DNA of 64,000 bases, from the NCBI GenBank assembly GCA_037349105.1, contig JAYJMM010000065.1, positions 310,001-374,000 of the forward strand, in the 5' to 3' direction. Every line of letters starts with the position of its first letter. Within the stretch, counting starts at the first letter, position 1. Below, one piece after another: positions 1 to 64,000 of the stretch. The translations under genes were made by a program, and so were the position numbers. Source of the stretch: Limnomonas spitsbergensis. Taxonomy: Eukaryota > Chlorophyta > Chlorophyceae > Chlamydomonadales. The notes beneath the pieces are model-generated. The model had not been told where the DNA came from and did no database searches. It worked only from the letters and a program-made list of their open reading frames with translations.

Positions 1-1142
1 CCTCAGCGTTATCTACCACATCCATCATAGCAGCATGCCAGGGTTGTTGGATAGCCATGGCAGCCTTAAGGGTGGATAGGCGGGCATCAAAGCTAGCTTT
101 CCCAATACCATGGGAGTGCACCATGGGATTCGTGTTCAGTGGAGGGCTAGGAAGATGCTGGGAGTAATGTGCATCGACAAACCGGGTGGCCTAGGCTGTT
201 GATCGGGATGCCATAAAAGCAAGCGTCTCAAAGAGGATATGCGAGGTAGGTTGCGTCGTGATCAGGTGCACCTCAAGGAGCGTCCAGGACAAGGCAATGA
301 CTGCACACTCAGGCTACCCTACTGCATGCGCCCCGGCCGCATGGGAGACAGCTACAGAAAGAGCGGCTGGAAGGAGCGAAGGCTTGTTTCTTACTGCAAG
401 GGATACAACTGCAGGAAAGGGGCGAAGGCAGCAAGGGCTTGTCCATTATTATAGGAGAGACAGCCACAAGAGTAGCGGCTAGAAGTATCATGGGCTTGTC
501 CCTGACCGTGGACGGGACTACTGCAGGAATAGCGGCCAGAAGCAGCGAGGGCTTGTCCCTGACCATAGTGCGGCTTGTCCCTGACCATAGCTGCGAAAGC
601 AGGAGCACCATATAATGAAAAAGTTGGGCAAGTCGACGGCCGGACAATTTTCCGGGACAATGATTGCTGCCCACGCGCACAAATAGCCTGCAGGAGGCCA
701 TACACACGAATGCACTCAATTTTATACAGATTCAATAGAAAGGCCCAGCCCTCGTACATTGTTCCACTTACAGGCGTCCAAAAATATCCAAAGCGCTCAT
801 GTGTTAAATCCAGCCACCCGAGTGGCGCACTTTGATGGACCGTTTAGTCATCAACGTCCTTCATGTCATTGTTATGCGGTTGATACAATGACGCTGATGA
901 TGGGTCTGCACTGTACGCGTCCGCGAAGCCCTAATCTTATGTACAGCACGAACCCCACACCTCCACACAGGGTTGCGATGCCTCAACGAATATGTCGTGG
1001 TAGATCGCTTACGAGCCTGCAGCGCCACCCATCTCCTGCCTCCCTAGTTCAACTTCCAGTCGAATCGCAGCAGTCTCCCGCATCCTCCTCTTTCCTTCAT
1101 TCCTCGCGCTGTCCATCTCCATCTGTCATGTAAACAAGAAAA
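1..1142. other. Region upstream of COQ4, no gene recognised
   Basis: I see no convincing gene here. Between about 340 and 600 there are degenerate tandem units, each containing a GGCTTGTCCCTGACC-like block next to an AGCGGC-AGAAG-like block. They give several overlapping open frames on both strands that look like repeat artefacts. The last part (about 1000-1142) is pyrimidine-rich and could hold the COQ4 promoter and 5' UTR, but I see no clear TATA box. An in-frame TAA lies just before the proposed COQ4 start. Confidence 0.5.
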
Positions 1143-4100
1143 ATGTCAAGGTACCCCTGCCCTTGCATGCCAACAAACTGCTGGTGTCACCTCAAGCCCA
1201 TTCTCCCAGCTCACATCCCCTGCCCCCCCTGCCCTGCCCCCCACGTCCCCCCCCCCTGCTTTACAGCAAAGCGCTATACCCTACACATATTCCTCTCGGC
1301 ACGTTACAGAAAGGAGCTGTTGCTGTATTCTCTGCTGTGGGTGCTCTGCTCAGGTGTGGCTTCAAAGATTCCCCCGCATGATGCCATCCGCCTCACCTGT
1401 CCTGGGAGATTCTCGGTGACCGATTGACTGGGACTGGGACTGGGTACAGACCTGGGGATCAAATGCAACTACCAGTCTTAGAGCTTCCGCCCGCATGATG
1501 CTACGTGTCCCATCAATCCATTGCATGTATGGATGATTGGAAACGAATTCATGGTAAGGGAATGTAAAAGTGAGTAAAAGAGCTTCCGCCCATGTTATGG
1601 TATTCATGGTATTTAGTCTGCCTCCGCCATGATGCCACCCGCCCCATGGGCAGAGTGAGGATGAACACACTATTTAATTCCTGCTTGCTGTAAACGGCAG
1701 CCCTTCAGATGTACTCCTACGCCAGGGGGCAGTGCTAATTTCCGTGCACCAGGTCACCCTTGGCGGGCTGCCGGGCCGCCATTACTGCACCGATCGTGAC
1801 CAAACCTTAAGCTAAACTGCAACCAGCCCTGCAAACTGCAAACTGCCCAGCCCTGCAAACTGCCCTGCTCAGCCCTGCAAACTGCCCTGCCCAGCCCTGT
1901 CCAGCCCAGCCCTGCAAACTGCCCTGCTCAGCCCTGCAAACTGCCCTGCCCAGCCCTGTCCAGCCCAGCCCTGCAAACTGCAAACTGCCCAGCCCTGCAA
2001 ACTGCAAACTGCAACCAACCCTGCAGACTGCAACCGGCCATACGCCATGTTGTACTTACCCAGTAGCTTGAGCACCCTCATGTTCACAAATTGCATTGAA
2101 TCCCTGTTGGTTCTATCGTGAGCCTCGGTGCCCTGTCACTTGTTCATGCATCAACCCAATAGCTTAGCTAACCTACTTGTCTTGTTGTCTTGCTCTTTCG
2201 GAAAACATTTATTTGATGGATTCGTAGAGGTTGTGACTGTTGCCTACAGAGCAGCGCCAGTGGATTCAGTGGCAGCCATGTTAGGACCAATGTTCATTTC
2301 AGTGCGCGACGGACAATCTTTGTGAGGCCGCTAGGCGGCCACCACTGGGCCGATGGGGACAAACCTTGCCAGCCCTACGGCCAGTGGCCCAAGCAGCAAA
2401 AGGTTTGATGCACCCCGTCCCCACGGCCTATGTTAGTGATGTAGCTTAATTGTGGCTGAGTCACACCTAAGTGAGCAGTGGTGTGGATGAGATCACCCAT
2501 TTCTCCCCTCTCACCTCCCAGCCATTCTCCACCCTTTGCTCACCACCCACCCATTGCTCGCCTCCCACCCGTTACCTACCCATTTCTCACCTCCGACCTC
2601 TTTCCCACCCTCTACCTCATTCCCCACCTCCCATCCGTTCTCCACCCTTTGCTCACCACCCACCCATTGCTCGCCTCCCACCCGTTACCTCCCAAGATCT
2701 CCCCCCCCCTTCTCTATCTCAGACCTGGGCGAGGCGACCTCGTCGGTGCAGTTGCCGAGACCACAGGTCTAGGGGCGGTGCGGCAGCTCCGGGACCGCAT
2801 GCGTGCCGACCCTGAGGGACAGCGTATCCTGCTGGAGCGACCCAGGATCACGGTGGGAGGTGGAAGGAGGGAGGAGGAGGAGGAGGAGGGAGGAAGATGC
2901 CAGAGGAAGGGAGGAGGAAGGAGGAAGGAGGGGGGGAGGGAGATGCCAGGGGCAGGGAGAGGGGAGGAGGAAGGAGGGAGGGAGGAAGAAGCAGGTGCAG
3001 GAGGAGGTGGAGGATGGAGGAAGATGTCAGGGGTAGGGAGAAGGGAGGAGGAAGCAAGGAGGTTGAAGGAGGAGCGGAGCGAAGGAAGAGGGAGGACGAT
3101 GCAGTGGGCAGAGAGCAAGGAGGAGGAGGGTTCAGGGGGGACAAGTTGAGGGGAGGAGGGGGAAAGGAGGGGAAGGGAGTATGGAGCAGGGAGGAGGAAC
3201 CAAGGAAGGAAGGAGGAGGGATGATGGGGCAGGGAGAAGGGGGCAGGGAGGAAGGAGCAGGGAGGAAGGAGCAGGGAGGAAGGAGCAGGGAGGAAGGAGC
3301 AGGGAGGAAGGAGCAGGGAGGAAGGAGCAGGGAGGAAGGAGCAGGGAGGAAGGAGCAGGGAGGAAGGAGCAGGGAGGAAGGAGCAGGGAGGAAGGAGCAG
3401 GGAGGAAGGAGCAGGGAGGAAGGAGCAGGGAGGAAGGAGCAGGGCTTGGCCAGGGTATTTTCCTACACATCTCCATGCTTTGCGTCAGCGTTAATGCAAA
3501 AAAAAAGCGGGCTACGGATATTTGGTGTCCAAAATATCCAGCAGGCGAAATCCTAGGTCTTTTATTGGCTGGCATGTTACAGGACGGCTCGCTGTGCCCC
3601 CTGGTTCAAATCCCAGGGCACAGTTTTCAAAGCCCCCCTTCCAGATTGTGGTGAAGGCTGAACCTTTATCCTGATCTTCACATTTCAGATTGTGGTGATG
3701 GCTGAACCTTTGTCCTGATCTTTACATGCCAGATTGTGGTGAAGGCTGAACCTTTATCCTGATCTTCACATTCCAGATTGTGGTGAAGGCTGACCCTTAA
3801 TCCTGATCTTCACATGCGAGCAGCTCCTTCCCATGCGCAGGACCAGTCTGGAATTGACACTGATTGGCCCCTACACATGACTTGAATCCTCTGATCCATG
3901 TGCCCTGATCCCTTCAATCGTGTGTGTTATCTCCTCCCATGCGCAGACCCAGTCCATGCAGAAGTGCTGGGGCATGCCGGTATTGATGCTGATTGGCCCC
4001 TACACATGACTTGAATCCTCTGATCCATGTGCCCTGATCCCTTCAATCGTGTGTGTTCTCTCCTCCCATGCGCAGACCCAGTCCATGCAGAAGTGCTGGG

Positions 4101-7100
4101 GCATGCCGGTATTGATGCTGATTGGCCCCTACACATGACTTGAATCCTCTGATCCATGTGCCCTGATCCCTTCAATCGTGTGTGTTATCTCCTCCCATGC
4201 GCAGACCCAGTCCATGCAGAGGTGCTGGGGCATGCCGGTATTGATGCTGATTGGCCCCTACACATGACTTGAATCCTCTGATCCATGTGCCCTGATCCCT
4301 TCAATCGTGTGTGTTATCTCCTCCCATGCGCAGACCCAGTCCATGCAGAAGTGCTGGGGCATGCCGGTATTGATGCTGATTGGCCCCTACACATGACTTG
4401 AATCCTCTGATCCATGTGCCCTGATCCCTTCAATCGTGTGTGTTCTCTCCTCCCATGTGCAGACCCAGTCCATGCAGAAGTGCTGGGGCATGCCGGAGTC
4501 GACGCTAGGCGGCGCCTACGCGAAGTTCATGGGAGATCGCAACTTCCAAGCAGATGATCGTGCGCCGGTCAGGTGGGCCTAGGGCATGCTCATAGGAGAT
4601 CGAAACTGCCAAGCAGGTGACCTGGCGCCAGTCAGGTGTGTGGACTCTAGCGATCATATCCATGGACACTGGACCACCTTCTGCTGGCAGGGGGGCACTG
4701 GCCAGTGGTCTGAAGGTAGCTGAAATGAAGCTGGCAAATACTGCTGTACTACGAGGTTATTTGAAGTCCTATTTTGAGGTTATGCAGCCCATAGCTCCTC
4801 CCTCCCTCACAAGCCTGCTGTCAGGTTAGTTGACGGTGTAGAGGTAGCCAACTTGCTGATTTTACGTTTAGATAACACTACTAAGGTCAAGCAAATGCTT
4901 CATAACCTTCAGCCTCCGCCACCTATGATTGCACCCTCCCGCGATGGCCACCTGTACGTTTGTGGACCGACCTTCGAGCTGATCTTCAGTTAAGCAACGA
5001 CTCGTCAGGTCCAGCTACCACTCATAATGTTCAGCAGCCGCTAACCAATGACTGCTCCCTTACGCAATTGCAACCTGTAGGTTTGTGGATGATGAGAGTT
5101 GACCTTAGTGCTGATCTTCATTTCAGCTACCCCTATTCAGGTTCAGCTACCACTCTTAATGTTCAGCAGACACTAATTTAATGACTGCGCCATTACACGA
5201 TTGCCGCCTGAAGGTTTGTGGATGATGAGGAGCTGACCTAGGTGCTGATCTTTAATTTAGCTACCAATGTTAAGCGGCCGCTGTCCCATGGCTGCGCCCT
5301 CCTGCGATTGCAACCTGTAGGTTTGTGGATGATGAGGAGCTGGCCTACGTTCTCACGCGCATGAGGGAGGTGCATGATTTCTGGCACGTCCTGTTTGGAT
5401 GCCACACGGATGTGTTCGGCGAACTGGCGATCAAGGGCCTTGAGTTTGTGCAGGTGTGTCGCCTAAAATTGAACCCTAAACTTTAACCCTGAACCCTTAA
5501 CCCCAAACTCAAATCCTAAACTGTAAACCTGAACCCTGAAATGAAACCCTAAACCCTAAACTCGGTGCGTCACAGTGTCTCTTTGATCGGCTTTGATACC
5601 ATCTTCGGTAGGCCTCCCCGCGGCCGCTTCAGGTCTGACTGGGTCAAAACCTTGGCCGGCCAACAGGCACAGGCCCAAACAGCACGGCTGGCAGCACATG
5701 GGCGCTCTGGCAGGCGGTAGCTGAAATGTTGCGCAGCTGTTGCTGAAATGTTGCGTGACTGTAGCTGAGCCTCGAGGAAGAAACGGTGTTATATTTCTCA
5801 GTGCTGTGTTGAGCAGGCAGCAGACGACCTTGGAGACTGGCCAGGCAGCCACTATGCTGGGTCCACGGGGATCAAACGGCGACAGAACTGCGGCCGGGGC
5901 AGGGTAGCAGGGTTAACAGCACCAGGCTCCCCCCGTCCGCAGAACTTGGCGTAGCTGCAATGCGCTGATTATGCCGGTGCCCTTCTCAGGTGCTTTGTTG
6001 CCGTGTTTGTTCTCTTCTAATAAACACTGTCCCCTGCCCCGTGCTCTGCCCAAACCCTGCTCTGCCCGAACCCTGCCCTGTCCTGCCCCCTATCTTGCTC
6101 TGCCATGCACCAATTTCTGCCATGCCTCTTGACCCCTGCCCTGCCAAACCCCTGCCCTGCCCTGACCCCCCCAAAATGAACCCTGCCATGCCCTGCCCTG
6201 CCATGACCCCCCCACACACACATGAACCCTGCCTTGCCCTGACCTGCCCCCCCCCAAAATGAACCCTGTCTTGCCGTTCCATGACCCCCCCCAATGAACC
6301 CTAGCCTTGCCCTGCCCTGCCCCCCGCCCAAATGAACCCTGCCTTGCCCTGCCCTGCGATGAACCCCCCCCACACACACATGAACCCTGCCTTGCCCTGC
6401 CCTGCCCCCCCCTAATGAACCCTTGCCTTGCCTTGCCTTGCCTTGCCCTGCCATGACCCCCCCCCCACACACATGAACCCTGCCTTGCCCTGTCCTGCCT
6501 CCCCCCACAAAATGAACCCTGCCTTGCCCTGCCCCCCCCCAAATGAACACTGTCTTGCCCTGCCATGCCCTGCCCCCCCCCCCACACACACACATTAACC
6601 CTGCCTTGCCCTGCCCTGCCCCCCCCCCCAAATGAACGCTGGCTTGCCCTGCCCTGCCCTGCCTCCCCCCCCCCCACACACACATGAACCCTGCCTTGCC
6701 CTGCCCTGCCCCCGCCCAAATGAACCCTGCCCTGCCATGACCCCTCCACCCCCCACACACAAGAACCCTGCCTTGCCCTGCCATACCATGACCCCCCCCC
6801 CAATGAACCCTTGCCTTGCCTTGCCTTGCCCTGCCCCCCCCCCCCCCGAAAATGAACCCTGCCTTGCCCTGACCTGCCCTAACCCCCCCCCTACACACAC
6901 ACATGAACCCTGCCTTGCCCTGACCTGCCCTAACCCCCCCACACACACATGAACCCTGCCTTGCCCTGACCTGCCCTAACCCCCCCACACACACATGAAC
7001 CCTGCCTTGCCCTGCCCTGCCCTTACCCCCCCACACACACATGAACCCTGCCTTGCCCTGACCTGCCCTAACCCCCCCACACACACATGAACCCTGCCTT

Positions 7101-8483
7101 GCCCTGACCTGCCCTAACCCCCCCCCACACACATGAACCCTGCCTTGCCCTGACCTGCCCTTACCCCCCCCCACACACATGAACCCTGCCTTGCCCTGAC
7201 CTGCCCTAACCCCCCCCCACACACACATGAACCCTGCCTTGCCGTGCCCTGCCCCCCCCCCCCCCCGAAAATGAACCCTGCCTTGCCCTGCCCTGCCATG
7301 ACCCCCCCCACACACACATGAACCCTGCCTTGCCCTGCCCTGCCCCCCCCACATATGAACCCTGCCTTGCCCTGCCCTGCCATGACCCCCCCCACACACA
7401 CATGAACCCTGCCTTGCCCTGCCCTGCCCCCCCCACATATGAACCCTGCCTTGCCCTGCCCTGCCCCCCCCCCACGCACACACATGAACCCTGCCTTGCC
7501 CTGCCCTGCCCCCCCCCCCCCCCCCCAAATGAACCCTGCCTTGCCCTGCCCTGCCATGACCCCCCCCACACACACATGAACCCTGCCTTGCCCTGCCCTG
7601 CCCGCCCCCCCCAAAATGAGCCCTGCCTTGCCCTGCCCTGCCATGACCCCCCCCACACACACATGAAACTTGCCCTGCCCTGCGCCCCCCCCCCTCCGTC
7701 AGACGGGCGTCCCCATGACGGGTCTGGCGGTCCTGGTGGCGCAGTACCGGCTGACTACTGAGGAGCGGCTCCTGCTGCAGCGAGATTACCTGCCTTGGGC
7801 TTTGAGGGCGGGCGCCAGGGCCAAGGACCTCATGTCCGTGTACTATGAGCAACGCCTGGAGGTACGGGGGTTTTGTACTGCTTGCGGGTGGAGTGTTCCG
7901 GATTTGCCATGGACTGGAACGGCAAGAGACAGGTGTACTTCGCATTATTGTTTCTGATTGGAGTGGTCTGGGTGCCATATTGGACGCAGTAGAGAACCAT
8001 TGATGGTTGCCAAGATCCCCGGTACAGGTAATTGAATCGGACATCATCTGTTTAGGCCAGATTCCTGCAGCTGCCTGTTCGAATACCAAGAATACCCTTT
8101 GTACCGATATTTTGATTTGAGGGCTGGGTGCCGAGGTGCCACCCAGTGACTCTCCGGCCCTGTACTGGTTTGTGTCAGCCCATGCATCTGAAAGTCTATA
8201 CTGGTAATCAGAGGTCTGTTTTTTAAAACAGTGTAAGCCGAGTGTAAGCTAGAACATAGATTCACGATGGCTCAAGCATGCTTTGCCGTCATGCATCTGT
8301 GCCTGACAGGCATCAAATGTGTCGCCATGCTGTACCGTGCAGGATGATCTCGATGACCTGAGGCGCGAGTTGCGGATTATACCCGCGCCAGCCTTGCCAG
8401 CGCACCTACAAAAGAAGAGTCGGTCCAAAAGTGATGATGTTGATAGGAAGGGGGGCGTGGCAGGAGAGATGGATGGGAATTGA
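1143..8483 (+). CDS. COQ4: Ubiquinone biosynthesis protein COQ4, seven coding exons
   Basis: COQ4 is a matrix-side component of the mitochondrial coenzyme Q synthesis complex. Exons are 1143-1150, 1267-1353, 2723-2852, 4463-4572, 5321-5453, 7703-7861 and 8343-8483. They total 768 nt and encode 255 aa, close to the family's usual 220-270. All introns are GT-AG with matching phase. Exon 2 reads [15 protein letters not shown], exon 3 has GAVAETTG and [18 protein letters not shown], and exon 5 has [11 protein letters not shown]. The family's metal-binding motif HDxxHx11E is intact at about H130, D131, H134 and E146. Exon 6 carries [11 protein letters not shown] and ends YYEQRLE, as expected near the C-terminus. 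The first exon, only 8 nt, is the least certain part: ATG plus phase fits and an in-frame stop lies directly upstream, but it leaves no obvious transit peptide. Introns 3, 4 and 5 are repeat-rich. The recognition is strong; the start is moderate. Confidence 0.93.
1807..2030. repeat. CTGCAAACTGCCC-type minisatellite, COQ4 intron 2
   Basis: Tandem mixtures of the words AACTGCCCTGC, CAGCCCTGCAAACTGC and CCAGCCCAGCCCTG fill this part of the intron between COQ4 exons 2 and 3. The open frames on the - strand are a by-product of the periodicity. Confidence 0.8.
2853..3470. repeat. Purine-rich GGAGGAAGG tract with 14-bp array, COQ4 intron 3
   Basis: Directly after the exon 3 donor (GTGGGAGGTGGAAGG) the intron continues as G/A-rich sequence. 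From about 3241 to 3445 it is a near-perfect array of the 14-bp unit AGCAGGGAGGAAGG, roughly 15 copies. A 14-bp period keeps frames open on both strands, so the overlapping open frames are not genes. Confidence 0.85.
3640..3815. repeat. 44-bp tandem repeat, about four copies
   Basis: The unit begins CAGATTGTGGTGAAGGCTGA and ends with TCCTGATCTTCACAT. About four copies lie in COQ4 intron 3, just before the 129-bp array. Confidence 0.8.
3815..4572 (+). repeat. 129-bp tandem repeat carrying copies of the COQ4 exon 4 acceptor and 5' end
   Basis: Acceptor-like CAG sites occur at 3944, 4073, 4202, 4331 and 4460, exactly 129 bp apart. Each is followed by the exon 4 sequence ACCCAGTCCATGCAGAAGTG and on to GGCATGCCGG. 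Only the last copy continues into the full exon 4 (4463-4572). The other copies switch after GGCATGCCGG to an intronic segment with GATTGGCCCCTACACATGAC. A more diverged first copy starts near 3815. The repeat is therefore built from the splice acceptor and the first exon bases. Confidence 0.95.
4950..5320 (+). repeat. Degenerate copies of the COQ4 exon 5 acceptor and 5' end
   Basis: Exon 5 starts at 5321 with GTTTGTGGATGATGAGGAGC. Similar starts occur at about 4958, 5081 and 5214, each after a CCTGTA- or CGCCTGAA-like stretch. The nearest copies match GTTTGTGGATGATGA best; the farthest is the most diverged. Confidence 0.85.
5454..7702. repeat. COQ4 intron 5: CCCTAAA-like stretch and long pyrimidine-rich array
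   Basis: The intron opens with telomere-like AACCCTAAACCCTAAACTC words (about 5465-5565), then a dispersed-repeat copy (about 5600-5740). From about 6020 to 7690 it is an array of ATGAACCCTGCCTTGCCCTG joined by C-runs and ACACACACA. The 690-aa and 237-aa open frames on the - strand are artefacts of this array. Confidence 0.85.
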
Positions 8484-8797
8484 TGACAAATGCGTTGGCA
8501 CCCGTGGGATTTCAAACTCGTACGTCATCTCTGTCACGTCTCATTTCGAAAAGGGTTAGTATCGAAACCCCCGAATGACGCATTTGGTGGGAAGCTGCCC
8601 AGTAGCCTACAGCTTCTGCCTCACAAGAACCCTTGTGTGCCGACGTATCATACCTGAATACACTTTGGGGTCCCTACACATGCCTACGCGTCTTCCCAGG
8701 TCACAATTACCCAAACTTTCCCCTGCTCATTTATTTGTTGTCAACTAGTGCGTCAGGCATTGTAAAAACAAGTTTGTTTACACATCCAGCTACCCAG
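8484..8797. other. Gap between COQ4 and the SpoVS-domain gene
   Basis: About 310 bases between the COQ4 stop and the first exon I can support for the next gene. It should contain the COQ4 3' UTR and the promoter and first exon(s) of the SpoVS gene, but I could not place a start codon. No repeat stands out. Confidence 0.4.
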
Positions 8798-11581
8798 CTC
8801 CCTCTCCCCCTTATCTGATATTCTCGATCCTTCGTCATGGGACCAACCTTGCTCAACGCGTCAGCACCTTCGATGCGGAGTGCGTCGATTCGGACATCAC
8901 ACAGCGCTACCTTCAACAGCTCTGTGAATGTGCAGCCGTCCTCGGTCTCACGACGGTCTGGGCTCCCTGCGCGCCTACCAGCATCGCGGTACGCCATGTT
9001 CGAGAAGGAACTGAAAATAAAGCTGCACCGAGAATGTAGACACATGTGCCCTTCGCATATCCCCGAATCTTCTAGCATTGTGTCGATGCAGCAGCATGTT
9101 GGGGGTGGACGTCTTGGGCCCATGAGGACAGAAGAGGGGCCTTCCGCCATGTGCTGAGTGAGCTGCCTATGTGACAGTTCAGGCAGGCTTACCAGCGATT
9201 TAAATTGGGACGCCATGTTGCATTCCTTTCAATGCAGAAGCATTTTGCCTATTGAAAGCCGACCTGCGTCTATTTCGCATTGTCAGGTGCTGACCTCTAG
9301 CGTCCCCGTTGTACCCTGCACCCATCAGGACCGATGCCGTGAAGCCCTTGGCCACCGCGGTTGGCCATCTATGTGGGCCTGTAGCGGACGCTCCCGAGCA
9401 AAGCCCGAGGCTCGTTGGAGCTCCGGAAGCACCCTCCAGCTCGCTTCAGGACGTTTCAAGCAGCGCCCCATCCTCTCCACTAGCTTCAGCTGCCGTCTCC
9501 ACAGAGCCCGTTGTCGCTGATGCTGATATTATCCTCGCTTCATCGTCTTCATCACCCACAGCATCATCCGCCCCGAAGAATAACATCGTGCCTTTGCCTT
9601 GGGCGGCCGCCTCGACGTCGAGCGCAACAGAAGCCGCCCCACTGCGGCAGTCCCAGGTGGCCACAACGCCAGATCCAGCAGCGGCATCAACAGCCGTATC
9701 GTCCAGCGCACCAGCAGACGCTTCGAACGCGGTTGCAGTGGCTACGTCATACACCTCGGAGACGCCGTCCGTGGCACACTCGGTAGCGTTCTCCGTCGTC
9801 TCCAACCTCTGCCCTCGAGACCATAACTCGGTCACTGTAAAGGCGAACACGAACGTTAAGGATGCTGCCGGAGCCATCTGCAAGGTACTTCTTCCTGCAA
9901 CTAATGATGGATCGCATTGCATGGATCAGAAAGGTCTTCAGCTTGGTGGTGGATCTCCCTCTCATGCAAGGCATGCGTGGTCAGGCCATTGAGGTTCTTA
10001 GTGAGAGCCATCGAGCCCTGGCCTTTTACCTTGCTTTTTCTGGGCATGTACACATGGTGCTTCCCCCATACTCTTCAATTTTGTGTCGGAGATACGCATT
10101 CCAGATTGCAAGAATGCAAGTACACTAATGCTACCACTTCGCGATGTGGTCACAGGTATTGGGCCGTATGCCGAGTGCCCTCATCACTGCCCTTCGCCTG
10201 GAGACCTCGCATGACTCCCTGAACCGAGCAATCAAGTCCATTGCGGTGAGTACACATGTCGTGACACTCTCTCCCCTGTTTATGGCCATGGTAGTGACAA
10301 GGGCAGACCCTTGTTGCAAACTGTAAAACTGTATTCCAAATTCCTGATCACTTAACTCATAACCTGAAATGATTGGAGCTGAGTGGCGATGTGATTGCCA
10401 CCTCTTGCCACGTCCTTGAGCACGCTGCATGAAAGCAAATCAATGATATGGTGAATGGTAACGAACGCACCATCCTACTAAGTTTAACTGCTCCAACTGA
10501 TCACATGTGTAACCTCTTTCGCTGTGTCCTGGGGCAGGTTGCACGCAAGTACATCAACGACGAGGGGACTGGCCACGAGCTCACTTTCTTGCCGCTCAAT
10601 CGTTCCAACGCGGAGGGCGTCCAGGATCCCAACCTGTTCGCCTTCATTTGCTTTAAGACACAGATGGCCAAGGTGCGAAAGGGTGTGGAAAGAGGGCAGC
10701 AACTCTATGTAAAGCCAGGCTGTCGTGAAGCTAGCCTCTGCTGTTTATGTTGTCCTCCTGCATAGGATATGGTGCGAGGATCAATGGAGGTCTGTGGTTG
10801 ATTGTCACTGTTTGTGGCTGTAGCAGCCAATATGTCAAGATTATGCGATGTGCAGAAGGTGTGTCGTCTGCTGTTGACTGATGCTTGTGCCGCCTGCAGG
10901 GTCTCAAGCTCCTGGACCAGGATCAAACAGATCTTAACGTCAGCCGCGGCAGTAGCGCCAGCACCATGGCCAACGCCATCATCCACATCATCATGGATCG
11001 TGGCCAGGTGTGTGGCAGAGTGGTCTGCTTGCATTAATTCCATAATCATGTTGAGCCTTGGCCGAGACGGGGGTAAGAACCTGGTAACAGATGCGGTTAC
11101 ACAATGACTGTACTTCACTCTTAGAGCCGTCGTAATAAGTAAGACCTTCGTGTAGTTTTGTGGGTTGTGATGAATGGTCCTAGACTTGTAGTGTCGCATG
11201 ACCTGCACAACAAATTACTGATTAGACATTTATCAGCCTGTTCTGGTAACCAGCTTCATCAGCACATGACAAAAAAAGTGAGGTTCTGACTGTTGATGGC
11301 CTCACAGCACAGCTAGGCCCAGTCCAGCGATGCCCAGCTTACACTAGCTTCCTCCTCTTACCATCATCATGCAGGCTGTAATGAAGGCTGGAGGCTCCAA
11401 CGCAATCTTCATCGCAATGTCGGCGCTGGTGAACGCGCGCCGACGCCTGAAGCGCACGCACAAGATGGACATCATGACTGTGCCGAGCTGGATGACTGAG
11501 GACACGGTTGGGACTCTGGGACGCGAGTCTAAGTTCCTGAGGTTCAACATTGTTCCATGCCCGATTAACGGGCCCCTGTGA
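8798..11581 (+). CDS. Protein with two tandem SpoVS domains, 5' end unresolved
   Basis: Well-supported exons are 9450-9884, 10156-10245, 10538-10672, 10900-11007 and 11375-11581 (stop), all phase 0. An upstream exon ending at 8988 with YLQQLCECAAVLGLTTVWAP fits the same strand and phase, but its acceptor and the start codon are uncertain. The first 120 or so residues of the 9450 exon are Ser/Ala/Thr-rich linker. Domain 1 starts with VTVKANTNVKDAAGAICK and continues HDSLNRAIKSIAVARKYI and NLFAFICFK. Domain 2 has LNVSRGSSASTMANAIIHII, then GGSNAIFIAMSALVNARRRL and LRFNIVPCPI. This matches the SpoVS layout: a first strand and helix, a helix ending in K-S/A-I-A-x-A-R-like residues, and a final I/V-rich strand. 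SpoVS is known as a bacterial sporulation regulator with an Alba-like nucleic-acid-binding fold. Its role here is unknown. Domain call is fairly sure, full gene model moderate. Confidence 0.75.
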
Positions 11582-12997
11582 AGGCCTTGGGGTATTTCCT
11601 TTGTGGCGATGGGATTTTGTGTCCATCGCATGATGGTTGCAGGAAGCATCTCTTTGGGGCTGCCTGCAACATCTTGGTTGTGTCCATTTGGATCGCGTCA
11701 GATTTTGCGACGCCAGACTGCCTGCATAGGTGGCTTGCTGATAGGGCATGGCCAGGCAGTATTTGCTGACACCTCGCCCTGACTGTTGCAACTGTCAAAC
11801 TTGTTTTTTTATGCTTGCGCTGCCGCCTGTTGCCAACTTGCTTGGCTCAGACTTGGCAATGTGTTTTTCCTGTTTTAGCTGACACAGGGAGGGGGCTGCG
11901 TGCACCCCTGGAACTCTGAAAGGCCCAGTATGAGCGATGTGTTTTTGTTTGAGAGAGTTTTCTACTAAGTGTGAAACCCGAGTGTAGCAAGAGAGTGACT
12001 CGATAGTAATAGCCTAAAACGGCAGTGTGGACGATGTTGTTTCAGGAATGAAATGTGCAACTGTTTTGACGCGAGGGCAGTGGCATAAAAAGGGAGCGCC
12101 CGAGCAGACCCTTCTCCCAATGGCATTCGTCCCTGTCGAGACTTGTACACTGATAATATTGAAGCTGGTTAACGTGTGTTGTGCTGTGTTTTTTGGCGGG
12201 TTATGATGTTGTGCCGCTTTTTGCGGTCCCTGCATGTTACGACTTCTGGTCTGCTTCTAGCGTTGTAACAAATGCCAGCCCAAGTTCCGTGATTAGTCCC
12301 AGGTACCAGTAGCAAATGGAATCGGAAGCAAAATCTGGCAAATTTTCATTCAAGTACTGGTGCGCCCCAATAATGGTGTGCCATGTACTTGCTAGGAACC
12401 TATTTCGACACGGGTAGTTGGATTACTGGTGAAAGGGAGGCATGATAAGATCCAGAGTGGTTATCTTTGATGCATGAACCCCCGAGTTCATTTTTGACCT
12501 GGTACATCCGGTGTAACGTCACTAACACACGGTGTGCAATCATTTTCTAAATTTGAGCATGTTGAGTGCTAGACCCATGTATATTTCCAACGAATGTTGC
12601 AGATTGGTAGCTTCAACAACTACCAGCCCCTCCTTTAAAATGCACTTAAAGGGCACAGTCCTACTTCAGGCATTGGGGAGAGGGGCCCAGGTTCTGGGCC
12701 GGATCATCGGCCCCGCCATCCCAGCAGCCCCCGGTGCATCCCCTGATCCTGGCCAGCCCCTCCCCGCATACGGCAAATACAACACTGAAGTTAGTATTCC
12801 GGGGCAAGGAGAGGATCCACGCCGCATCGGCAATCTCTTATATTTTCTACTCATCAGAAATGAGGACGCTGACATGATTTAGCAGAGCCCTTGGACGTTG
12901 GACAACAGCTCTCTGGACGGCAACAGTTTGCTGTTGTACCCAGCATCTTCGGGGTGGATCGATCATGTAATGCGAAAATATTTGAGACAAGCATCCC
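11582..12997. other. Intergenic region with a possible orphan open frame
   Basis: This separates the SpoVS gene from the SAM-LRR gene. It presumably holds a 3' UTR and a promoter. A + frame around 12660-12790 reads ALGRGAQVLGRIIGPAI and then a Pro-rich stretch ending YGKYNTE, and looks mildly coding. I see no clean splice sites or homologue, so I do not call a gene. The remainder shows nothing I recognise. Confidence 0.35.
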
Positions 12998-15900
12998 ATG
13001 GATTCCGAATTACTAGAAACGTTGACGTCATGGAAGCTCGAGAAATACGCAGAGGGTGAGTTGAGGCTTCTTAGTTGTTGTCCCCGCGTCTTCTTAACAT
13101 GACATATGGAAGCTACGAGCCGCGCGATCAAGAACTGTGAGACTAACGACCTTTCCATCGTAGCTCTGTGCAACAATTTGGGTGTCGCGGAGGCGTCGGA
13201 GCTGAGCATGGTCACGACTGACGACCTTCGAGAAGTTGGCATGACCCGAATCGAGCTCCAGCGTTTCCTCAGATGTCAGGCCCTGCTTCATGGTGAGGCC
13301 ATGGCCGCCATTTGAAATAGCAAGCACGGGCATGGGGCTGCTTGGGGGCTGCATGGGGCACACGCCCTGGCTTGCACGAAGGCATGGACTTGAATGGGGT
13401 TTGTGACGCACATGCATGCTCAAGAGGGTGCTGCCGCCCTGCAATCTACCATGCCAATCGCAGCCCTCTCAGTCCATTTGGGGGTTATATTCTGCCATAC
13501 CGATAGCAGCCTTCACACCCCACGTTGAAAATGAATGTGGGTGGCGAAGGTTGCGATCAAAACAAACTCTCATGCTATGGCAATAGCAACGCTGACAGCC
13601 CAAAATCGAAAGGCAAAGCCTCTTACATTTGTTGGTCTTCAATGTTTCCTCTGCTAGGCACCCCTACACGCGACGCCCTCGGTCCAGCCGGGCTGGCAGA
13701 AAGTCCTCGGTCCAGTCCCCCTGCAGCATCCAACAGCTGGGAGCCGCCGCCGCCGCAGCAGCAGCAGCAGTATAAGCAGCAGCAGGAGAAGCAGCAGCAG
13801 CAGCAACCGCAGGTTACTCATGTGCGCCGTAAAAGCAGCCATAGCATAGCTGCCTCTGTGACGAGCCGCACCTCTTCCCCCACTCGCGGGCTCGCGGCGG
13901 CCGAGGTGGCGGCGCCATCCGCTACCTACCGCTGCCCTGCGAGCGCCTCATCCCCGCCACCACCGGATCCGCGGGATCTGCAGCATGGCGCAATCCTGAT
14001 GCCAGCCTCCCTCCTGCTGGGCGGGGCAAGCAGCAGGGCGGAAGCTAGGCAGCAGCTGGCAGTACCGTACGTGATTGTACCGCCAAACAGCCCCAGATTG
14101 GACAGCTCCCATCATCAGGCAGACTCGCCAGAATTCGGGTCCCGTGGAATGGCCGGCACGTCGGTATCAAGTACGCACTCCCCGCCGCATCAGGCAGCCT
14201 CCCCGCTGCAGCTGCGGCACCTGCAGGTGCTCGGGGACATTGTCCTCAGCGCCGAGGTGCGCCGCTCGGAGCACCGGCAGCATCAGCAGAAGATGGGCAT
14301 GTCTGGGTCATCGGTCAAGTCCGGCGCTTCTTCCGGGGGGCGGAGCCACAGGAACACTCGCAGGGTGAGTGGGAGGGTGGGTGAGTAAGATGGTAAGAGG
14401 GTGAGAGGGAGGGTGAGTGAGTAACAGATAACATGGTAAGAGGGTAAGTGGGAGGGTCAGTGGGGGAGTGAGTGGGAGGTGGAGGGGGGGAGTGTGTGGG
14501 AGGGTGTGTTTGAGGGTGAGTGCGAGGCTGACTGGGAGTGGGAGGATGAGTGTGAGTGTGAATGAGCGGGTGAGGGGGTGGGGGAGTGGAGGAGGTTGGG
14601 ATACGGACAACCCTGTTGGAGTGTAAAGAAACCCAGCTGCATACAGCATGTAGGCATGACATCAAGCGACAGGTATTGGCTGTGGAAAACGCCAAGCAGC
14701 ATGCCAGAGGCCAGGAGATAGCTGAAGTGTAACTGAAGTGCAGCTGAGATGTGGCTGGATTGTGGCTGAATGGTAGCTACGACAAAATGAACACTGCTCC
14801 CCCAATGCTCTGCATGTTGAGTATTTTAACCCTTAGTCCTAAACCCTTTACCTTGCGGGTTTAGTCTAAGCCCTAAACCCTAAGCCCTCAACGTTGCAGG
14901 ATGATTCTAAACCCTCAACACTAGGACATTTACATTGCAGGATGATTCTTAACCCTAAGCCCCAAACCCATAACCCTAGTACCCTACAGGATGAGTCTTA
15001 AACCTTTACCCTAAACCTTTTACCTTGCGGGATGAGTTTAAACCCTAAACCACAAACCCTAAATCCTGTAGGATGAGTCAACCTCTGCCGGAACCTCTGC
15101 CAGCCCTCGTAACGTGTACTTTGTGGTCCCTCGGAGCCTCCAGCAACAACCGCAACAACACCTTGAACCAGAGCTGTTGCAGCAACAACATGGCGGGCCT
15201 GGATCTGAACTGAAGCAACAGCCATATGAGCAGTACGAGCAGCAACAGCAGCGGTACGAACTGCAAAAGCAACAGCAGCAACAACAGCTACAACAACAGC
15301 AGTTACAGCAGCAGCAACTGCAACAACAGCAGCAACAGGAGCGGTACAAGCTCCAGCTCCAGTACGACCGGGCCGCCTCCTCGTCTCCAGCTGCCAACCC
15401 CGCCTTCGATCAAACTGCCGGCCTGCACACGCAGGTGCGACCCCCGGCTGCCACTGCACTGTCGAATCAAACTGCTGCCTGGTACTCAGCGTCGCCGTCA
15501 TCTCCAGAGAGAGAAATGAAAGGAGGGGGAGTGGGAGGAGGCGAAGGAGGGATTCTTACAGATAAGTTGCATGGCTCTGGCGTGGCTGTAGCTCCCGCCG
15601 CCGCCGCCGCCTGTGCTGCCAGGCCAGTCCAAGGCAGGACGTGGCGTCACCAAGGTTGGAGGACCTTCAGCAGCAGCAGCAGCAGTGGTAGTAGCGAGGA
15701 TGAGCGTCCCTCACGCTGCGGTGGATCTAGATCTCGGGGCAGAAAGGAGAATCCGGGGCACGCCACGGATGTGAGGCAACCTGTTGCTGCAACAGCAGCA
15801 GCAACGGCGGCGGCGGCCGCAGCGGCGGCGTTGGCGGCAGCTTCAGCAGTTGCGGCGGCAGCGGCTGAGGTGGTGGTGAGGCTGAGAGCCGAGCAAGAAG

Positions 15901-18900
15901 CCGTGGCAGCCGCCGCAGCAGCCGTTGAGGCTGTGACCATCCTGAAGGCCGAACAAGAGGCAGAGAAAGCCGCCGCAGTTGCGGTGGCGATTCAGCTGAG
16001 AGCCGAGCAAGAGGCGGCTGTAGCAGCAGAGGCAGCCGAAGCTGCTGAGTCAGCAATGAAGCTGAAAGCAGAACAAGAGGCGGTAGCAGCAGCTGCGGTG
16101 GCAGCGATGGCAGAAGACGCACCCCCTCTCCTTCCGGCTCACGACCCCGCGTCGCCAAAATACTCAAGCCAGCAGCTGGGGGCCTGCCTGACGCCCGCCG
16201 AGCAGCAACAGTTGCAACATCTGCAACACCTCCAGCGTCTGCAGCTGCTGCAACAACTGCACGAGCAGTCTCAGCGGACTCAGCAGGGGCGCACGTGGTC
16301 AGCATCGGGCAGGTTCCCTCGATCGCCTGAGCCAGCACCATCAAGACCCTTGGGACCTTACGCATTGCAGCAGGTGGGCTGGATTGATTGGTTGGGCAGC
16401 TGGCAGCTGCTAGACTGCTGCTGGGATGCAGCTGGGATGCTGCTGGAGAGCTGCTGGGATGCTGCTGGGAAGTTGCTGGGATGCTGCTGGGATGCTGACA
16501 TTATGGGATGCTGATCTGCTGGGCTGCTGCTGGGTTCTTGAATGGCTCAGTGCTCCATTTTTGCAACCCAGCACTGCAGCAGGTGGGTTGGATTGACTGG
16601 GTGGGCAGCTGCTAGACTGCTGACTTGCTGGGCTGCTGACCTGATGGGCTGCTGACTTGCTGGACTGCTGACCTATTGGGCTGCTGCTGGGCTGCTGACC
16701 TAATGGGCTGCTGACTTGCTGTCCTAGTGGGCTGCTGCTGGGCTGCTGACCTAATGGGCTGCTGACTTGCTGACCTTGTGGGCTGCTGCTGGGCTGCTGA
16801 CCTAATGGGCTGCTGACTTGCTGACCTTGTGGGCTGCTGCTGAGCTGCTGAGCTAATGGGCTGCTGACTTGCTGGGCTGCTGCTGGGCTGCTGACCTAAT
16901 GGGTTGCTGACCTAATGGGCTGCTGACCTAGTGGGCTACTGCTGGGTTCTTGAATGGCTCAGTGCTCCTTTTTTGCAACCCAGCAGTGCAGCACGTAGTT
17001 TGAGTTGATAGCTTGCTGCTAGGTTGCTGCTGGGATGCTGACCTGCTCAGAGCTCCTTTTTTTGCAGCTCAGCTACATGTCAGCTACACTCTGGCCATTT
17101 GGCCGGAGGCCCCAGGTGTAAGCAGCCACGCTGCTTGCCCCCCCCCGGCTTAATCGGCCGGTCAAGTAAAAGTACATGCGGTACATGTGGTGCATGCAGA
17201 CCTGTCCGCACCTTGCGTTTGAATACTATGGTGCAATCCCCCCATGGATTTGAAATTTGAATTCAAATAGGCAAACCAGTTCCGGCGGTGCATCGTATAT
17301 GCAAGCAGTGCATAACATAGCCCAAGGATGGACACCGCAGATGTGCTTGGCCCCCCGGCTTCATCGGCCAGTCCAGCTTGGTCGACGTCGGGCCTTTGGC
17401 GGGCTCGGGGCATGCCCTATGCCGACTCTATGAAACACTTCATTTACATGTGCCTGTTCATTTTCAACTTTTCCTCAATTTTTTCCTGCCCCCTTGTGTT
17501 TGTATCGTTCTTTCCTCCCAGGTAGTAGGGCGCCTATGCGGCCGAGCCTTTTTCAGCAGGGCCCTGAGGTGAAATGTCATGGACATGTGCCTGTGCCCAC
17601 CGCGCGCTGCAGGTCGACGCGCTGCAGACCCAGGAGGAAGGAGACGACGGCGGTGGTGGCGGCGACAGTGGTGGCGGCAGGGACGGGACCGATGCGGGCG
17701 TGTACAGTGTGCTCAGTGTGCCTGCGCACGTCGCTTGCCGGCTGCAGGCGGTGCTGGAGGGCAGGGACTCAGGGCTGGACCTTTCAGGGTCGAACTTAGG
17801 TCAGTCTTATGGGTGCACAGTTCAGGGTTCAGCTGGGTCAGCCTAGGGTCTATGATATAGGGTTAACCTTGGTCAGTGAAGGGCATAGGGTTCAGGGCTC
17901 AGCTGGGGATTCTAGGTTTTATGATATAGGGTTCACCTTGGTCAGTCTAGGGTGGAGGGTTCACCTTCATGAGTTCAGGTTATACCTTAATCAATTAAGG
18001 GTTGAGGGTTAACTCATTCTAGGGTGTGGGGTTTATCTTACTCTGTCTACGGTGTAGGGTTTATCTTGGTCAGTCTGGGGTGTGGGGTTTATCTTTCTTA
18101 GTCCATGCATTATCTCAATCAGTCTATGGTATAGGTTTGAGGCATTCTCTCGATGAGTCCGGGGCTCAGGTGTGAGCCCTTGCCACGAACCTGTGTGTGG
18201 GGGGGGGGGGGGGGGGGCTGTGTCTTACTGTGTGTTGCCGTACGTGAACTATTTCCCTTAAAATTGCCGTGACGCGGGGGAAATGAAGAATGTCAGAGTC
18301 GACAAGGTCGTTCAGACACGCGACGAAACATTACACAGTTCGATGCATTTCGTAGCGCCCAGTTGATCGAAGTGTTTTGCGCACAAGTCAAACCTAGCGG
18401 ACAGACTCAGGACCAGACCTTACGTGCGCCCAGCACGCCCTGCGACGAGCTGAACTGGATTTTCTTCTTTACTTCGAGTTTTTCATGTATCGCGTGAGCG
18501 CTGCACTGGGTCAGGATCTCGACAGCCACCGTGTCAATCTGGTCGATATCGCATGGCGCCACCATCGTCATTTTCGACCCGATAAGCCTGGGTATTTCGA
18601 ACATGCTCGTGGGAATGCGCATGTTTGCCCTCCTGTCATATCCGAGACTCTCCCATTACCTGCCTCATACTCCCCCATGTCATGCCTCATACTCTGCCGT
18701 TGCATCCCCTGCCTCCTACTCCCCCATAGCATGCCATGCACCCTCCCTCGTGCCAAGCATCCTCCTTGATGCTCCAACCCCTTAACTCTTTTCACACAAC
18801 CCCTTCATGCCAGCCTTCCTTCTCTCATGTCATGCATCCTCATCCATGCCTGACACCCCCCTCCCTCATGCCATGCATCCTTCCCATGCTTGCCTTCCCC

Positions 18901-21900
18901 TCCACCATGCCTGCCTTCTCCTCCCTCATGCCATGCATCCTCTCCATGCTTGCCTTTCCCTCCTACATGTCTGCCTTCACCTCCCTCATGCCATGCATCC
19001 TCTTATATGCCTGCCTTCCCCTTCCTCATACCATGCATCCTCCTTCGTGCCTGCCTTCCCCTCCCTCATACCATGCATCCTCCTCCATGCCTGCCTTCCC
19101 CTCCCTCATACCATGCATCCTCCTTCATGCCTGCCTTCCCATCCCTCATACCATGCATCCTCCTCCATGCCTGCCTTCCCATCCCTCATACCATGTATCC
19201 TCCTCCATGCCTGCCTTCCCATCCCTCATACCATGCATCCTCCTCCAGGCCTGCCTTCCCCTCCCTCATACCATGTAACCTCCTCCATACCTGCCTTCCC
19301 CTCCCTCATACCATGCATCCTCCTTCATGCATGGCTTCCCCGCCCTGATACCATGTATCCTCCTTCATGCCTGCCTTCCCCTCCCTCATACCACGTATCC
19401 TCCTCCATGCCTGCCTTCCCCTCCCTCATACCATGTATCCTCCTCCATGCCTGCCTTCCCCTCCCTCATGCCATGTATCCTCCTCCATGCCTGCCTTCCC
19501 CTCCCTCATACCATGTAACCTCCTCCATGCCTGCCTTCTCCTCCCTTATACCATGTATCTTCCTCCATGCCTGCCTTCCCCGCCCTCATGCCATGTATCC
19601 TCCTCCATGCCTGCCTTCTCCTCCCTCATACCATGCATCCTCCTCCATGCCTGCCTTCCCCGCCCTCATGCCATGTATCCTCCTCCAAGCCTGCCTTCCC
19701 CTCCCTCATACCATGTATCCTCTCTCCCAAGCTTAACATCATCCCACATGCCCAGCCTCCTCCACCCCCATGCCCAAGATCATCCCACATGCCATGCCTC
19801 CTCCATCCCCCAGGCTTAACATCATCCCACATGCCATGCCTCCTCCACCCCCATGCCCAAGATCATCCCACATGCCATGCCTCCTCCATCCCCCAGGCCT
19901 AACATCATCCCACATGCCCAACCTTCATCCCCATGCCCAGCATCATCCCACATGCCCAACCTTCTCCACCCCCATGCCCAGCATCATCCCACATTCCTTG
20001 CCAGGTCCATCCCCCAGGCCTAACATCATCCCACATGCCATGTCTCGTCAGACCTCATGCCATGCGTGCCCATCCCTGATGCCATGCCTCTTCATATCTC
20101 ACGCCACGCCTTCCCATCCCTGATGCCATGCATCTTCACACCTCACGCCATACCTCTTCATACCTCACGCCATGCGTGCCCATCCTTGATGCCACGCCTC
20201 TTCATACCTCATGCTATGCCTTCCCATCCCTGATGCCATGCTTCTTCATACCTCCGCCATGCCTCTTCATACTCCACGCCACGCCTGCCCATCCCTGATG
20301 CCATGATTCTTCATACCTCACGCCATGCCTCTTCATACCTCACGCCATGGCTACCCATCCCTGATGCCATGCCTGCCCATCCCTGATGCCATGCCTCTTT
20401 ATACCTCACGCCATGCCTCTTCATATCTCATGCCATGCCTCTTCATACCTCATGCCATGCGTGCCCATCCCTGATGCCATGCCTCTTCATACCTCACGCC
20501 ATGCCTGCCCATACCTGATGCCATGCTTCTTCATACCTCACGCCATGCCTCTTCTTACCTCACGCCATGCCTACCCATCCCTGATGCCATGCCTCTTCAT
20601 ACCTCACGCATGATTCGGGCTTGCTAGTCAAATCCATTTCCCCCCCCACCAGTGGACAGGCACTGCCATTACCATCAGTGGCATGGAGGGGACTGGCAAA
20701 GTTTTTCGAATGCTATTTGTAAACATATTATTCCTTATGGAACAGTAAGAGCTGCTCAGGTGGTGAGCAACGGTGGTTTGTCAAGGGAATTCTGGGACGC
20801 GGGGCGGGAAATCTGTTTGGTGACACTTTGACCCGATCCGGCCTGAATGGCCTCTCCCTCCCTTTCTTTTTTCGTTTTCCCTATATTTTTCCTCTCCCTC
20901 TCCTCCCCTCCCCCAACACACACGCATTTCCCCCATGTTTAGGGCCCATCACACAGTAAGAAAAAAAACCGTGTGTGTGTGTGTGTGGTCAGGAGCGATT
21001 TTTTTCCCCGGCTACCAGTGAAGCTTCGGCAGGCCGCCCCGCGGCCGCGAAATGCTTGATTGGGAGGCCGGAGTGTAGCTGACACGCAGCTGAGACACGC
21101 ACAAAGAAACACTAGCCAGGAGGCCATGATGGCCACACTATTGCCGCTAGGGGTTGCCGGCGGTCCTGGTCGGCGGCCCTGATCTGCTGAGCATGCAACT
21201 GGACCCATGTTTTAGAGAGGTGCATACCCGCTGGGCCCCGCTGAACGCTCGACCACGTGGGGCTGGTAGGGAATGACTAGGCTCAATTCCAGCTACCCCA
21301 CCCTGCAAAGCCTGGGCCATGGCCATGGCCCTGACTTGCTGGGAATGCGACTGGACACATGTGATCCATGCTCTTTGAGCTGAACTCTGAACCCATAGCC
21401 TGAAACCATAAACCCAAAATTTGACTCACATGATCCCACCTCTTTGACCTAGAACTGTGTATGTGTGTGTGTTCGTGCGTGAGTTTGATCAGGAGGCCCG
21501 GGTAGCCACAGGGTAGCCACGGTCTTGGCTGGCAGCCAGCATGCGACTGGGCACACATAGGTCCAACCGTTGTGAGCTGTACTGTGCATGTGTGTGTGCG
21601 TGTGTTTGAACTGGAGGCCCAGGTGGCCACAGGGTTGCCACGGTCTTGGCCAGCAGCCAGTGAATCTTTTTTGTGACTACACACGTAGCAAGCTCATCTC
21701 GTGAGCATGTGACTGGACACACATGCCCCCATTGTTTTGGCCCAACACACGTAGCAAGCTCATCTCGTGAGCATGTGACTGGACACACATGCCCCCATTC
21801 TTTTGGCCCAACACACGTAGCAAGCTCATCTCGTGAGCATGTGACTGGACACACATGCCCCCATTGTTTTGGCCCAACACACGTAGCAAGCTCATCTCGT

Positions 21901-24900
21901 GAGCATGTGACTGGACACACATGCCCCCATTGTTTTGGCCCAACACACGTAGCAAGCTCATCTCGTGAGCATGTGACTGGACACACATGCCCCCATTGTT
22001 TTGGCCCAACACACGTAGCAAGCTCATCTCGTGAGCATGTGACTGGACACACATGCCCCCATTGTTTTGGCCCAGCAAACGTAGCAAGCTCATCTCGTGA
22101 GCATGTGACTGGACACACATGCCCCCATTGTTTTGGCCCAACACACGTAGCAAGCTCATCTCGTGAGCATGTGACTGGACACACATGCCCCCATTGTTTT
22201 GGCCCAACACACGTAGCAAGCTCATCTCGTGAGCATGTGACTGGACACACATGCCCCCATTGTTTTGGCCCAACACACGTAGCAAGCTCATCTCGTGAGC
22301 ATGTGACTGGACACACATGCCCCCATTGTTTTGGCCCAGCAAACGTAGCAAGCTCATCTCGTGAGCATGTGACTGGACACACATGCCCCCATTGTTTTGG
22401 CCCAACACACGTAGCAAGCTCATCTCGTGAGCATGTGACTGGACACACATGCCCCCATTGTTTTGGCCCAACACACGTAGCAAGCTCATCTCGTGAGCAT
22501 GTGACTGGACACACATGCCCCCATTGTTTTGGCCCAACACACGTAGCAAGCTCATCTCGTGAGCATGTGACTGGACACACATGCCCCCATTGTTTTGGCC
22601 CAGCAAACGTAGCAAGCTCATCTCGTGAGCATGTGACTGGACACACATGCCCCCATTGTTTTGGCCCAGCAAACGTAGCAAGCTCATCTCGTGAGCATGT
22701 GACTGGACACACATGCCCCCATTGTTTTGGCCCAACACACGTAGCAAGCTCATCTCGTGAGCATGTGACTGGACACACATGCCCCCATTGTTTTGGCCCA
22801 ACACACGTAGCAAGCTCATCTCGTGAGCATGTGACTGGACACACATGCCCCCATTCTTTTGGCCCAACACACGTAGCAAGCTCATCTCGTGAGCATGTGA
22901 CTGGACACACATGCCCCCATTGTTTTGGCCCAACACACGTAGCAAGCTCATCTCGTGAGCATGTGACTGGACACACATGCCCCCATTGTTTTGGCCCAAC
23001 ACACGTAGCAAGCTCATCTCGTGAGCATGTGACTGGACACACATGCCCCCATTGTTTTGGCCCAACACACGTAGCAAGCTCATCTCGTGAGCATGTGACT
23101 GGACACACATGCCCCCATTGTTTTGGCCCAGCAAACGTAGCAAGCTCATCTCGTGAGCATGTGACTGGACACACATGCCCCCATTGTTTTGGCCCAACAC
23201 ACGTAGCAAGCTCATCTCGTGAGCATGTGACTGGACACACATGCCCCCATTGTTTTGGCCCAACACACGTAGCAAGCTCATCTCGTGAGCATGTGACTGG
23301 ACACACATGCCCCCATTGTTTTGGCCCAACACACGTAGCAAGCTCATCTCGTGAGCATGTGACTGGACACACATGCCCCCATTGTTTTGGCCCAACACAC
23401 GTAGCAAGCTCATCTCGTGAGCATGTGACTGGACACACATGCCCCCATTGTTTTGGCCCAACACACGTAGCAAGCTCATCTCGTGAGCATGTGACTGGAC
23501 ACACATGCCCCCATTCTTTTGGCCCAGCAAATGTAGCAAGCTCATCTCGTGAGTGTGTGCATGTGTATTAAGGTGGACCGGGTGGACACACCGTTGCCGC
23601 GGTCTTGGCCGGCAGCCCTGGCCTGCTCAGCATGCGTCTGGACACATGCGGCTTGTCTGCTGATGGGGTGGCGCAGTTGGCCACAGCGTTGAGAGGCAAC
23701 CAGGTCAGTGTGTGGGGTTGGGTAGGGGGGATGAAGGATACCCAGGCACATGCTGTGTGTGGGGTCGGGTAGGGGGGATAAAGGATACCCAGGCACATGC
23801 TGTGTGTGGGGTCGGGTAGGGGGGATGAAGGATACCCAGGCACATGCTGTGTGTGGGGTCGGGTAGGGGGGATGAAGGATACCCAGGCACATGCTGTGTG
23901 TGGGGTCGGGTAGGGGGGATGAAGGATACCCAGGCACATGCTGTGTGTGGGGTCGGGTAGGGGGGATGAAGGATACCCAGGCACATGCTGTGTGTGGGGT
24001 CGGGTAGGGGGGATGAACGATACCCAGGCACATGCAGTGTGTGGGGTCGGGTAGGGGGGATGAAGGATACCCAGGCACATGCAGTGTGTGGGGTTGGGTA
24101 GGGGGGATGAAGGATACCCAGGCACATGCTGTGTGTGGGGTCGGGTAGGGGGTATGAAGGATACCCAGGCACATGCTGTGTGTGGGGTCGGGTAGGGGGG
24201 AAGAAGGATACCCAGGCACATGCTGTGTGTGGGGTCGGGTAGGGGGGATGAAGGATACCCAGGCACATGCAGTGTGTGGGGTCGGGTAGGGGGGATGAAG
24301 GATACCCAGGCACATGCTGTGTGTGGGGTCGGGTAGGGGGGATGAAGGATACCCAGGCACATGCTGTGTGTGGGGTCGGGTAGGGGGGATGAAGGATACC
24401 CAGGCACATGCTGTGTGTGGGGTCGGGTAGGGGGGATGAAGGATACCCAGGCACATGCTGTGTGTGGGGTCGGGTAGGGGGGATGAAGGATACCCAGGCA
24501 CATGCTGTGTGTGGGGTCGGGTAGGGGGGATGAAGGATACCCAGGCACATGCTGTGTGTGGGGTCGGGTAGGGGGGATGAAGGATACCCAGGCACATGCT
24601 GTGTGTGGGGTTGGGTAGGGGGGATGAAGGATACCCAGGCACATGCTGTGTGTGGGGTCGGGTAGGGGGGATGAACGATACCCAGGCACATGCAGTGTGT
24701 GGGGTCGGGTAGGGGGTATGAAGGATACCCAGGCACATGCTGTGTGTGGGGTCGGGTAGGGGGGATGAAGGATACCCAGGCACATGCAGTGTGTGGGGTC
24801 GGGTAGGGGGGATGAAGGATACCCAGGCACATGCAGTGTGTGGGGTTGGGTAGGGGGGATGAAGGATACCCAGGCACATGCTGTGTGTGGGGTCGGGTAG

Positions 24901-27900
24901 GGGGGGTGAAGGATACCCAGGCACATGCTGTGTGTGGGGTCGGGTAGGGGGGATGAAGGATACCCAGGCACATGCTGTGTGTGGGGTTGGGTAGGGGGGA
25001 TGAAGGATACCCAGGCACATGCTGTGTGTGGGGTCGGGTAGGGGGGATGAAGGATACCCAGGCACATGCTGTGTGTGGGGTCGGGTAGGGGGGATGAAGG
25101 ATACCCAGGCACATGCAGTGTGTGGGGTCGGGTAGGGGGGATGAAGGATACCCAGGCACATGCTGTGTGTGGGGTTGGGTAGGGGGGATGAAGGATACCC
25201 AGGCACATGCTGTGTGTGGGGTCGGGTAGGGGGGATGAAGGATACCCAGGCACATGCTGTGTGTGGGGTCGGGTAGGGGGGATGAAGGATACCCAGGCAC
25301 ATGCTGTGTGTGGGGTCGGGTAGGGGGGATGAAGGATACCCAGGCACATGCTGTGTGTGGGGTCGGGTAGGGGGGATGAAGGATACCCAGGCACATGCTG
25401 TGTGTGGGGTCGGGTAGGGGGGATGAAGGAAGGGGGGAAATTCCATTCCACCCCACTACCTCCCCTTCCTCCCTGTCATGCCTTTCCCCCCTCCTCTCCC
25501 CCCCGCGATACCTATCCCCCCTGCCCACCCCCCACGGTGGGGGCCCCACCTCTCCTCGCCGCCGACTGTTCACCCTCCCCCTCGGCATCTTCCTGTCCCT
25601 CTTCTCCCTCTATCCTCCACCACCTCTCCCTGAAGTCTGGCACTCCCTCGTCCCCTCCCCCTGACACTTGCCTCCTCCCCCCTCTCTCCTCCCTGCCTCC
25701 CTCCTCCCTCCTCCCCCTTTCTCCCTCCTCTTCCCTTCCCCTTCCTCCCCCCCTCCCCCCCTCATCCTCCCTCCGCCCTTCTTACCCGCCGCCTCACTCC
25801 CCCCTCTCCCTGACACTTGTATCCTCCTCCCTGCTCCCCCTCCCCCCGCTTCCCCTGACATCTGTCTCCACCCCATCCACCCTGCCAATCAGAGCATTCA
25901 GTCCGTGTCGCTGGGAGGCAATCAGATAGCAGACCAAGGCGCCTCCGATCTGGCTGCTGCGGTGCGTGGCCATCCCTCCCTCAACAAGCTGCAGCTGTGG
26001 AACAACCTAATGGGACCCGGGGGAGCACTCAGTCTGGGACAGGCGTTGCAGGTGTGAATATGTGTGAATGGGTGGGAAAGGAAATTAGACATCAAACAAT
26101 TACTTGCTGCTGCGGTGTTTTGCCACCCTTCCCTCAACAAGCTGCAATCATGGATTAACCTAATGGGGCCCGGGGGAGCACTCGGCCTGGGACAGGCGCT
26201 GCAGGTGTGAACATGCTGGATGGCCGCAAAGAAAGGACTGACGCTGAAAGGGCTGAAGCTGTATTGTAGCTGAACTGAAGGTGCGATCCCTCGTCCAAAG
26301 GCAGACTGCTCCAGCGGTGAACAGGGCAGTCCGCTCCAAACTAAAAAGATCTGGAACAGCTTGGGGAGCAACCTCTACGTCACCCCATCTGCAAGCATTT
26401 ACCAGGGACGCGTCGTTCTACTGTCCACTACCATTTAACAGTGGTTCAGCTACAATTCAGGTGCAAATCAGCTACATCACACTATATTTTAGAGTGATTC
26501 GGCTACAATTCAGGTGCAAATCAGCTACATCACACTGTGTATTTTAGAGTGATTCAGCTACAAGCCAGGCGCTGATCAGCCACGTCACACTGTATATCCA
26601 GAGTGATTCAGCTACAATTCAGGTGCAAATCAGCTACATCACACTGCACATGTTAGAGTGATTCAGCCGCAAGCCAGGTGCTGATCAGCCACATCACACT
26701 GAGTGTCCGGAGTGATTCCAGCTTCAAATCAGGTGCTTATCAGCTGATACATCACACTGTATATATAAGAGTGACTCAGCTACAATACAGGAGTAAAACA
26801 GCTACATCACACTTTAAAGTTTGGAGTGTTTTAGATACAATTCAGGCGCAAATCACACTTATGTAGATGTCCTTTGCCTTGGCACTGTTTCATGTTAATT
26901 GGGCTGCGTGGAATTATATGTGGTTTATTATTTAATCATCGAAGGGTCACACGGATCAACTTCATATTTAAAATCTGATTTTGTGTACTGTACCGATACC
27001 GTGCAAATCCCCCACACTATCCCACAACGGTACCGGTTTCCTTAGTTATCTTCATGCTCTATGCGTTCCCACCTCAACCAGAAGCTCGCCTTATCTTGCC
27101 AGCGAAGCTCCAGTTTCCCACCACCACCCCTTCTCCCGGCCCTGATCTGATAAAGGCCACCCTTGCTCTAAGATGGGCAGCAACATCTCAGTGCTCAACC
27201 TGCGCGGCAATATGCAGCTGGGCGTAGGCTTAGCACACACCAACTCCATCTTCCTGGCCCTCATCTGATCTTATGTGTAGGTGGGCAGCAACATCTCAGT
27301 GCTCAACCTGCGCGGCAATACGCAGCTGGGCGACAGTGGCTGCGCCGCGCTGCTGGCCGCTCTTGCCCAGGGCGGGAACTCAAGCCTCTCCTGGCTCTCC
27401 CTGAGCCGCACAGGGATGGCGGAGGCAGGCGCACGGGCACTGGCCACATGGATGTACGCCGGCGCCGGCGGGCAAGCGGCGGCGGGTGGGACGGGCAGGG
27501 AGGGCGCGCGCCGCGAGCTCGGGGCGGGCGCCGCAGGCGGGCGGGCGGGTGCCGATGAGCAGCTGCCAAACGGATTCGGAGGCGTTTTTTCGAAGGCCCT
27601 CACGGAGGCTTTGAGGGCGGTACCGTGTCCACTGAGGACGTTGTACCTCGGGGATAATCAGCTCGGGGTAAGACGAGGAGCCTAGGCCGGGATGAGAAAA
27701 GGATTCGTTAGGAGGGAGGTTTGCGTTTAGGGCGGTAACGTGTCCACTGAGAATGTTGTACCTCGGGGAAAATCAGCTTGGGGGTAAGACGAGGAGCCTC
27801 CGTCGGGATACAAGGTTTCGCAATGCTGCATGGTCGTATGATCTGGGGCGTTCCTTACTGCATACGCCTGGGAAAAACCTGTAACCCCTAACCCGACCCT

Positions 27901-28622
27901 GCTGGGCGTGCTGTAATTCTCTACCGCGTGGCTGATATGCCTGTGTGCAACTTTGCTTGTAGGAGAGGGGGGCCGCCATTGTGGCTGCCTCCATCGCTCA
28001 CCCCGCCTGCCGTCTGGCTCTCCTCGACATCCATTCCAATGCGATCGGCCCAGGGGGCGGTCGCGCCTTTGCGGCCGCGCTGCTGGCGGCTGGCGCCGAG
28101 CCTTCTCTGACTAGCCTGGACCTCAGCCACAACGGGATCGGGCGGGACGGGGCGCTGGCCCTGGCCGGGGCGCTGGCGGCCAACTGCTCGCTGCAGCACC
28201 TGAACCTTTGGTCGAATTTGATTGGGGAGGAGGGCCGGCGGGCGCTGCACGTTGTCCAGCGGGCCAAGGCGGAACGGGCCGCGGCCGGCAGCGGCAGCAG
28301 CAGTCACTACTGCAGCAGCAGTAGCAGCAGCGGAGGAGTGCACGTCACCGAGCGGGACGGTGCGCGGCGGCCGCAGAGCGGTAACCGTGGCCGAATGCGG
28401 GACGGGAACTCGCTGAGGCCGTCGCCGCATCCGCCTGACTTGCGCGATGCTGGCGGCCGGGGCGCGACGGGGTCAATGAGCGGGGAGCGGGACGAAGGGG
28501 AGCTGCCGGAGCCTGGCGGGAGGTCGGGCGGCGGGCAGCAGCTGGCCAAGTGGGGGGGAGGGAGCTTACGCAGGAGGGGGGCTCGAGAGATGCTTAGCTG
28601 CCACGTACATTTCATGAACTGA
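12998..28622 (+). CDS. SAM domain, Gln/Ala-rich linker and leucine-rich repeat protein, nine exons
   Basis: Exons are 12998-13055, 13113-13292, 13658-14364, 15072-16373, 17613-17799, 23573-23703, 25893-26051, 27281-27667 and 27963-28622. They total 3771 nt (1256 aa), and every junction agrees in phase. Residues 1-79 form a SAM domain (WKLEKYAE near the start, then LSMVTTDDLREVGMTRIELQ). Residues about 113-133 and 355-400 are polyglutamine-rich. Residues about 586-660 are Ala-rich and helical, with four (R/K)AEQEA heptad-like blocks. From about 800 on there are roughly eight ribonuclease-inhibitor/NLRC-type LRRs, for example LQLWNNLMGPGGALSLGQAL, LTSLDLSHNGIGRDGALALA and LQHLNLWSNLIGEEGRRAL. 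The tail is Gly/Ser/Arg-rich and ends HVHFMN. SAM and LRR both suggest a scaffold that binds other proteins. I see no NACHT or kinase domain. Exon 6 (SPGLLSMRLDTCGLSADGVA) lies between two large satellites. Confidence 0.82.
14820..15071 (+). repeat. Echoes of the SAM-LRR exon 4 acceptor joined to CCCTAAA words
   Basis: Exon 4 starts after TCCTGTAG with GATGAGTCA. Upstream the intron repeats TTGCAGGATGATTCTAA (twice), CTACAGGATGAGTCTTAAAC and TTGCGGGATGAGTTTAAAC, each linked by telomere-like ACCCTAAACCC words. So the acceptor plus the first nine or so exon bases recur four or five times before the real exon. Confidence 0.85.
16374..17060 (+). repeat. CTG-rich repeats and echoes of the exon 4 donor, SAM-LRR intron 4
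   Basis: Exon 4 ends TTGCAGCAG before GTGGGCTGGATTGATTGG. At about 16573 the intron repeats CTGCAGCAGGTGGGTTGGAT and continues GACTGGGTGGGCAGCTG; a worse copy lies near 16985. Between them are many copies of GGGCTGCTGACCTAATGGGC and TGCTGACTTGCTG. Confidence 0.8.
17800..18180 (+). repeat. Degenerate echoes of the exon 5 donor, SAM-LRR intron 5
   Basis: Exon 5 ends at AACTTAG before GTCAGTCTTATGG. The intron then repeats CCTTGGTCAGTGAAGGG, CACCTTGGTCAGTCTAGGG, ATCTTGGTCAGTCTGGGG and weaker forms, interleaved with AGGGTTTA-like words. The copies fade with distance from the donor. Confidence 0.7.
18199..18219. repeat. Poly-G run of about 20 bases
   Basis: An uninterrupted run of roughly 20 G residues follows GTGTGTGG inside intron 5 of the SAM-LRR gene. 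Its length is prone to sequencing error. Confidence 0.85.
18407..18650 (-). pseudogene. Unrecognised coding-like fragment on the - strand inside a SAM-LRR intron
   Basis: An open frame of about 80 codons reads from near 18650 down to a stop at 18407. It contains RRANMRIPTSMFEIPRLIG and DIDQIDTVAVEILTQC and ends VLGARKVWS. Unlike the surrounding satellite DNA it has balanced amino-acid use and no internal repeat. A second coding-like stretch in another frame lies just beyond it (about 18300-18400, with FDLCAKHFDQLGATKCIEL), so this could be a decayed or intron-split gene. No splice sites or start are convincing. I do not recognise the family; a mobile-element or viral origin is possible but unproven. 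Confidence 0.4.
18800..19725. repeat. 40-bp tandem repeat, about 23 copies
   Basis: The unit combines TCCTCCATGCCTGCCTTCCC with CTCCCTCATACCATGCATCC. Copies differ by a few substitutions (ATGCATCC or ATGTATCC). The 309-aa, 180-aa and 150-aa open frames here are artefacts. Confidence 0.92.
19725..20620. repeat. CATCATCCCACATGCC and CATACCTCACGCCATGCC repeat tracts
   Basis: Two further repeat families follow the 40-bp array. The first (to about 20040) uses AACATCATCCCACATGCC with CTCCTCCATCCCCAGGC words. The second (about 20040-20620) alternates CATCCCTGATGCCATGCC and TCTTCATACCTCACGCCATG. Both lie inside SAM-LRR intron 5. Confidence 0.85.
21110..21672 (+). repeat. Diverged copies of SAM-LRR exon 6, stepping into the 66-bp satellite
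   Basis: Exon 6 (23573-23703) contains CTGCTCAGCATGCGTCTGGA followed by CACATGCGG. Related blocks occur at about 21187 (CTGCTGAGCATGCAACTGGA), 21335 (TTGCTGGGAATGCGACTGGA) and 21532 (GCCAGCATGCGACTGGGCAC). Each follows a GCCACGGTCTTGGCxxGCAGCC-like stretch as in exon 6. They read as partial, decayed exon duplicates. Confidence 0.8.
21680..23545 (+). repeat. 66-bp satellite derived from SAM-LRR exon 6, about 28 copies
   Basis: The unit is 66 bp and nearly invariant: it includes CACACGTAGCAAGCTCATCT, then CGTGAGCATGTGACTGGACA, then CACATGCCCCCATTGTTTTG. The middle resembles exon 6 bases CTCAGCATGCGTCTGGACACA. Variants are few (AACACACGT or AGCAAACGT; ATTGTTTT or ATTCTTTT), so homogenisation is recent. 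Because 66 is divisible by three and the unit lacks stops in several frames, it yields 622-671-aa open frames on both strands that are not genes. Confidence 0.95.
23704..25432 (+). repeat. 47-bp satellite starting at the exon 6 donor, about 36 copies
   Basis: Immediately after exon 6 the donor GTCAGTGTGTGGGGTTGGGT begins the array. The unit continues with AGGGGGGATGAAGGATACCC and AGGCACATGCTGT. A 47-bp period cycles all three frames, giving three overlapping 627-634-aa open frames on the - strand. The end, GATGAAGGAAGGGGGG, passes into pyrimidine-rich DNA. Confidence 0.95.
25440..25892. other. Pyrimidine-rich intron end before SAM-LRR exon 7
   Basis: C/T-rich sequence made mostly of CCTCCCC, CTCCCTC and CCCTGACA words leads into the acceptor CCAATCAG at 25892. 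It looks like an overgrown polypyrimidine tract. The Pro/Ser-rich open frames are not genes. Confidence 0.75.
26100..26212 (+). repeat. Partial duplicate of SAM-LRR exon 7 with its donor
   Basis: Exon 7 (25893-26051) ends with GGACAGGCGTTGCAG before GTGTGAAT. About 160 bp downstream the last two thirds of the exon recur: CCCTCAACAAGCTGCAATCA, then CCTAATGGGGCCCGGGGGAG and GGACAGGCGCTGCAGGTGTG. The copy still has a good donor but shows frame-breaking changes, so I treat it as an echo rather than an exon. Confidence 0.85.
26420..26860. repeat. About 60-bp repeats with CAGCTACATCACACT
   Basis: Seven or so degenerate units contain GATTCAGCTACAATTCAGGT, GCAAATCAGCTACATCACAC and an AGAGTGATT end. 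CAGCTACA also begins the dispersed family described elsewhere in the window. Confidence 0.8.
27172..27280 (+). repeat. Duplicate of SAM-LRR exon 8 acceptor and 5' end
   Basis: Exon 8 starts at 27281 with GTGGGCAGCAACATCTCAGT. About 109 bp upstream the intron has ATGGGCAGCAACATCTCAGT and then GCTCAACCTGCGCGGCAATA, diverging after CAGCTGGGCG. At the other end of exon 8, 27720-27790 repeats its last bases (TTGTACCTCGGGG) with the donor GGTAAGACGAGGAGCC. Confidence 0.9.
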
Positions 28623-30412
28623 AGATAGTAACGGCTAATTAAATTAGTTTTTCTTTTTCGTGACTCAGCTACATGTCAGCTACACTCCGGCCGCTGGCCA
28701 GCATTGCTGCTTAGGTCATGAATTGCAGGCCTGTCCAGGTTGGGTCCTCATTGGGCCTTTTGCGTCCACTGGGCGGCCTGCCAAAGTTTAACCTGAAGCT
28801 GGAAAGTCGAAACACTGGTTACGGGCGGGGAATAACATGGGCACCGTATTGTACTGGACCTTCAGATTTTGCATTTGATTTCGTCTGCTGGAAGAGTAGC
28901 CGAGAAGACGCATGTGTTGTACCTCAATTGTTTTTCTATCTGGCTGGGTCGTCCCGGATTTGTCTCCCTCTGTTATTTTTGGTTGGGCTGCCATAAAATT
29001 TGTGAAGTTTTTATAGTCCATCAGAGCATCACATTTGATGCATGGGACATGTGCCCGTTAACCGCTACAGGCACTTGATACACTAAGACAGAAAGCGAAA
29101 ACCAGAGTACCCCCTGGGCAAGTGACTAGCACACAACCACGACATCTCACACTGAAAGATAAAAGAACCAAATTTCTTCCAGAAAACGGATGCAGAATCC
29201 TCTGCATTTAGCTTGCCCCTCACGTATCGTTTCATGGCCTCATCCTCGTCCGCTAGAAAATTATGGAAAGTAAGGTCAAATTGAAAACGAAGGTCTGTAT
29301 AAACGGGCAGTAAATCATGTGAAGCTCATTCTCTCGACATTCCAAATCGCAACATCAGCAAATCGTCCTGAGTCCTTGCTGCCAAAACAACAATCCTTCA
29401 TGCGGACAATCTTGAATAGAAGCAGACTGCTCTTGCACTGGAAAGTCATGATGCTGGGTGCTCCGCACTGTCTATTCTTTAATACGTGCTATAATTTTTG
29501 GGAGGGCGATGGGCGGCCACCAGTGAGCAATGTATAAAAACGATTAATATAACGGCACACCGATTCGAGCAGTGCAAGCAATGACACATTAACATGTTAA
29601 TGCCGTTGCACCTCAGGGCCTTGCTAAAAATAATGCTCCACCACGTCAGCAAGGAAAAAGTCTGCTTGGAATGAAACTCAAGATACCGTAAGGTGCAGGC
29701 ATGTGAGCGAAAATGGACCAAGCACTCGATTGTCTTTCCCATCTCATGATGGAGGAGGACAGGCATTTCCCACCATCAAGGAATGTTTGATGCTGCACTG
29801 GATTTCTATTCAGGTTGGGTTCAGGAGATTGGCAATTGAGTCTTAAAGCGCAGGATTGACCTGCATGCAGAGTTGCAGACCCACCCCTGTTGCAGACCGT
29901 GTTGGCAAGTCCTGGCTTAGTGGCTTCAAGCTACTCGTATGATACCCAACCGCCAACATACCGGTACTAAGGACTGGCAGTCGGTAGCCGAAGCGTTACT
30001 ATGAGACTGTAGCTACAACCCTCGCAGATAAACAGGAGGCTGATAGTCGCGGAGCTAAATGCGTTATACGTTCTACGTCACGTCATGGAGAGGGGTTTGG
30101 CAGGATGCACAGTTTAAGGATGGATCGCAACATTGGAGAGGTATATTCGAGGGAAAGAGAGAGAAAACGCTTAAGCCCTGGTTGAGGAATTCGGGGAGTT
30201 CGAAAGCGAAATCGGGATTCGGCATGTCACATGTGTGAACGCGGATTTCATCCCACACCATGACATATCTGCAACACCAGCAGGTAGGGAGGGCAATACA
30301 AAGACACAAATACAAGCATTAGCCCTTCGAGATCACTTGCTTTTTAAAGCCGTTTCTCGCATTCCACCGCCCCTCGCTTCTCCAGTGAGCCGACAACGCA
30401 CGCTAAGCAGGG
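28623..30412. other. Intergenic region, dispersed repeat only
   Basis: After the SAM-LRR stop comes AT-richer sequence. From 28664 it holds a + oriented copy of the dispersed CAGCTACATGTCAGCTACA family up to the GGGCGGCCTGCCAAAG block. I see no gene between there and 30412; the frames near 29300-29760 are short and unconvincing. Confidence 0.5.
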
Positions 30413-33400
30413 ATGTCGTTCAACCTCCCAGGTAATACCGTAGCAGCGCTGCATCATGCTATCGACGAGGCTTTCTTTGTTCCACCGCCTCTGGTCTTTT
30501 CGAAAAAAGGTTGCGTGAGTGTGTTCATGCTATCTCAGCAACTTGCCACATCTAAACATGCTGCTTGCTACACCGGTCGGTATTCGTAGGCTGCTGACAT
30601 GCATGCTGCGAACACTCCGAATTTCCCTCCTTCCTCTCTTCTTCCCTTTCCTTCCATTTTCTTACACATGCTAATCTGATTGTCCCTGTTGCACTTCGCA
30701 GGAGAGCAGGTAGGCGTCCCATCTCGACCCACTGCGCAAAGCGCAATTTTCGACCGTTCTTTGTTCCGAGCGGGGTGCACCATCATGCTCCTGGTGTCTG
30801 TCCAGCGGAAATGTTGGCTTCGATTGTTATATGCCTGTCCAAGCTTTGTCAGTAGAGTGTGTGTGCATGAGGCCATAGTAGGAGCTATGTCAGACACTTC
30901 GACTGGGGTACCCACGCCATCCAGCAGCGCCTCCTGACTTGCCGATGCAACAGGGCTAGCTGGACAGGCAATGCAGCAACAACATCACCATTGTGTCGAA
31001 CATCCCTGCTTTAGCGATCGTATCACACTAGCCCACCCTTCCTGTCCTGATGGGATGAACGTCGATCGCAGGTAGAGCATGCTTTCAACTCGCATCGACT
31101 GTGTAACTGGCAAGTGCCGAAGACGAATGAGGTGAGTGGGGGCAGACAGGTTTCTGTCCTAGGTCACCGTTCGATCCCGAGCAGGCCTTTCACAGTTCAC
31201 ACCTGAACACAACCATGGTGACATGGTACCCACAAAACCCCAAACTTTTAGAAACTGTCGGAAAATGAATGGAAGTTCGGCCAATATCCTGCAGTATCTG
31301 ATGGTACCCTACCTACCCTGCCTGCCCTACCTGCCTACTGGTGGCCGCGTTCCCCGCTCCTCCTCTCTGGCTGCTCCCCCCTCTGTCGGTCAGCTCCCCA
31401 ATCTCCCCTCTGAGTGCGCTGTTGCACTCATCATTTGAGTGCTCACCATAGTACCATACCTCCTTTAAGGGGCCGTTGGGCAGCCACCATTTGGACCAAA
31501 CCATGACAGGCGGGTGGACCTAGCAGCATGTCTTTCTACATGAGCCCCCACGGCCCTAGGCTGTGACGTAGCTGAACTGTAGCTGAAATGCGCTACAATA
31601 GTGTCGGTCAGCCCCCTACTCTCTCCAGCTCATACTGGTAGTCCTCATCTGGAGAAAGGTACAAGCACCGCTGAATTCAATTTGTACTGCGGTGGCGCTG
31701 GTGCTGCCCAATTGCTTTGTGGGGCATACGAATGAATGCTCATGGTCCATGCTGCAGTTTGGGGACAGAGTGAGGCCATTGACACCTACACGAACAACTG
31801 CCGCTTGCAGCCAGAAAGAAAGAAAGCATGACCAGGAGGGGCATGCAGGGGCAGAAAAGTTGCAGCATGGGCCTAGGCGGGGTATGTATCTCCCGGTGCG
31901 AGCAACCTAGTAGGGGTGGGGGTGGGGGATGCAACAATCGTATTCCTCCTCAACCTACAGGACCCCAGCATGGGAGCTGCAAAAAAGAACCTGCAATCAA
32001 TTAATATTACTGGATACAGAAAACGTACCCCAGCCTAGTAGGGCATGGGGTGGGGGACGCATGTAGAAGTTTGTGGGCCAGGGAATGGAAGTGCCCCCGG
32101 GAGACCTTGGCAGTATCATTTAAAACGAGCAGGTGAAAGATCACTCTTCTTATCCGAGGGGCCACTCTTCTCAATAGAGGGGTCACTCTTTTTCTCCGGG
32201 GGGTCACTCCTCACCGTGCATGATCCTCCCAGCATACCCTGCATTCAAATTCAAAATACAAAAGGCTGAAGAGGAAGAGGCTGCGTCTTCTTTGCGCCCC
32301 TCCAGAGAACTACTGCTGACACGCGATTCGGCACTCTGACAGCGCGCTCGGGCAGGACCGGCTTCATCGTGGATGATAAAGGACACCTGCTGGAGTCCTC
32401 AGGTATTAAAGGCCTCTCTCTGGAGTGATCAAGAGTCCTCAGGATATACAGGCTACCAGTTGGAGTCCCCAGGAGAGATCAACCTTATTTTTAAAGGCCT
32501 CTTGCTGGACTGCTTAGTTAGTTAAGGCCTCTTGCTGGACTGCTTAGTTAGTTAAGGCCTCTTGCTGGACTGCTTAGTTAGTTAAGGCCTCTTGCTGGAC
32601 TGCTTAGTTAGTTAAGGCCTCTTGCTGGACTGCTTAGTTAGTTAAGGTCTCTTGCTAGAGTGTTCAGTTGGTAACAGCAAAGGGGCCGGTTCCTGGGGAT
32701 GGGATGGTAACTGTTGGAATGTCAAGGGCTGCAGCTGAACAGACCGAAATGGTGATCATGGCACACTGGGGGCCTCCTTGTAGCCTTTACCTTTTCATGG
32801 CCTTTTCGTGGCCTTTTGATTGCCTGGATTGCTTTGATCCCTCATGGCCGTCATTTCTTGGATTACCTGGAATGCCTTTGGATCCTAGATTGCCTTTTAC
32901 TCGCCTGGATTGATTTTGATTGCCTGAGTGGCCCTTTGATCGCCTGGAATGCCTTCGATGGCCTTTCGATTGCCCGAGTTGCCTCTTGATTGCCTTTTGA
33001 TTGCCCGAGTTGCCTCTTGATTGCCTATTAATTGGCTGGATTGTTCATCGTCGCTGTTGCCTGGGTTGCATTCTGACTGCTTTTTGATTGCCTATTAATT
33101 GGCTGGATTGTTCATCGTCGCTGTTGCCTGGGTTGCATTCTGACTGCTTTTTGATTGCCTTCCTTGCAGGCACGACGAAGCTGATGACCAGCTTTAACCA
33201 TCACCCTGAAGTTTGTGAGTCATGGGGCAGGTTCAACGCATGTAAACGATCCCAGTGAACCACATTCCGCATCAGTGCAAAATTCAGTATGTGTCTGGCC
33301 CCTTTGAGGGGTAGCCGGGCGGCCACCACTGGGCTAAAGGGGACCAAACCCTGACCGGCCCTCGGCCATTTGCCCAAGCAGCAGGGCTTGCTACACCACC

Positions 33401-35691
33401 CCCTCACAGACATGGACGGTGATGTAGCTGATTTGTAGCTCAAGTGTGCCAAACCTTGACCGGCCTACAACCATTTGCCCAAGCAGCAGGGCTAGCTGCA
33501 CGCGCAGGTCCCCCTGGCTATAGGCTGTGATGTAGCTGAGTTCAGGTTTCAGAACTCTTAAAGATACAGAGCACTGACTACAGTATTCATACTCAGTGTT
33601 CATTTAAATGTGGCTCAGCTACATGTCAGCTACATTCCGGCCTCTGGCTGGAGGCCACATGTGTGGACAGCCGTGCTGCATTGGCCTCCAGTCGCAGGCC
33701 GGGCCAGGGTTAGTCCCAATCGGGCCTATGGTGGCCACGGGGCGGCCTGCCAAAGTGGACTCGCAGACGAAACAATAAGCACTGTATACACGGGTACCTC
33801 CTGGTCCTTGAGGGGTGCAACCTAAGGGACCGGCACATGATGCCAGGAAAATGCGACGGTCTGGATTTATTTGCGGTCAGTTTCAACGAGGGTATGAATA
33901 TGAAGGCATGAACAGGGAGGTAGGTACAGGACAGGGCATGCCATGGTCTGGATTCATTTGCAGTCAGTCTAAAGGAGGGTATGAACATGAGGGTATGAAC
34001 AGGGAGGTGGGTACAGGACAGTGCATGCCATGGTCTGGATTCATTTGCGGTCAGTTTCAAGGAGGGTATGAACATGAGGGTATGAACAGGCAGGTATGAT
34101 CAGGACAGATCATGTCATGGATCCTCTTTGGATATGACTTCTGGCTGGCTGTTCAAGCCATAGATATGACTAATTTCTGGTTAGTTACAAGGAAGGTATG
34201 AACTTGAAGGTAAATTAAGGAGGTACGAACAGGGAGGCATGAACAGGGAGGTAGGTGCAAGACAGGGAATGCTTTGGTTCCTTTGTGGATGTGACTTCTG
34301 GCTGGCTGTGCAAGCTGCAGCTCTGCAACTGCCTCTGACCCTCTTTGCTCGGCCATGAATAAAAATGAAATTGCTCCAAGCCTGTATCGGTTATCCCCAA
34401 ACGTGTGACAATCTGGAGTATTGTAAAAAGATCTGCGCCTGCGGCGCATTTGTGTGTGGGGGGGGTACTGCAAGAAGGCGTCCTCCTGGAAATCATTAAA
34501 ATAATCATAACAAGAGTGGAGGAGGAAATCATTAAACGAGTGGAGGAGGAGTGGTACACGGAATGGAGTTTATCCAAGCCTGCACACCCGGCCTAGGCTG
34601 CACTGCTAGCGCACATGGACATGGGAGCCCTGTCCAGCTGTTGACAGCGCGTCGTACCTAAGCACTAATCTCTTAACCCTGACTTACCTGCGCTTGCAGA
34701 TGAGAAGACGCATGCGAGATGGCCCCAGCCAAATCCCGCAATCCCCATGTACGAGACAGCAACCATGGGATGTGAGTACAGGTTTACAGATAGAGTGGTT
34801 TGCCTGAATACATTACCATGGTATAGCACGAGTGTCAAACATTTGAATCCAGTTTCAGCTTGTACGAGACAGCAATCAGGGGATATGAGTACAGGTCGAA
34901 AGCTGTAGTGGTTTGAATGGTTTGAATGAAGTGCCAAGCATTTGAATCGAGTGTCATTTCTTAGAAGAGATCCACCACGGGATGTGAGTTCAGGCTGAGC
35001 GCTTAAGTGGTTAGCCTCAGGAGTCAAGCATATGAATCCAGTTTCAATGTTTAGGAGATGGCAACCACGGGATGTGAGCTCAGACTGAGGGCTTGAGTGG
35101 TAAGCCTGATGTTGAGCATATGAATCAAGTTTCAAACATTCAGGAGACAGCCACCATGTGATGTGAGCTGCACTCCTAGGGCCTTGTGTGGTTTGGCTGA
35201 AGCATGTGGAGCGGAGATCTCGTCATCAAAATCCTAGCTGTGACTGACGAAAGCCAGAACCAGCTTGCTAGGCCCAAAGCCCTGAACTCATGTGCCCAGC
35301 TTGTCAACATGAATTGTTTGATAAGCCCCCGGCCCGACACCCGTTTGCTGAATCATAAGCCGAGAACCCTAGGTAAGCCATAAGCCCTGAACTGATGTGC
35401 CCAGCTCGTAAACATGAATCGTTTGCTAAGCCGAGGAACCTACACCCATTTGCTACACCACTAAGCCCTGAACCCTAGGTAACTAGGTAAGCCATAAGCC
35501 CTGAACCCATTTGCTGTATCCAAAGCCCTAAACCCTTTTCGCCCCCCCCCCCTGCAGACAAGGGCATCAAGACGGCCTACCTGCCCTCCAACACCGTGAT
35601 GATTAAGGCGGTCGAAGCACCTCAGGTCACCAAGGCTGACGGCCGGGTGGAGGGCAAGTTCACAGGGGAGTACAACTACAACTTCAACTGA
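30413..35691 (+). CDS. Small conserved-looking protein of unknown function, seven exons
   Basis: Exons are 30413-30431, 30702-30709, 31072-31131, 32306-32402, 33170-33214, 34700-34771 and 35558-35691. They total 435 nt and encode 144 aa. All introns are GT-AG, and phases match at every junction. The start is MSFNLPG; exon 2 is only 8 nt. Later segments read FNSHRLCNWQVPKTNE, FGTLTARSGRTGFIVDDKGH, SFNHHPE, THARWPQPNPAIPMYETATM and the end GKFTGEYNYNFN. There is no signal peptide, membrane segment or catalytic motif. The short, basic, Pro/Tyr/Asn-rich character and NHHPE-like motifs resemble small axonemal (microtubule inner) proteins, but that is a weak guess and I do not assign it. Introns 4 to 6 hold repeats derived from its own exon ends. 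Confidence 0.68.
32403..32665 (+). repeat. 30-bp array derived from the exon 4 donor junction
   Basis: Exon 4 ends CACCTGCTGGAGTCCTCAG before GTATTAAAGG. The intron then shows CTCTGGAGTGATCAAGAGTCCTCAG-like and CAGTTGGAGTCCCCAGGAGA copies. From about 32496 it becomes a regular 30-bp array of GGCCTCTTGCTGGACTGCTT plus AGTTAGTTAA, about six copies. The unit aligns over its full length with the exon 4 end plus donor. Confidence 0.85.
32790..33168. repeat. GATTGCCTTTTGATTGCC repeats before the exon 5 acceptor
   Basis: Pyrimidine/G words built on TTGATTGCC and GCCTGGATTG run up to the acceptor TTGATTGCCTTCCTTGCAG. A 76-bp segment with ATTGTTCATCGTCGCTGTTG is directly duplicated just before the exon. 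Confidence 0.8.
33300..33780. mobile_element. Two facing copies of a dispersed noncoding repeat family
   Basis: The copy at 33603-33780 (+) begins CTCAGCTACATGTCAGCTAC. It passes through GTGCTGCATTGGCC and GGCCGGGCCAGGGTTAGTCC and ends in GGGCGGCCTGCCAAAG. The copy at 33303-33560 is the same family reversed (GGGCGGCCACCACTGGGC ... GATGTAGCTGATTTGTAGCT). Other copies: + near 17069, 28664, 51715, 53615 and 54015; - near 2325, 5605, 31460, 37020 and 45125. I see no coding capacity, so it is probably a short non-autonomous element. Confidence 0.7.
33840..34260. repeat. About 80-bp tandem repeats, small-gene intron 5
   Basis: Four to five units contain GGTCTGGATTCATTTGCGGT, GGAGGGTATGAACATGAGGG and GAACAGGGAGGTAGGTACAG. 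Later copies (after 34110) are degenerate. Confidence 0.85.
34772..35165 (+). repeat. Decaying echoes of the small-gene exon 6 donor
   Basis: Exon 6 ends TACGAGACAGCAACCATGGG followed by AT and GTGAGTACAGG. Copies at about 34861 (TACGAGACAGCAATCAGGGG), 34963, 35051 and 35140 (GGAGACAGCCACCATGTGAT) each keep the GATGTGAGyTCAGG-like donor. They are spaced roughly 85-110 bp apart and diverge with distance. Confidence 0.85.
35230..35540. repeat. AAGCCCTGAACCC repeats in small-gene intron 6
   Basis: Three or four degenerate units use AAGCCCTGAACTCATGTGCC, CAGCTTGTCAACATGAAT and ACCCTAGGTAAGCC. They end in AAAGCCCTAAACCC and a C-run before the acceptor at 35557. Confidence 0.7.
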
Positions 35692-38569
35692 AAACGCTCT
35701 GAGGTCCCTCAGGCACCTTCTTCTTCTCCGGAAATATACAGCCAGTGGCTTTCGGCTGCGTGGAGGGCAAGTTCACTAGAGGCTGCAACAACATAAAATT
35801 GTTTGTGGATGTTGCGACTTTCGAGCCTTCGGGGTGCTCAGGGGTGGCATGTCCCTCATGCCTTCCCAGAGCCAAGTACTCCCCTAAAGGACGGGGAGGA
35901 TACTTGGCTCTGGGAAGCTGCAGCTGTGGAGGAGCCTGGACATGATGGCCAGATGGGCTGATACCTTTTAGTCCCACCAAGCGCCATGCTGTTACGACAG
36001 CTCGTGACACCACACATACCCCCTTCTGAAGGGATAGCGCCCGCCGCTGGGTCCAATAGTACCCTACAGGAGTCGAAACGCCTGCCTCTGGGTCTGGAGA
36101 TGCCCTATAGTAAGAGTAACGCCCGCCACTAGGTCTGGAGACGTCTGGGGCAGTGATTTAGTGAAGGGAACCTTTTTCTGGAATACAGGCAGGGTGAGCT
36201 GCCATGTATGACTATGAGTGCCCGGGCAGGGCAAGCCAGAATTTGTATTATTTTATTTACCGTTGACCAAAAACTTGTTATTTACTTTGTTCCATTCCTG
36301 TGTGCAATGGGTCAGAAGAACTGTGCTGGCGTCCAGCCCACTGTGCTGGCGTCCAGCCCACTGTGCTGGCGTCCAGCCCACTGTGCTGGCGTCCAGCCCA
36401 CTGTTTTCCCGAATGGCTGTCCTAGTTTATGTAGTGCCCGAACCGGTTCAGTTTGCACCATGCACCTGTACCGAGCATCAATTAAAAGGCTTACCTGGAC
36501 AGAAACAGTTCCGTAAAACAAACACAAACACACATGATGACCTTGCATCAGATTATCTGTTTGCTGATGTCGGCACAAGAGAGACGGCCGCTTGGTATGA
36601 CTGAGTGCCAAATTGAGGCCTGGGGTCACCAAATTGAGGTATGGGGCCTGGTATACTCTGTTAAACGAGAGTATTTAAGTTATGATTCAGCTACCCAATG
36701 ACCTTCGACCAGTAAGACCTAATGCAGCATGCCCTGCTACTATTCGCACTTAGCTTTGAATCCTTTGATCCAATCCATGAGTGGTCCGCGAGGGTCCAGA
36801 AAATGGCTACACAGCGGCCAGGTGAAAGTGGTCTGACACGCACAAGAAGATTACAGCTGACTTAGTGCGACTCCTGATGGCTAATCCAGTATAAATAAGT
36901 TCCCACCCTGGCGGAACGCTCACAATTACAGTGTTGGGCAAAAACCTGTTGCCGGTGCAGATGTTACACGGTATTTCAGCATGAGGTTCACCTGCACCGG
37001 TCTAGTCTCTTCAGGGGCAGGGGATACGCCCCCCCCAAGGCCCGGATGTAGCTGAGATGTAGCTGAGTTTTAGTCAAGCCCTCGGTCAAGCCTCGAAAAA
37101 GGAAACACCGCCAATAAACCACCCAGTCGATGGTGCAATCAGCTGGCTGCTAGTTGCAGTTTCCTCATTTTTACAGGCCAGCTTAACATGTGACCGAAAG
37201 TATTTATTACTGTACAGTTATATCAGGGAGAACATGCAGGCGGGGGTAATAAGGTACAGGTATTCACAGGAGGTCAATGACGTTACACCTCTGGGCCCTG
37301 CTCAAAAAGGCTCGGCTGCATGGGCGCCCAACTGTCCCGTTGGAAGGAAAGAATCTCAAGGTAGGTAATACAAGTCACCCCTACTCTCACAGTAGGTGAT
37401 ACAAGCCACCAACCCTACTCTCACAGTAGGTGATACAAGTAGATACATGGTATTGCAATAACAGAGCTGCAATGGCTATTCTGCTGCAAACACGCAGACA
37501 GCACAAATTGACGATACATACAGGATCCCAGTCGATGGCACGAGTTTGTTCGCGTCGAAGCATCACGAAGCAAGCAAACATGCCTCTGAGACTCTACATG
37601 CAGGCCGGCATGATGGGCAGACAGGAATGCACCATACGGTACATCTTGGCACACCGCAGTACGCCATGGCGAAAAGTGTAGGCATTATTTTGCTTGAACT
37701 TAGCAAAGTGTGAGGCTGGCCGCCCTTGAAAGCCTGAGACGCAAGCATAGAAAACAGCCCGCATGCGCATGGGGCCCTCGTCGACAGCTGAGAAAAGGCG
37801 AGCAGGAACAGGAAAGGCACACGACCAACAAGCCCTCACACAGCCGCAATAACTTATGCGTAAATGATAGACTTAGGTATGAAAACATAACTGTTGCCCC
37901 GCCTTGACATCCCTCTAGCCAGTGCATGCTATACCGCCAGATGCCCTCACATCAGCGGTTGTGGTATGAACAAATATGTGGGTGTGAACAAATGTGAAGG
38001 TCCTCCCAACTACGGTACAGAATGAAGCAGATGCCATGGCGGCAGCGCTCGTAATAAAACAGGACGGAATGAAGGCAGCGACGTATGCCCTAATATACCG
38101 CCAAGCAAATAAAGGAGGCCAACGACATGAAAAAGAAATGAAGGTAGGGACAGCACAGACATGTCACCAATGTAGGACATGCCAAGGAATTAAGCTTATG
38201 AGTCATGAGTCTGGGCAGGGATCGATAAGCCACTCGCCTTTCTCATGCCCGATTTCACGTGCCATATACGGTACATCTATACATCACTTGATGTACAAAG
38301 GTCCACTGCCGGCGCTGTATTTCTTTAGCTCTCACACACACACCATGTCGCCATCAGGCCTACCAACTCTCTTGCGCTTTATTGGGACAAACCAATTGCA
38401 AAAGTAAAAAACAGGCCCTCATATTGCTAATACGACCGATTGCAAAAGTAAAACCCAGCCCTCATTGCTAATACGACCGATTGCAAGATACAGCAAGAAT
38501 AATATCAGCATCATCATCCAACCCTACACTCGCATGTCCTACAGCTGCCCGGATCCTTCCTCCACTAGT
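35692..38569. other. Region between the small gene and the - strand repeat-protein gene
   Basis: No gene recognised. It holds a partial copy of the small gene's last exon (GTGGAGGGCAAGTTCAC at about 35760), a long hairpin at 35862-35917, degenerate GCGCCCGCCGCTGGGTC units near 36040-36150, four tandem copies of a 20-bp unit CTGTGCTGGCGTCCAGCCCA at about 36323-36403, a hairpin-element relative near 37275-37360, and a direct duplicate CTACTCTCACAGTAGGTGAT at about 37380-37435. Confidence 0.55.
35862..35917. other. Long near-perfect hairpin
   Basis: The left arm CTTCCCAGAGCCAAGTA is the exact reverse complement of the right arm TACTTGGCTCTGGGAAG (17 bp). The stem extends through CTCCCC and GGGGAG with a small bulge, leaving a loop of about 8 bases (TAAAGGAC). 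It lies about 170 bp past the small gene's stop, in its likely 3' UTR or downstream flank. Confidence 0.85.
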
Positions 38570-41500
38570 TTACTGGTGCTGCTGCTGCATCCGTGCCGCG
38601 AGTCCCAGCAGTACATCGCTCCACACTTCCACACTGCTGTCCACACCGGCTCCCCCAGAGCTGCTGGTGCGCCCTCTGCTGGAGCAGGGGGACAGCGGCT
38701 CTCTTCCGGCATGCATCAGAGGGAGCGGGGACACGGCCTCATCTTCGGCACGCTTGCTCCTGATGGCCCCGCGAGGACGGATCGGCAGTGAGGGCGCTGA
38801 CTCATCCCAGCAGGGGGACAGCGGCTCTCCTCCGGCATGCATCAGAGGGAGCGGGGATGCGGCCTCATCTTCAGCGCGCTTGCTCCCGACAACTCCTCCA
38901 GTACGGATCGGCAGTGAGGGCGCTGACGACTCCCAGCAGGGGGACAGCGACTCTCCTCCGACATGCATCAGAGAGTGCTGGGACGCGGCCTCAACGGCTG
39001 CGCGCTTGCTCCAGATGGCCCTGCGAGGACGCATCGGCAGCGGGGGCGCTGATACCTCACAGCCCGACGCTGCAACTGATGCCCCGCAACGGCTGGGTCC
39101 TGAGCCGTGTGGGCTCATGGGGAAGAGGGGCGCTGTCACGGGCCAGGTAGTCGATGAGGGAGAATCACCAAAGTCCGCAAGCAGCAGGGCAGGCAGCCTG
39201 ATTTCCGCTGCAAGCTTGTCAAGTTCTGGGATGGAATCAGCAGCCTGGCTCTCAAAGAGAGGGTTCAGGTGCAGGTTCAGCGGTGGCCGGGGGCTGAGTG
39301 CCTCGAACAGAGGGTTGCGAGTCAGCAGCGGCTGAGGCTGGGGGCTGACATCCTCAAACAGAGAGTTGTGTGTCATGAGCGGTTGAGGCCGAGGGCTGAC
39401 ATCCTTGAACAGAGGGTTGCGAGTCAGCAGCGGCTGAGGCCGGGGGCTTAGTGCCTCAAACAGAGGGTTGCGAGTCAGGAGCGGCTGAGGCTGGGGGCTG
39501 ACATCCTCAAACAGAGGGCTGGGAGTCAGCAGCGGCTGAGGCCGGGGGCTGACATCCTCAAAGAGAGGGTTTGAAATCAGCAGTTTTGGCCCTGGGCTGT
39601 CTCTCTCAAAGAGAGGGTTGCGAGTCAGCAGCGGCTGTGGCTGAGGGCTCAGAACCTCGAAGAGAGGGTTGGAAGTCAACAGCGGGGGCCCAGGGCTGAC
39701 ACTATCAAACAAGGGGCTGGATGACAGCAGTGGCTGCCGCTGGGGCCTGAGCGTCTCAACGGCATATGGAGAGGAGGCGATGCAACAGGAAACGCAGTCA
39801 GAGGAAGATTCACCTCCCTCAGAGGCGGTGGATGCTGGCTGGCGCTCCAGGAGGGAAGGTACTGTTGGCTGGTGCTGCTGCATGGGAGGGAGATGCAGGC
39901 TGGCCAGTATCGTCTTCTTTGGAATCTGAATGTTGCCCTCAGGGGTCGTAGCCGCTGGCCGGCGCTCAGGGAGGGAGGGAGCCGTTGGCTGGTGCTGCTG
40001 CATGGGGGGGAGGTGCAGGTTGGCCAGTGGCGTCCTCTTTGGAATCTGAATGTTGCCCTCAGTAGCAGGGGACGCTGGCCAGCGCTCAGGGAGGGAAGGT
40101 GCCGTTGGCTGGTGCTGCTGCATGCGAGGGAGGTGCAGGTTGCCCAGTCGTGTCCTCTTTGGAATCTGAATGTTCTTCTCAGAGGCCGTGGACGCTGGCC
40201 GGCGCTCAGGGAAGGAAGGTGCCGTTGGCTGGTGCTGCCGCATGGGAGGGAGGTGCACATTGGCCAGAGGCGTCCTCTTTGGAATCTGAATGTTCTCCTC
40301 CGAGGCCGTGGACGCTGGCCGGCGCTCCGGGAGGGAGGGTGCCGTTGGCTGATGCTGCTGCATGGGGGGGAGCGATGTCCTTGTGGAGACGCTGCTGCCT
40401 CGCAGGGCACTCGCCGCCATAGCTGACATGCTGTGCCTCAGCATGATGTAGCACCTGCATGAGCAACGGCCATGACACATTTTGGTTAGCAAGTGACGTG
40501 CGTGGATGCAATATTTCTGGGCCGGCACAAAGATAAGTGGTTTAGGGTTGAGGGTTTAGTTGCTTACCAGAGTCAACAGTGCAAACAGAGGAGCTTCGCA
40601 GAACGTATGCCTTGGTAGCACGACACAGCACTGTGATAAGGCACAGCTTTAGCCGGTATGCACTTCCAAGATGCAGCTTGATATGGCACAGGTTAAGCCG
40701 GAATGCACTTCCAAGATGCAGCTTGATATGGCACAGCTTTAGCCGGAATGCACTTCCAAGAGGGAGCTTGATACGGCAGCTGTTTGGCCGGAAGGCACTT
40801 CTATGATATGGCATGATACGGCAGCTATTTGGCCAGATTGTGCTACCATGCCGCATGCAGCGTGCTAACAGCTCTTGATCTAGCAGGTAACGAAATTGGA
40901 ATCTCACTTGTAGCATGACGAAGCGATGTTCTGGAGCATCTCTGTCAGGTTGGGAATCTTCAGTGGTGAGGTCACGAAGGGTGCTGCATCATTGCCTAGA
41001 GCGCAGGTAAAAATGAAGCCAGGTCAGAAGAAGCAGCAAGGTCAAAATATATGTTTGGAGAAGAGGATGCGCATGTAAGAATGAAGCCGGGTAAGAAGAG
41101 GCAGCAGGGACAAAAAATGTTGGGAGAAGAGGATGCCCTGGAGCAGGAAATGAAACATGCATGCCGCACATCTGCAAAGCCGCTGAAGTGGCATGCATGG
41201 CGCAGGGCACATGCATGGGGAAGGACCATGTGCTCGCATGGCTGTATGGCAGTGCATCTGATACCTATCGGTAGCGGCATGCATTGCCATGCAGTCATGC
41301 GCGCATTTTTGCGCGAGGCAGGTATTGAGTTGCAAACTGACCATTCGCGATTTCAGCAGACTGTGAAGGCTCACGAAGCTCATCTGTGCAGTCGAGGGCA
41401 GCTGTGCTGCTGCCATGGCCAGCCTGCCAGGAGCGCCTGCTGCATGCAAATTGATGAGAGGGGACAGCGTCAGGATCGTAAATGAGGGACAGGTTTCAGG

Positions 41501-41930
41501 AGTGACGTGGGAGCGAATCAACGCTGCCGTATGCTATTTCGATTGCTTTCATCAATAATAATTGTACACGAAGCTGTGCTCGACTTTGCGGGGACAGCGC
41601 TTTCAAAATCCCCGAGAGAGGGCAAGCTGGCTTTCAGGCTGCTGCTGCATGCGCTGGCTATCAGGCAGGTAGGCAGGATCGTGGCTTCCCGGCGGGTTGT
41701 GGAAGGCGTTCCGGAATAATGAGAAAATGTATCAATCAGTGATGAGTGACACAGGGTCTGCGAGCTCGGATGTCTGGAAGCATAGGAATATTCTGGAACT
41801 CACAGGTTAGCACATCGTCTAGCCCGACAAGCCTCGTGTCCGATGACCCGCTTCGGCCCAAACCAGAGCACATCTTCTTCCTGGAGGGTCGGGGTGGGTC
41901 GGGGCCACAGGTCGGGGCGGGCGTCGTCAT
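38570..41930 (-). CDS. Repeat-structured protein of unknown function, partial model
   Basis: The large last exon runs 40454 to 38570 (stop). The exon before it, 40995-40908, splices in phase (aa|g) and reads FVTSPLKIPNLTEMLQNIAS. A likely first exon is 41930-41804 (MTTPAPTCGPDPPRPSRKKM); the exons between are unresolved. After ALRGSSVSTRTS the last exon encodes five units of about 44 aa with LPPMQQHQPTAPSLPER and NIQIPKRTPLANLH. Then come about ten units of 17 aa (PQPLLTRNPLFEDVSPR), a short spacer (KLAAEIRLPALLLADFGDSP), and four units of about 43 aa with SAPSLPIRPRGAIRSKRAED and SPLPLMHAGGEPLSPCW. Repeats are maintained in frame, unlike the intronic satellites. No known fold recognised; probably disordered. 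Confidence 0.6.
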
Positions 41931-42076
41931 GGTGATTGAGAGCGAAATTGAACTCGAGTTCGATACGAGGGCGGAGAGCAACTTAAGATGTCGCTAAAAT
42001 GATTTGAAATATGGGAGGGGGAGATATGACAACGGACACTGCATGCGACAGTCGGCACGACATTTGATAGGTCCTA

Positions 42077-42084
42077 CTTATATA
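42077..42084 (-). promoter_or_regulatory. Possible TATA box for the - strand repeat-protein gene
   Basis: On the - strand the sequence reads AATATATAAGTAGG, with TATATAAG at 42084-42077. It lies about 150 bp before the proposed ATG at 41930, a reasonable distance for a TATA element plus 5' UTR. Confidence 0.4.
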
Positions 42085-42099
42085 TTACCGAGGAGGGAG

Positions 42100-45000
42100 T
42101 GAAAATGTCGCCGATTGCCGTGCATCCAAGGCAATCTGCCATGATTTCTTCAGTGAAGACGATTCCTGTGCGCGAACATGATTTGGATGAGTACAGTTTG
42201 ACAGACAATTACTTGCCAGAGGTCTTAAAAGACCTGCTGGCTAACAAACAGCGGATATAGCTTGAGCCTTGAGCAACTAATAGTTGCAACAGCATGCTAC
42301 AGCAGGCATACCATGGCATGTCGACACAACGAAGAGCTGGATAGCTAGCAAGCGAGGCTCTGCGCGTCTTTTCTATCCGCATTCCTACCTTGATTGGGAT
42401 GTCTTCTTGTAGAAAAATCGGCAGGTCGAGACGTGCCGTATCTTAGGTGCATGCACCTTGCTTGCTAGTTTTATTTTAGCTCGCTCGTGTGCGGCAGCAG
42501 GTTCTGCAGGCTTGCTAGTACTAGGACGGTGGGCACAAAATCAAGTTGCAAAGAGCAAATTATAGTTCAAAAAGCAAATGGCCAGCTCCAGGAGGGGCTC
42601 GTCAAGGAGGATGGATGGGCGGGGCACGAAATCGAGTTGAAAGATTGAGGAAATTAAGTTGATGAAAGCAATCAAAGAGCACATGGCCAGCTCTGGGAGG
42701 AGCGGTGCTTATATGGGTTTGCGGTGGTTTTTGGAGCGGTGGTTTGCTTGGAGGGCGCTGCCGCTTCTGATTGCTAGCGAGGAGCCGAGGACATGTCAGA
42801 AGGTGTGCATGCACGGGGACACATTTTTTATTTTTGGTGGGCATCGCGGGTGACATGATTGTCGCCCGCGGCCGCCCACCCAGCCCAAGCAACCGACTGG
42901 ACGTCTAAGATTAGCATGACATACATCACATATCGTTACACATTTTTAGGGATCTCCTTCATGGGAGACTGTAAAAAAAGTGTGCCAAGAAAAAAAAGGC
43001 ATTTTCCCGGCATTTTAAAGCTGGCATTACGCCGAAGGCCACCCGAAGGTGCCGAAGGCGGAAAACCTTGGGAGATAAGAATCGCCGATATTTTCCACGT
43101 ATCCTACCGATACTTCCCGCAGGCATTTTCTTTTATTTGTTGGGTGATTGCTTCAGCTACATTTTAGCCATCGGTTCCCTATATACAGCCCCCTGATTCA
43201 GCCTATGAGCGGCCGGGGAGGCCTAAATTGATTAGATTGATGGAATGATGGTGCTGCCGGTCCAGCTTTGGCATTCATTGCTACCGACTGATGCTTGCTT
43301 TCAATGCCCTAGCGTCCAGTTTAAACCACGGGATCGAACTAATTTGGGCAGGTGAGTAGTGAGGTAGTCCCTTGCACGTACATTCTTTTACAGTTTTTGA
43401 GGGCTAGCTAGGCTCTAGAAACATGCAGGATTCCTATAATTTATTTTCAGTTTTTTCTGTTGTCCCATTCTCAACCTGAAAGTTGGAGGCCCGCGTGGCC
43501 AAGCCTTCTCGAGCAGGGCCCAAGTGGCAATGACGTTTCACCTATGGGCCCTGCTCATCTGCTCATTAGGCTCGGCCACGTCGGCGCCCAACTGTCTTGT
43601 TGGAAACTGAAAAGTGAATGCAAAAGGGAGAGAAAGGATAAAGATGTATACTTCCTACAAATCTCCCTTAAAAAGGGGAAACTCCCTACAAATACTCCTT
43701 GAAAAAGAGGAAATCTCGTTAAACAAAAAAGAGGCCTGCCTTTCTCATGCATTTCATCCAGGTCCACAAGCATCCTGCGACCTAGGTGCACAGCCCTGCC
43801 CGGCTGCCCCTGCCTTTCTCACTCCGATAACTCCAATCATTCGATCCTGAAAGCCTACACATAATGCAATCTATATATATGCAGTTATGCGCACAGCCAT
43901 GCCATGCTTTTCTCATGACTATCATCCGGCTCCACAAGCATGCCACTTTGGTGCACAGCCTTGCGGCCCTGCCTTTCTCACTCCTATCATTCGGTCGCAC
44001 AAATGAGTGACTATGCAAGCACAACAGCCATGGCCCATCCATTTGCCTTCATGTACGGCATGCATGCTCATGAGCTCGTCCATGATCATTTTCAGTTCTG
44101 CATTGAGTGCAATGCTGCGTACCGGAAGTGGGCAAACTCATTGCACATGGCTGCCTGCATGGTGATCCGCCTGCCGGCGCTTGGTTGCAGTTGAGGTGCG
44201 TGTTGCCTCCCTCGGGCTCCGGCATGCTGGCCAGTGGGTCTGGATCCGGTCTGGATCATCCATGTATGTTCGATCGTGAGTGCGGCAAAGTCACACTCCT
44301 ATATCTGTCCTCAGGCAAGCAGTAGATCACCCACTGAGTCCGCCAAAATGGAAAGAATCTTCAGCAACCAGGGCTTGTGAAGAACTCGGTAGCTACGTTA
44401 GTTTACTTTTCTTTCGCTAGGACTTTACAAGGCAGTAGTTTACGAGGCATACCTGAAGTACGGTACACCAAATTATTGTCCATCCACACTCACTAGAGCT
44501 TTTTGCAAACTGTTGTGATACACAAGTGATGGAGCTATCGTGGCATGCCGTACATGCTCCTTATCGTCTGGTGCAAATTCTTGTATCGTTTGAGTGAGAA
44601 ATCGAAATTTATTATGAAGGAGTCTGTCTGTTTTCAAATGGATCTTTTTTTAGTTAATCCCTCCTGGATTTGTTGGTGGGTTTTGTGGGCTGCTGCCTCA
44701 TTGCACGGGATCGGCTTGGAATATTGCTTTCTGCAGTGGCTGCCACTCTTCTGGAGGGCGCTTATCAGGTGACAAACTAGACAAACAAATACAGATGCGT
44801 GCCACGTGGGGTGTGGGGATGCTTTGTGGATTTGGACTTGCTGGCTCATGCATGCAGCCCATGAAAATGTATGCAACCATGCAACCCATAAATCCACACA
44901 GCCCAAGGATCCATGCAGCCCAATGATCCATGCAGCCATCCATCTATGCAACCCAGGGATCCATGCACTCCAAGGATCCATGCTGCCCAGGGATCCATGC

Positions 45001-45729
45001 AGCTACTTATGCGACCCAGAATTCATGCGGGCCTTTGCCATGATGCAACCATGGATTCAATGGGACTTGTCCATCTCAAGCGAAGGTATTATTACTTTAA
45101 TTATTTGTTTGTGCCCATAAAACCAGGTGGCCACCAGAGCGCCGATGGGGACCAAACTTTGACTGGCCTACGGCCGGTGGCCCAAGCACTCAGCAAGGCT
45201 GTGTGCTTCAAACCGAGCAGGCATAAGGCTTTGCTGCAGCTGAATAGTAGCAGAAGCACCCCCAGATCAACAATGTGGTGCGCAGTCATAGGCTTTTAAT
45301 TTAAGAGGGCATGAGCTTGACCGGCATACCCTAGCTGTAATTTTAAAACATGTAGCGGGTCGGACATCCGGCCCTAGAAGCGTCCATGCGCCATGGATGT
45401 TGTATGTATCTTAGCCTCCCGTCTTGTTGTTGTGTATTTACTCATAGAACCAGCATAAACGTGCGTTGCACCGCTCAGGCAAATCGCAGTTCATGATGGG
45501 CACAACTCATGGCCGGAAGGTCAAGCTCATGGCCTAGGCCAAGCGCATGCGGGCTGTGTGCGTGCATCGTTAAGCACTCTTTCGTTCAGGAAAAAAAACC
45601 CAAGCCTCCACATGTCGGTGCCATCCCGCCCCTGCAAGCTCGCTGTGCAGCCCAAGGAATGATTGAATGCAATGCAATGGATTGAAATTAAAATCAAGTC
45701 AAGTAAGTCGGTCAGGTCCTCTGGCTTTC
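42100..45729. other. Gene-poor region with small repeats
   Basis: No gene recognised. Contents include a hairpin element at 43481-43613, degenerate repeats of TTTCTCACTCCGATAAC-like and CCACAAGCATGCC-like words at about 43735-44010, and GATCCATGCAGCCCA repeats at about 44885-45010. A - oriented copy of the dispersed family lies at about 45125-45240. Confidence 0.5.
43481..43613. mobile_element. MITE-like element with nested inverted repeats
   Basis: Outer arms AGTTGGAGGC...GCGTGGCCAAGCC and GGCTCGGCCACGTCGGCGCC...CTTGTTGG face each other. An inner perfect pair, GAGCAGGGCCC (43511) and GGGCCCTGCTC (43546), flanks TGACGTTTCACC. Related pieces lie near 17525-17580 (GAGCCTTTTTCAGCAGGGCC), 29600-29625 and 37270-37360 (GGGCCCTGCTC and GGGCGCCCAACTGTC). 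No coding capacity. Confidence 0.65.
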
Positions 45730-47619
45730 TGGCTTGCAGATATGAGTGAGGGCTTGCCGTATTGTGTACCGCATGCCATTATCTCTGGGTCAAGGTGCTC
45801 ACATCATCTAGGGCTGAACTTGGAGGCATTCATGCAGCCCTCGATCATGCCCATACACCTTCTGGCCCCGCCTTGACCATTGCCCCTTCCCTTACTATCT
45901 TCACTGACAGTCTTTGCAGCATGTACCTCATACAGAAAGCTGTCTTTTACCCACATGATCTCCTTGAGGACAAGCATGCACCGCTTCTCCTGGCCATCCG
46001 CCGCCTACTCCTTTCACGGGCCAACATAGGCCTACCAACGCTCATCCAGAAGGTGAAATCACATATTGGTATTATCGGCAATGAACTTGCTGACATTGGG
46101 GCCACACGAGCCTTGGACTCACCCAGCACATGTACATTTAACCTTTCCCATATCAACAACCAGTACATGGCTTCCCTCCCAGCTTGGCCTTGCCTACCCC
46201 AAGACGATACTCAAACGGATACAAACGACACCCCTTGGTTCACTTCTGACCTCACCTCCTCTATCAAGGCACACCTTCACTCTTCTTGCCCTCACGTTAC
46301 GGACGGTGACACCACCATATCTTGTGCTACTTATACCCGCATAATCGAAGAAAATGCCCACTCTTTACCCTTGTATAACAATCACATGTGGCAGTCTTCT
46401 GCTTGCCACTTTTCTCTGAAGCGCTGCATCCTCCGTATGCGAGCCAACCTCTTATGGACAGCTAAACGGGCACTTCTCTTCCGTATTCCCTACAAAACAA
46501 TAGTGCGCTCGTTTACCGATGGCCTTTGCCCCATATGTACACCACCTCCTACTGGCCCACCTGACGCTACTTCTGACACACAGGGACACATGTTTGGAAG
46601 ATGCAGGCATCCCCGTATGCAGGCCTCTTATATCTCCCGACACAACAAGGCCCTCTGCCTCATCCAACGTTCCCTCCACAGAGGCACAAACAGTGGAATG
46701 TTCACAATTATGGATGCCACACCCGCTACATCCCTCCCACCAGGAGTCTATGACACCCGTATCCCGCAATGGATGCTTCCCGCTGTTGTTCACAATTATG
46801 GATGCCACACCCGCTACATCCCTCCCACCAGGAGTCTATGACACCCGTATCCCGCAATGGATGCTTCCCGCTGTCCCCCCTGCCACACTCTGCCGCCTTC
46901 GTCCTGATCTCCTCTTAATTGAAGGCCTTACCATTGCCGATCTCCACAGTTATCCTCCCGCCCGGCTTGCCGACCCTGCCTTCCTTCTTGACCTCCAACA
47001 CCGTTGTACCATCCATGTTATTGAGCTCGGGTTTACCTCCACTCCAATCTACAATTCTGCCTGTCCCACAAATCCACACAACATGCACAGTTGGTACAAT
47101 TGCTTCGCTCCGCAGGATGGAACCTCACTACACCTGTTATAGACCCTCTCCACATTCCTGCCCCCCACCCTCTTACATATCTGATACCCCCCCCTGCTAA
47201 AGACATCCTCTACCCCTATGTTCACCTCGTCATCATTGGTTGCTCTGGCATTTTCTATAAAGATATCATGCACCTCTTTCCAGTCCTTGGTATCACACCC
47301 TTCAACGTCCCCCCACTGCTCAAACAACTAGCAGTTCACACTGTCCAATCTGCCTATTCCATTCATCGACTTCGCCGTTACCTTGAAAACAGTCCACCCG
47401 ACTGCCGTCCAGCATCTCCCCCTGTTCTCACTGACCCGCCATAGCCCCTTTCTCCCTTTAAGGGTATACAGACCGGGGCTTGGGCGTCTCGTCAACCTGT
47501 ACTTCCCAAAATCCACGCCGCATCGGCGTTCTCTTTTCTTTTCTTTTCTATCTCTCACCATCTAGGGCTCGAGATCGATAATTATAGATGTGTACGGCAA
47601 CAGTTTGCAAAAAGCTCTA
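44494..47619. repeat. Exact 22-bp inverted pair flanking the retrotransposon tail
   Basis: The sequence at 44494-44515 (TAGAGCTTTTTGCAAACTG..) is the exact reverse complement of 47598-47619 (..CAGTTTGCAAAAAGCTCTA). The two lie about 3.1 kb apart, on either side of the LINE remnant; the second is only about 30 bases beyond its apparent 3' end. Confidence 0.7.
45730..47565 (+). mobile_element. 5'-truncated non-LTR retrotransposon remnant with RNase H domain
   Basis: The first frame (to about 46790) carries an RNase H domain: SRAELGGIHAAL, then TIFTDSLCSMYLIQKA, then KVKSHIGIIGNELADIGA. This gives the E, middle D and last D of the catalytic set; the first D and the reverse transcriptase are missing. 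Downstream LLWTAKRALLFRIPYKTI leads to a Cys/His finger-like segment (CPIC...H...C..H). The frame is broken by an 88-bp tandem duplication (copies start at about 46701 and 46789) and again near 47095. The C-terminal part then continues in other frames to a stop at 47442-47444. It is a dead copy. Domain order fits the 3' end of a LINE of a clade with RNase H. Confidence 0.8.
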
Positions 47620-47857
47620 CTGGTCACACCTCGTCGGACGCAGGCCGCAAGTTGAGTACCAGGAATGTTCGCCTTTCCCGCGCCCAAAACCTCACTTTGC
47701 ATCATCAAAAGTACCTCGAATTCGAATCTAGGTGGCTACAGCAGGCTCTAGCCACGCCCTGATCTACTGTGAACTTTCGGCCATGAAGGCATCTGGTTGG
47801 CCCGTGGCTTTGCTAGGCTGCATCGTGTAGCCTGGGTGTCACAAGCCCCGACCAGTC

Positions 47858-50800
47858 ATGGCCACGAACATAGAAGATAATATGCAGCTAGGCCTGAAGC
47901 GCGTTCCGAAGAAGAAGTCGAAGGAGGAGGCAAAGCGTGACGAAGTATGGGTTCGAGACACTGACCTGTTTGTCAAGATGACCGCGCTGGAGGCAGACGT
48001 AAGAATTACTCCGCACATTCTGGCCTTTTCTATTTTTGTGCACAATCTTTCAAATGGCTCACATTGCGCTCCCTGCCCCTCTCCACGCAGCGCTCATCCC
48101 TGATCACCATGATGCTGCTCGCCTACGGCAGTCTTGGCGTCATTTACGTAAGCAGCATTCAAAAATATAAAATACGCATCGTTGCGGTGTACCGCCACCT
48201 GCTGTCTAAAGCGCTGTCGCTGCTCATAGGGGGACATCGGCACCTCCATTCTATACGTCTACTCGGCCATCTTCCACACCATCGACCTCAACGATGCAAG
48301 CATAAATAAAAGCACCGTACAGGAGGACGTGTTTGGGGCCATGAGCTTGATCTTCTGGACTTTGACGTTGCTAGGCCTGTTCAAATACGTCCTGGTGGTT
48401 TTGAGGGCCAACGACACAGGAGAAGGTGAGATGCATGACCATATATGCAGTACCATGCTGGGGCAGGCAGCATGCGCACCACTTTCCCAGACCCCGAGCC
48501 TCCCATGTGGGGATGTGAGGGAATGCATGCTGCCCGGGTATCGTCCCGCATGGGCATCGTGTGCCGGCCGACTCCCGCCCATGCACATGCAAAAGTGTGC
48601 CAGGTTTTGTCGTGCATGTGTTTTTACATTGCTATCCCTCACTGTCTGCCCAATGTCTGCACATGCACATGTATGCCCGGTGTTGCCATACCTGTCCAGC
48701 CAGGTCCTGATGTACGCTGACCTGGCTGTACGCTGACCTGGCAGAACAATGACCTGGCTGACCTAGTTATGCTGATGTGAGACCATTCCGACCCTATGCT
48801 GCTGTGTGCTGCAGGGGGCACGGTGGCCCTTTACGCCCAGCTGTGTAGGACCATGGGGTTCTCCCCCTTTGGGACTCTACGACAGCAGGATCACCAGCAG
48901 GTCCTCAACATGAAGAGTGGTGAGTGTGGGGCTTATGTGTAGTTAAGTACTCTGTGGCAGCAGGACCACCAGCAGGTTCTAGCCATCAGCAGGTCCTAGC
49001 CATGAAGAGGGCTGACTTCAGGGCTAGCCATTAAGAGTCTGGGGCTGACCGTAGGGTACTGGCTCTCGGGGACTGTGCGCCCGCAGGATCCCCAGCACGT
49101 CCTCAACATGAAGTGTGGCGAGTGTGGGGCTGAGGAGAGCAGTGTGGGGCTGAGCAGGAGAAAGGAAGAGGGACCGGCGCATGCCGGACTATGGAATTCT
49201 CCTCCCTTTGGGACTCTTTGCTGGTAGGACCATCCTCAGGTCCTGTGCATGAACAGCGATGAGTGCGGTTGTGTGGAGGAGGGGCAGGAGGAGGAGGAGG
49301 AGTAGGAGGAGGAGGAGGAGAAGGGTGTGGAAATGGGCGCTCGATGGGTTCAGCTGCTTGATTCTGATGGCTCGAAGCATGTGGAGTGGCGGAGGAGCAG
49401 GAGGAAAGGGAGGGGCAGGAGGAGGAGGAGGAGGAGGTGGAGGAGGAGGAGCAGGATGCAAAACGGGGTGCTTGATTCAACTGCTTGATTCAGAGGGCTG
49501 GAGGTTTGCTGAGTGCCAGGGCATCAGGGGTGTGTGGTGGCAACCATTGGTTGTCTTCCCACCCACCCCTGGTGGGCATTCGGGAATGGACACAATATTT
49601 TATGTTTAGGTTTTTGACGGTGCACCATCCGAGGAGCCAGGCTTACAGGTTGGTAACGTACCGGTGACAGAATGAATGTGTCGAAGTGGATGATATATAA
49701 ACAGCCAAATAGGAAGATAGGGAGAGGTGTATACATATGAGATAATACCCACAAGATTGTAGAACGGGACGCTCAGCTGGCTGCTGGTGCAGATCTTCTA
49801 CCCTACACCTGTTGTAGCTACCAGTGGTCCTGTCAAGGCACCAGCATCGTCAGAGAAACCAGCTGCACCCTCCTGAACACTTAACCCTAAATCCTGAACC
49901 TTAAACCCTAAATCCTGAACCCTAAACCCTGAACCCTAAACCCTGAACCCTTCAAGCAGCATAGCTACACAATATCCCTGTAAAGCGACCGACCCTGGGG
50001 TGCACAGCCACATGAACCAGCTGCTCCCTGAAACCTACACCCTGAACCCTGAACACTTTTTTATGCTGCAGCTACAAATGGCCCTGTCAAACTACCGACC
50101 CAAGGGGAGCACCGCCACAGGAACCAGCCGCGCCGTCACACCTAAACCCTACACCCTGGAAACTTAACCTTGAACCCTTCGTTTGTAACGTATGTTGCAG
50201 CTACAAATGGCCCTGTCAAAGTACCTGCCCTAGGGGAGCACCGCCACATGAACCAGCCGCACCGTCACACCTTAAACCTTCACCCTGAACCCTTGGTATG
50301 TTGCAGCTACAAATGGCCCTGTCAAAGTACCGGCCCTAGGGGAGCACCGCCACATGAACCAGCCGCACCGTCACACCTTAAACCTTCACCCTGAACCCTT
50401 GGTATGTTGCAGCTACAAATGGCCCTGTCAAAGTACCGGCCCTAGGGGAGCACCGCCACATGAACCAGCCGCACCGTCACACTTTAACCCTTCACTTTGA
50501 ACCCTTGGTATGTTGCAGCTACAAATGGCCCTGTCAAAGTACCGGCCCTAGGGGAGCACCGCCACATGAACCAGCCGCACCGTCACACCTTAACCCTTCA
50601 CCCTGAACCCTTGGTATGTTGCAGCTACAAATGGCCCTGTCAAAGTACCGGCCCTAGGGGAGCACCGCCACATGAACCAGCCGCACCGTCACACTTTAAC
50701 CCTTCACTTTGAACCCTTGGTATGTTGCAGCTACAAATGGCCCTGTCAAACGACCGGCCCTAGGGGAGCACCGCCACATGAACCAGCCGCACCGTCACAC

Positions 50801-53800
50801 CTTAACCCTTCACCCTGAACCCTTGGTATGTTGCAGCTACAAATGGCCCTGTCAAAGTACCTGCCCTAGGGGATCACTGCCACATGAACCAGCCGCACCG
50901 TCACACCTTAACCCTTCACCCTGAACCCTTGGTATGTTGCAGCTACAAATGGCCCTGTCAAACGACCGGCCCTAGGGGAGCACCGCCACATGAACCAGCC
51001 GCACCGTCACACCTTAACCCTACACCCTGAACCCTTGGTATGTTGCAGCTACAAATGGCCCTGTCAAAGTACCTGCCCTAGGGGAGCTCCGCCACATGAA
51101 CCAGCCGCACCGTCACACCTAAACCCTACACCCTGAACCCTTGGTATGTTGCAGCTACAAATGGCCCTGTCAAACGACCGGCCCTAGGGGAGCACCGCCA
51201 CATGAACCAGCCGCGGCAGGAGCCTGTGGCCTCGGCCAAGAAGTCGGCCGGGCCTGGATTCTTCTTCCCAAGGAAGGGGCTGCTGGGGATACTCGTTATG
51301 GACCCTGCACCCATCACAAGGTGGGTGGGGGAATCTTCGTGTAGTGTTCTCGGCTCTGTTGCATATTTGCTCGTCAAGTAAACTTCAGCCTCCAGCTGGA
51401 GGCCCCAGGTGTGGTCAGCCATGCAGCCGGGCCCGCGTTCTTTCTCCCAAGCAAGGCGCAGCTGGGAATTCTCTTAATGGACCCCGCAAATCATCACCAG
51501 GTGGGTGGGGGGGACGTTTGCATTTTTCTCTGTTGCATATTTGCACGTCAACCAAACTTTGGTCTCCGGCAAGAGGCCCCGGGTGTGGCCAGCCATGCCG
51601 CTAAGCCTGCGTTCTTCCTCCTAAACATGGGAATGCTGGGATCCTCATAACGGACCCCACACCCATCACCAGGTGGGTGGGGGGACCATTCACCATTGTA
51701 TCTTTATTCTTGACTCAGCTGCGTATCAGCTACATTCCAGCCTCTGGATGGAGGCCCCGATGTCACCAGCCATGCCGCTGGGCCTGTGATGGGGCTGCTG
51801 GGGTGCTCGTTATGGACCCCTCGCCCATTTCCAGGTATTGGGTGGGTGAATCATTGTATATTTCTTCTTGACTCTGCTGCATGTCAACTACACTTTGACC
51901 TCCGGCTGGAGGCCCAAAGTTTAGCCAGCCATGCAGCCAGCTGGAGGCCCCAGGTGTGGCCAGCCATGTTGCTGGGCCCGTGTTCTTCCTCACAAACATA
52001 GGGATGCTCGGTTCCTCGTAATGGACTACGCCTCCATTACTGGGTGGGTTCATTCACCCCTGAATGATGGCCATGGACTTCCTGTGGACATGCTTTGCCA
52101 TCCCTCGCTCTTCATGTTGTTCAGGGGTGAGGGATACGCAACAAAAAGGACATCAATGACCAACGCCAGCTTTCTGTAGGGAACGTAGAATTCTTGCTGA
52201 CCTTTCGCTGCCAGGGAGTCAGGGCAGTAGTGAAAGAAAACAATATTATGAACACTAGGGACAACCATTGAAATCTATGGTACCGGTAATTGAAGCAGGA
52301 GGTAAGTATTGCAGTAATTACTTATAACCATGATAGCTCTGCACACACTGACGGAGGTGGATAGAGCAGTGCTGTGTTTTTTTGCTGTGGCTACGGTAGG
52401 GTTCAGGGGGACAAGGGGGACTGGAGGAGGGAGGCAGCATGGAGCAGACATCAATGCCGTGTCTACTGAATGTCTGTACTTCTTGAACTGAACTCATTGG
52501 TGGTTTCAGACACTCTGACGTTGTCAGATGGGGCTGTTGTTCTTAACATGTGTTACACGACTGCTTCTGACTGCATGTCCTCCTTTTACTTTATGTACTG
52601 CTTGTACTTCACTCACAGGTGGTTCCGGACACTCTGGCGTTGTCAGATCGGGCTGTTGTTCTTAACATGTGTTACATGGCGGCTTCTGACTGCATGCACT
52701 CTTTGCACTTCCCTCGAAGGTGGTTCCGGACGCACCGGCGTAATCAGATCGGGCTGTTGTTCCTGGCATGTGTAGCGACAGGCCTGGTGATCGGTGACGC
52801 CATCTTGATGCCAGCCTTCTCAGGTGGGATTGACCCAACCGTTTACCCTAAACCCCAACCTAGGTGGATTAGAGCCAACCATTGACCCTAAACCCTAAAC
52901 TAAGCGGGTTGGAGCCAACCATTGACCCTAAACCCTAAACAAAGCGGGTTGGAGCCAACCATTGACCCTAAACCCTAACCTAAGCGGGTTGGAGCCAGCC
53001 ATTGACCCTAAACCCTAAACAAAGCGGGTTGGAGCCAGCCATTGACCCTAAACCCTAACCTAGGTGGATTAGAGCCAGCCATTGACCCTTAACCCTAAAC
53101 TAAGCGGGTTGGAGCCAACCATTGCGCCTAAACCCTAAACTAAGCGGGTTGGAGCCAGCCATTGACCCTAAACCCTAAACTAAGCGGGTTGGAGCCAACC
53201 ATTGACCCTAAACCCTAAACTAAGCGGGTTGGAGCCAACCATTGACCCTAAACCCTAAACTAAGCGGGTTGGAGCCAACCATTGACCCTAAACCCTAAAC
53301 TAAGCGGGTTGGAGCCAACCATTGACCCTAAACCCTAAACTAAGCGGGTTGGAGCCAACCATTGACCCTAAACCCTAAACTAAGCGGGTTGGAGCCAACC
53401 ATTGACCCTAAACCCTAAACTAAGCGGGTTGGAGCCAACCATTGACCCTAAACCCTAAACTAAGCGGGTTGGAGCCAACCATTGACCCTAAACCCTAAAC
53501 TAAGGGGGTTGGAGCCAACCATTGACCCTAAACCCTAAACTAAGCGGTTTGGAGCCAACCATTGACCCTAAACCCTAAACTAAGCGGGTTGGAGCCAACC
53601 ATTGACCCTAAAAACGAGGCCCCAGGTGTGGCCTGCCAGGCTGCTTAGGCCGCCAGCATTGGGCCAGTCCAGGTTAGGCACAAATCATGACTTAAGCGGC
53701 CGTAGAAAAGGGCGGCCGGCCAGTGGTGGCTTTGTGATCGGTAACGCCATCTTGATGCCAGCCTTCTCAGGTGGGATAAGGCAAACAGGAAGAATACGGG

Positions 53801-56800
53801 TAATGTCGTTAATCAATGAAGTTGAACCAGAAGTAACAAAAAGTGCGCCGCACTGGGGTGTGAAGGCGTATTGTTTTCACACAGAGGACTCATGTTTGTT
53901 TCAGTGGCTGAAAGCCTTCCAACCAACCATGTACCCTGATCGATCATAAAAGTGGCTGAAAGTGGCTGAAAGATCTCCAACCAACCATGTACCCTGGTAT
54001 ATCATAGACCTTAAAACGGGGCCCCAGATGTGGCCTGCCAGGCTGCTTAGGCCGCCGGCCAAAGGCCAGTCCAGGTCCAGGTCCACAAATCATGCTTTTG
54101 CGGCCGTGGGGCGACCGGCCAAGGGTGGCTTCGTTATCGGTGATGCCATCTTGATGCCAGCCTCCTCTGTAAGAAGTACGTGTGCTTTCCAATCCGCTGG
54201 GTGGCCTGCCGAAGGTTAACATGAAGCCGGAAGACAAAACACTGCTCTGCTGTATCTAACCACCTCCTACTGGCCCTTGCTCTTCCTTGCCTATTTCAGT
54301 GAACTCTGCCATATCTGGCATCAGAGACAATGCCAGCACGCACATCTCCAGAAGTGAGTTTTTGCTTAGTGTGTGAGGTTAGCATGGTAGCACAATCCGA
54401 CTGAACCTGTGCCGGATCGTGCGGTATCGTGGCTTTTTGATAGTTTAATCCGGCTATTGCGCCGTATCATGTCGTATCGTGCTATTAGGGAGCTTAGGCC
54501 AGAGTGGGGTCATGACTCTGACCAGGCCTACACTGAATGAGTCGAGGTAGAAGATGTCAGGGCTCCACCTCATAGACCTGATGGGTGGGGTGATGACTCC
54601 GACCACTCGACCAGGTCTACACTAAATGAGGTGAGGTAGCAGCTGTTAGGGCTCCACCTCAATAGACCTGATAGGTGGGTGATGACTCTGACCTGGCCGC
54701 CCTCGGCTTATTGTAGCTTTGCTCCAACTCGCACGCTGACCTTCGAGGTCCATTTCCGAGGCACGTTCAATTCACGATCTGTAAATTGGTACTGCAATGC
54801 CGTCGTGAGGTGCAGAGTTTTTTCTTCTTCAACATTTGAAATTAATAAAAAAATGTCTGAGGTGTGAGAATTGTGGACGGCGCGGCGAAGCCGCGCGGGG
54901 GGGATGCAGGGGGGGTCCTATATTGTGGACGGCGGGGGGGGATGCAGGGGGGGTCCTATATTGTGGATGGCGGGGGGGATGCAGGGGGGGTCCTATATTG
55001 TGGACGGCGGGGGGGATGCAGGGGGGGTCCTATATTGTGGGCGGCGGGGGGGATGCAGGGGGGGTCCTATACTGTGGGCGGCGGGGGGGATGCAGGGGGG
55101 GTCCTATATTTTGCGGTCGTCGCCTACCACCATCGCCCTCGACCACCGACTGCCTACCCGGCCACTGCCCTGGTACAATCAATTTTTTCTACATAATGGT
55201 ACTGGTATATCACAAATGAGTGCAGTAATTACAAATAGAAGGACCACGGTAATCACCCCTGCGTATGTAGGGCAGGGCACGCGCATGATTCCTGGATAAA
55301 CAGCTTTCCTGAACATCCCCTGTCTCTCTTTCCGCCTTTCTCTTCCCTAAACATCCCCCGCCCCTCTCCCCGCCTTTCTTCATCTCCCCACAGACGCCAT
55401 CATTGGCATCTCAGTCAGCATCATTGTGGTGCTATTTATCCTGCAACATGTGGGCACGCGTAAGATTGCGTGGCTCTTCACACCCATCGTGATCCTCTGG
55501 CTCATCGCCAACTTCTCGATTGGGATCTACAACATGGCAACGTACGGCTCAGCCATTTTTGAGGTATGGCGCGGGCATCTTTGAGGTACGGGGCCTCATT
55601 TTGTGCTTCTTGCTGACCCTATGCCTCTCCCTCCTATGACTCTGTCCAGGGTCTGAGCCCGTATTACATCTACCTCTTCTTCTACAACCACGGAGCCCTG
55701 GCCTGGGAGGCACTGAGTGGTGTCATGCTTTGCGTGTCAGGGACGGAAACCATGTTTGCAGCCATGGGCCACTTCTCGCAGCCGTCCATTGCGGTGCGTG
55801 TGGGCAGTAGGGGGTGGATGTGGTATTGATGGCGTCATGCTCTGTGTGTGGCTGGAATGAAATTGATGGTTGCGGCCATGGGCCACTTCTCGCAGCCGTC
55901 CATTGCGGTGCGTGTGGGCAGCAGGGGGTGGATGTCGTATTGATGGCGTCATGCTCTGTGTGTGGCTGGAATGAAAATGATGTTTGCAGCCATGGGCCAC
56001 TTCTCGCAGCCGTCCATTGCGGTGCGTGTTGGCAGTAGGGGGTGGATGTTGTATTGATGGCGTCATGCTCTGTGTGTGGCTGGAATGAAAATGATGTTTG
56101 CAGCCATGGGCTGCTTCTCGCTGCCATCCAAAGCAGTGTGTGGGGGGGAGCGGGGGGGGGATACCTCAAATTTGCGTTTGTCAAATGCTTTGGAATGCTG
56201 CCTCTAAATCCTGATGTCGTGACCACAGCCCTACGCCCACAGCCCTACACCCACAGCCCTAAACCCGCAGCCCTACACCCACAGGCCTAAATTCACAGCC
56301 CTAAACCCAAAGCCCTAAATGCAAAGCCATAAATTCACAGCCCTAAACCTGCAGCCCTTAAGCCACAGCCTTAAACCTGCAGACATAAACCCGCAGACAT
56401 AAACCCGCAGACATAAACCCGCAGACATAAACCCGCAGACATAAACCCGCAGACATAAACCCACAGACATAAACCCGCAGACATAAACCCGCAGACATTA
56501 ACCCGCAGACATAAACCCGCAGACATAAACCCGCCGACATAAACCCGCCGACATAAACCCACAGACATAAACCCGCAGACATAAACCCGCCGACATACAC
56601 CCGCAGACATAAACCCGCAGACATAAACCCGCAGACATAAACCCGCAGACATAAACCCGCAGACATAAACCCGCAGACATAAACCTGCAGACATAAACCC
56701 GCAGACATAAACCCGCAGACATAAACCCGCAGACATAAACCCGCAGACATAAACCTGCAGCCATAAACCCACAGACATAAACCCGCAGACATTAACCCGC

Positions 56801-59800
56801 AGACATAAACCCGCAGACATAAACCCGCAGACATAAACCCGCAGACATACACCTGCAGACATAAACCCACAGACATAAACCCGCAGACATAAACCCGCAG
56901 ACATAAACCCGCAGACATAAACCCACAGACATAAACCCGCAGACAGAAACCCGCAGACATAAACGCGCAGACATAAACCCGCAGACATAAACCCGCAGAC
57001 ATAAACCCGCAGACATAAACCCGCAGACATAAACCCGCAGACATAAACCCGCAGACATAAACTCGCAGACATAAACCCGCAGACATGAACCTGCAGACAT
57101 AAACCGGCAGACATAAACCCGCAGACATAAACCCGCAGACATAAACCCGCAGACATAAACCTGCAGACATAAACCCGCAGACATAAACCCGCAGACATTA
57201 ACCCGCAGACATAAACCCGCAGACATACACCTGCAGACATAAACCCACAGACATAAACCCGCAGACATAAACCCGCAGACATAAACCCGCAGACATAAAC
57301 CCACAGACATAAACCCGCAGACATAAACCCGCAGACATAAACGCGCAGACATAAACCCGCAGACATAAACCCGCAGACATAAACCCGCAGACATAAACCC
57401 GCAGACATAAACCCGCAGACATAAACCCGCAGACATAAACCCGCAGACATAAACCCGCAGACATAAACCCACAGACATAAACCCGCAGACATAAACCCGC
57501 AGACATAAACCTGCAGACATAAACCCGCAGACATAAACCCGCAGACATAAACCCGCAGACATAAACCCGCAGACATTAACCCGCAGACATAAACCCGCAG
57601 ACATAAACCTGCAGACATAAACCCGCAGACATAAACCCGCAGACATAAACCTACAGACATAAACCCGCAGACATGAACCTGCAGACATAAACCCACAGAC
57701 ATAAACCCGCAGACATAAACCCGCAGACATAAACCTGCAGCCATAAACCCACAGACATAAACCTGCAGACATAAACCCGCAGACATAAACCCGCAGACAT
57801 AAACCCGCAGACATAAACCCACAGACATAAACCCGCAGACATAACCCCACAGACATAAAGCCGCAGACATAAACCCGCAGACATAAACCCGCAGACATAA
57901 ACCCACAGACATAAACCCGCAGACATAAACCCGCAGACATAAACCCGCAGACATAAACCCGCAGACATAAACCCGCAGACATAAACCCGCAGACATAAAC
58001 CCGCAGACATAAACCCGCAGACATAAACCCGCAGACATAAACCCGCAGACATAAACCCGCAGACATAAACCCGCAGACATAAACCCACAGACATAAACCC
58101 GCAGACATAAACGCGCAGACATAAACCCGCCGACATAAACCCGCAGACATAAACCCGCAGACATAAACCGGCAGACATAAACCCGCAGACATAAACCCGC
58201 AGACATAAACCCGCAGACATAAACCTGCAGACATAAACCCGCAGACATAAACCCGCAGACATAAACCCACAGACATAAACCCGCAGACATGAACCTGCAG
58301 ACATAAACCCACAGACATAAACCCGCAGACATAAACCCGCAGACATAAACCTGCAGACATAAACCCGCAGACATAAACCCGCAGACATAAATGCGCAGAC
58401 CATAACTCACAGCCCTAAATCCGCAGCCCTGAACCCGAAGCCCTGAACCCGAAGCCCTGAACCCGTAGTCCTAAACCTAGCCCTAAACACGCAGACCCTA
58501 ACCCGCAGCCCTAAACCCGCAGCCCTTAACCCACAGCCCTTAACCCGCAGCCCTAAATCCGCAGCCCTGAACCCGCAGCCCTAAACCCGCAGCCCTAAAT
58601 CCGCTGCCCTGAACCCACGGTACTTAACCCAAAGCCCTAAATCTGCTGCCTTAAACCCTCTTGTCCTTGGCCACCACCACGACCACCCTAAACCCTGAGT
58701 CCTCTTGCTGTCACCATCTGTCGGCCCCCCTGCGCCCTTCTTGACCCTCCATCCGCGCGCTATTCTTGACCCTCCATCCCCGTGCTCTTCTTCACCCTCC
58801 ACCCCTGCACTCCCCGCAGATTGCGTTTGGTCTGTTTGCCTACCCATGCATCGTCACGGCGTACCTGGGTCAAGGGGCCTACTTGCTGAAGAATCCCCAG
58901 GTGCGCGTTATGAATAATAATAGTAATGTGGGACGTTAACCCTAAACCCTGTGTCACCGCGTACCTGGGTCAAGGGGCCTACTTGCTGAAAAAGCCCCAG
59001 GTGCGCGTTATGAATAATAATAGTAATGTGGGACGTTAACCCTATACCCTGTGTCACCGCGTACCTGGGTCAAGGGGCCCACTTGCTGAAAAAGCCCCAG
59101 GTGCGCGTTATGAATAATAATAGTAATGTGGGACGTTAACCCTAAACCCTGTGTCACCGCGTACCTGGGTCAAGGGGCCTACTTGCTGAAAAAGCCCCAG
59201 GTGCGCGTTATGAATAATAATAGTAATGTGGGACGTTAACCCTAAACCCTGTGTCACCGCGTACCTGGGTCAAGGGGCCCACTTGCTGAAAAAGCCCCAG
59301 GTGCGCGTTATGAATAATAATAGTAATGTGGGACGTTAACCCTAAACCCTGTGTCACCGCGTACCTGGGTCAAGGGGCCTACTTGCTGAAAAAGCCCCAG
59401 GTGCGCGTTATGAATAATAATAGTAATGTGGGACGTTAACCCTAAACCCTGTGTCACCGCGTACCTGGCTCAAGGGACCTACTTGCTGAAAAAGCCCCAG
59501 GTGCGCGTTATGAATAATAATAGTAATGTGGGACGTTAACCCTAAACCCTGTGTCACCGCGTACCTGGCTCAAGGGACCTACTTGCTGAAAAAGCCCCAG
59601 GTGCGCGTTATGAATAATAATAGTAATGTGGGACGTTAACCCTAAACCCTGTGTCACCGCGTACCTGGCTCAAGGGACCTACTTGCTGAAAAAGCCCCAG
59701 GTGCGCGTTATGAATAATAATAGTAATGTGGGACGTTAACCCTAAACCCTGTGTCACCGCGTACCTGGCTCAAGGGACCTACTTGCTGAAAAAGCCCCAG

Positions 59801-62735
59801 GTGCGCGTTATGAATAATAATAGTAATGTGGGACGTTAACCCTAAACCCTGTGTCACCGCGTACCTGGGTCAAGGGGCCTACTTGCTGAAAAAGCCCCAG
59901 GTGCGTAGAAACAGTGAAGGTTAAACCCAAACCTTAAATCTCAGGCGTGCTATCTAGATGAAGGTGGGCCCTGAACCCTAGGGGCCCTTAATCTCTGCCG
60001 CCGATCTACTGGCCCATGATGTTGCTTTCCACGCTTGCTATCAGTGCCATGTAATATAAACGGCACGTTTCCCCGCAGGATGTTGAGACCCTCCTTCTGG
60101 TCAGCTCTGCTGTAGCCAATGAGTTGAACTTAAGTCATGGTGCTAGCCACCTCTCAAAATCTGATATTTCCACTAGGCTCGGCCCTTGACTCGGCTCTTT
60201 GCACAACACAAGGCTCTTACTTTTTCAGCATCTGACTTCCATCGACCATTTCCCCCCTAACTGACGAACGTGAGACTACTGTCTTAAGAGCAGCTTTGCT
60301 GTAGCCGATCTATTGAAGTCAGATGGTGCAGGCCACCTCCTGTTTCTAAAATCTGGTTATTCCGACCTACCTGCAGGATGTGGAGACTATCTTCTGGGCA
60401 GCTCTGCCAGAGCCCATCTATTGGCCCATGATGGTCCTGGCCACGCTGGCTGCGAGTGTGGCCAGCCAGGCCGTCATTACAGGCACCTTCTCCATTCTAC
60501 GACAGGTGATAAGGGAACGAGGGAGGTGATGAAGATAAAGGGGGGGAAGGAGGGGAGATGGCCCCTATCGTTTCTTGGAGGTGCACATCTTCATCCCCCT
60601 CCCCCTATTCCCCCTACCATACATACAGATAAGCAGGTGGAGGGGCAGATGATCACCCCCCTCTCCCTTCCCCTATCATACTTTTGGAGGGGGCAGGTGC
60701 TGATCCCCCTCCTGCCTCCCCTTCCCACTTACACTATTATGCAGTCCATGTCATTGGGCGTGTTCCTAAAGTTGCGGATCATTCATACGGACAAGCAGGT
60801 GGAGGGGCAGATCTTCATCCAACTCCCCCTCACTATCATTCAATTGGCAAGCAGGGACTCATCCCCTTCCTACCTCCTCCCTTATCCTCCAGTCCATGTC
60901 CTTGGGCATCTTCCCCAAGCTGCGGATCATTCATACAGACAAGCAAGTGGAGGGACAGATCTTCATTCCCGTTGTCAACTACATGCTCATGGTGCTGTGT
61001 GTGGCGGTCATTGCGGGCTTCGGCGGCGACAACATCCACATCGGAAACGCTTATGGTGTGGGCTGCTTGTGATAAGGGGCGGGAGGTGTGTGTTCAAGTG
61101 TGTGACGGTCATGGCGGGCACAGCATCAATATTGGAAACGCGAATGGTGCGGTCTTTGGGGGTGACACCATGCACATTGAAAACGCTGACGATCAGGGAA
61201 CTGGGCGCCGGTCGGCCACCGACGCCAGAAAAAAAGTCTGGAAAAAAACCGACCACTCCGGAACCCTGACTTTGGCGCCAGCCAGCCGATGCCGAAATGC
61301 TATTTTTAGGCCACCTTTTTGCCATCGGCAGGTAGTCAGAATCATGTATTTGTCCTGGACAGTTGGACCCCGGTGTGACGTTCGTGACTTTCGTGGAAAA
61401 AAATGAAATCCGGCTTTTGACGTTTGACACTTGTTCACACTGCACGAAAGAATAACGATAAAAACAGCCGACCGGAAAATAACACCTGGAAAAAAAGGGT
61501 GGTCGGCGTCAACCGATCTTTCTGAAAAGGCCCCCCAGGACCCTGCTGACGATATGAGGTTTTTGGTCTGTTTGCATACCGCCATTTGCATACGGGTGTA
61601 TCACATACAGCATTACTAATTACGCCTACATGATACAAACGCTCATGATCAGGTCTTCACATGCAATGTGGGGGGTAGGGTGCGATGGGGGAGGGGCTTC
61701 TGTCGCGCACATGCACCCTACAAACGGTCATCATTTTATCCCCTGGACCCTAACCCCTACAAGCTATTCAGTGTCAACGTTTCATTTCCCGAGCCCTATA
61801 AACTGTTCACACTTTATCCCCTGAACCCTAACCCCTAAAGGCTATTCAGTGTCAACATTTCGTCCCCCGAGCCCTATAAACTGTTCACACTTTATCCCCT
61901 GAACCCTAACCCCTAAAGGCTATTCAGTGTCAACATTTCGTCCCCCGAGCCCTATAAACTGTTCACACTTTATCCCCTGAACCCTAACCCCTAAAGGCTA
62001 TTCAGTGTCAACATTTCGTCCCCCGAGCCCTATAAACTGTTCACACTTTATCCCCTGAACCCTAACCCCTAAAGGCTATTCAGTGTCAACATTTCGTCCC
62101 CCGAGCCCTATAAACTGTTCACACTTTATCCCCTGAACCCTAACCCCTAAAGGCTATTCAGTGTCAACATTTCGTCCCCCGAGCCCTATAAACTGTTCAC
62201 ACTTTATCCCCTGAACCCTAACCCCTAAAGGCTATTCAGTGTCAACATTTCGTCCCCCGAGCCCTATAAACTGTTCACACTTTATCCCCTGAACCCTAAC
62301 CCCTAAAGGCTATTCAGTGTCAACGTTTCGTCCCCCGAGCCCTATAAACTGTTCACACTTTATCCCCTGAACCCTAACCCCTAAAGGCTATTCAGTGTCA
62401 ACGTTTCGTCCCCCGAGCCCTATAAACTGTTCACGTTTTATCCCCTGAACTCTCAACCATGTAAACCGTGAACCCTATATAAACCCTTAACCCTGTAAAT
62501 TGTGATTCCTAAAAAAACTCAACTCTACAAGCCGTCAACCCTTTCTTCTCTTCCCCCTGTATCCCCTGAACCCCCCACCCCAGGTGTTGCCGTGATGATG
62601 GTGATGCTGATCACCACCATGCTGGTCTCCCTCATCATGCTGGTCAAGTGGCGGATCAGCCTGTTGTTCATCCTCCCCTTCTTCATGTTCTTCTCGTTCA
62701 TTGAGGCCAGCTTCTTATCAGCAAATCTCTATAAG
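47858..62735 (+). CDS. KUP/HAK/KT-family potassium transporter, thirteen exons, 3' end not resolved
   Basis: This plasma-membrane-type K+ uptake permease matches the KUP family throughout. Exons: 47858-47998, 48091-48147, 48230-48425, 48815-48919, 51155-51320, 52720-52823, 54300-54353, 55394-55563, 55650-55793, 58820-58900, 60377-60505, 60893-61055 and 62584-62735. They sum to 1662 nt (554 codons) with consistent phase. The N-terminus is Lys-rich ([14 protein letters not shown]), then TM1 with [12 protein letters not shown], then [19 protein letters not shown]. Later come [80 protein letters not shown] and [20 protein letters not shown]. It is divergent: the usual GDIGTSPLY has I for P, and the usual A-D-hydrophobic-GHF has A for D, but GD, GEGG and the E of GTE are kept. 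Exon 5 encodes a loop absent from bacterial relatives ([14 protein letters not shown]). The last TM segment and C-terminal domain are not found. Confidence 0.9.
48945..49470 (+). repeat. Echoes of KUP exon 4 and its donor, then GGAGGA-rich DNA
   Basis: Exon 4 ends CAGGTCCTCAACATGAAGAG before TGGTGAGTGTGGGGC. Partial copies follow at about 48955-49025, 49075-49130 (CACGTCCTCAACATGAAGTG, then TGGCGAGTGTGGGGC) and 49195-49265 (TTTGGGACTCTTTGCTGGTA). After these lie two GGAGGAGGAGGAG-rich blocks around a duplicated TTGATTC-containing segment. Confidence 0.8.
49815..51154 (+). repeat. Array of KUP exon 5 acceptor plus exon start, 106-bp units
   Basis: The true exon 5 starts at 51155 (TTGCAG, then CTACAAATGGCCCTGTCAAA). 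The same acceptor and about 75 exon bases (to CATGAACCAGCCGC) recur at 50201, 50307, 50413, 50519, 50625, 50731, 50837, 50943 and 51049, exactly 106 bp apart. They are joined by CCTTAACCCTTCACCCTGAA. More diverged copies begin at about 50072, 49963 and 49817. Confidence 0.96.
51321..52060 (+). repeat. Four echoes of KUP exon 5 3' end with donor
   Basis: Exon 5 ends ATGGACCCTGCACCCATCAC plus AAG before GTGGGTGGGG. Copies end at about 51500 (CATCACCAGGTGGGTGGGGG), 51672, 51834 and 52040 (TTACTGGGTGGGTT). Each is preceded by GTGTGGCCAGCCATGCxGC, a piece of the dispersed family, so echo and mobile element have become one composite unit. Confidence 0.85.
52490..52719 (+). repeat. Two echoes of KUP exon 6 acceptor and 5' end
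   Basis: Exon 6 begins at 52720 with GTGGTTCCGGACGCACCGGC. Copies occur at about 52619 (GTGGTTCCGGACACTCTGGC) and 52498 (GTGGTTTCAGACACTCTGAC), both continuing GGGCTGTTGTTCTTAACATG. The farther copy is the more diverged. Confidence 0.9.
52840..53610 (+). repeat. 40-bp array with CCCTAAACCCTAAAC after KUP exon 6
   Basis: About 18-19 copies of CTAAGCGGGTTGGAGCCAAC plus CATTGACCCTAAACCCTAAA. The array grows out of the donor region: the first intron bases GTGGGATTGACCCAACC and TACCCTAAACCCCAACC are a diverged first unit. The middle copies are identical. Confidence 0.93.
53700..54180 (+). repeat. Copies of KUP exon 6 3' end fused to dispersed-repeat sequence
   Basis: At about 53725 and 54125 the intron repeats GTGATCGGTAACGCCATCTT and GTTATCGGTGATGCCATCTT, then GATGCCAGCC as in exon 6. 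The first copy still ends TTCTCAG before GTGGGAT. Each is preceded by GGCCCCAGxTGTGGCCTGCC from the dispersed family. Confidence 0.85.
54490..55115. repeat. About 110-bp repeats and a 36-bp G-rich array, KUP intron 7
   Basis: From about 54500 to 54700 two and a half units contain CAGGGCTCCACCTCATAGAC and GGTGATGACTCTGACC. From about 54890 to 55115 six units of GGATGCAGGGGGGGTCCTAT plus ATTGTGGACGGCGGGG form a G-rich array. Confidence 0.85.
55794..56145 (+). repeat. Three echoes of KUP exon 9 3' end with donor, about 122 bp apart
   Basis: Exon 9 ends CATGGGCCACTTCTCGCAGC plus CGTCCATTGCG before GTGCGTGT. The same run, with the preceding GTCATGCTxTGTGTG, recurs ending at about 55914, 56030 and 56140. 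The last copy is degraded (TGGGCTGCTTCTCGCTGCCA). Confidence 0.92.
56225..58680. repeat. 14-bp satellite AGACATAAACCCGC with CCCTAAA-rich flanks
   Basis: From about 56385 to 58400 the unit AGACATAAACCCGC repeats roughly 144 times with few changes (CCGC, CTGC, CCAC). Flanks (56225-56380 and 58400-58680) hold ACAGCCCTAAACCCGCAGCC variants, evidently the ancestral unit. The 679-aa and 522-aa open frames on the - strand are artefacts. Confidence 0.95.
58901..59905 (+). repeat. 100-bp array of KUP exon 10 3' end plus donor, ten copies
   Basis: Units begin at 58951 and every 100 bp to 59851 with GTGTCACCGCGTACCTGGGT. Each carries the exon 10 end (CAAGGGGCCTACTTGCTGAA, then AAAGCCCCAG) and donor GTGCGCGTTATGAATAAT, then GGGACGTTAACCCTAAACCC. 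Copies read [14 protein letters not shown] or variants ([28 protein letters not shown]), against [14 protein letters not shown] in the true exon. Confidence 0.96.
59995..60345 (+). repeat. Diverged echoes of KUP exon 11 5' end
   Basis: Exon 11 starts at 60377 with GATGTGGAGACTATCTTCTG. Related pieces lie at about 60001 (CCGATCTACTGGCCCATGAT), 60079 (CAGGATGTTGAGACCCTCCT) and 60288 (GAGCAGCTTTGCTGTAGCCG). All have frame-breaking changes. Confidence 0.75.
60610..60835 (+). repeat. Echoes of KUP exon 12 acceptor and 5' end
   Basis: Exon 12 starts at 60893 (CCAG, then TCCATGTCCTTGGGCATCTT). About 153 bp upstream, at 60740, the intron reads GCAGTCCATGTCATTGGGCG and continues to ATCATTCATACGGACAAGCA. 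A shorter, older piece with CAGATAAGCAGGTGGAGGGG lies at about 60629. Confidence 0.88.
61740..62450. repeat. 78-bp array, about nine copies, KUP intron 12
   Basis: The unit combines GTTCACACTTTATCCCCTGA, ACCCTAACCCCTAAAGGCTA, TTCAGTGTCAACATTTCGTC and CCCCGAGCCCTATAAACT. Copies from 61805 onwards are 78 bp apart and almost identical. Confidence 0.95.
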
Positions 62736-62861
62736 GTGTGGAGGTCGTGATCGGCATTCATAAATAAAAGTGCCTGCAGGTATTTTCACCTTTGTATGGC
62801 CGCCCCGTACCTTAATATCATTACATGTCTGCCCTTAAGGGCCCAGCGCGACAATTTGACT

Positions 62862-63786
62862 CCATGACAAACTCAAATACGCCCCCTGGTTACACCCACT
62901 GGTTACACCCACTGGTCACACCCACTGGTTACACCCACTGGTAACACCCACTGGTTACACCCACTGGTTACGCCCCCTGGTTACACCCACTGGTTACACC
63001 CACTGGTTACACCCACTGGTTACACCCACTGGTCACACCCACTGGTCACACCCACTGGTTACACCCACTGGTTACACCCACTGGTCACACCCACTGGTTA
63101 CACCCACTGGTTACACCCACTGGTTACACCCACTGGTTACACCCACTGGTCACACCCACTGGTCACACCCACTGGTTACACCCACTGGTTACACCCACTG
63201 GTCACACCCACTGGTTACACCCACTGGTTACACCCACTGGTCACACCCACTGGTCACACCCACTGGTTACGCCCCCTGGTTACACCCACTGGTCACACCC
63301 ACTGGTCACACCCACTGGTTACGCCCCCTGGTTACACCCACTGGTTACACCCACTCGTCACACCCACTGGTTACACCCACTGGTTACACCCACTGGTTAC
63401 ACCCACTGGTCACACCCACTGGTTACAAACCCTGGTTACACCCACTGGTTACACCCACTGGTCACACCCACTGATCACACACCCTGGTTACAAACCCTGG
63501 TTACACCCACTGGTTACATCCACTGGTTACACCCACTGGCCACACACCCTGGTCACAAACCCTGGTTAAATCTTCTGTTTACACCCACTGGTCACACCCA
63601 CTGGTTACAAACCCTGGTTATAAACCCTGGTTACAAACCCTGGTTACAAACCCTGGTCACACCCCCTGGTTACAAACCCTGGTCACACCCACTGGTCACA
63701 CCCACTGGTTATACCCAATGGTTACACACACTGGTCACACCCACTGGTCACACCCACTGGTCACACCCACTGGTCACACCCAATGG
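62862..63786. repeat. 13-bp satellite GGTTACACCCACT, about 70 copies
   Basis: Units alternate GGTTACACCCACT and GGTCACACCCACT, with some GGTTACGCCCCCT and GGTTACAAACCCT forms. The array begins after CTCCATGACAAACTCAAAT at 62862 and ends just before GGATCTCCATGACAAACTCA at 63792, so it is bracketed by a shared sequence. Confidence 0.93.
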
Positions 63787-63856
63787 TTACAGGATCTCCA
63801 TGACAAACTCAAATGCAATGCGGTATTCCTCATCCAACTCATCCGGCACCCACTGC
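63787..63856 (-). CDS. Possible last exon of a - strand gene
   Basis: On the - strand an acceptor (AAAACAG) is followed by g then QWVPDELDEEYRIAFEFVME, two more residues and a TAA (63789-63787). The peptide looks like a genuine protein C-terminus. Its other exons would lie beyond 64000. I do not recognise the family. If real, it converges on, or is nested in, the KUP gene. Confidence 0.4.
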
Positions 63857-63904
63857 CTGTTTTATTGAAATATAGGGTTTGTGAGAATGTATAGACAAGG
63901 CAGC

Positions 63905-64000
63905 TCTCGGCCAACCATCGACGGCGGCTGGTTCACACTTCTGTCAGCCTTTGTCGTCAAGGCGGCAATGCTCACGCGGGGGGTCAGCTCAGCTTAACCC
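63905..64000 (+). pseudogene. Possible continuation of KUP, frame not resolved
   Basis: A + frame from about 63910 reads IDGGWFTLLSAFVVKAAMLT before a stop near 63995. This resembles the KUP motif K-V-x-x-GGWF-x-L that follows the ANLYK end of exon 13. But no acceptor in phase with exon 13 (phase 0) opens this frame; the only good one, GGCAG before CTCTCGG, opens another. It may be a further exon with an unseen junction, an exon echo, or chance. Confidence 0.3.

What the first reader, a model, noticed from the sequence alone, without database searches (positions are those of the whole stretch)
1143..62735. Introns are filled with echoes of their own splice junctions
In COQ4, the SAM-LRR gene, the small 144-aa gene and KUP, most intronic repeats can be traced to the adjacent exon boundary. 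They are either acceptor plus exon start (COQ4 exons 4 and 5; SAM-LRR exons 4, 6 and 8; KUP exons 5, 6, 11 and 12) or exon end plus donor (SAM-LRR exons 4, 5, 7 and 8; small-gene exons 4 and 6; KUP exons 4, 5, 6, 9 and 10). This is seen directly at more than fifteen junctions. Intron gain by duplication of AGGT-containing sequence is known, but systematic intron growth by repeated duplication across existing junctions is not something I know as a described system.
Basis: partly seen in the sequence, partly recalled or inferred. Interest (0 to 1): 0.88.

Follow-up and report, generated by a model that had tools for sequence, protein, structure and literature searches.

The report
Introns growing by random tandem duplication
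In this green alga, introns carry many copies of the edges of their own neighbouring exons, most likely because short stretches of about 110 bases are duplicated more or less at random and survive whenever the protein is left intact, so introns collect decoy splice sites.

Summary
The echoes are real, local, and not confined to the window. Of 198 splice junctions in 99 introns (window plus 13 chaperonin loci of the same genome), 43 have a junction-spanning copy in their own intron; three controls gave 0, 0 and 1 of 198. Two claims fail. 'Most' repeats do not trace to an exon edge: 29% of tandem-array bases in the window introns lie in arrays holding exon-derived sequence. And junctions are not shown to be special: the echo rate is 0.12-0.26 in the intron, 0.21-0.22 at the junction, 0-0.01 at 80-100 bases into the exon. 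Among young copies exon edges equal interiors (donor 5/67 v 5.5/67, acceptor 8/67 v 5.5/67). Old copies are in excess at acceptors (12/67 v 4.2/67, 2.8-fold); a no-targeting simulation gives 1.35-1.46-fold. Echoes match their own exon over the paralogue's at 142 v 43 diagnostic sites, so most postdate the paralogue splits or were homogenised since. Best reading: recurrent 80-140 bp tandem duplication filtered by splicing; a vivid variant of a known process. Genome most likely Limnomonas spitsbergensis.

The parts
1143..8483 (+). COQ4 gene, 7 exons: 1143-1150, 1267-1353, 2723-2852, 4463-4572, 5321-5453, 7703-7861, 8343-8483
   Evidence: continuous open frame; Pfam Coq4 E 5e-84; 70% identical to a Chlamydomonas sp. 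UWO 241 protein
3853..4496 (+). 129-bp tandem array, five units; four intronic copies of acceptor plus start of COQ4 exon 4, the last unit being the real exon start at 4463
   Evidence: TRF; junction string found 5 times in the genome, all here
5069..5320 (+). degenerate copies (exon-start copies at 5081 and 5214) of the acceptor plus start of COQ4 exon 5
13030..28622 (+). SAM/LRR gene, modelled in two parts (exons from 13030, 13164, 13658, 15072, 17613; and 25893, 27281, 27963)
16571..16594 (+). echo of end of LRR exon 4 plus donor (source junction 16373)
   Evidence: 22/24
26111..26216 (+). echo of exon end plus donor (source junction 26051)
   Evidence: 21/24
27728..27799 (+). echo of exon end plus donor (source junction 27667)
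   Evidence: 85% over 95 bp; not found
30413..35691 (+). Flattop (CFAP126) gene, 144 aa, 7 exons
   Evidence: open frame; Pfam CFAP126 E 1e-14
32491..32660 (+). echoes of Flattop exon 4 end plus donor, within a 30-bp array
   Evidence: 5 matches, best 76%; not found
34861..35169 (+). three echoes of Flattop exon 6 end plus donor
48091..62735 (+). KUP potassium transporter, 12 exons seen; both gene ends lie outside this list
   Evidence: open frame; Pfam K_trans E 4e-131
49047..49130 (+). echo of KUP exon end plus donor (source junction 48919)
49928..51154 (+). 106-bp array, 11 intronic copies of acceptor plus first 60 bases of the KUP exon at 51155
   Evidence: 12 genome matches including the real one, all here; the eight nearest intronic copies 93-98% identical, the three farthest 79-88%
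51354..51684 (+). echoes of KUP exon end plus donor (source junction 51320)
52475..52696 (+). 119-bp copies of acceptor plus start of the KUP exon at 52720
53727..53778 (+). echo of KUP exon end plus donor (source junction 52823)
   Evidence: 20/24; not found
55752..56130 (+). 114-bp array of KUP exon end plus donor (first copy is the real junction 55793)
58853..59905 (+). 100-bp array of KUP exon end plus donor (first copy is the real junction 58900)
60067..60334 (+). degenerate copies of acceptor plus start of the KUP exon at 60377
   Evidence: 17/24; not found
60735..60835 (+). copy of acceptor plus start of the KUP exon at 60893
   Evidence: 82% over 105 bp
61112..61155 (+). weak echo of KUP exon end plus donor (source junction 61055)

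Best explanation
Short head-to-tail duplications, typically 80-140 bp, arise again and again at positions for which no clear preference could be shown within genes of this alga. Those wholly inside an exon change the protein and are lost; those inside an intron are neutral; those that straddle a splice junction are also tolerated, because the copy that stays joined to the rest of the exon is still spliced correctly and the other copy becomes intron. Some duplications then expand into arrays by unequal exchange or slippage, and all decay. Because the exon is conserved, old copies stay recognisable against it longer, so a reader sees junction echoes more readily than equally old echoes between two intronic copies. 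Shown: the copies, the local origin of two of them, the flat profile of young copies, the length window, the lineage specificity. Inferred: the mutational step (repair of staggered breaks or template slippage) and the tolerance by splicing.
For: 43 of 198 junctions v 0, 0 and 1 of 198 in controls. One-sided echo rate 0.21-0.22 at junctions, 0.12-0.26 in the intron, 0-0.01 at 80-100 bases into the exon, i.e. within about one unit length. Young copies (identity 0.88 or more, unit 70-170 bp): donor edge 5/67 v mean interior 5.5/67, acceptor edge 8/67 v 5.5/67, P 1.0 and 0.78. A simulation with uniform duplication and an exon filter gives edge-to-interior ratios of 1.1-1.3 for young and 1.35-1.46 for old copies without any targeting (a smaller first run was noisier). 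Echoes match their own exon at 142 paralogue-differing sites, the other paralogue at 43, neither at 26; the pairs differ by K 0.33-0.69 at 4-fold sites. The two junction sequences searched occur only in their own gene. Splicing filter: units under 70 bp are seen at 0 of 67 acceptor exon edges against 8 of 67 at +30 and at +60 in the intron (P 0.006); at donor edges 2 of 67 (P 0.10). Acceptor copies carry at least 33 intronic bases (median 60), donor copies as few as 4.
Against: Old copies are in excess at edges: acceptor 12/67 v 4.2/67 (P 0.06), donor 8/67 v 3.8/67 (P 0.37), chaperonin acceptors 10/48 v 1/48 (P 0.008). The simulation gives only about 1.4-fold, so a modest acceptor hot spot is not excluded. 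Edge and interior points come from the same introns, so these P values are rough. Units of 80-140 bp dominate at junctions while the interior is bimodal, so two processes may be mixed. The sample is 105 introns from one gene family plus one window, and paralogues are not independent. No transcript was read; correct splicing is inferred from open frames and homology.
Confidence: 0.72

Rival explanations
1. Junction-directed duplication: splicing, transcription or R-loops at exon edges provoke breaks there, so introns grow from their ends.
For: Acceptor exon edges carry more 70-170 bp copies than interiors in chaperonins (0.285 v 0.06-0.09 of points); old chaperonin copies 10/48 v 1/48, more than the simulation gives; junction units have a tight length range (median 114).
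Against: No significant excess among young copies; donors flat; exon share of the unit spreads from 0.09 to 0.67 rather than clustering at the splice site; window genes show no excess.
Confidence: 0.16
2. Selected decoys: the copies are kept because redundant splice sites help or regulate splicing.
For: Decoys keep AG in 15 of 21 and GT in 18 of 22 nearest copies; one 108-bp acceptor unit is present in both members of a paralogue pair with 85% intron identity over 123 bases.
Against: Use of the nearest decoy would shift the frame or bring a stop in 33 of 35 cases that could be phased; echoes decay and are mostly lineage-specific.
Confidence: 0.06
3. Assembly or polishing artefact in repeats.
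For: The assembly was built from PacBio CLR reads and polished in several rounds; no raw reads were seen here.
Against: Copies differ and are more divergent far from the exon in one array, carry paralogue-specific bases, and arrays are far shorter than the 33-kb read L50.
Confidence: 0.03
4. Introner-like mobile introns or remnants of intron gain by tandem duplication of AGGT exonic sequence.
For: Tandem duplication is described as a genuine route of intron gain (passages of PMC3443670).
Against: The two junction sequences searched are found only in their own gene; copies hold exon plus intron flank inside an existing intron whose position is shared by both paralogues in 25 of 25 modelled pairs, partly by construction of the models.
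Confidence: 0.03

Closest known systems
Intron gain by tandem genomic duplication (AGGT model; reviewed in PMC3443670, passages read, which cites Gao and Lynch 2009 and Hellsten 2011, not read; potato RdRp case PMC4974935, search listing only)
   Same: Short tandem duplication inside a gene, rescued by the spliceosome so that the protein is unchanged
   Different: There a new intron is made from exon sequence; here an existing intron is lengthened and its own junction is copied
Satellite DNA and intronic minisatellites of Chlamydomonadales (satellites as tandem repeats in passages of PMC8226300; the intronic case is recalled, not from a call)
   Same: Head-to-tail arrays of local origin
   Different: Here a quarter of the intronic array bases lie in arrays that hold exon-derived sequence and often copy a splice site
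Tetrahymena 90-bp-exon LRR arrays (abstract and passages of PMC6564038)
   Same: Exon-intron units repeated in tandem within a gene
   Different: There whole exons are repeated and translated; here partial exon edges with one splice site, apparently unused
Novel intron positions by intron sliding or tandem duplication in Drosophila (passages of PMC2891723)
   Same: Local duplication interacting with splice sites
   Different: Intron position does not move here

Membership tests
Intron gain by tandem genomic duplication | Duplicated segment is exonic and its two copies of AGGT become the new donor and acceptor | tested here: not met
   copies hold exon edge plus adjoining intron, inside an intron that already exists
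Intron gain by tandem genomic duplication | Intron absent from relatives at that position | tested here: inconclusive
   25 of 25 modelled intron positions shared by paralogues, partly by construction; no other species available
Introner elements | Same intron sequence dispersed at many loci | tested here: not met
   2 of the junction sequences searched over the genome: 5 and 12 matches, all in the own gene; the others not searched
Whole-exon tandem duplication | Copy carries both splice sites and can be spliced as an exon | tested here: not met
   nearest copies hold 8-102 exon bases next to one junction
Intronic minisatellite expansion | Local head-to-tail copies of one unit | tested here: met
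   TRF arrays in step with the junction; many echoes are single copies rather than arrays
Intronic minisatellite expansion | Placement without regard to exon edges | tested here: inconclusive
   young copies flat; old acceptor copies in excess in chaperonins, only partly explained

The most novel reading that the evidence does not exclude
Acceptor-proximal exon starts are a genuine hot spot for roughly 110-bp tandem duplication, perhaps tied to co-transcriptional splicing, and this lineage's long introns are largely built by it; the resulting arrays of intact decoy 3' splice sites are ignored through a strict exon-definition rule.
Probability: 0.15. Interest if true: 0.82.

Novelty: new variant of a known kind. 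Interest (0 to 1): 0.5.

Why it matters
It shows in one genome how introns can lengthen and turn over by ordinary tandem duplication with the exon acting as a filter, and it supplies natural test constructs (11 decoy acceptors, eight of them 93-98% identical and each with some 60 exon bases, in front of one real exon) for asking how a spliceosome picks the right one of many near-equal sites. It also warns that exon-edge matches overstate junction-specific processes, because conserved exons keep old copies recognisable.

Tried and rejected
Junction targeting was tested with position profiles by unit length and identity and rejected as the main explanation for young copies; the profile without classes hid the old-copy acceptor excess, which I report. 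Frame-preserving unit lengths: offsets fall 15, 12 and 16 on residues 0, 1 and 2 mod 3, no bias. Uniform exon share of units was rejected against a 0.08-0.85 uniform (P 0.0025), because units that are mostly exon are missing; I read that as the splicing filter. KUP paralogues (PF02705), kinesins (PF00225) and proteasome subunits (PF00227) as further samples did not complete. Paper searches for a prior description of junction-spanning intron growth; no title listed there describes it, but several lists were cut short and most subscription journals are absent from that library.

Rows dropped: introns L010_314 and L010_2748 as poorly supported; 6 of 105 introns under 120 bp from the junction tests; introns under 300 or 400 bp from the class profiles; exon-hit gaps without a model. 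Not modelled: the gene at 8.8-11.6 kb, the LRR stretch 17.8-25.9 kb, the rest of the window, and L002. Splice sites placed or moved by hand: L009 intron 2, L012 intron 7, L013 intron 1, L014 and L015 introns 2 and 3; Flattop exon 6 end. The window models were built from exon strings that I picked by eye.

Full report
What the window is. The window lies in an assembly of 260,226,709 bases in 124 contigs. The genome paper of the Arctic snow alga Limnomonas spitsbergensis reports 260,248,090 bp in 124 contigs (PMC11228838: abstract, passages, and the first of two parts of the results section), and the nearest named COQ4 relatives are Chlamydomonadales (70% identity to Chlamydomonas sp. UWO 241). 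The identification is very likely but rests on size, contig number and kinship. What I read of that paper gives a mean intron length of 788 bp and 22.78% unclassified repeats, and does not mention exon-edge copies in introns.

Checking the observation. I built gene models whose exons join in one open frame: COQ4 (7 exons), KUP (12 exons), the 144-aa gene, which Pfam calls Flattop/CFAP126, and two unlinked parts of the LRR gene. With 24-base probes laid across each of 58 junctions, 12 match their own intron at 20-24 bases, and no probe exceeds 17 in the other introns tested. With a local alignment test, 17 of 50 window junctions (25 introns of at least 120 bp) have a copy spanning the junction by at least 8 bases on both sides.

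Is it genome-wide? A Pfam chaperonin search of the own genome gave 76 exon hits. I fetched 13 loci and placed introns from the hits, the reading frame and splice consensus; six of the loci form three paralogue pairs. In all, 105 introns were modelled and the 99 of at least 120 bp tested. 43 of 198 junctions have a junction-spanning copy in the own intron (window 17 of 50, other chaperonins 5 of 48, paralogue set 21 of 100); none of 198 did in the reverse complement and none of 198 in another gene's intron. A second method, comparing each sequence with itself along diagonals, also gave 43 of 198 (not all the same ones), against 1 of 198 with the intron reversed. The effect is weaker in the seven unpaired chaperonin loci than in the window. 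Introns with such a copy tend to be longer: 2 of 19 under 300 bp, 8 of 31 at 300-600, 15 of 25 at 600-1000, 14 of 24 above 1000, though longer introns also offer more room.

Is the junction special? I measured, at points from 100 bases inside the exon to 200 inside the intron, how often the sequence around the point recurs in the same intron on the intron side. The rate is 0.12-0.26 at points up to 200 bases into the intron, 0.22 at donors and 0.21 at acceptors, and 0-0.01 at 80-100 bases into the exon; at acceptors it is 0.24-0.28 at 10-40 bases into the exon. Within the 70-170 bp unit class, donors are flat, but acceptor exon edges are above the interior (0.278 v 0.13-0.17 of points). Split by identity, copies of 88% or more are about as common inside as at the edge (acceptor 8/67 v 5.5/67, P 0.78; donor 5/67 v 5.5/67, P 1.0; chaperonins alone 5/48 v 2/48 and 3/48 v 2/48), while older ones are in excess at the edge (acceptor 12/67 v 4.2/67, P 0.06; donor 8/67 v 3.8/67, P 0.37; chaperonin acceptors alone 10/48 v 1/48, P 0.008). 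A conserved exon changes slowly, so a pair of exon and intron copy diverges more slowly than two intron copies and stays visible longer. In a simulation of random duplication with an exon filter and no targeting, edge-to-interior ratios were 1.1-1.3 for young and 1.35-1.46 for old copies in three settings of 1634-1724 introns. The young data fit; the old acceptor data (2.8-fold, small counts) lie above. I reject junction targeting as the main cause and leave a modest acceptor effect open.

What the filter does. Units shorter than 70 bp occur in the intron (8 of 67 introns at +30 and 8 of 67 at +60 upstream of the acceptor) but at none of 67 acceptor exon edges (P 0.006); at donor edges they are 2 of 67 against 8 of 67 at +60 (P 0.10). 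Acceptor-spanning units carry 33-123 intronic bases (median 60), donor-spanning ones from 4 up. This fits a rule that an acceptor copy is tolerated only if each copy has its own branch point and pyrimidine tract; branch points were not mapped, so this is inference. Nearest copies keep AG in 15 of 21 and GT in 18 of 22 cases. Using the nearest copy would shift the frame (23) or bring an in-frame stop (10) in 33 of 35 cases that could be phased, so the true site must be preferred or the wrong products be discarded.

When did they arise? The three paralogue pairs differ at 45%, 26.5% and 43.5% of 4-fold sites (K 0.69, 0.33, 0.65). In 15 of 25 intron pairs no alignment at E 1e-4 is found, including introns 2, 3, 6 and 7 of the youngest pair, whose neutral sites should still align. 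At positions where the paralogous exons differ, echoes agree with their own exon 142 times, with the other paralogue's 43 times, with neither 26 times. Most echoes are therefore younger than the splits, or were homogenised since; a few (for example L009 exon 3 acceptor, 4 own v 5 other) look older. Searching by similarity to the own exon biases this count somewhat towards own.

Local origin. The COQ4 junction string was found 5 times in the genome with up to 2 mismatches, all at its own junction and intron. The KUP acceptor unit gave 12 matches, all in KUP intron 3 and its junction; the eight intronic copies nearest the exon are 93-98% identical, the three farthest 79-88%. The other junctions were not searched genome-wide.

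How much of the intron is echo. Tandem arrays make up 47% of the window's modelled intron bases and 30% over all 105 introns; 29% and 25% of those array bases lie in arrays that hold exon-derived bases; exon-derived bases themselves are 10% and 7% of intron. So most intronic repeats are not traced to exon edges.

Verdict. The finding describes something real and striking, but its cause is most simply indiscriminate tandem duplication with a survival filter. Tandem duplication as a source of new introns is in print (passages of PMC3443670); lengthening of existing introns across their own junctions at this frequency I did not find in the searches named under Tried and rejected. I class it as a new variant of a known kind.

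Noticed in passing
105 modelled introns, window and L003-L015: Telomere-like CCCTAAA occurs 97 times in the sense strand of introns and its reverse complement 4 times (20 introns v 4). The other orientation would bring TTTAG acceptor-like strings, so splicing may select orientation.
   Followed up: partly
38570-40528 (minus) and 40542-40916 (minus): ORFs of 652 and 124 aa with tandem arrays of 120, 126, 51 and 45 bp units, all multiples of three, no Pfam match: perhaps the in-frame, exonic counterpart of the same duplications.
   Followed up: partly
L008 5433-5667 and L009 6012-6816 (gene-strand coordinates): Last 123 bases of intron 7 are 85% identical between paralogues (45% of 4-fold sites differ gene-wide, 12 of 33 in the next exon) and hold the same 108-bp acceptor echo, each resembling its own exon: gene conversion or constraint.
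   Followed up: partly
45762-46841 (+): ORF with a weak RNase H match below the Pfam cut-off (E 5.6e-4), perhaps a retroelement fragment.
   Followed up: no
L003 4091-6611 (gene-strand coordinates): A chaperonin intron with 42-51 matches of an 83-bp-spaced unit that includes the exon end and donor.
   Followed up: no
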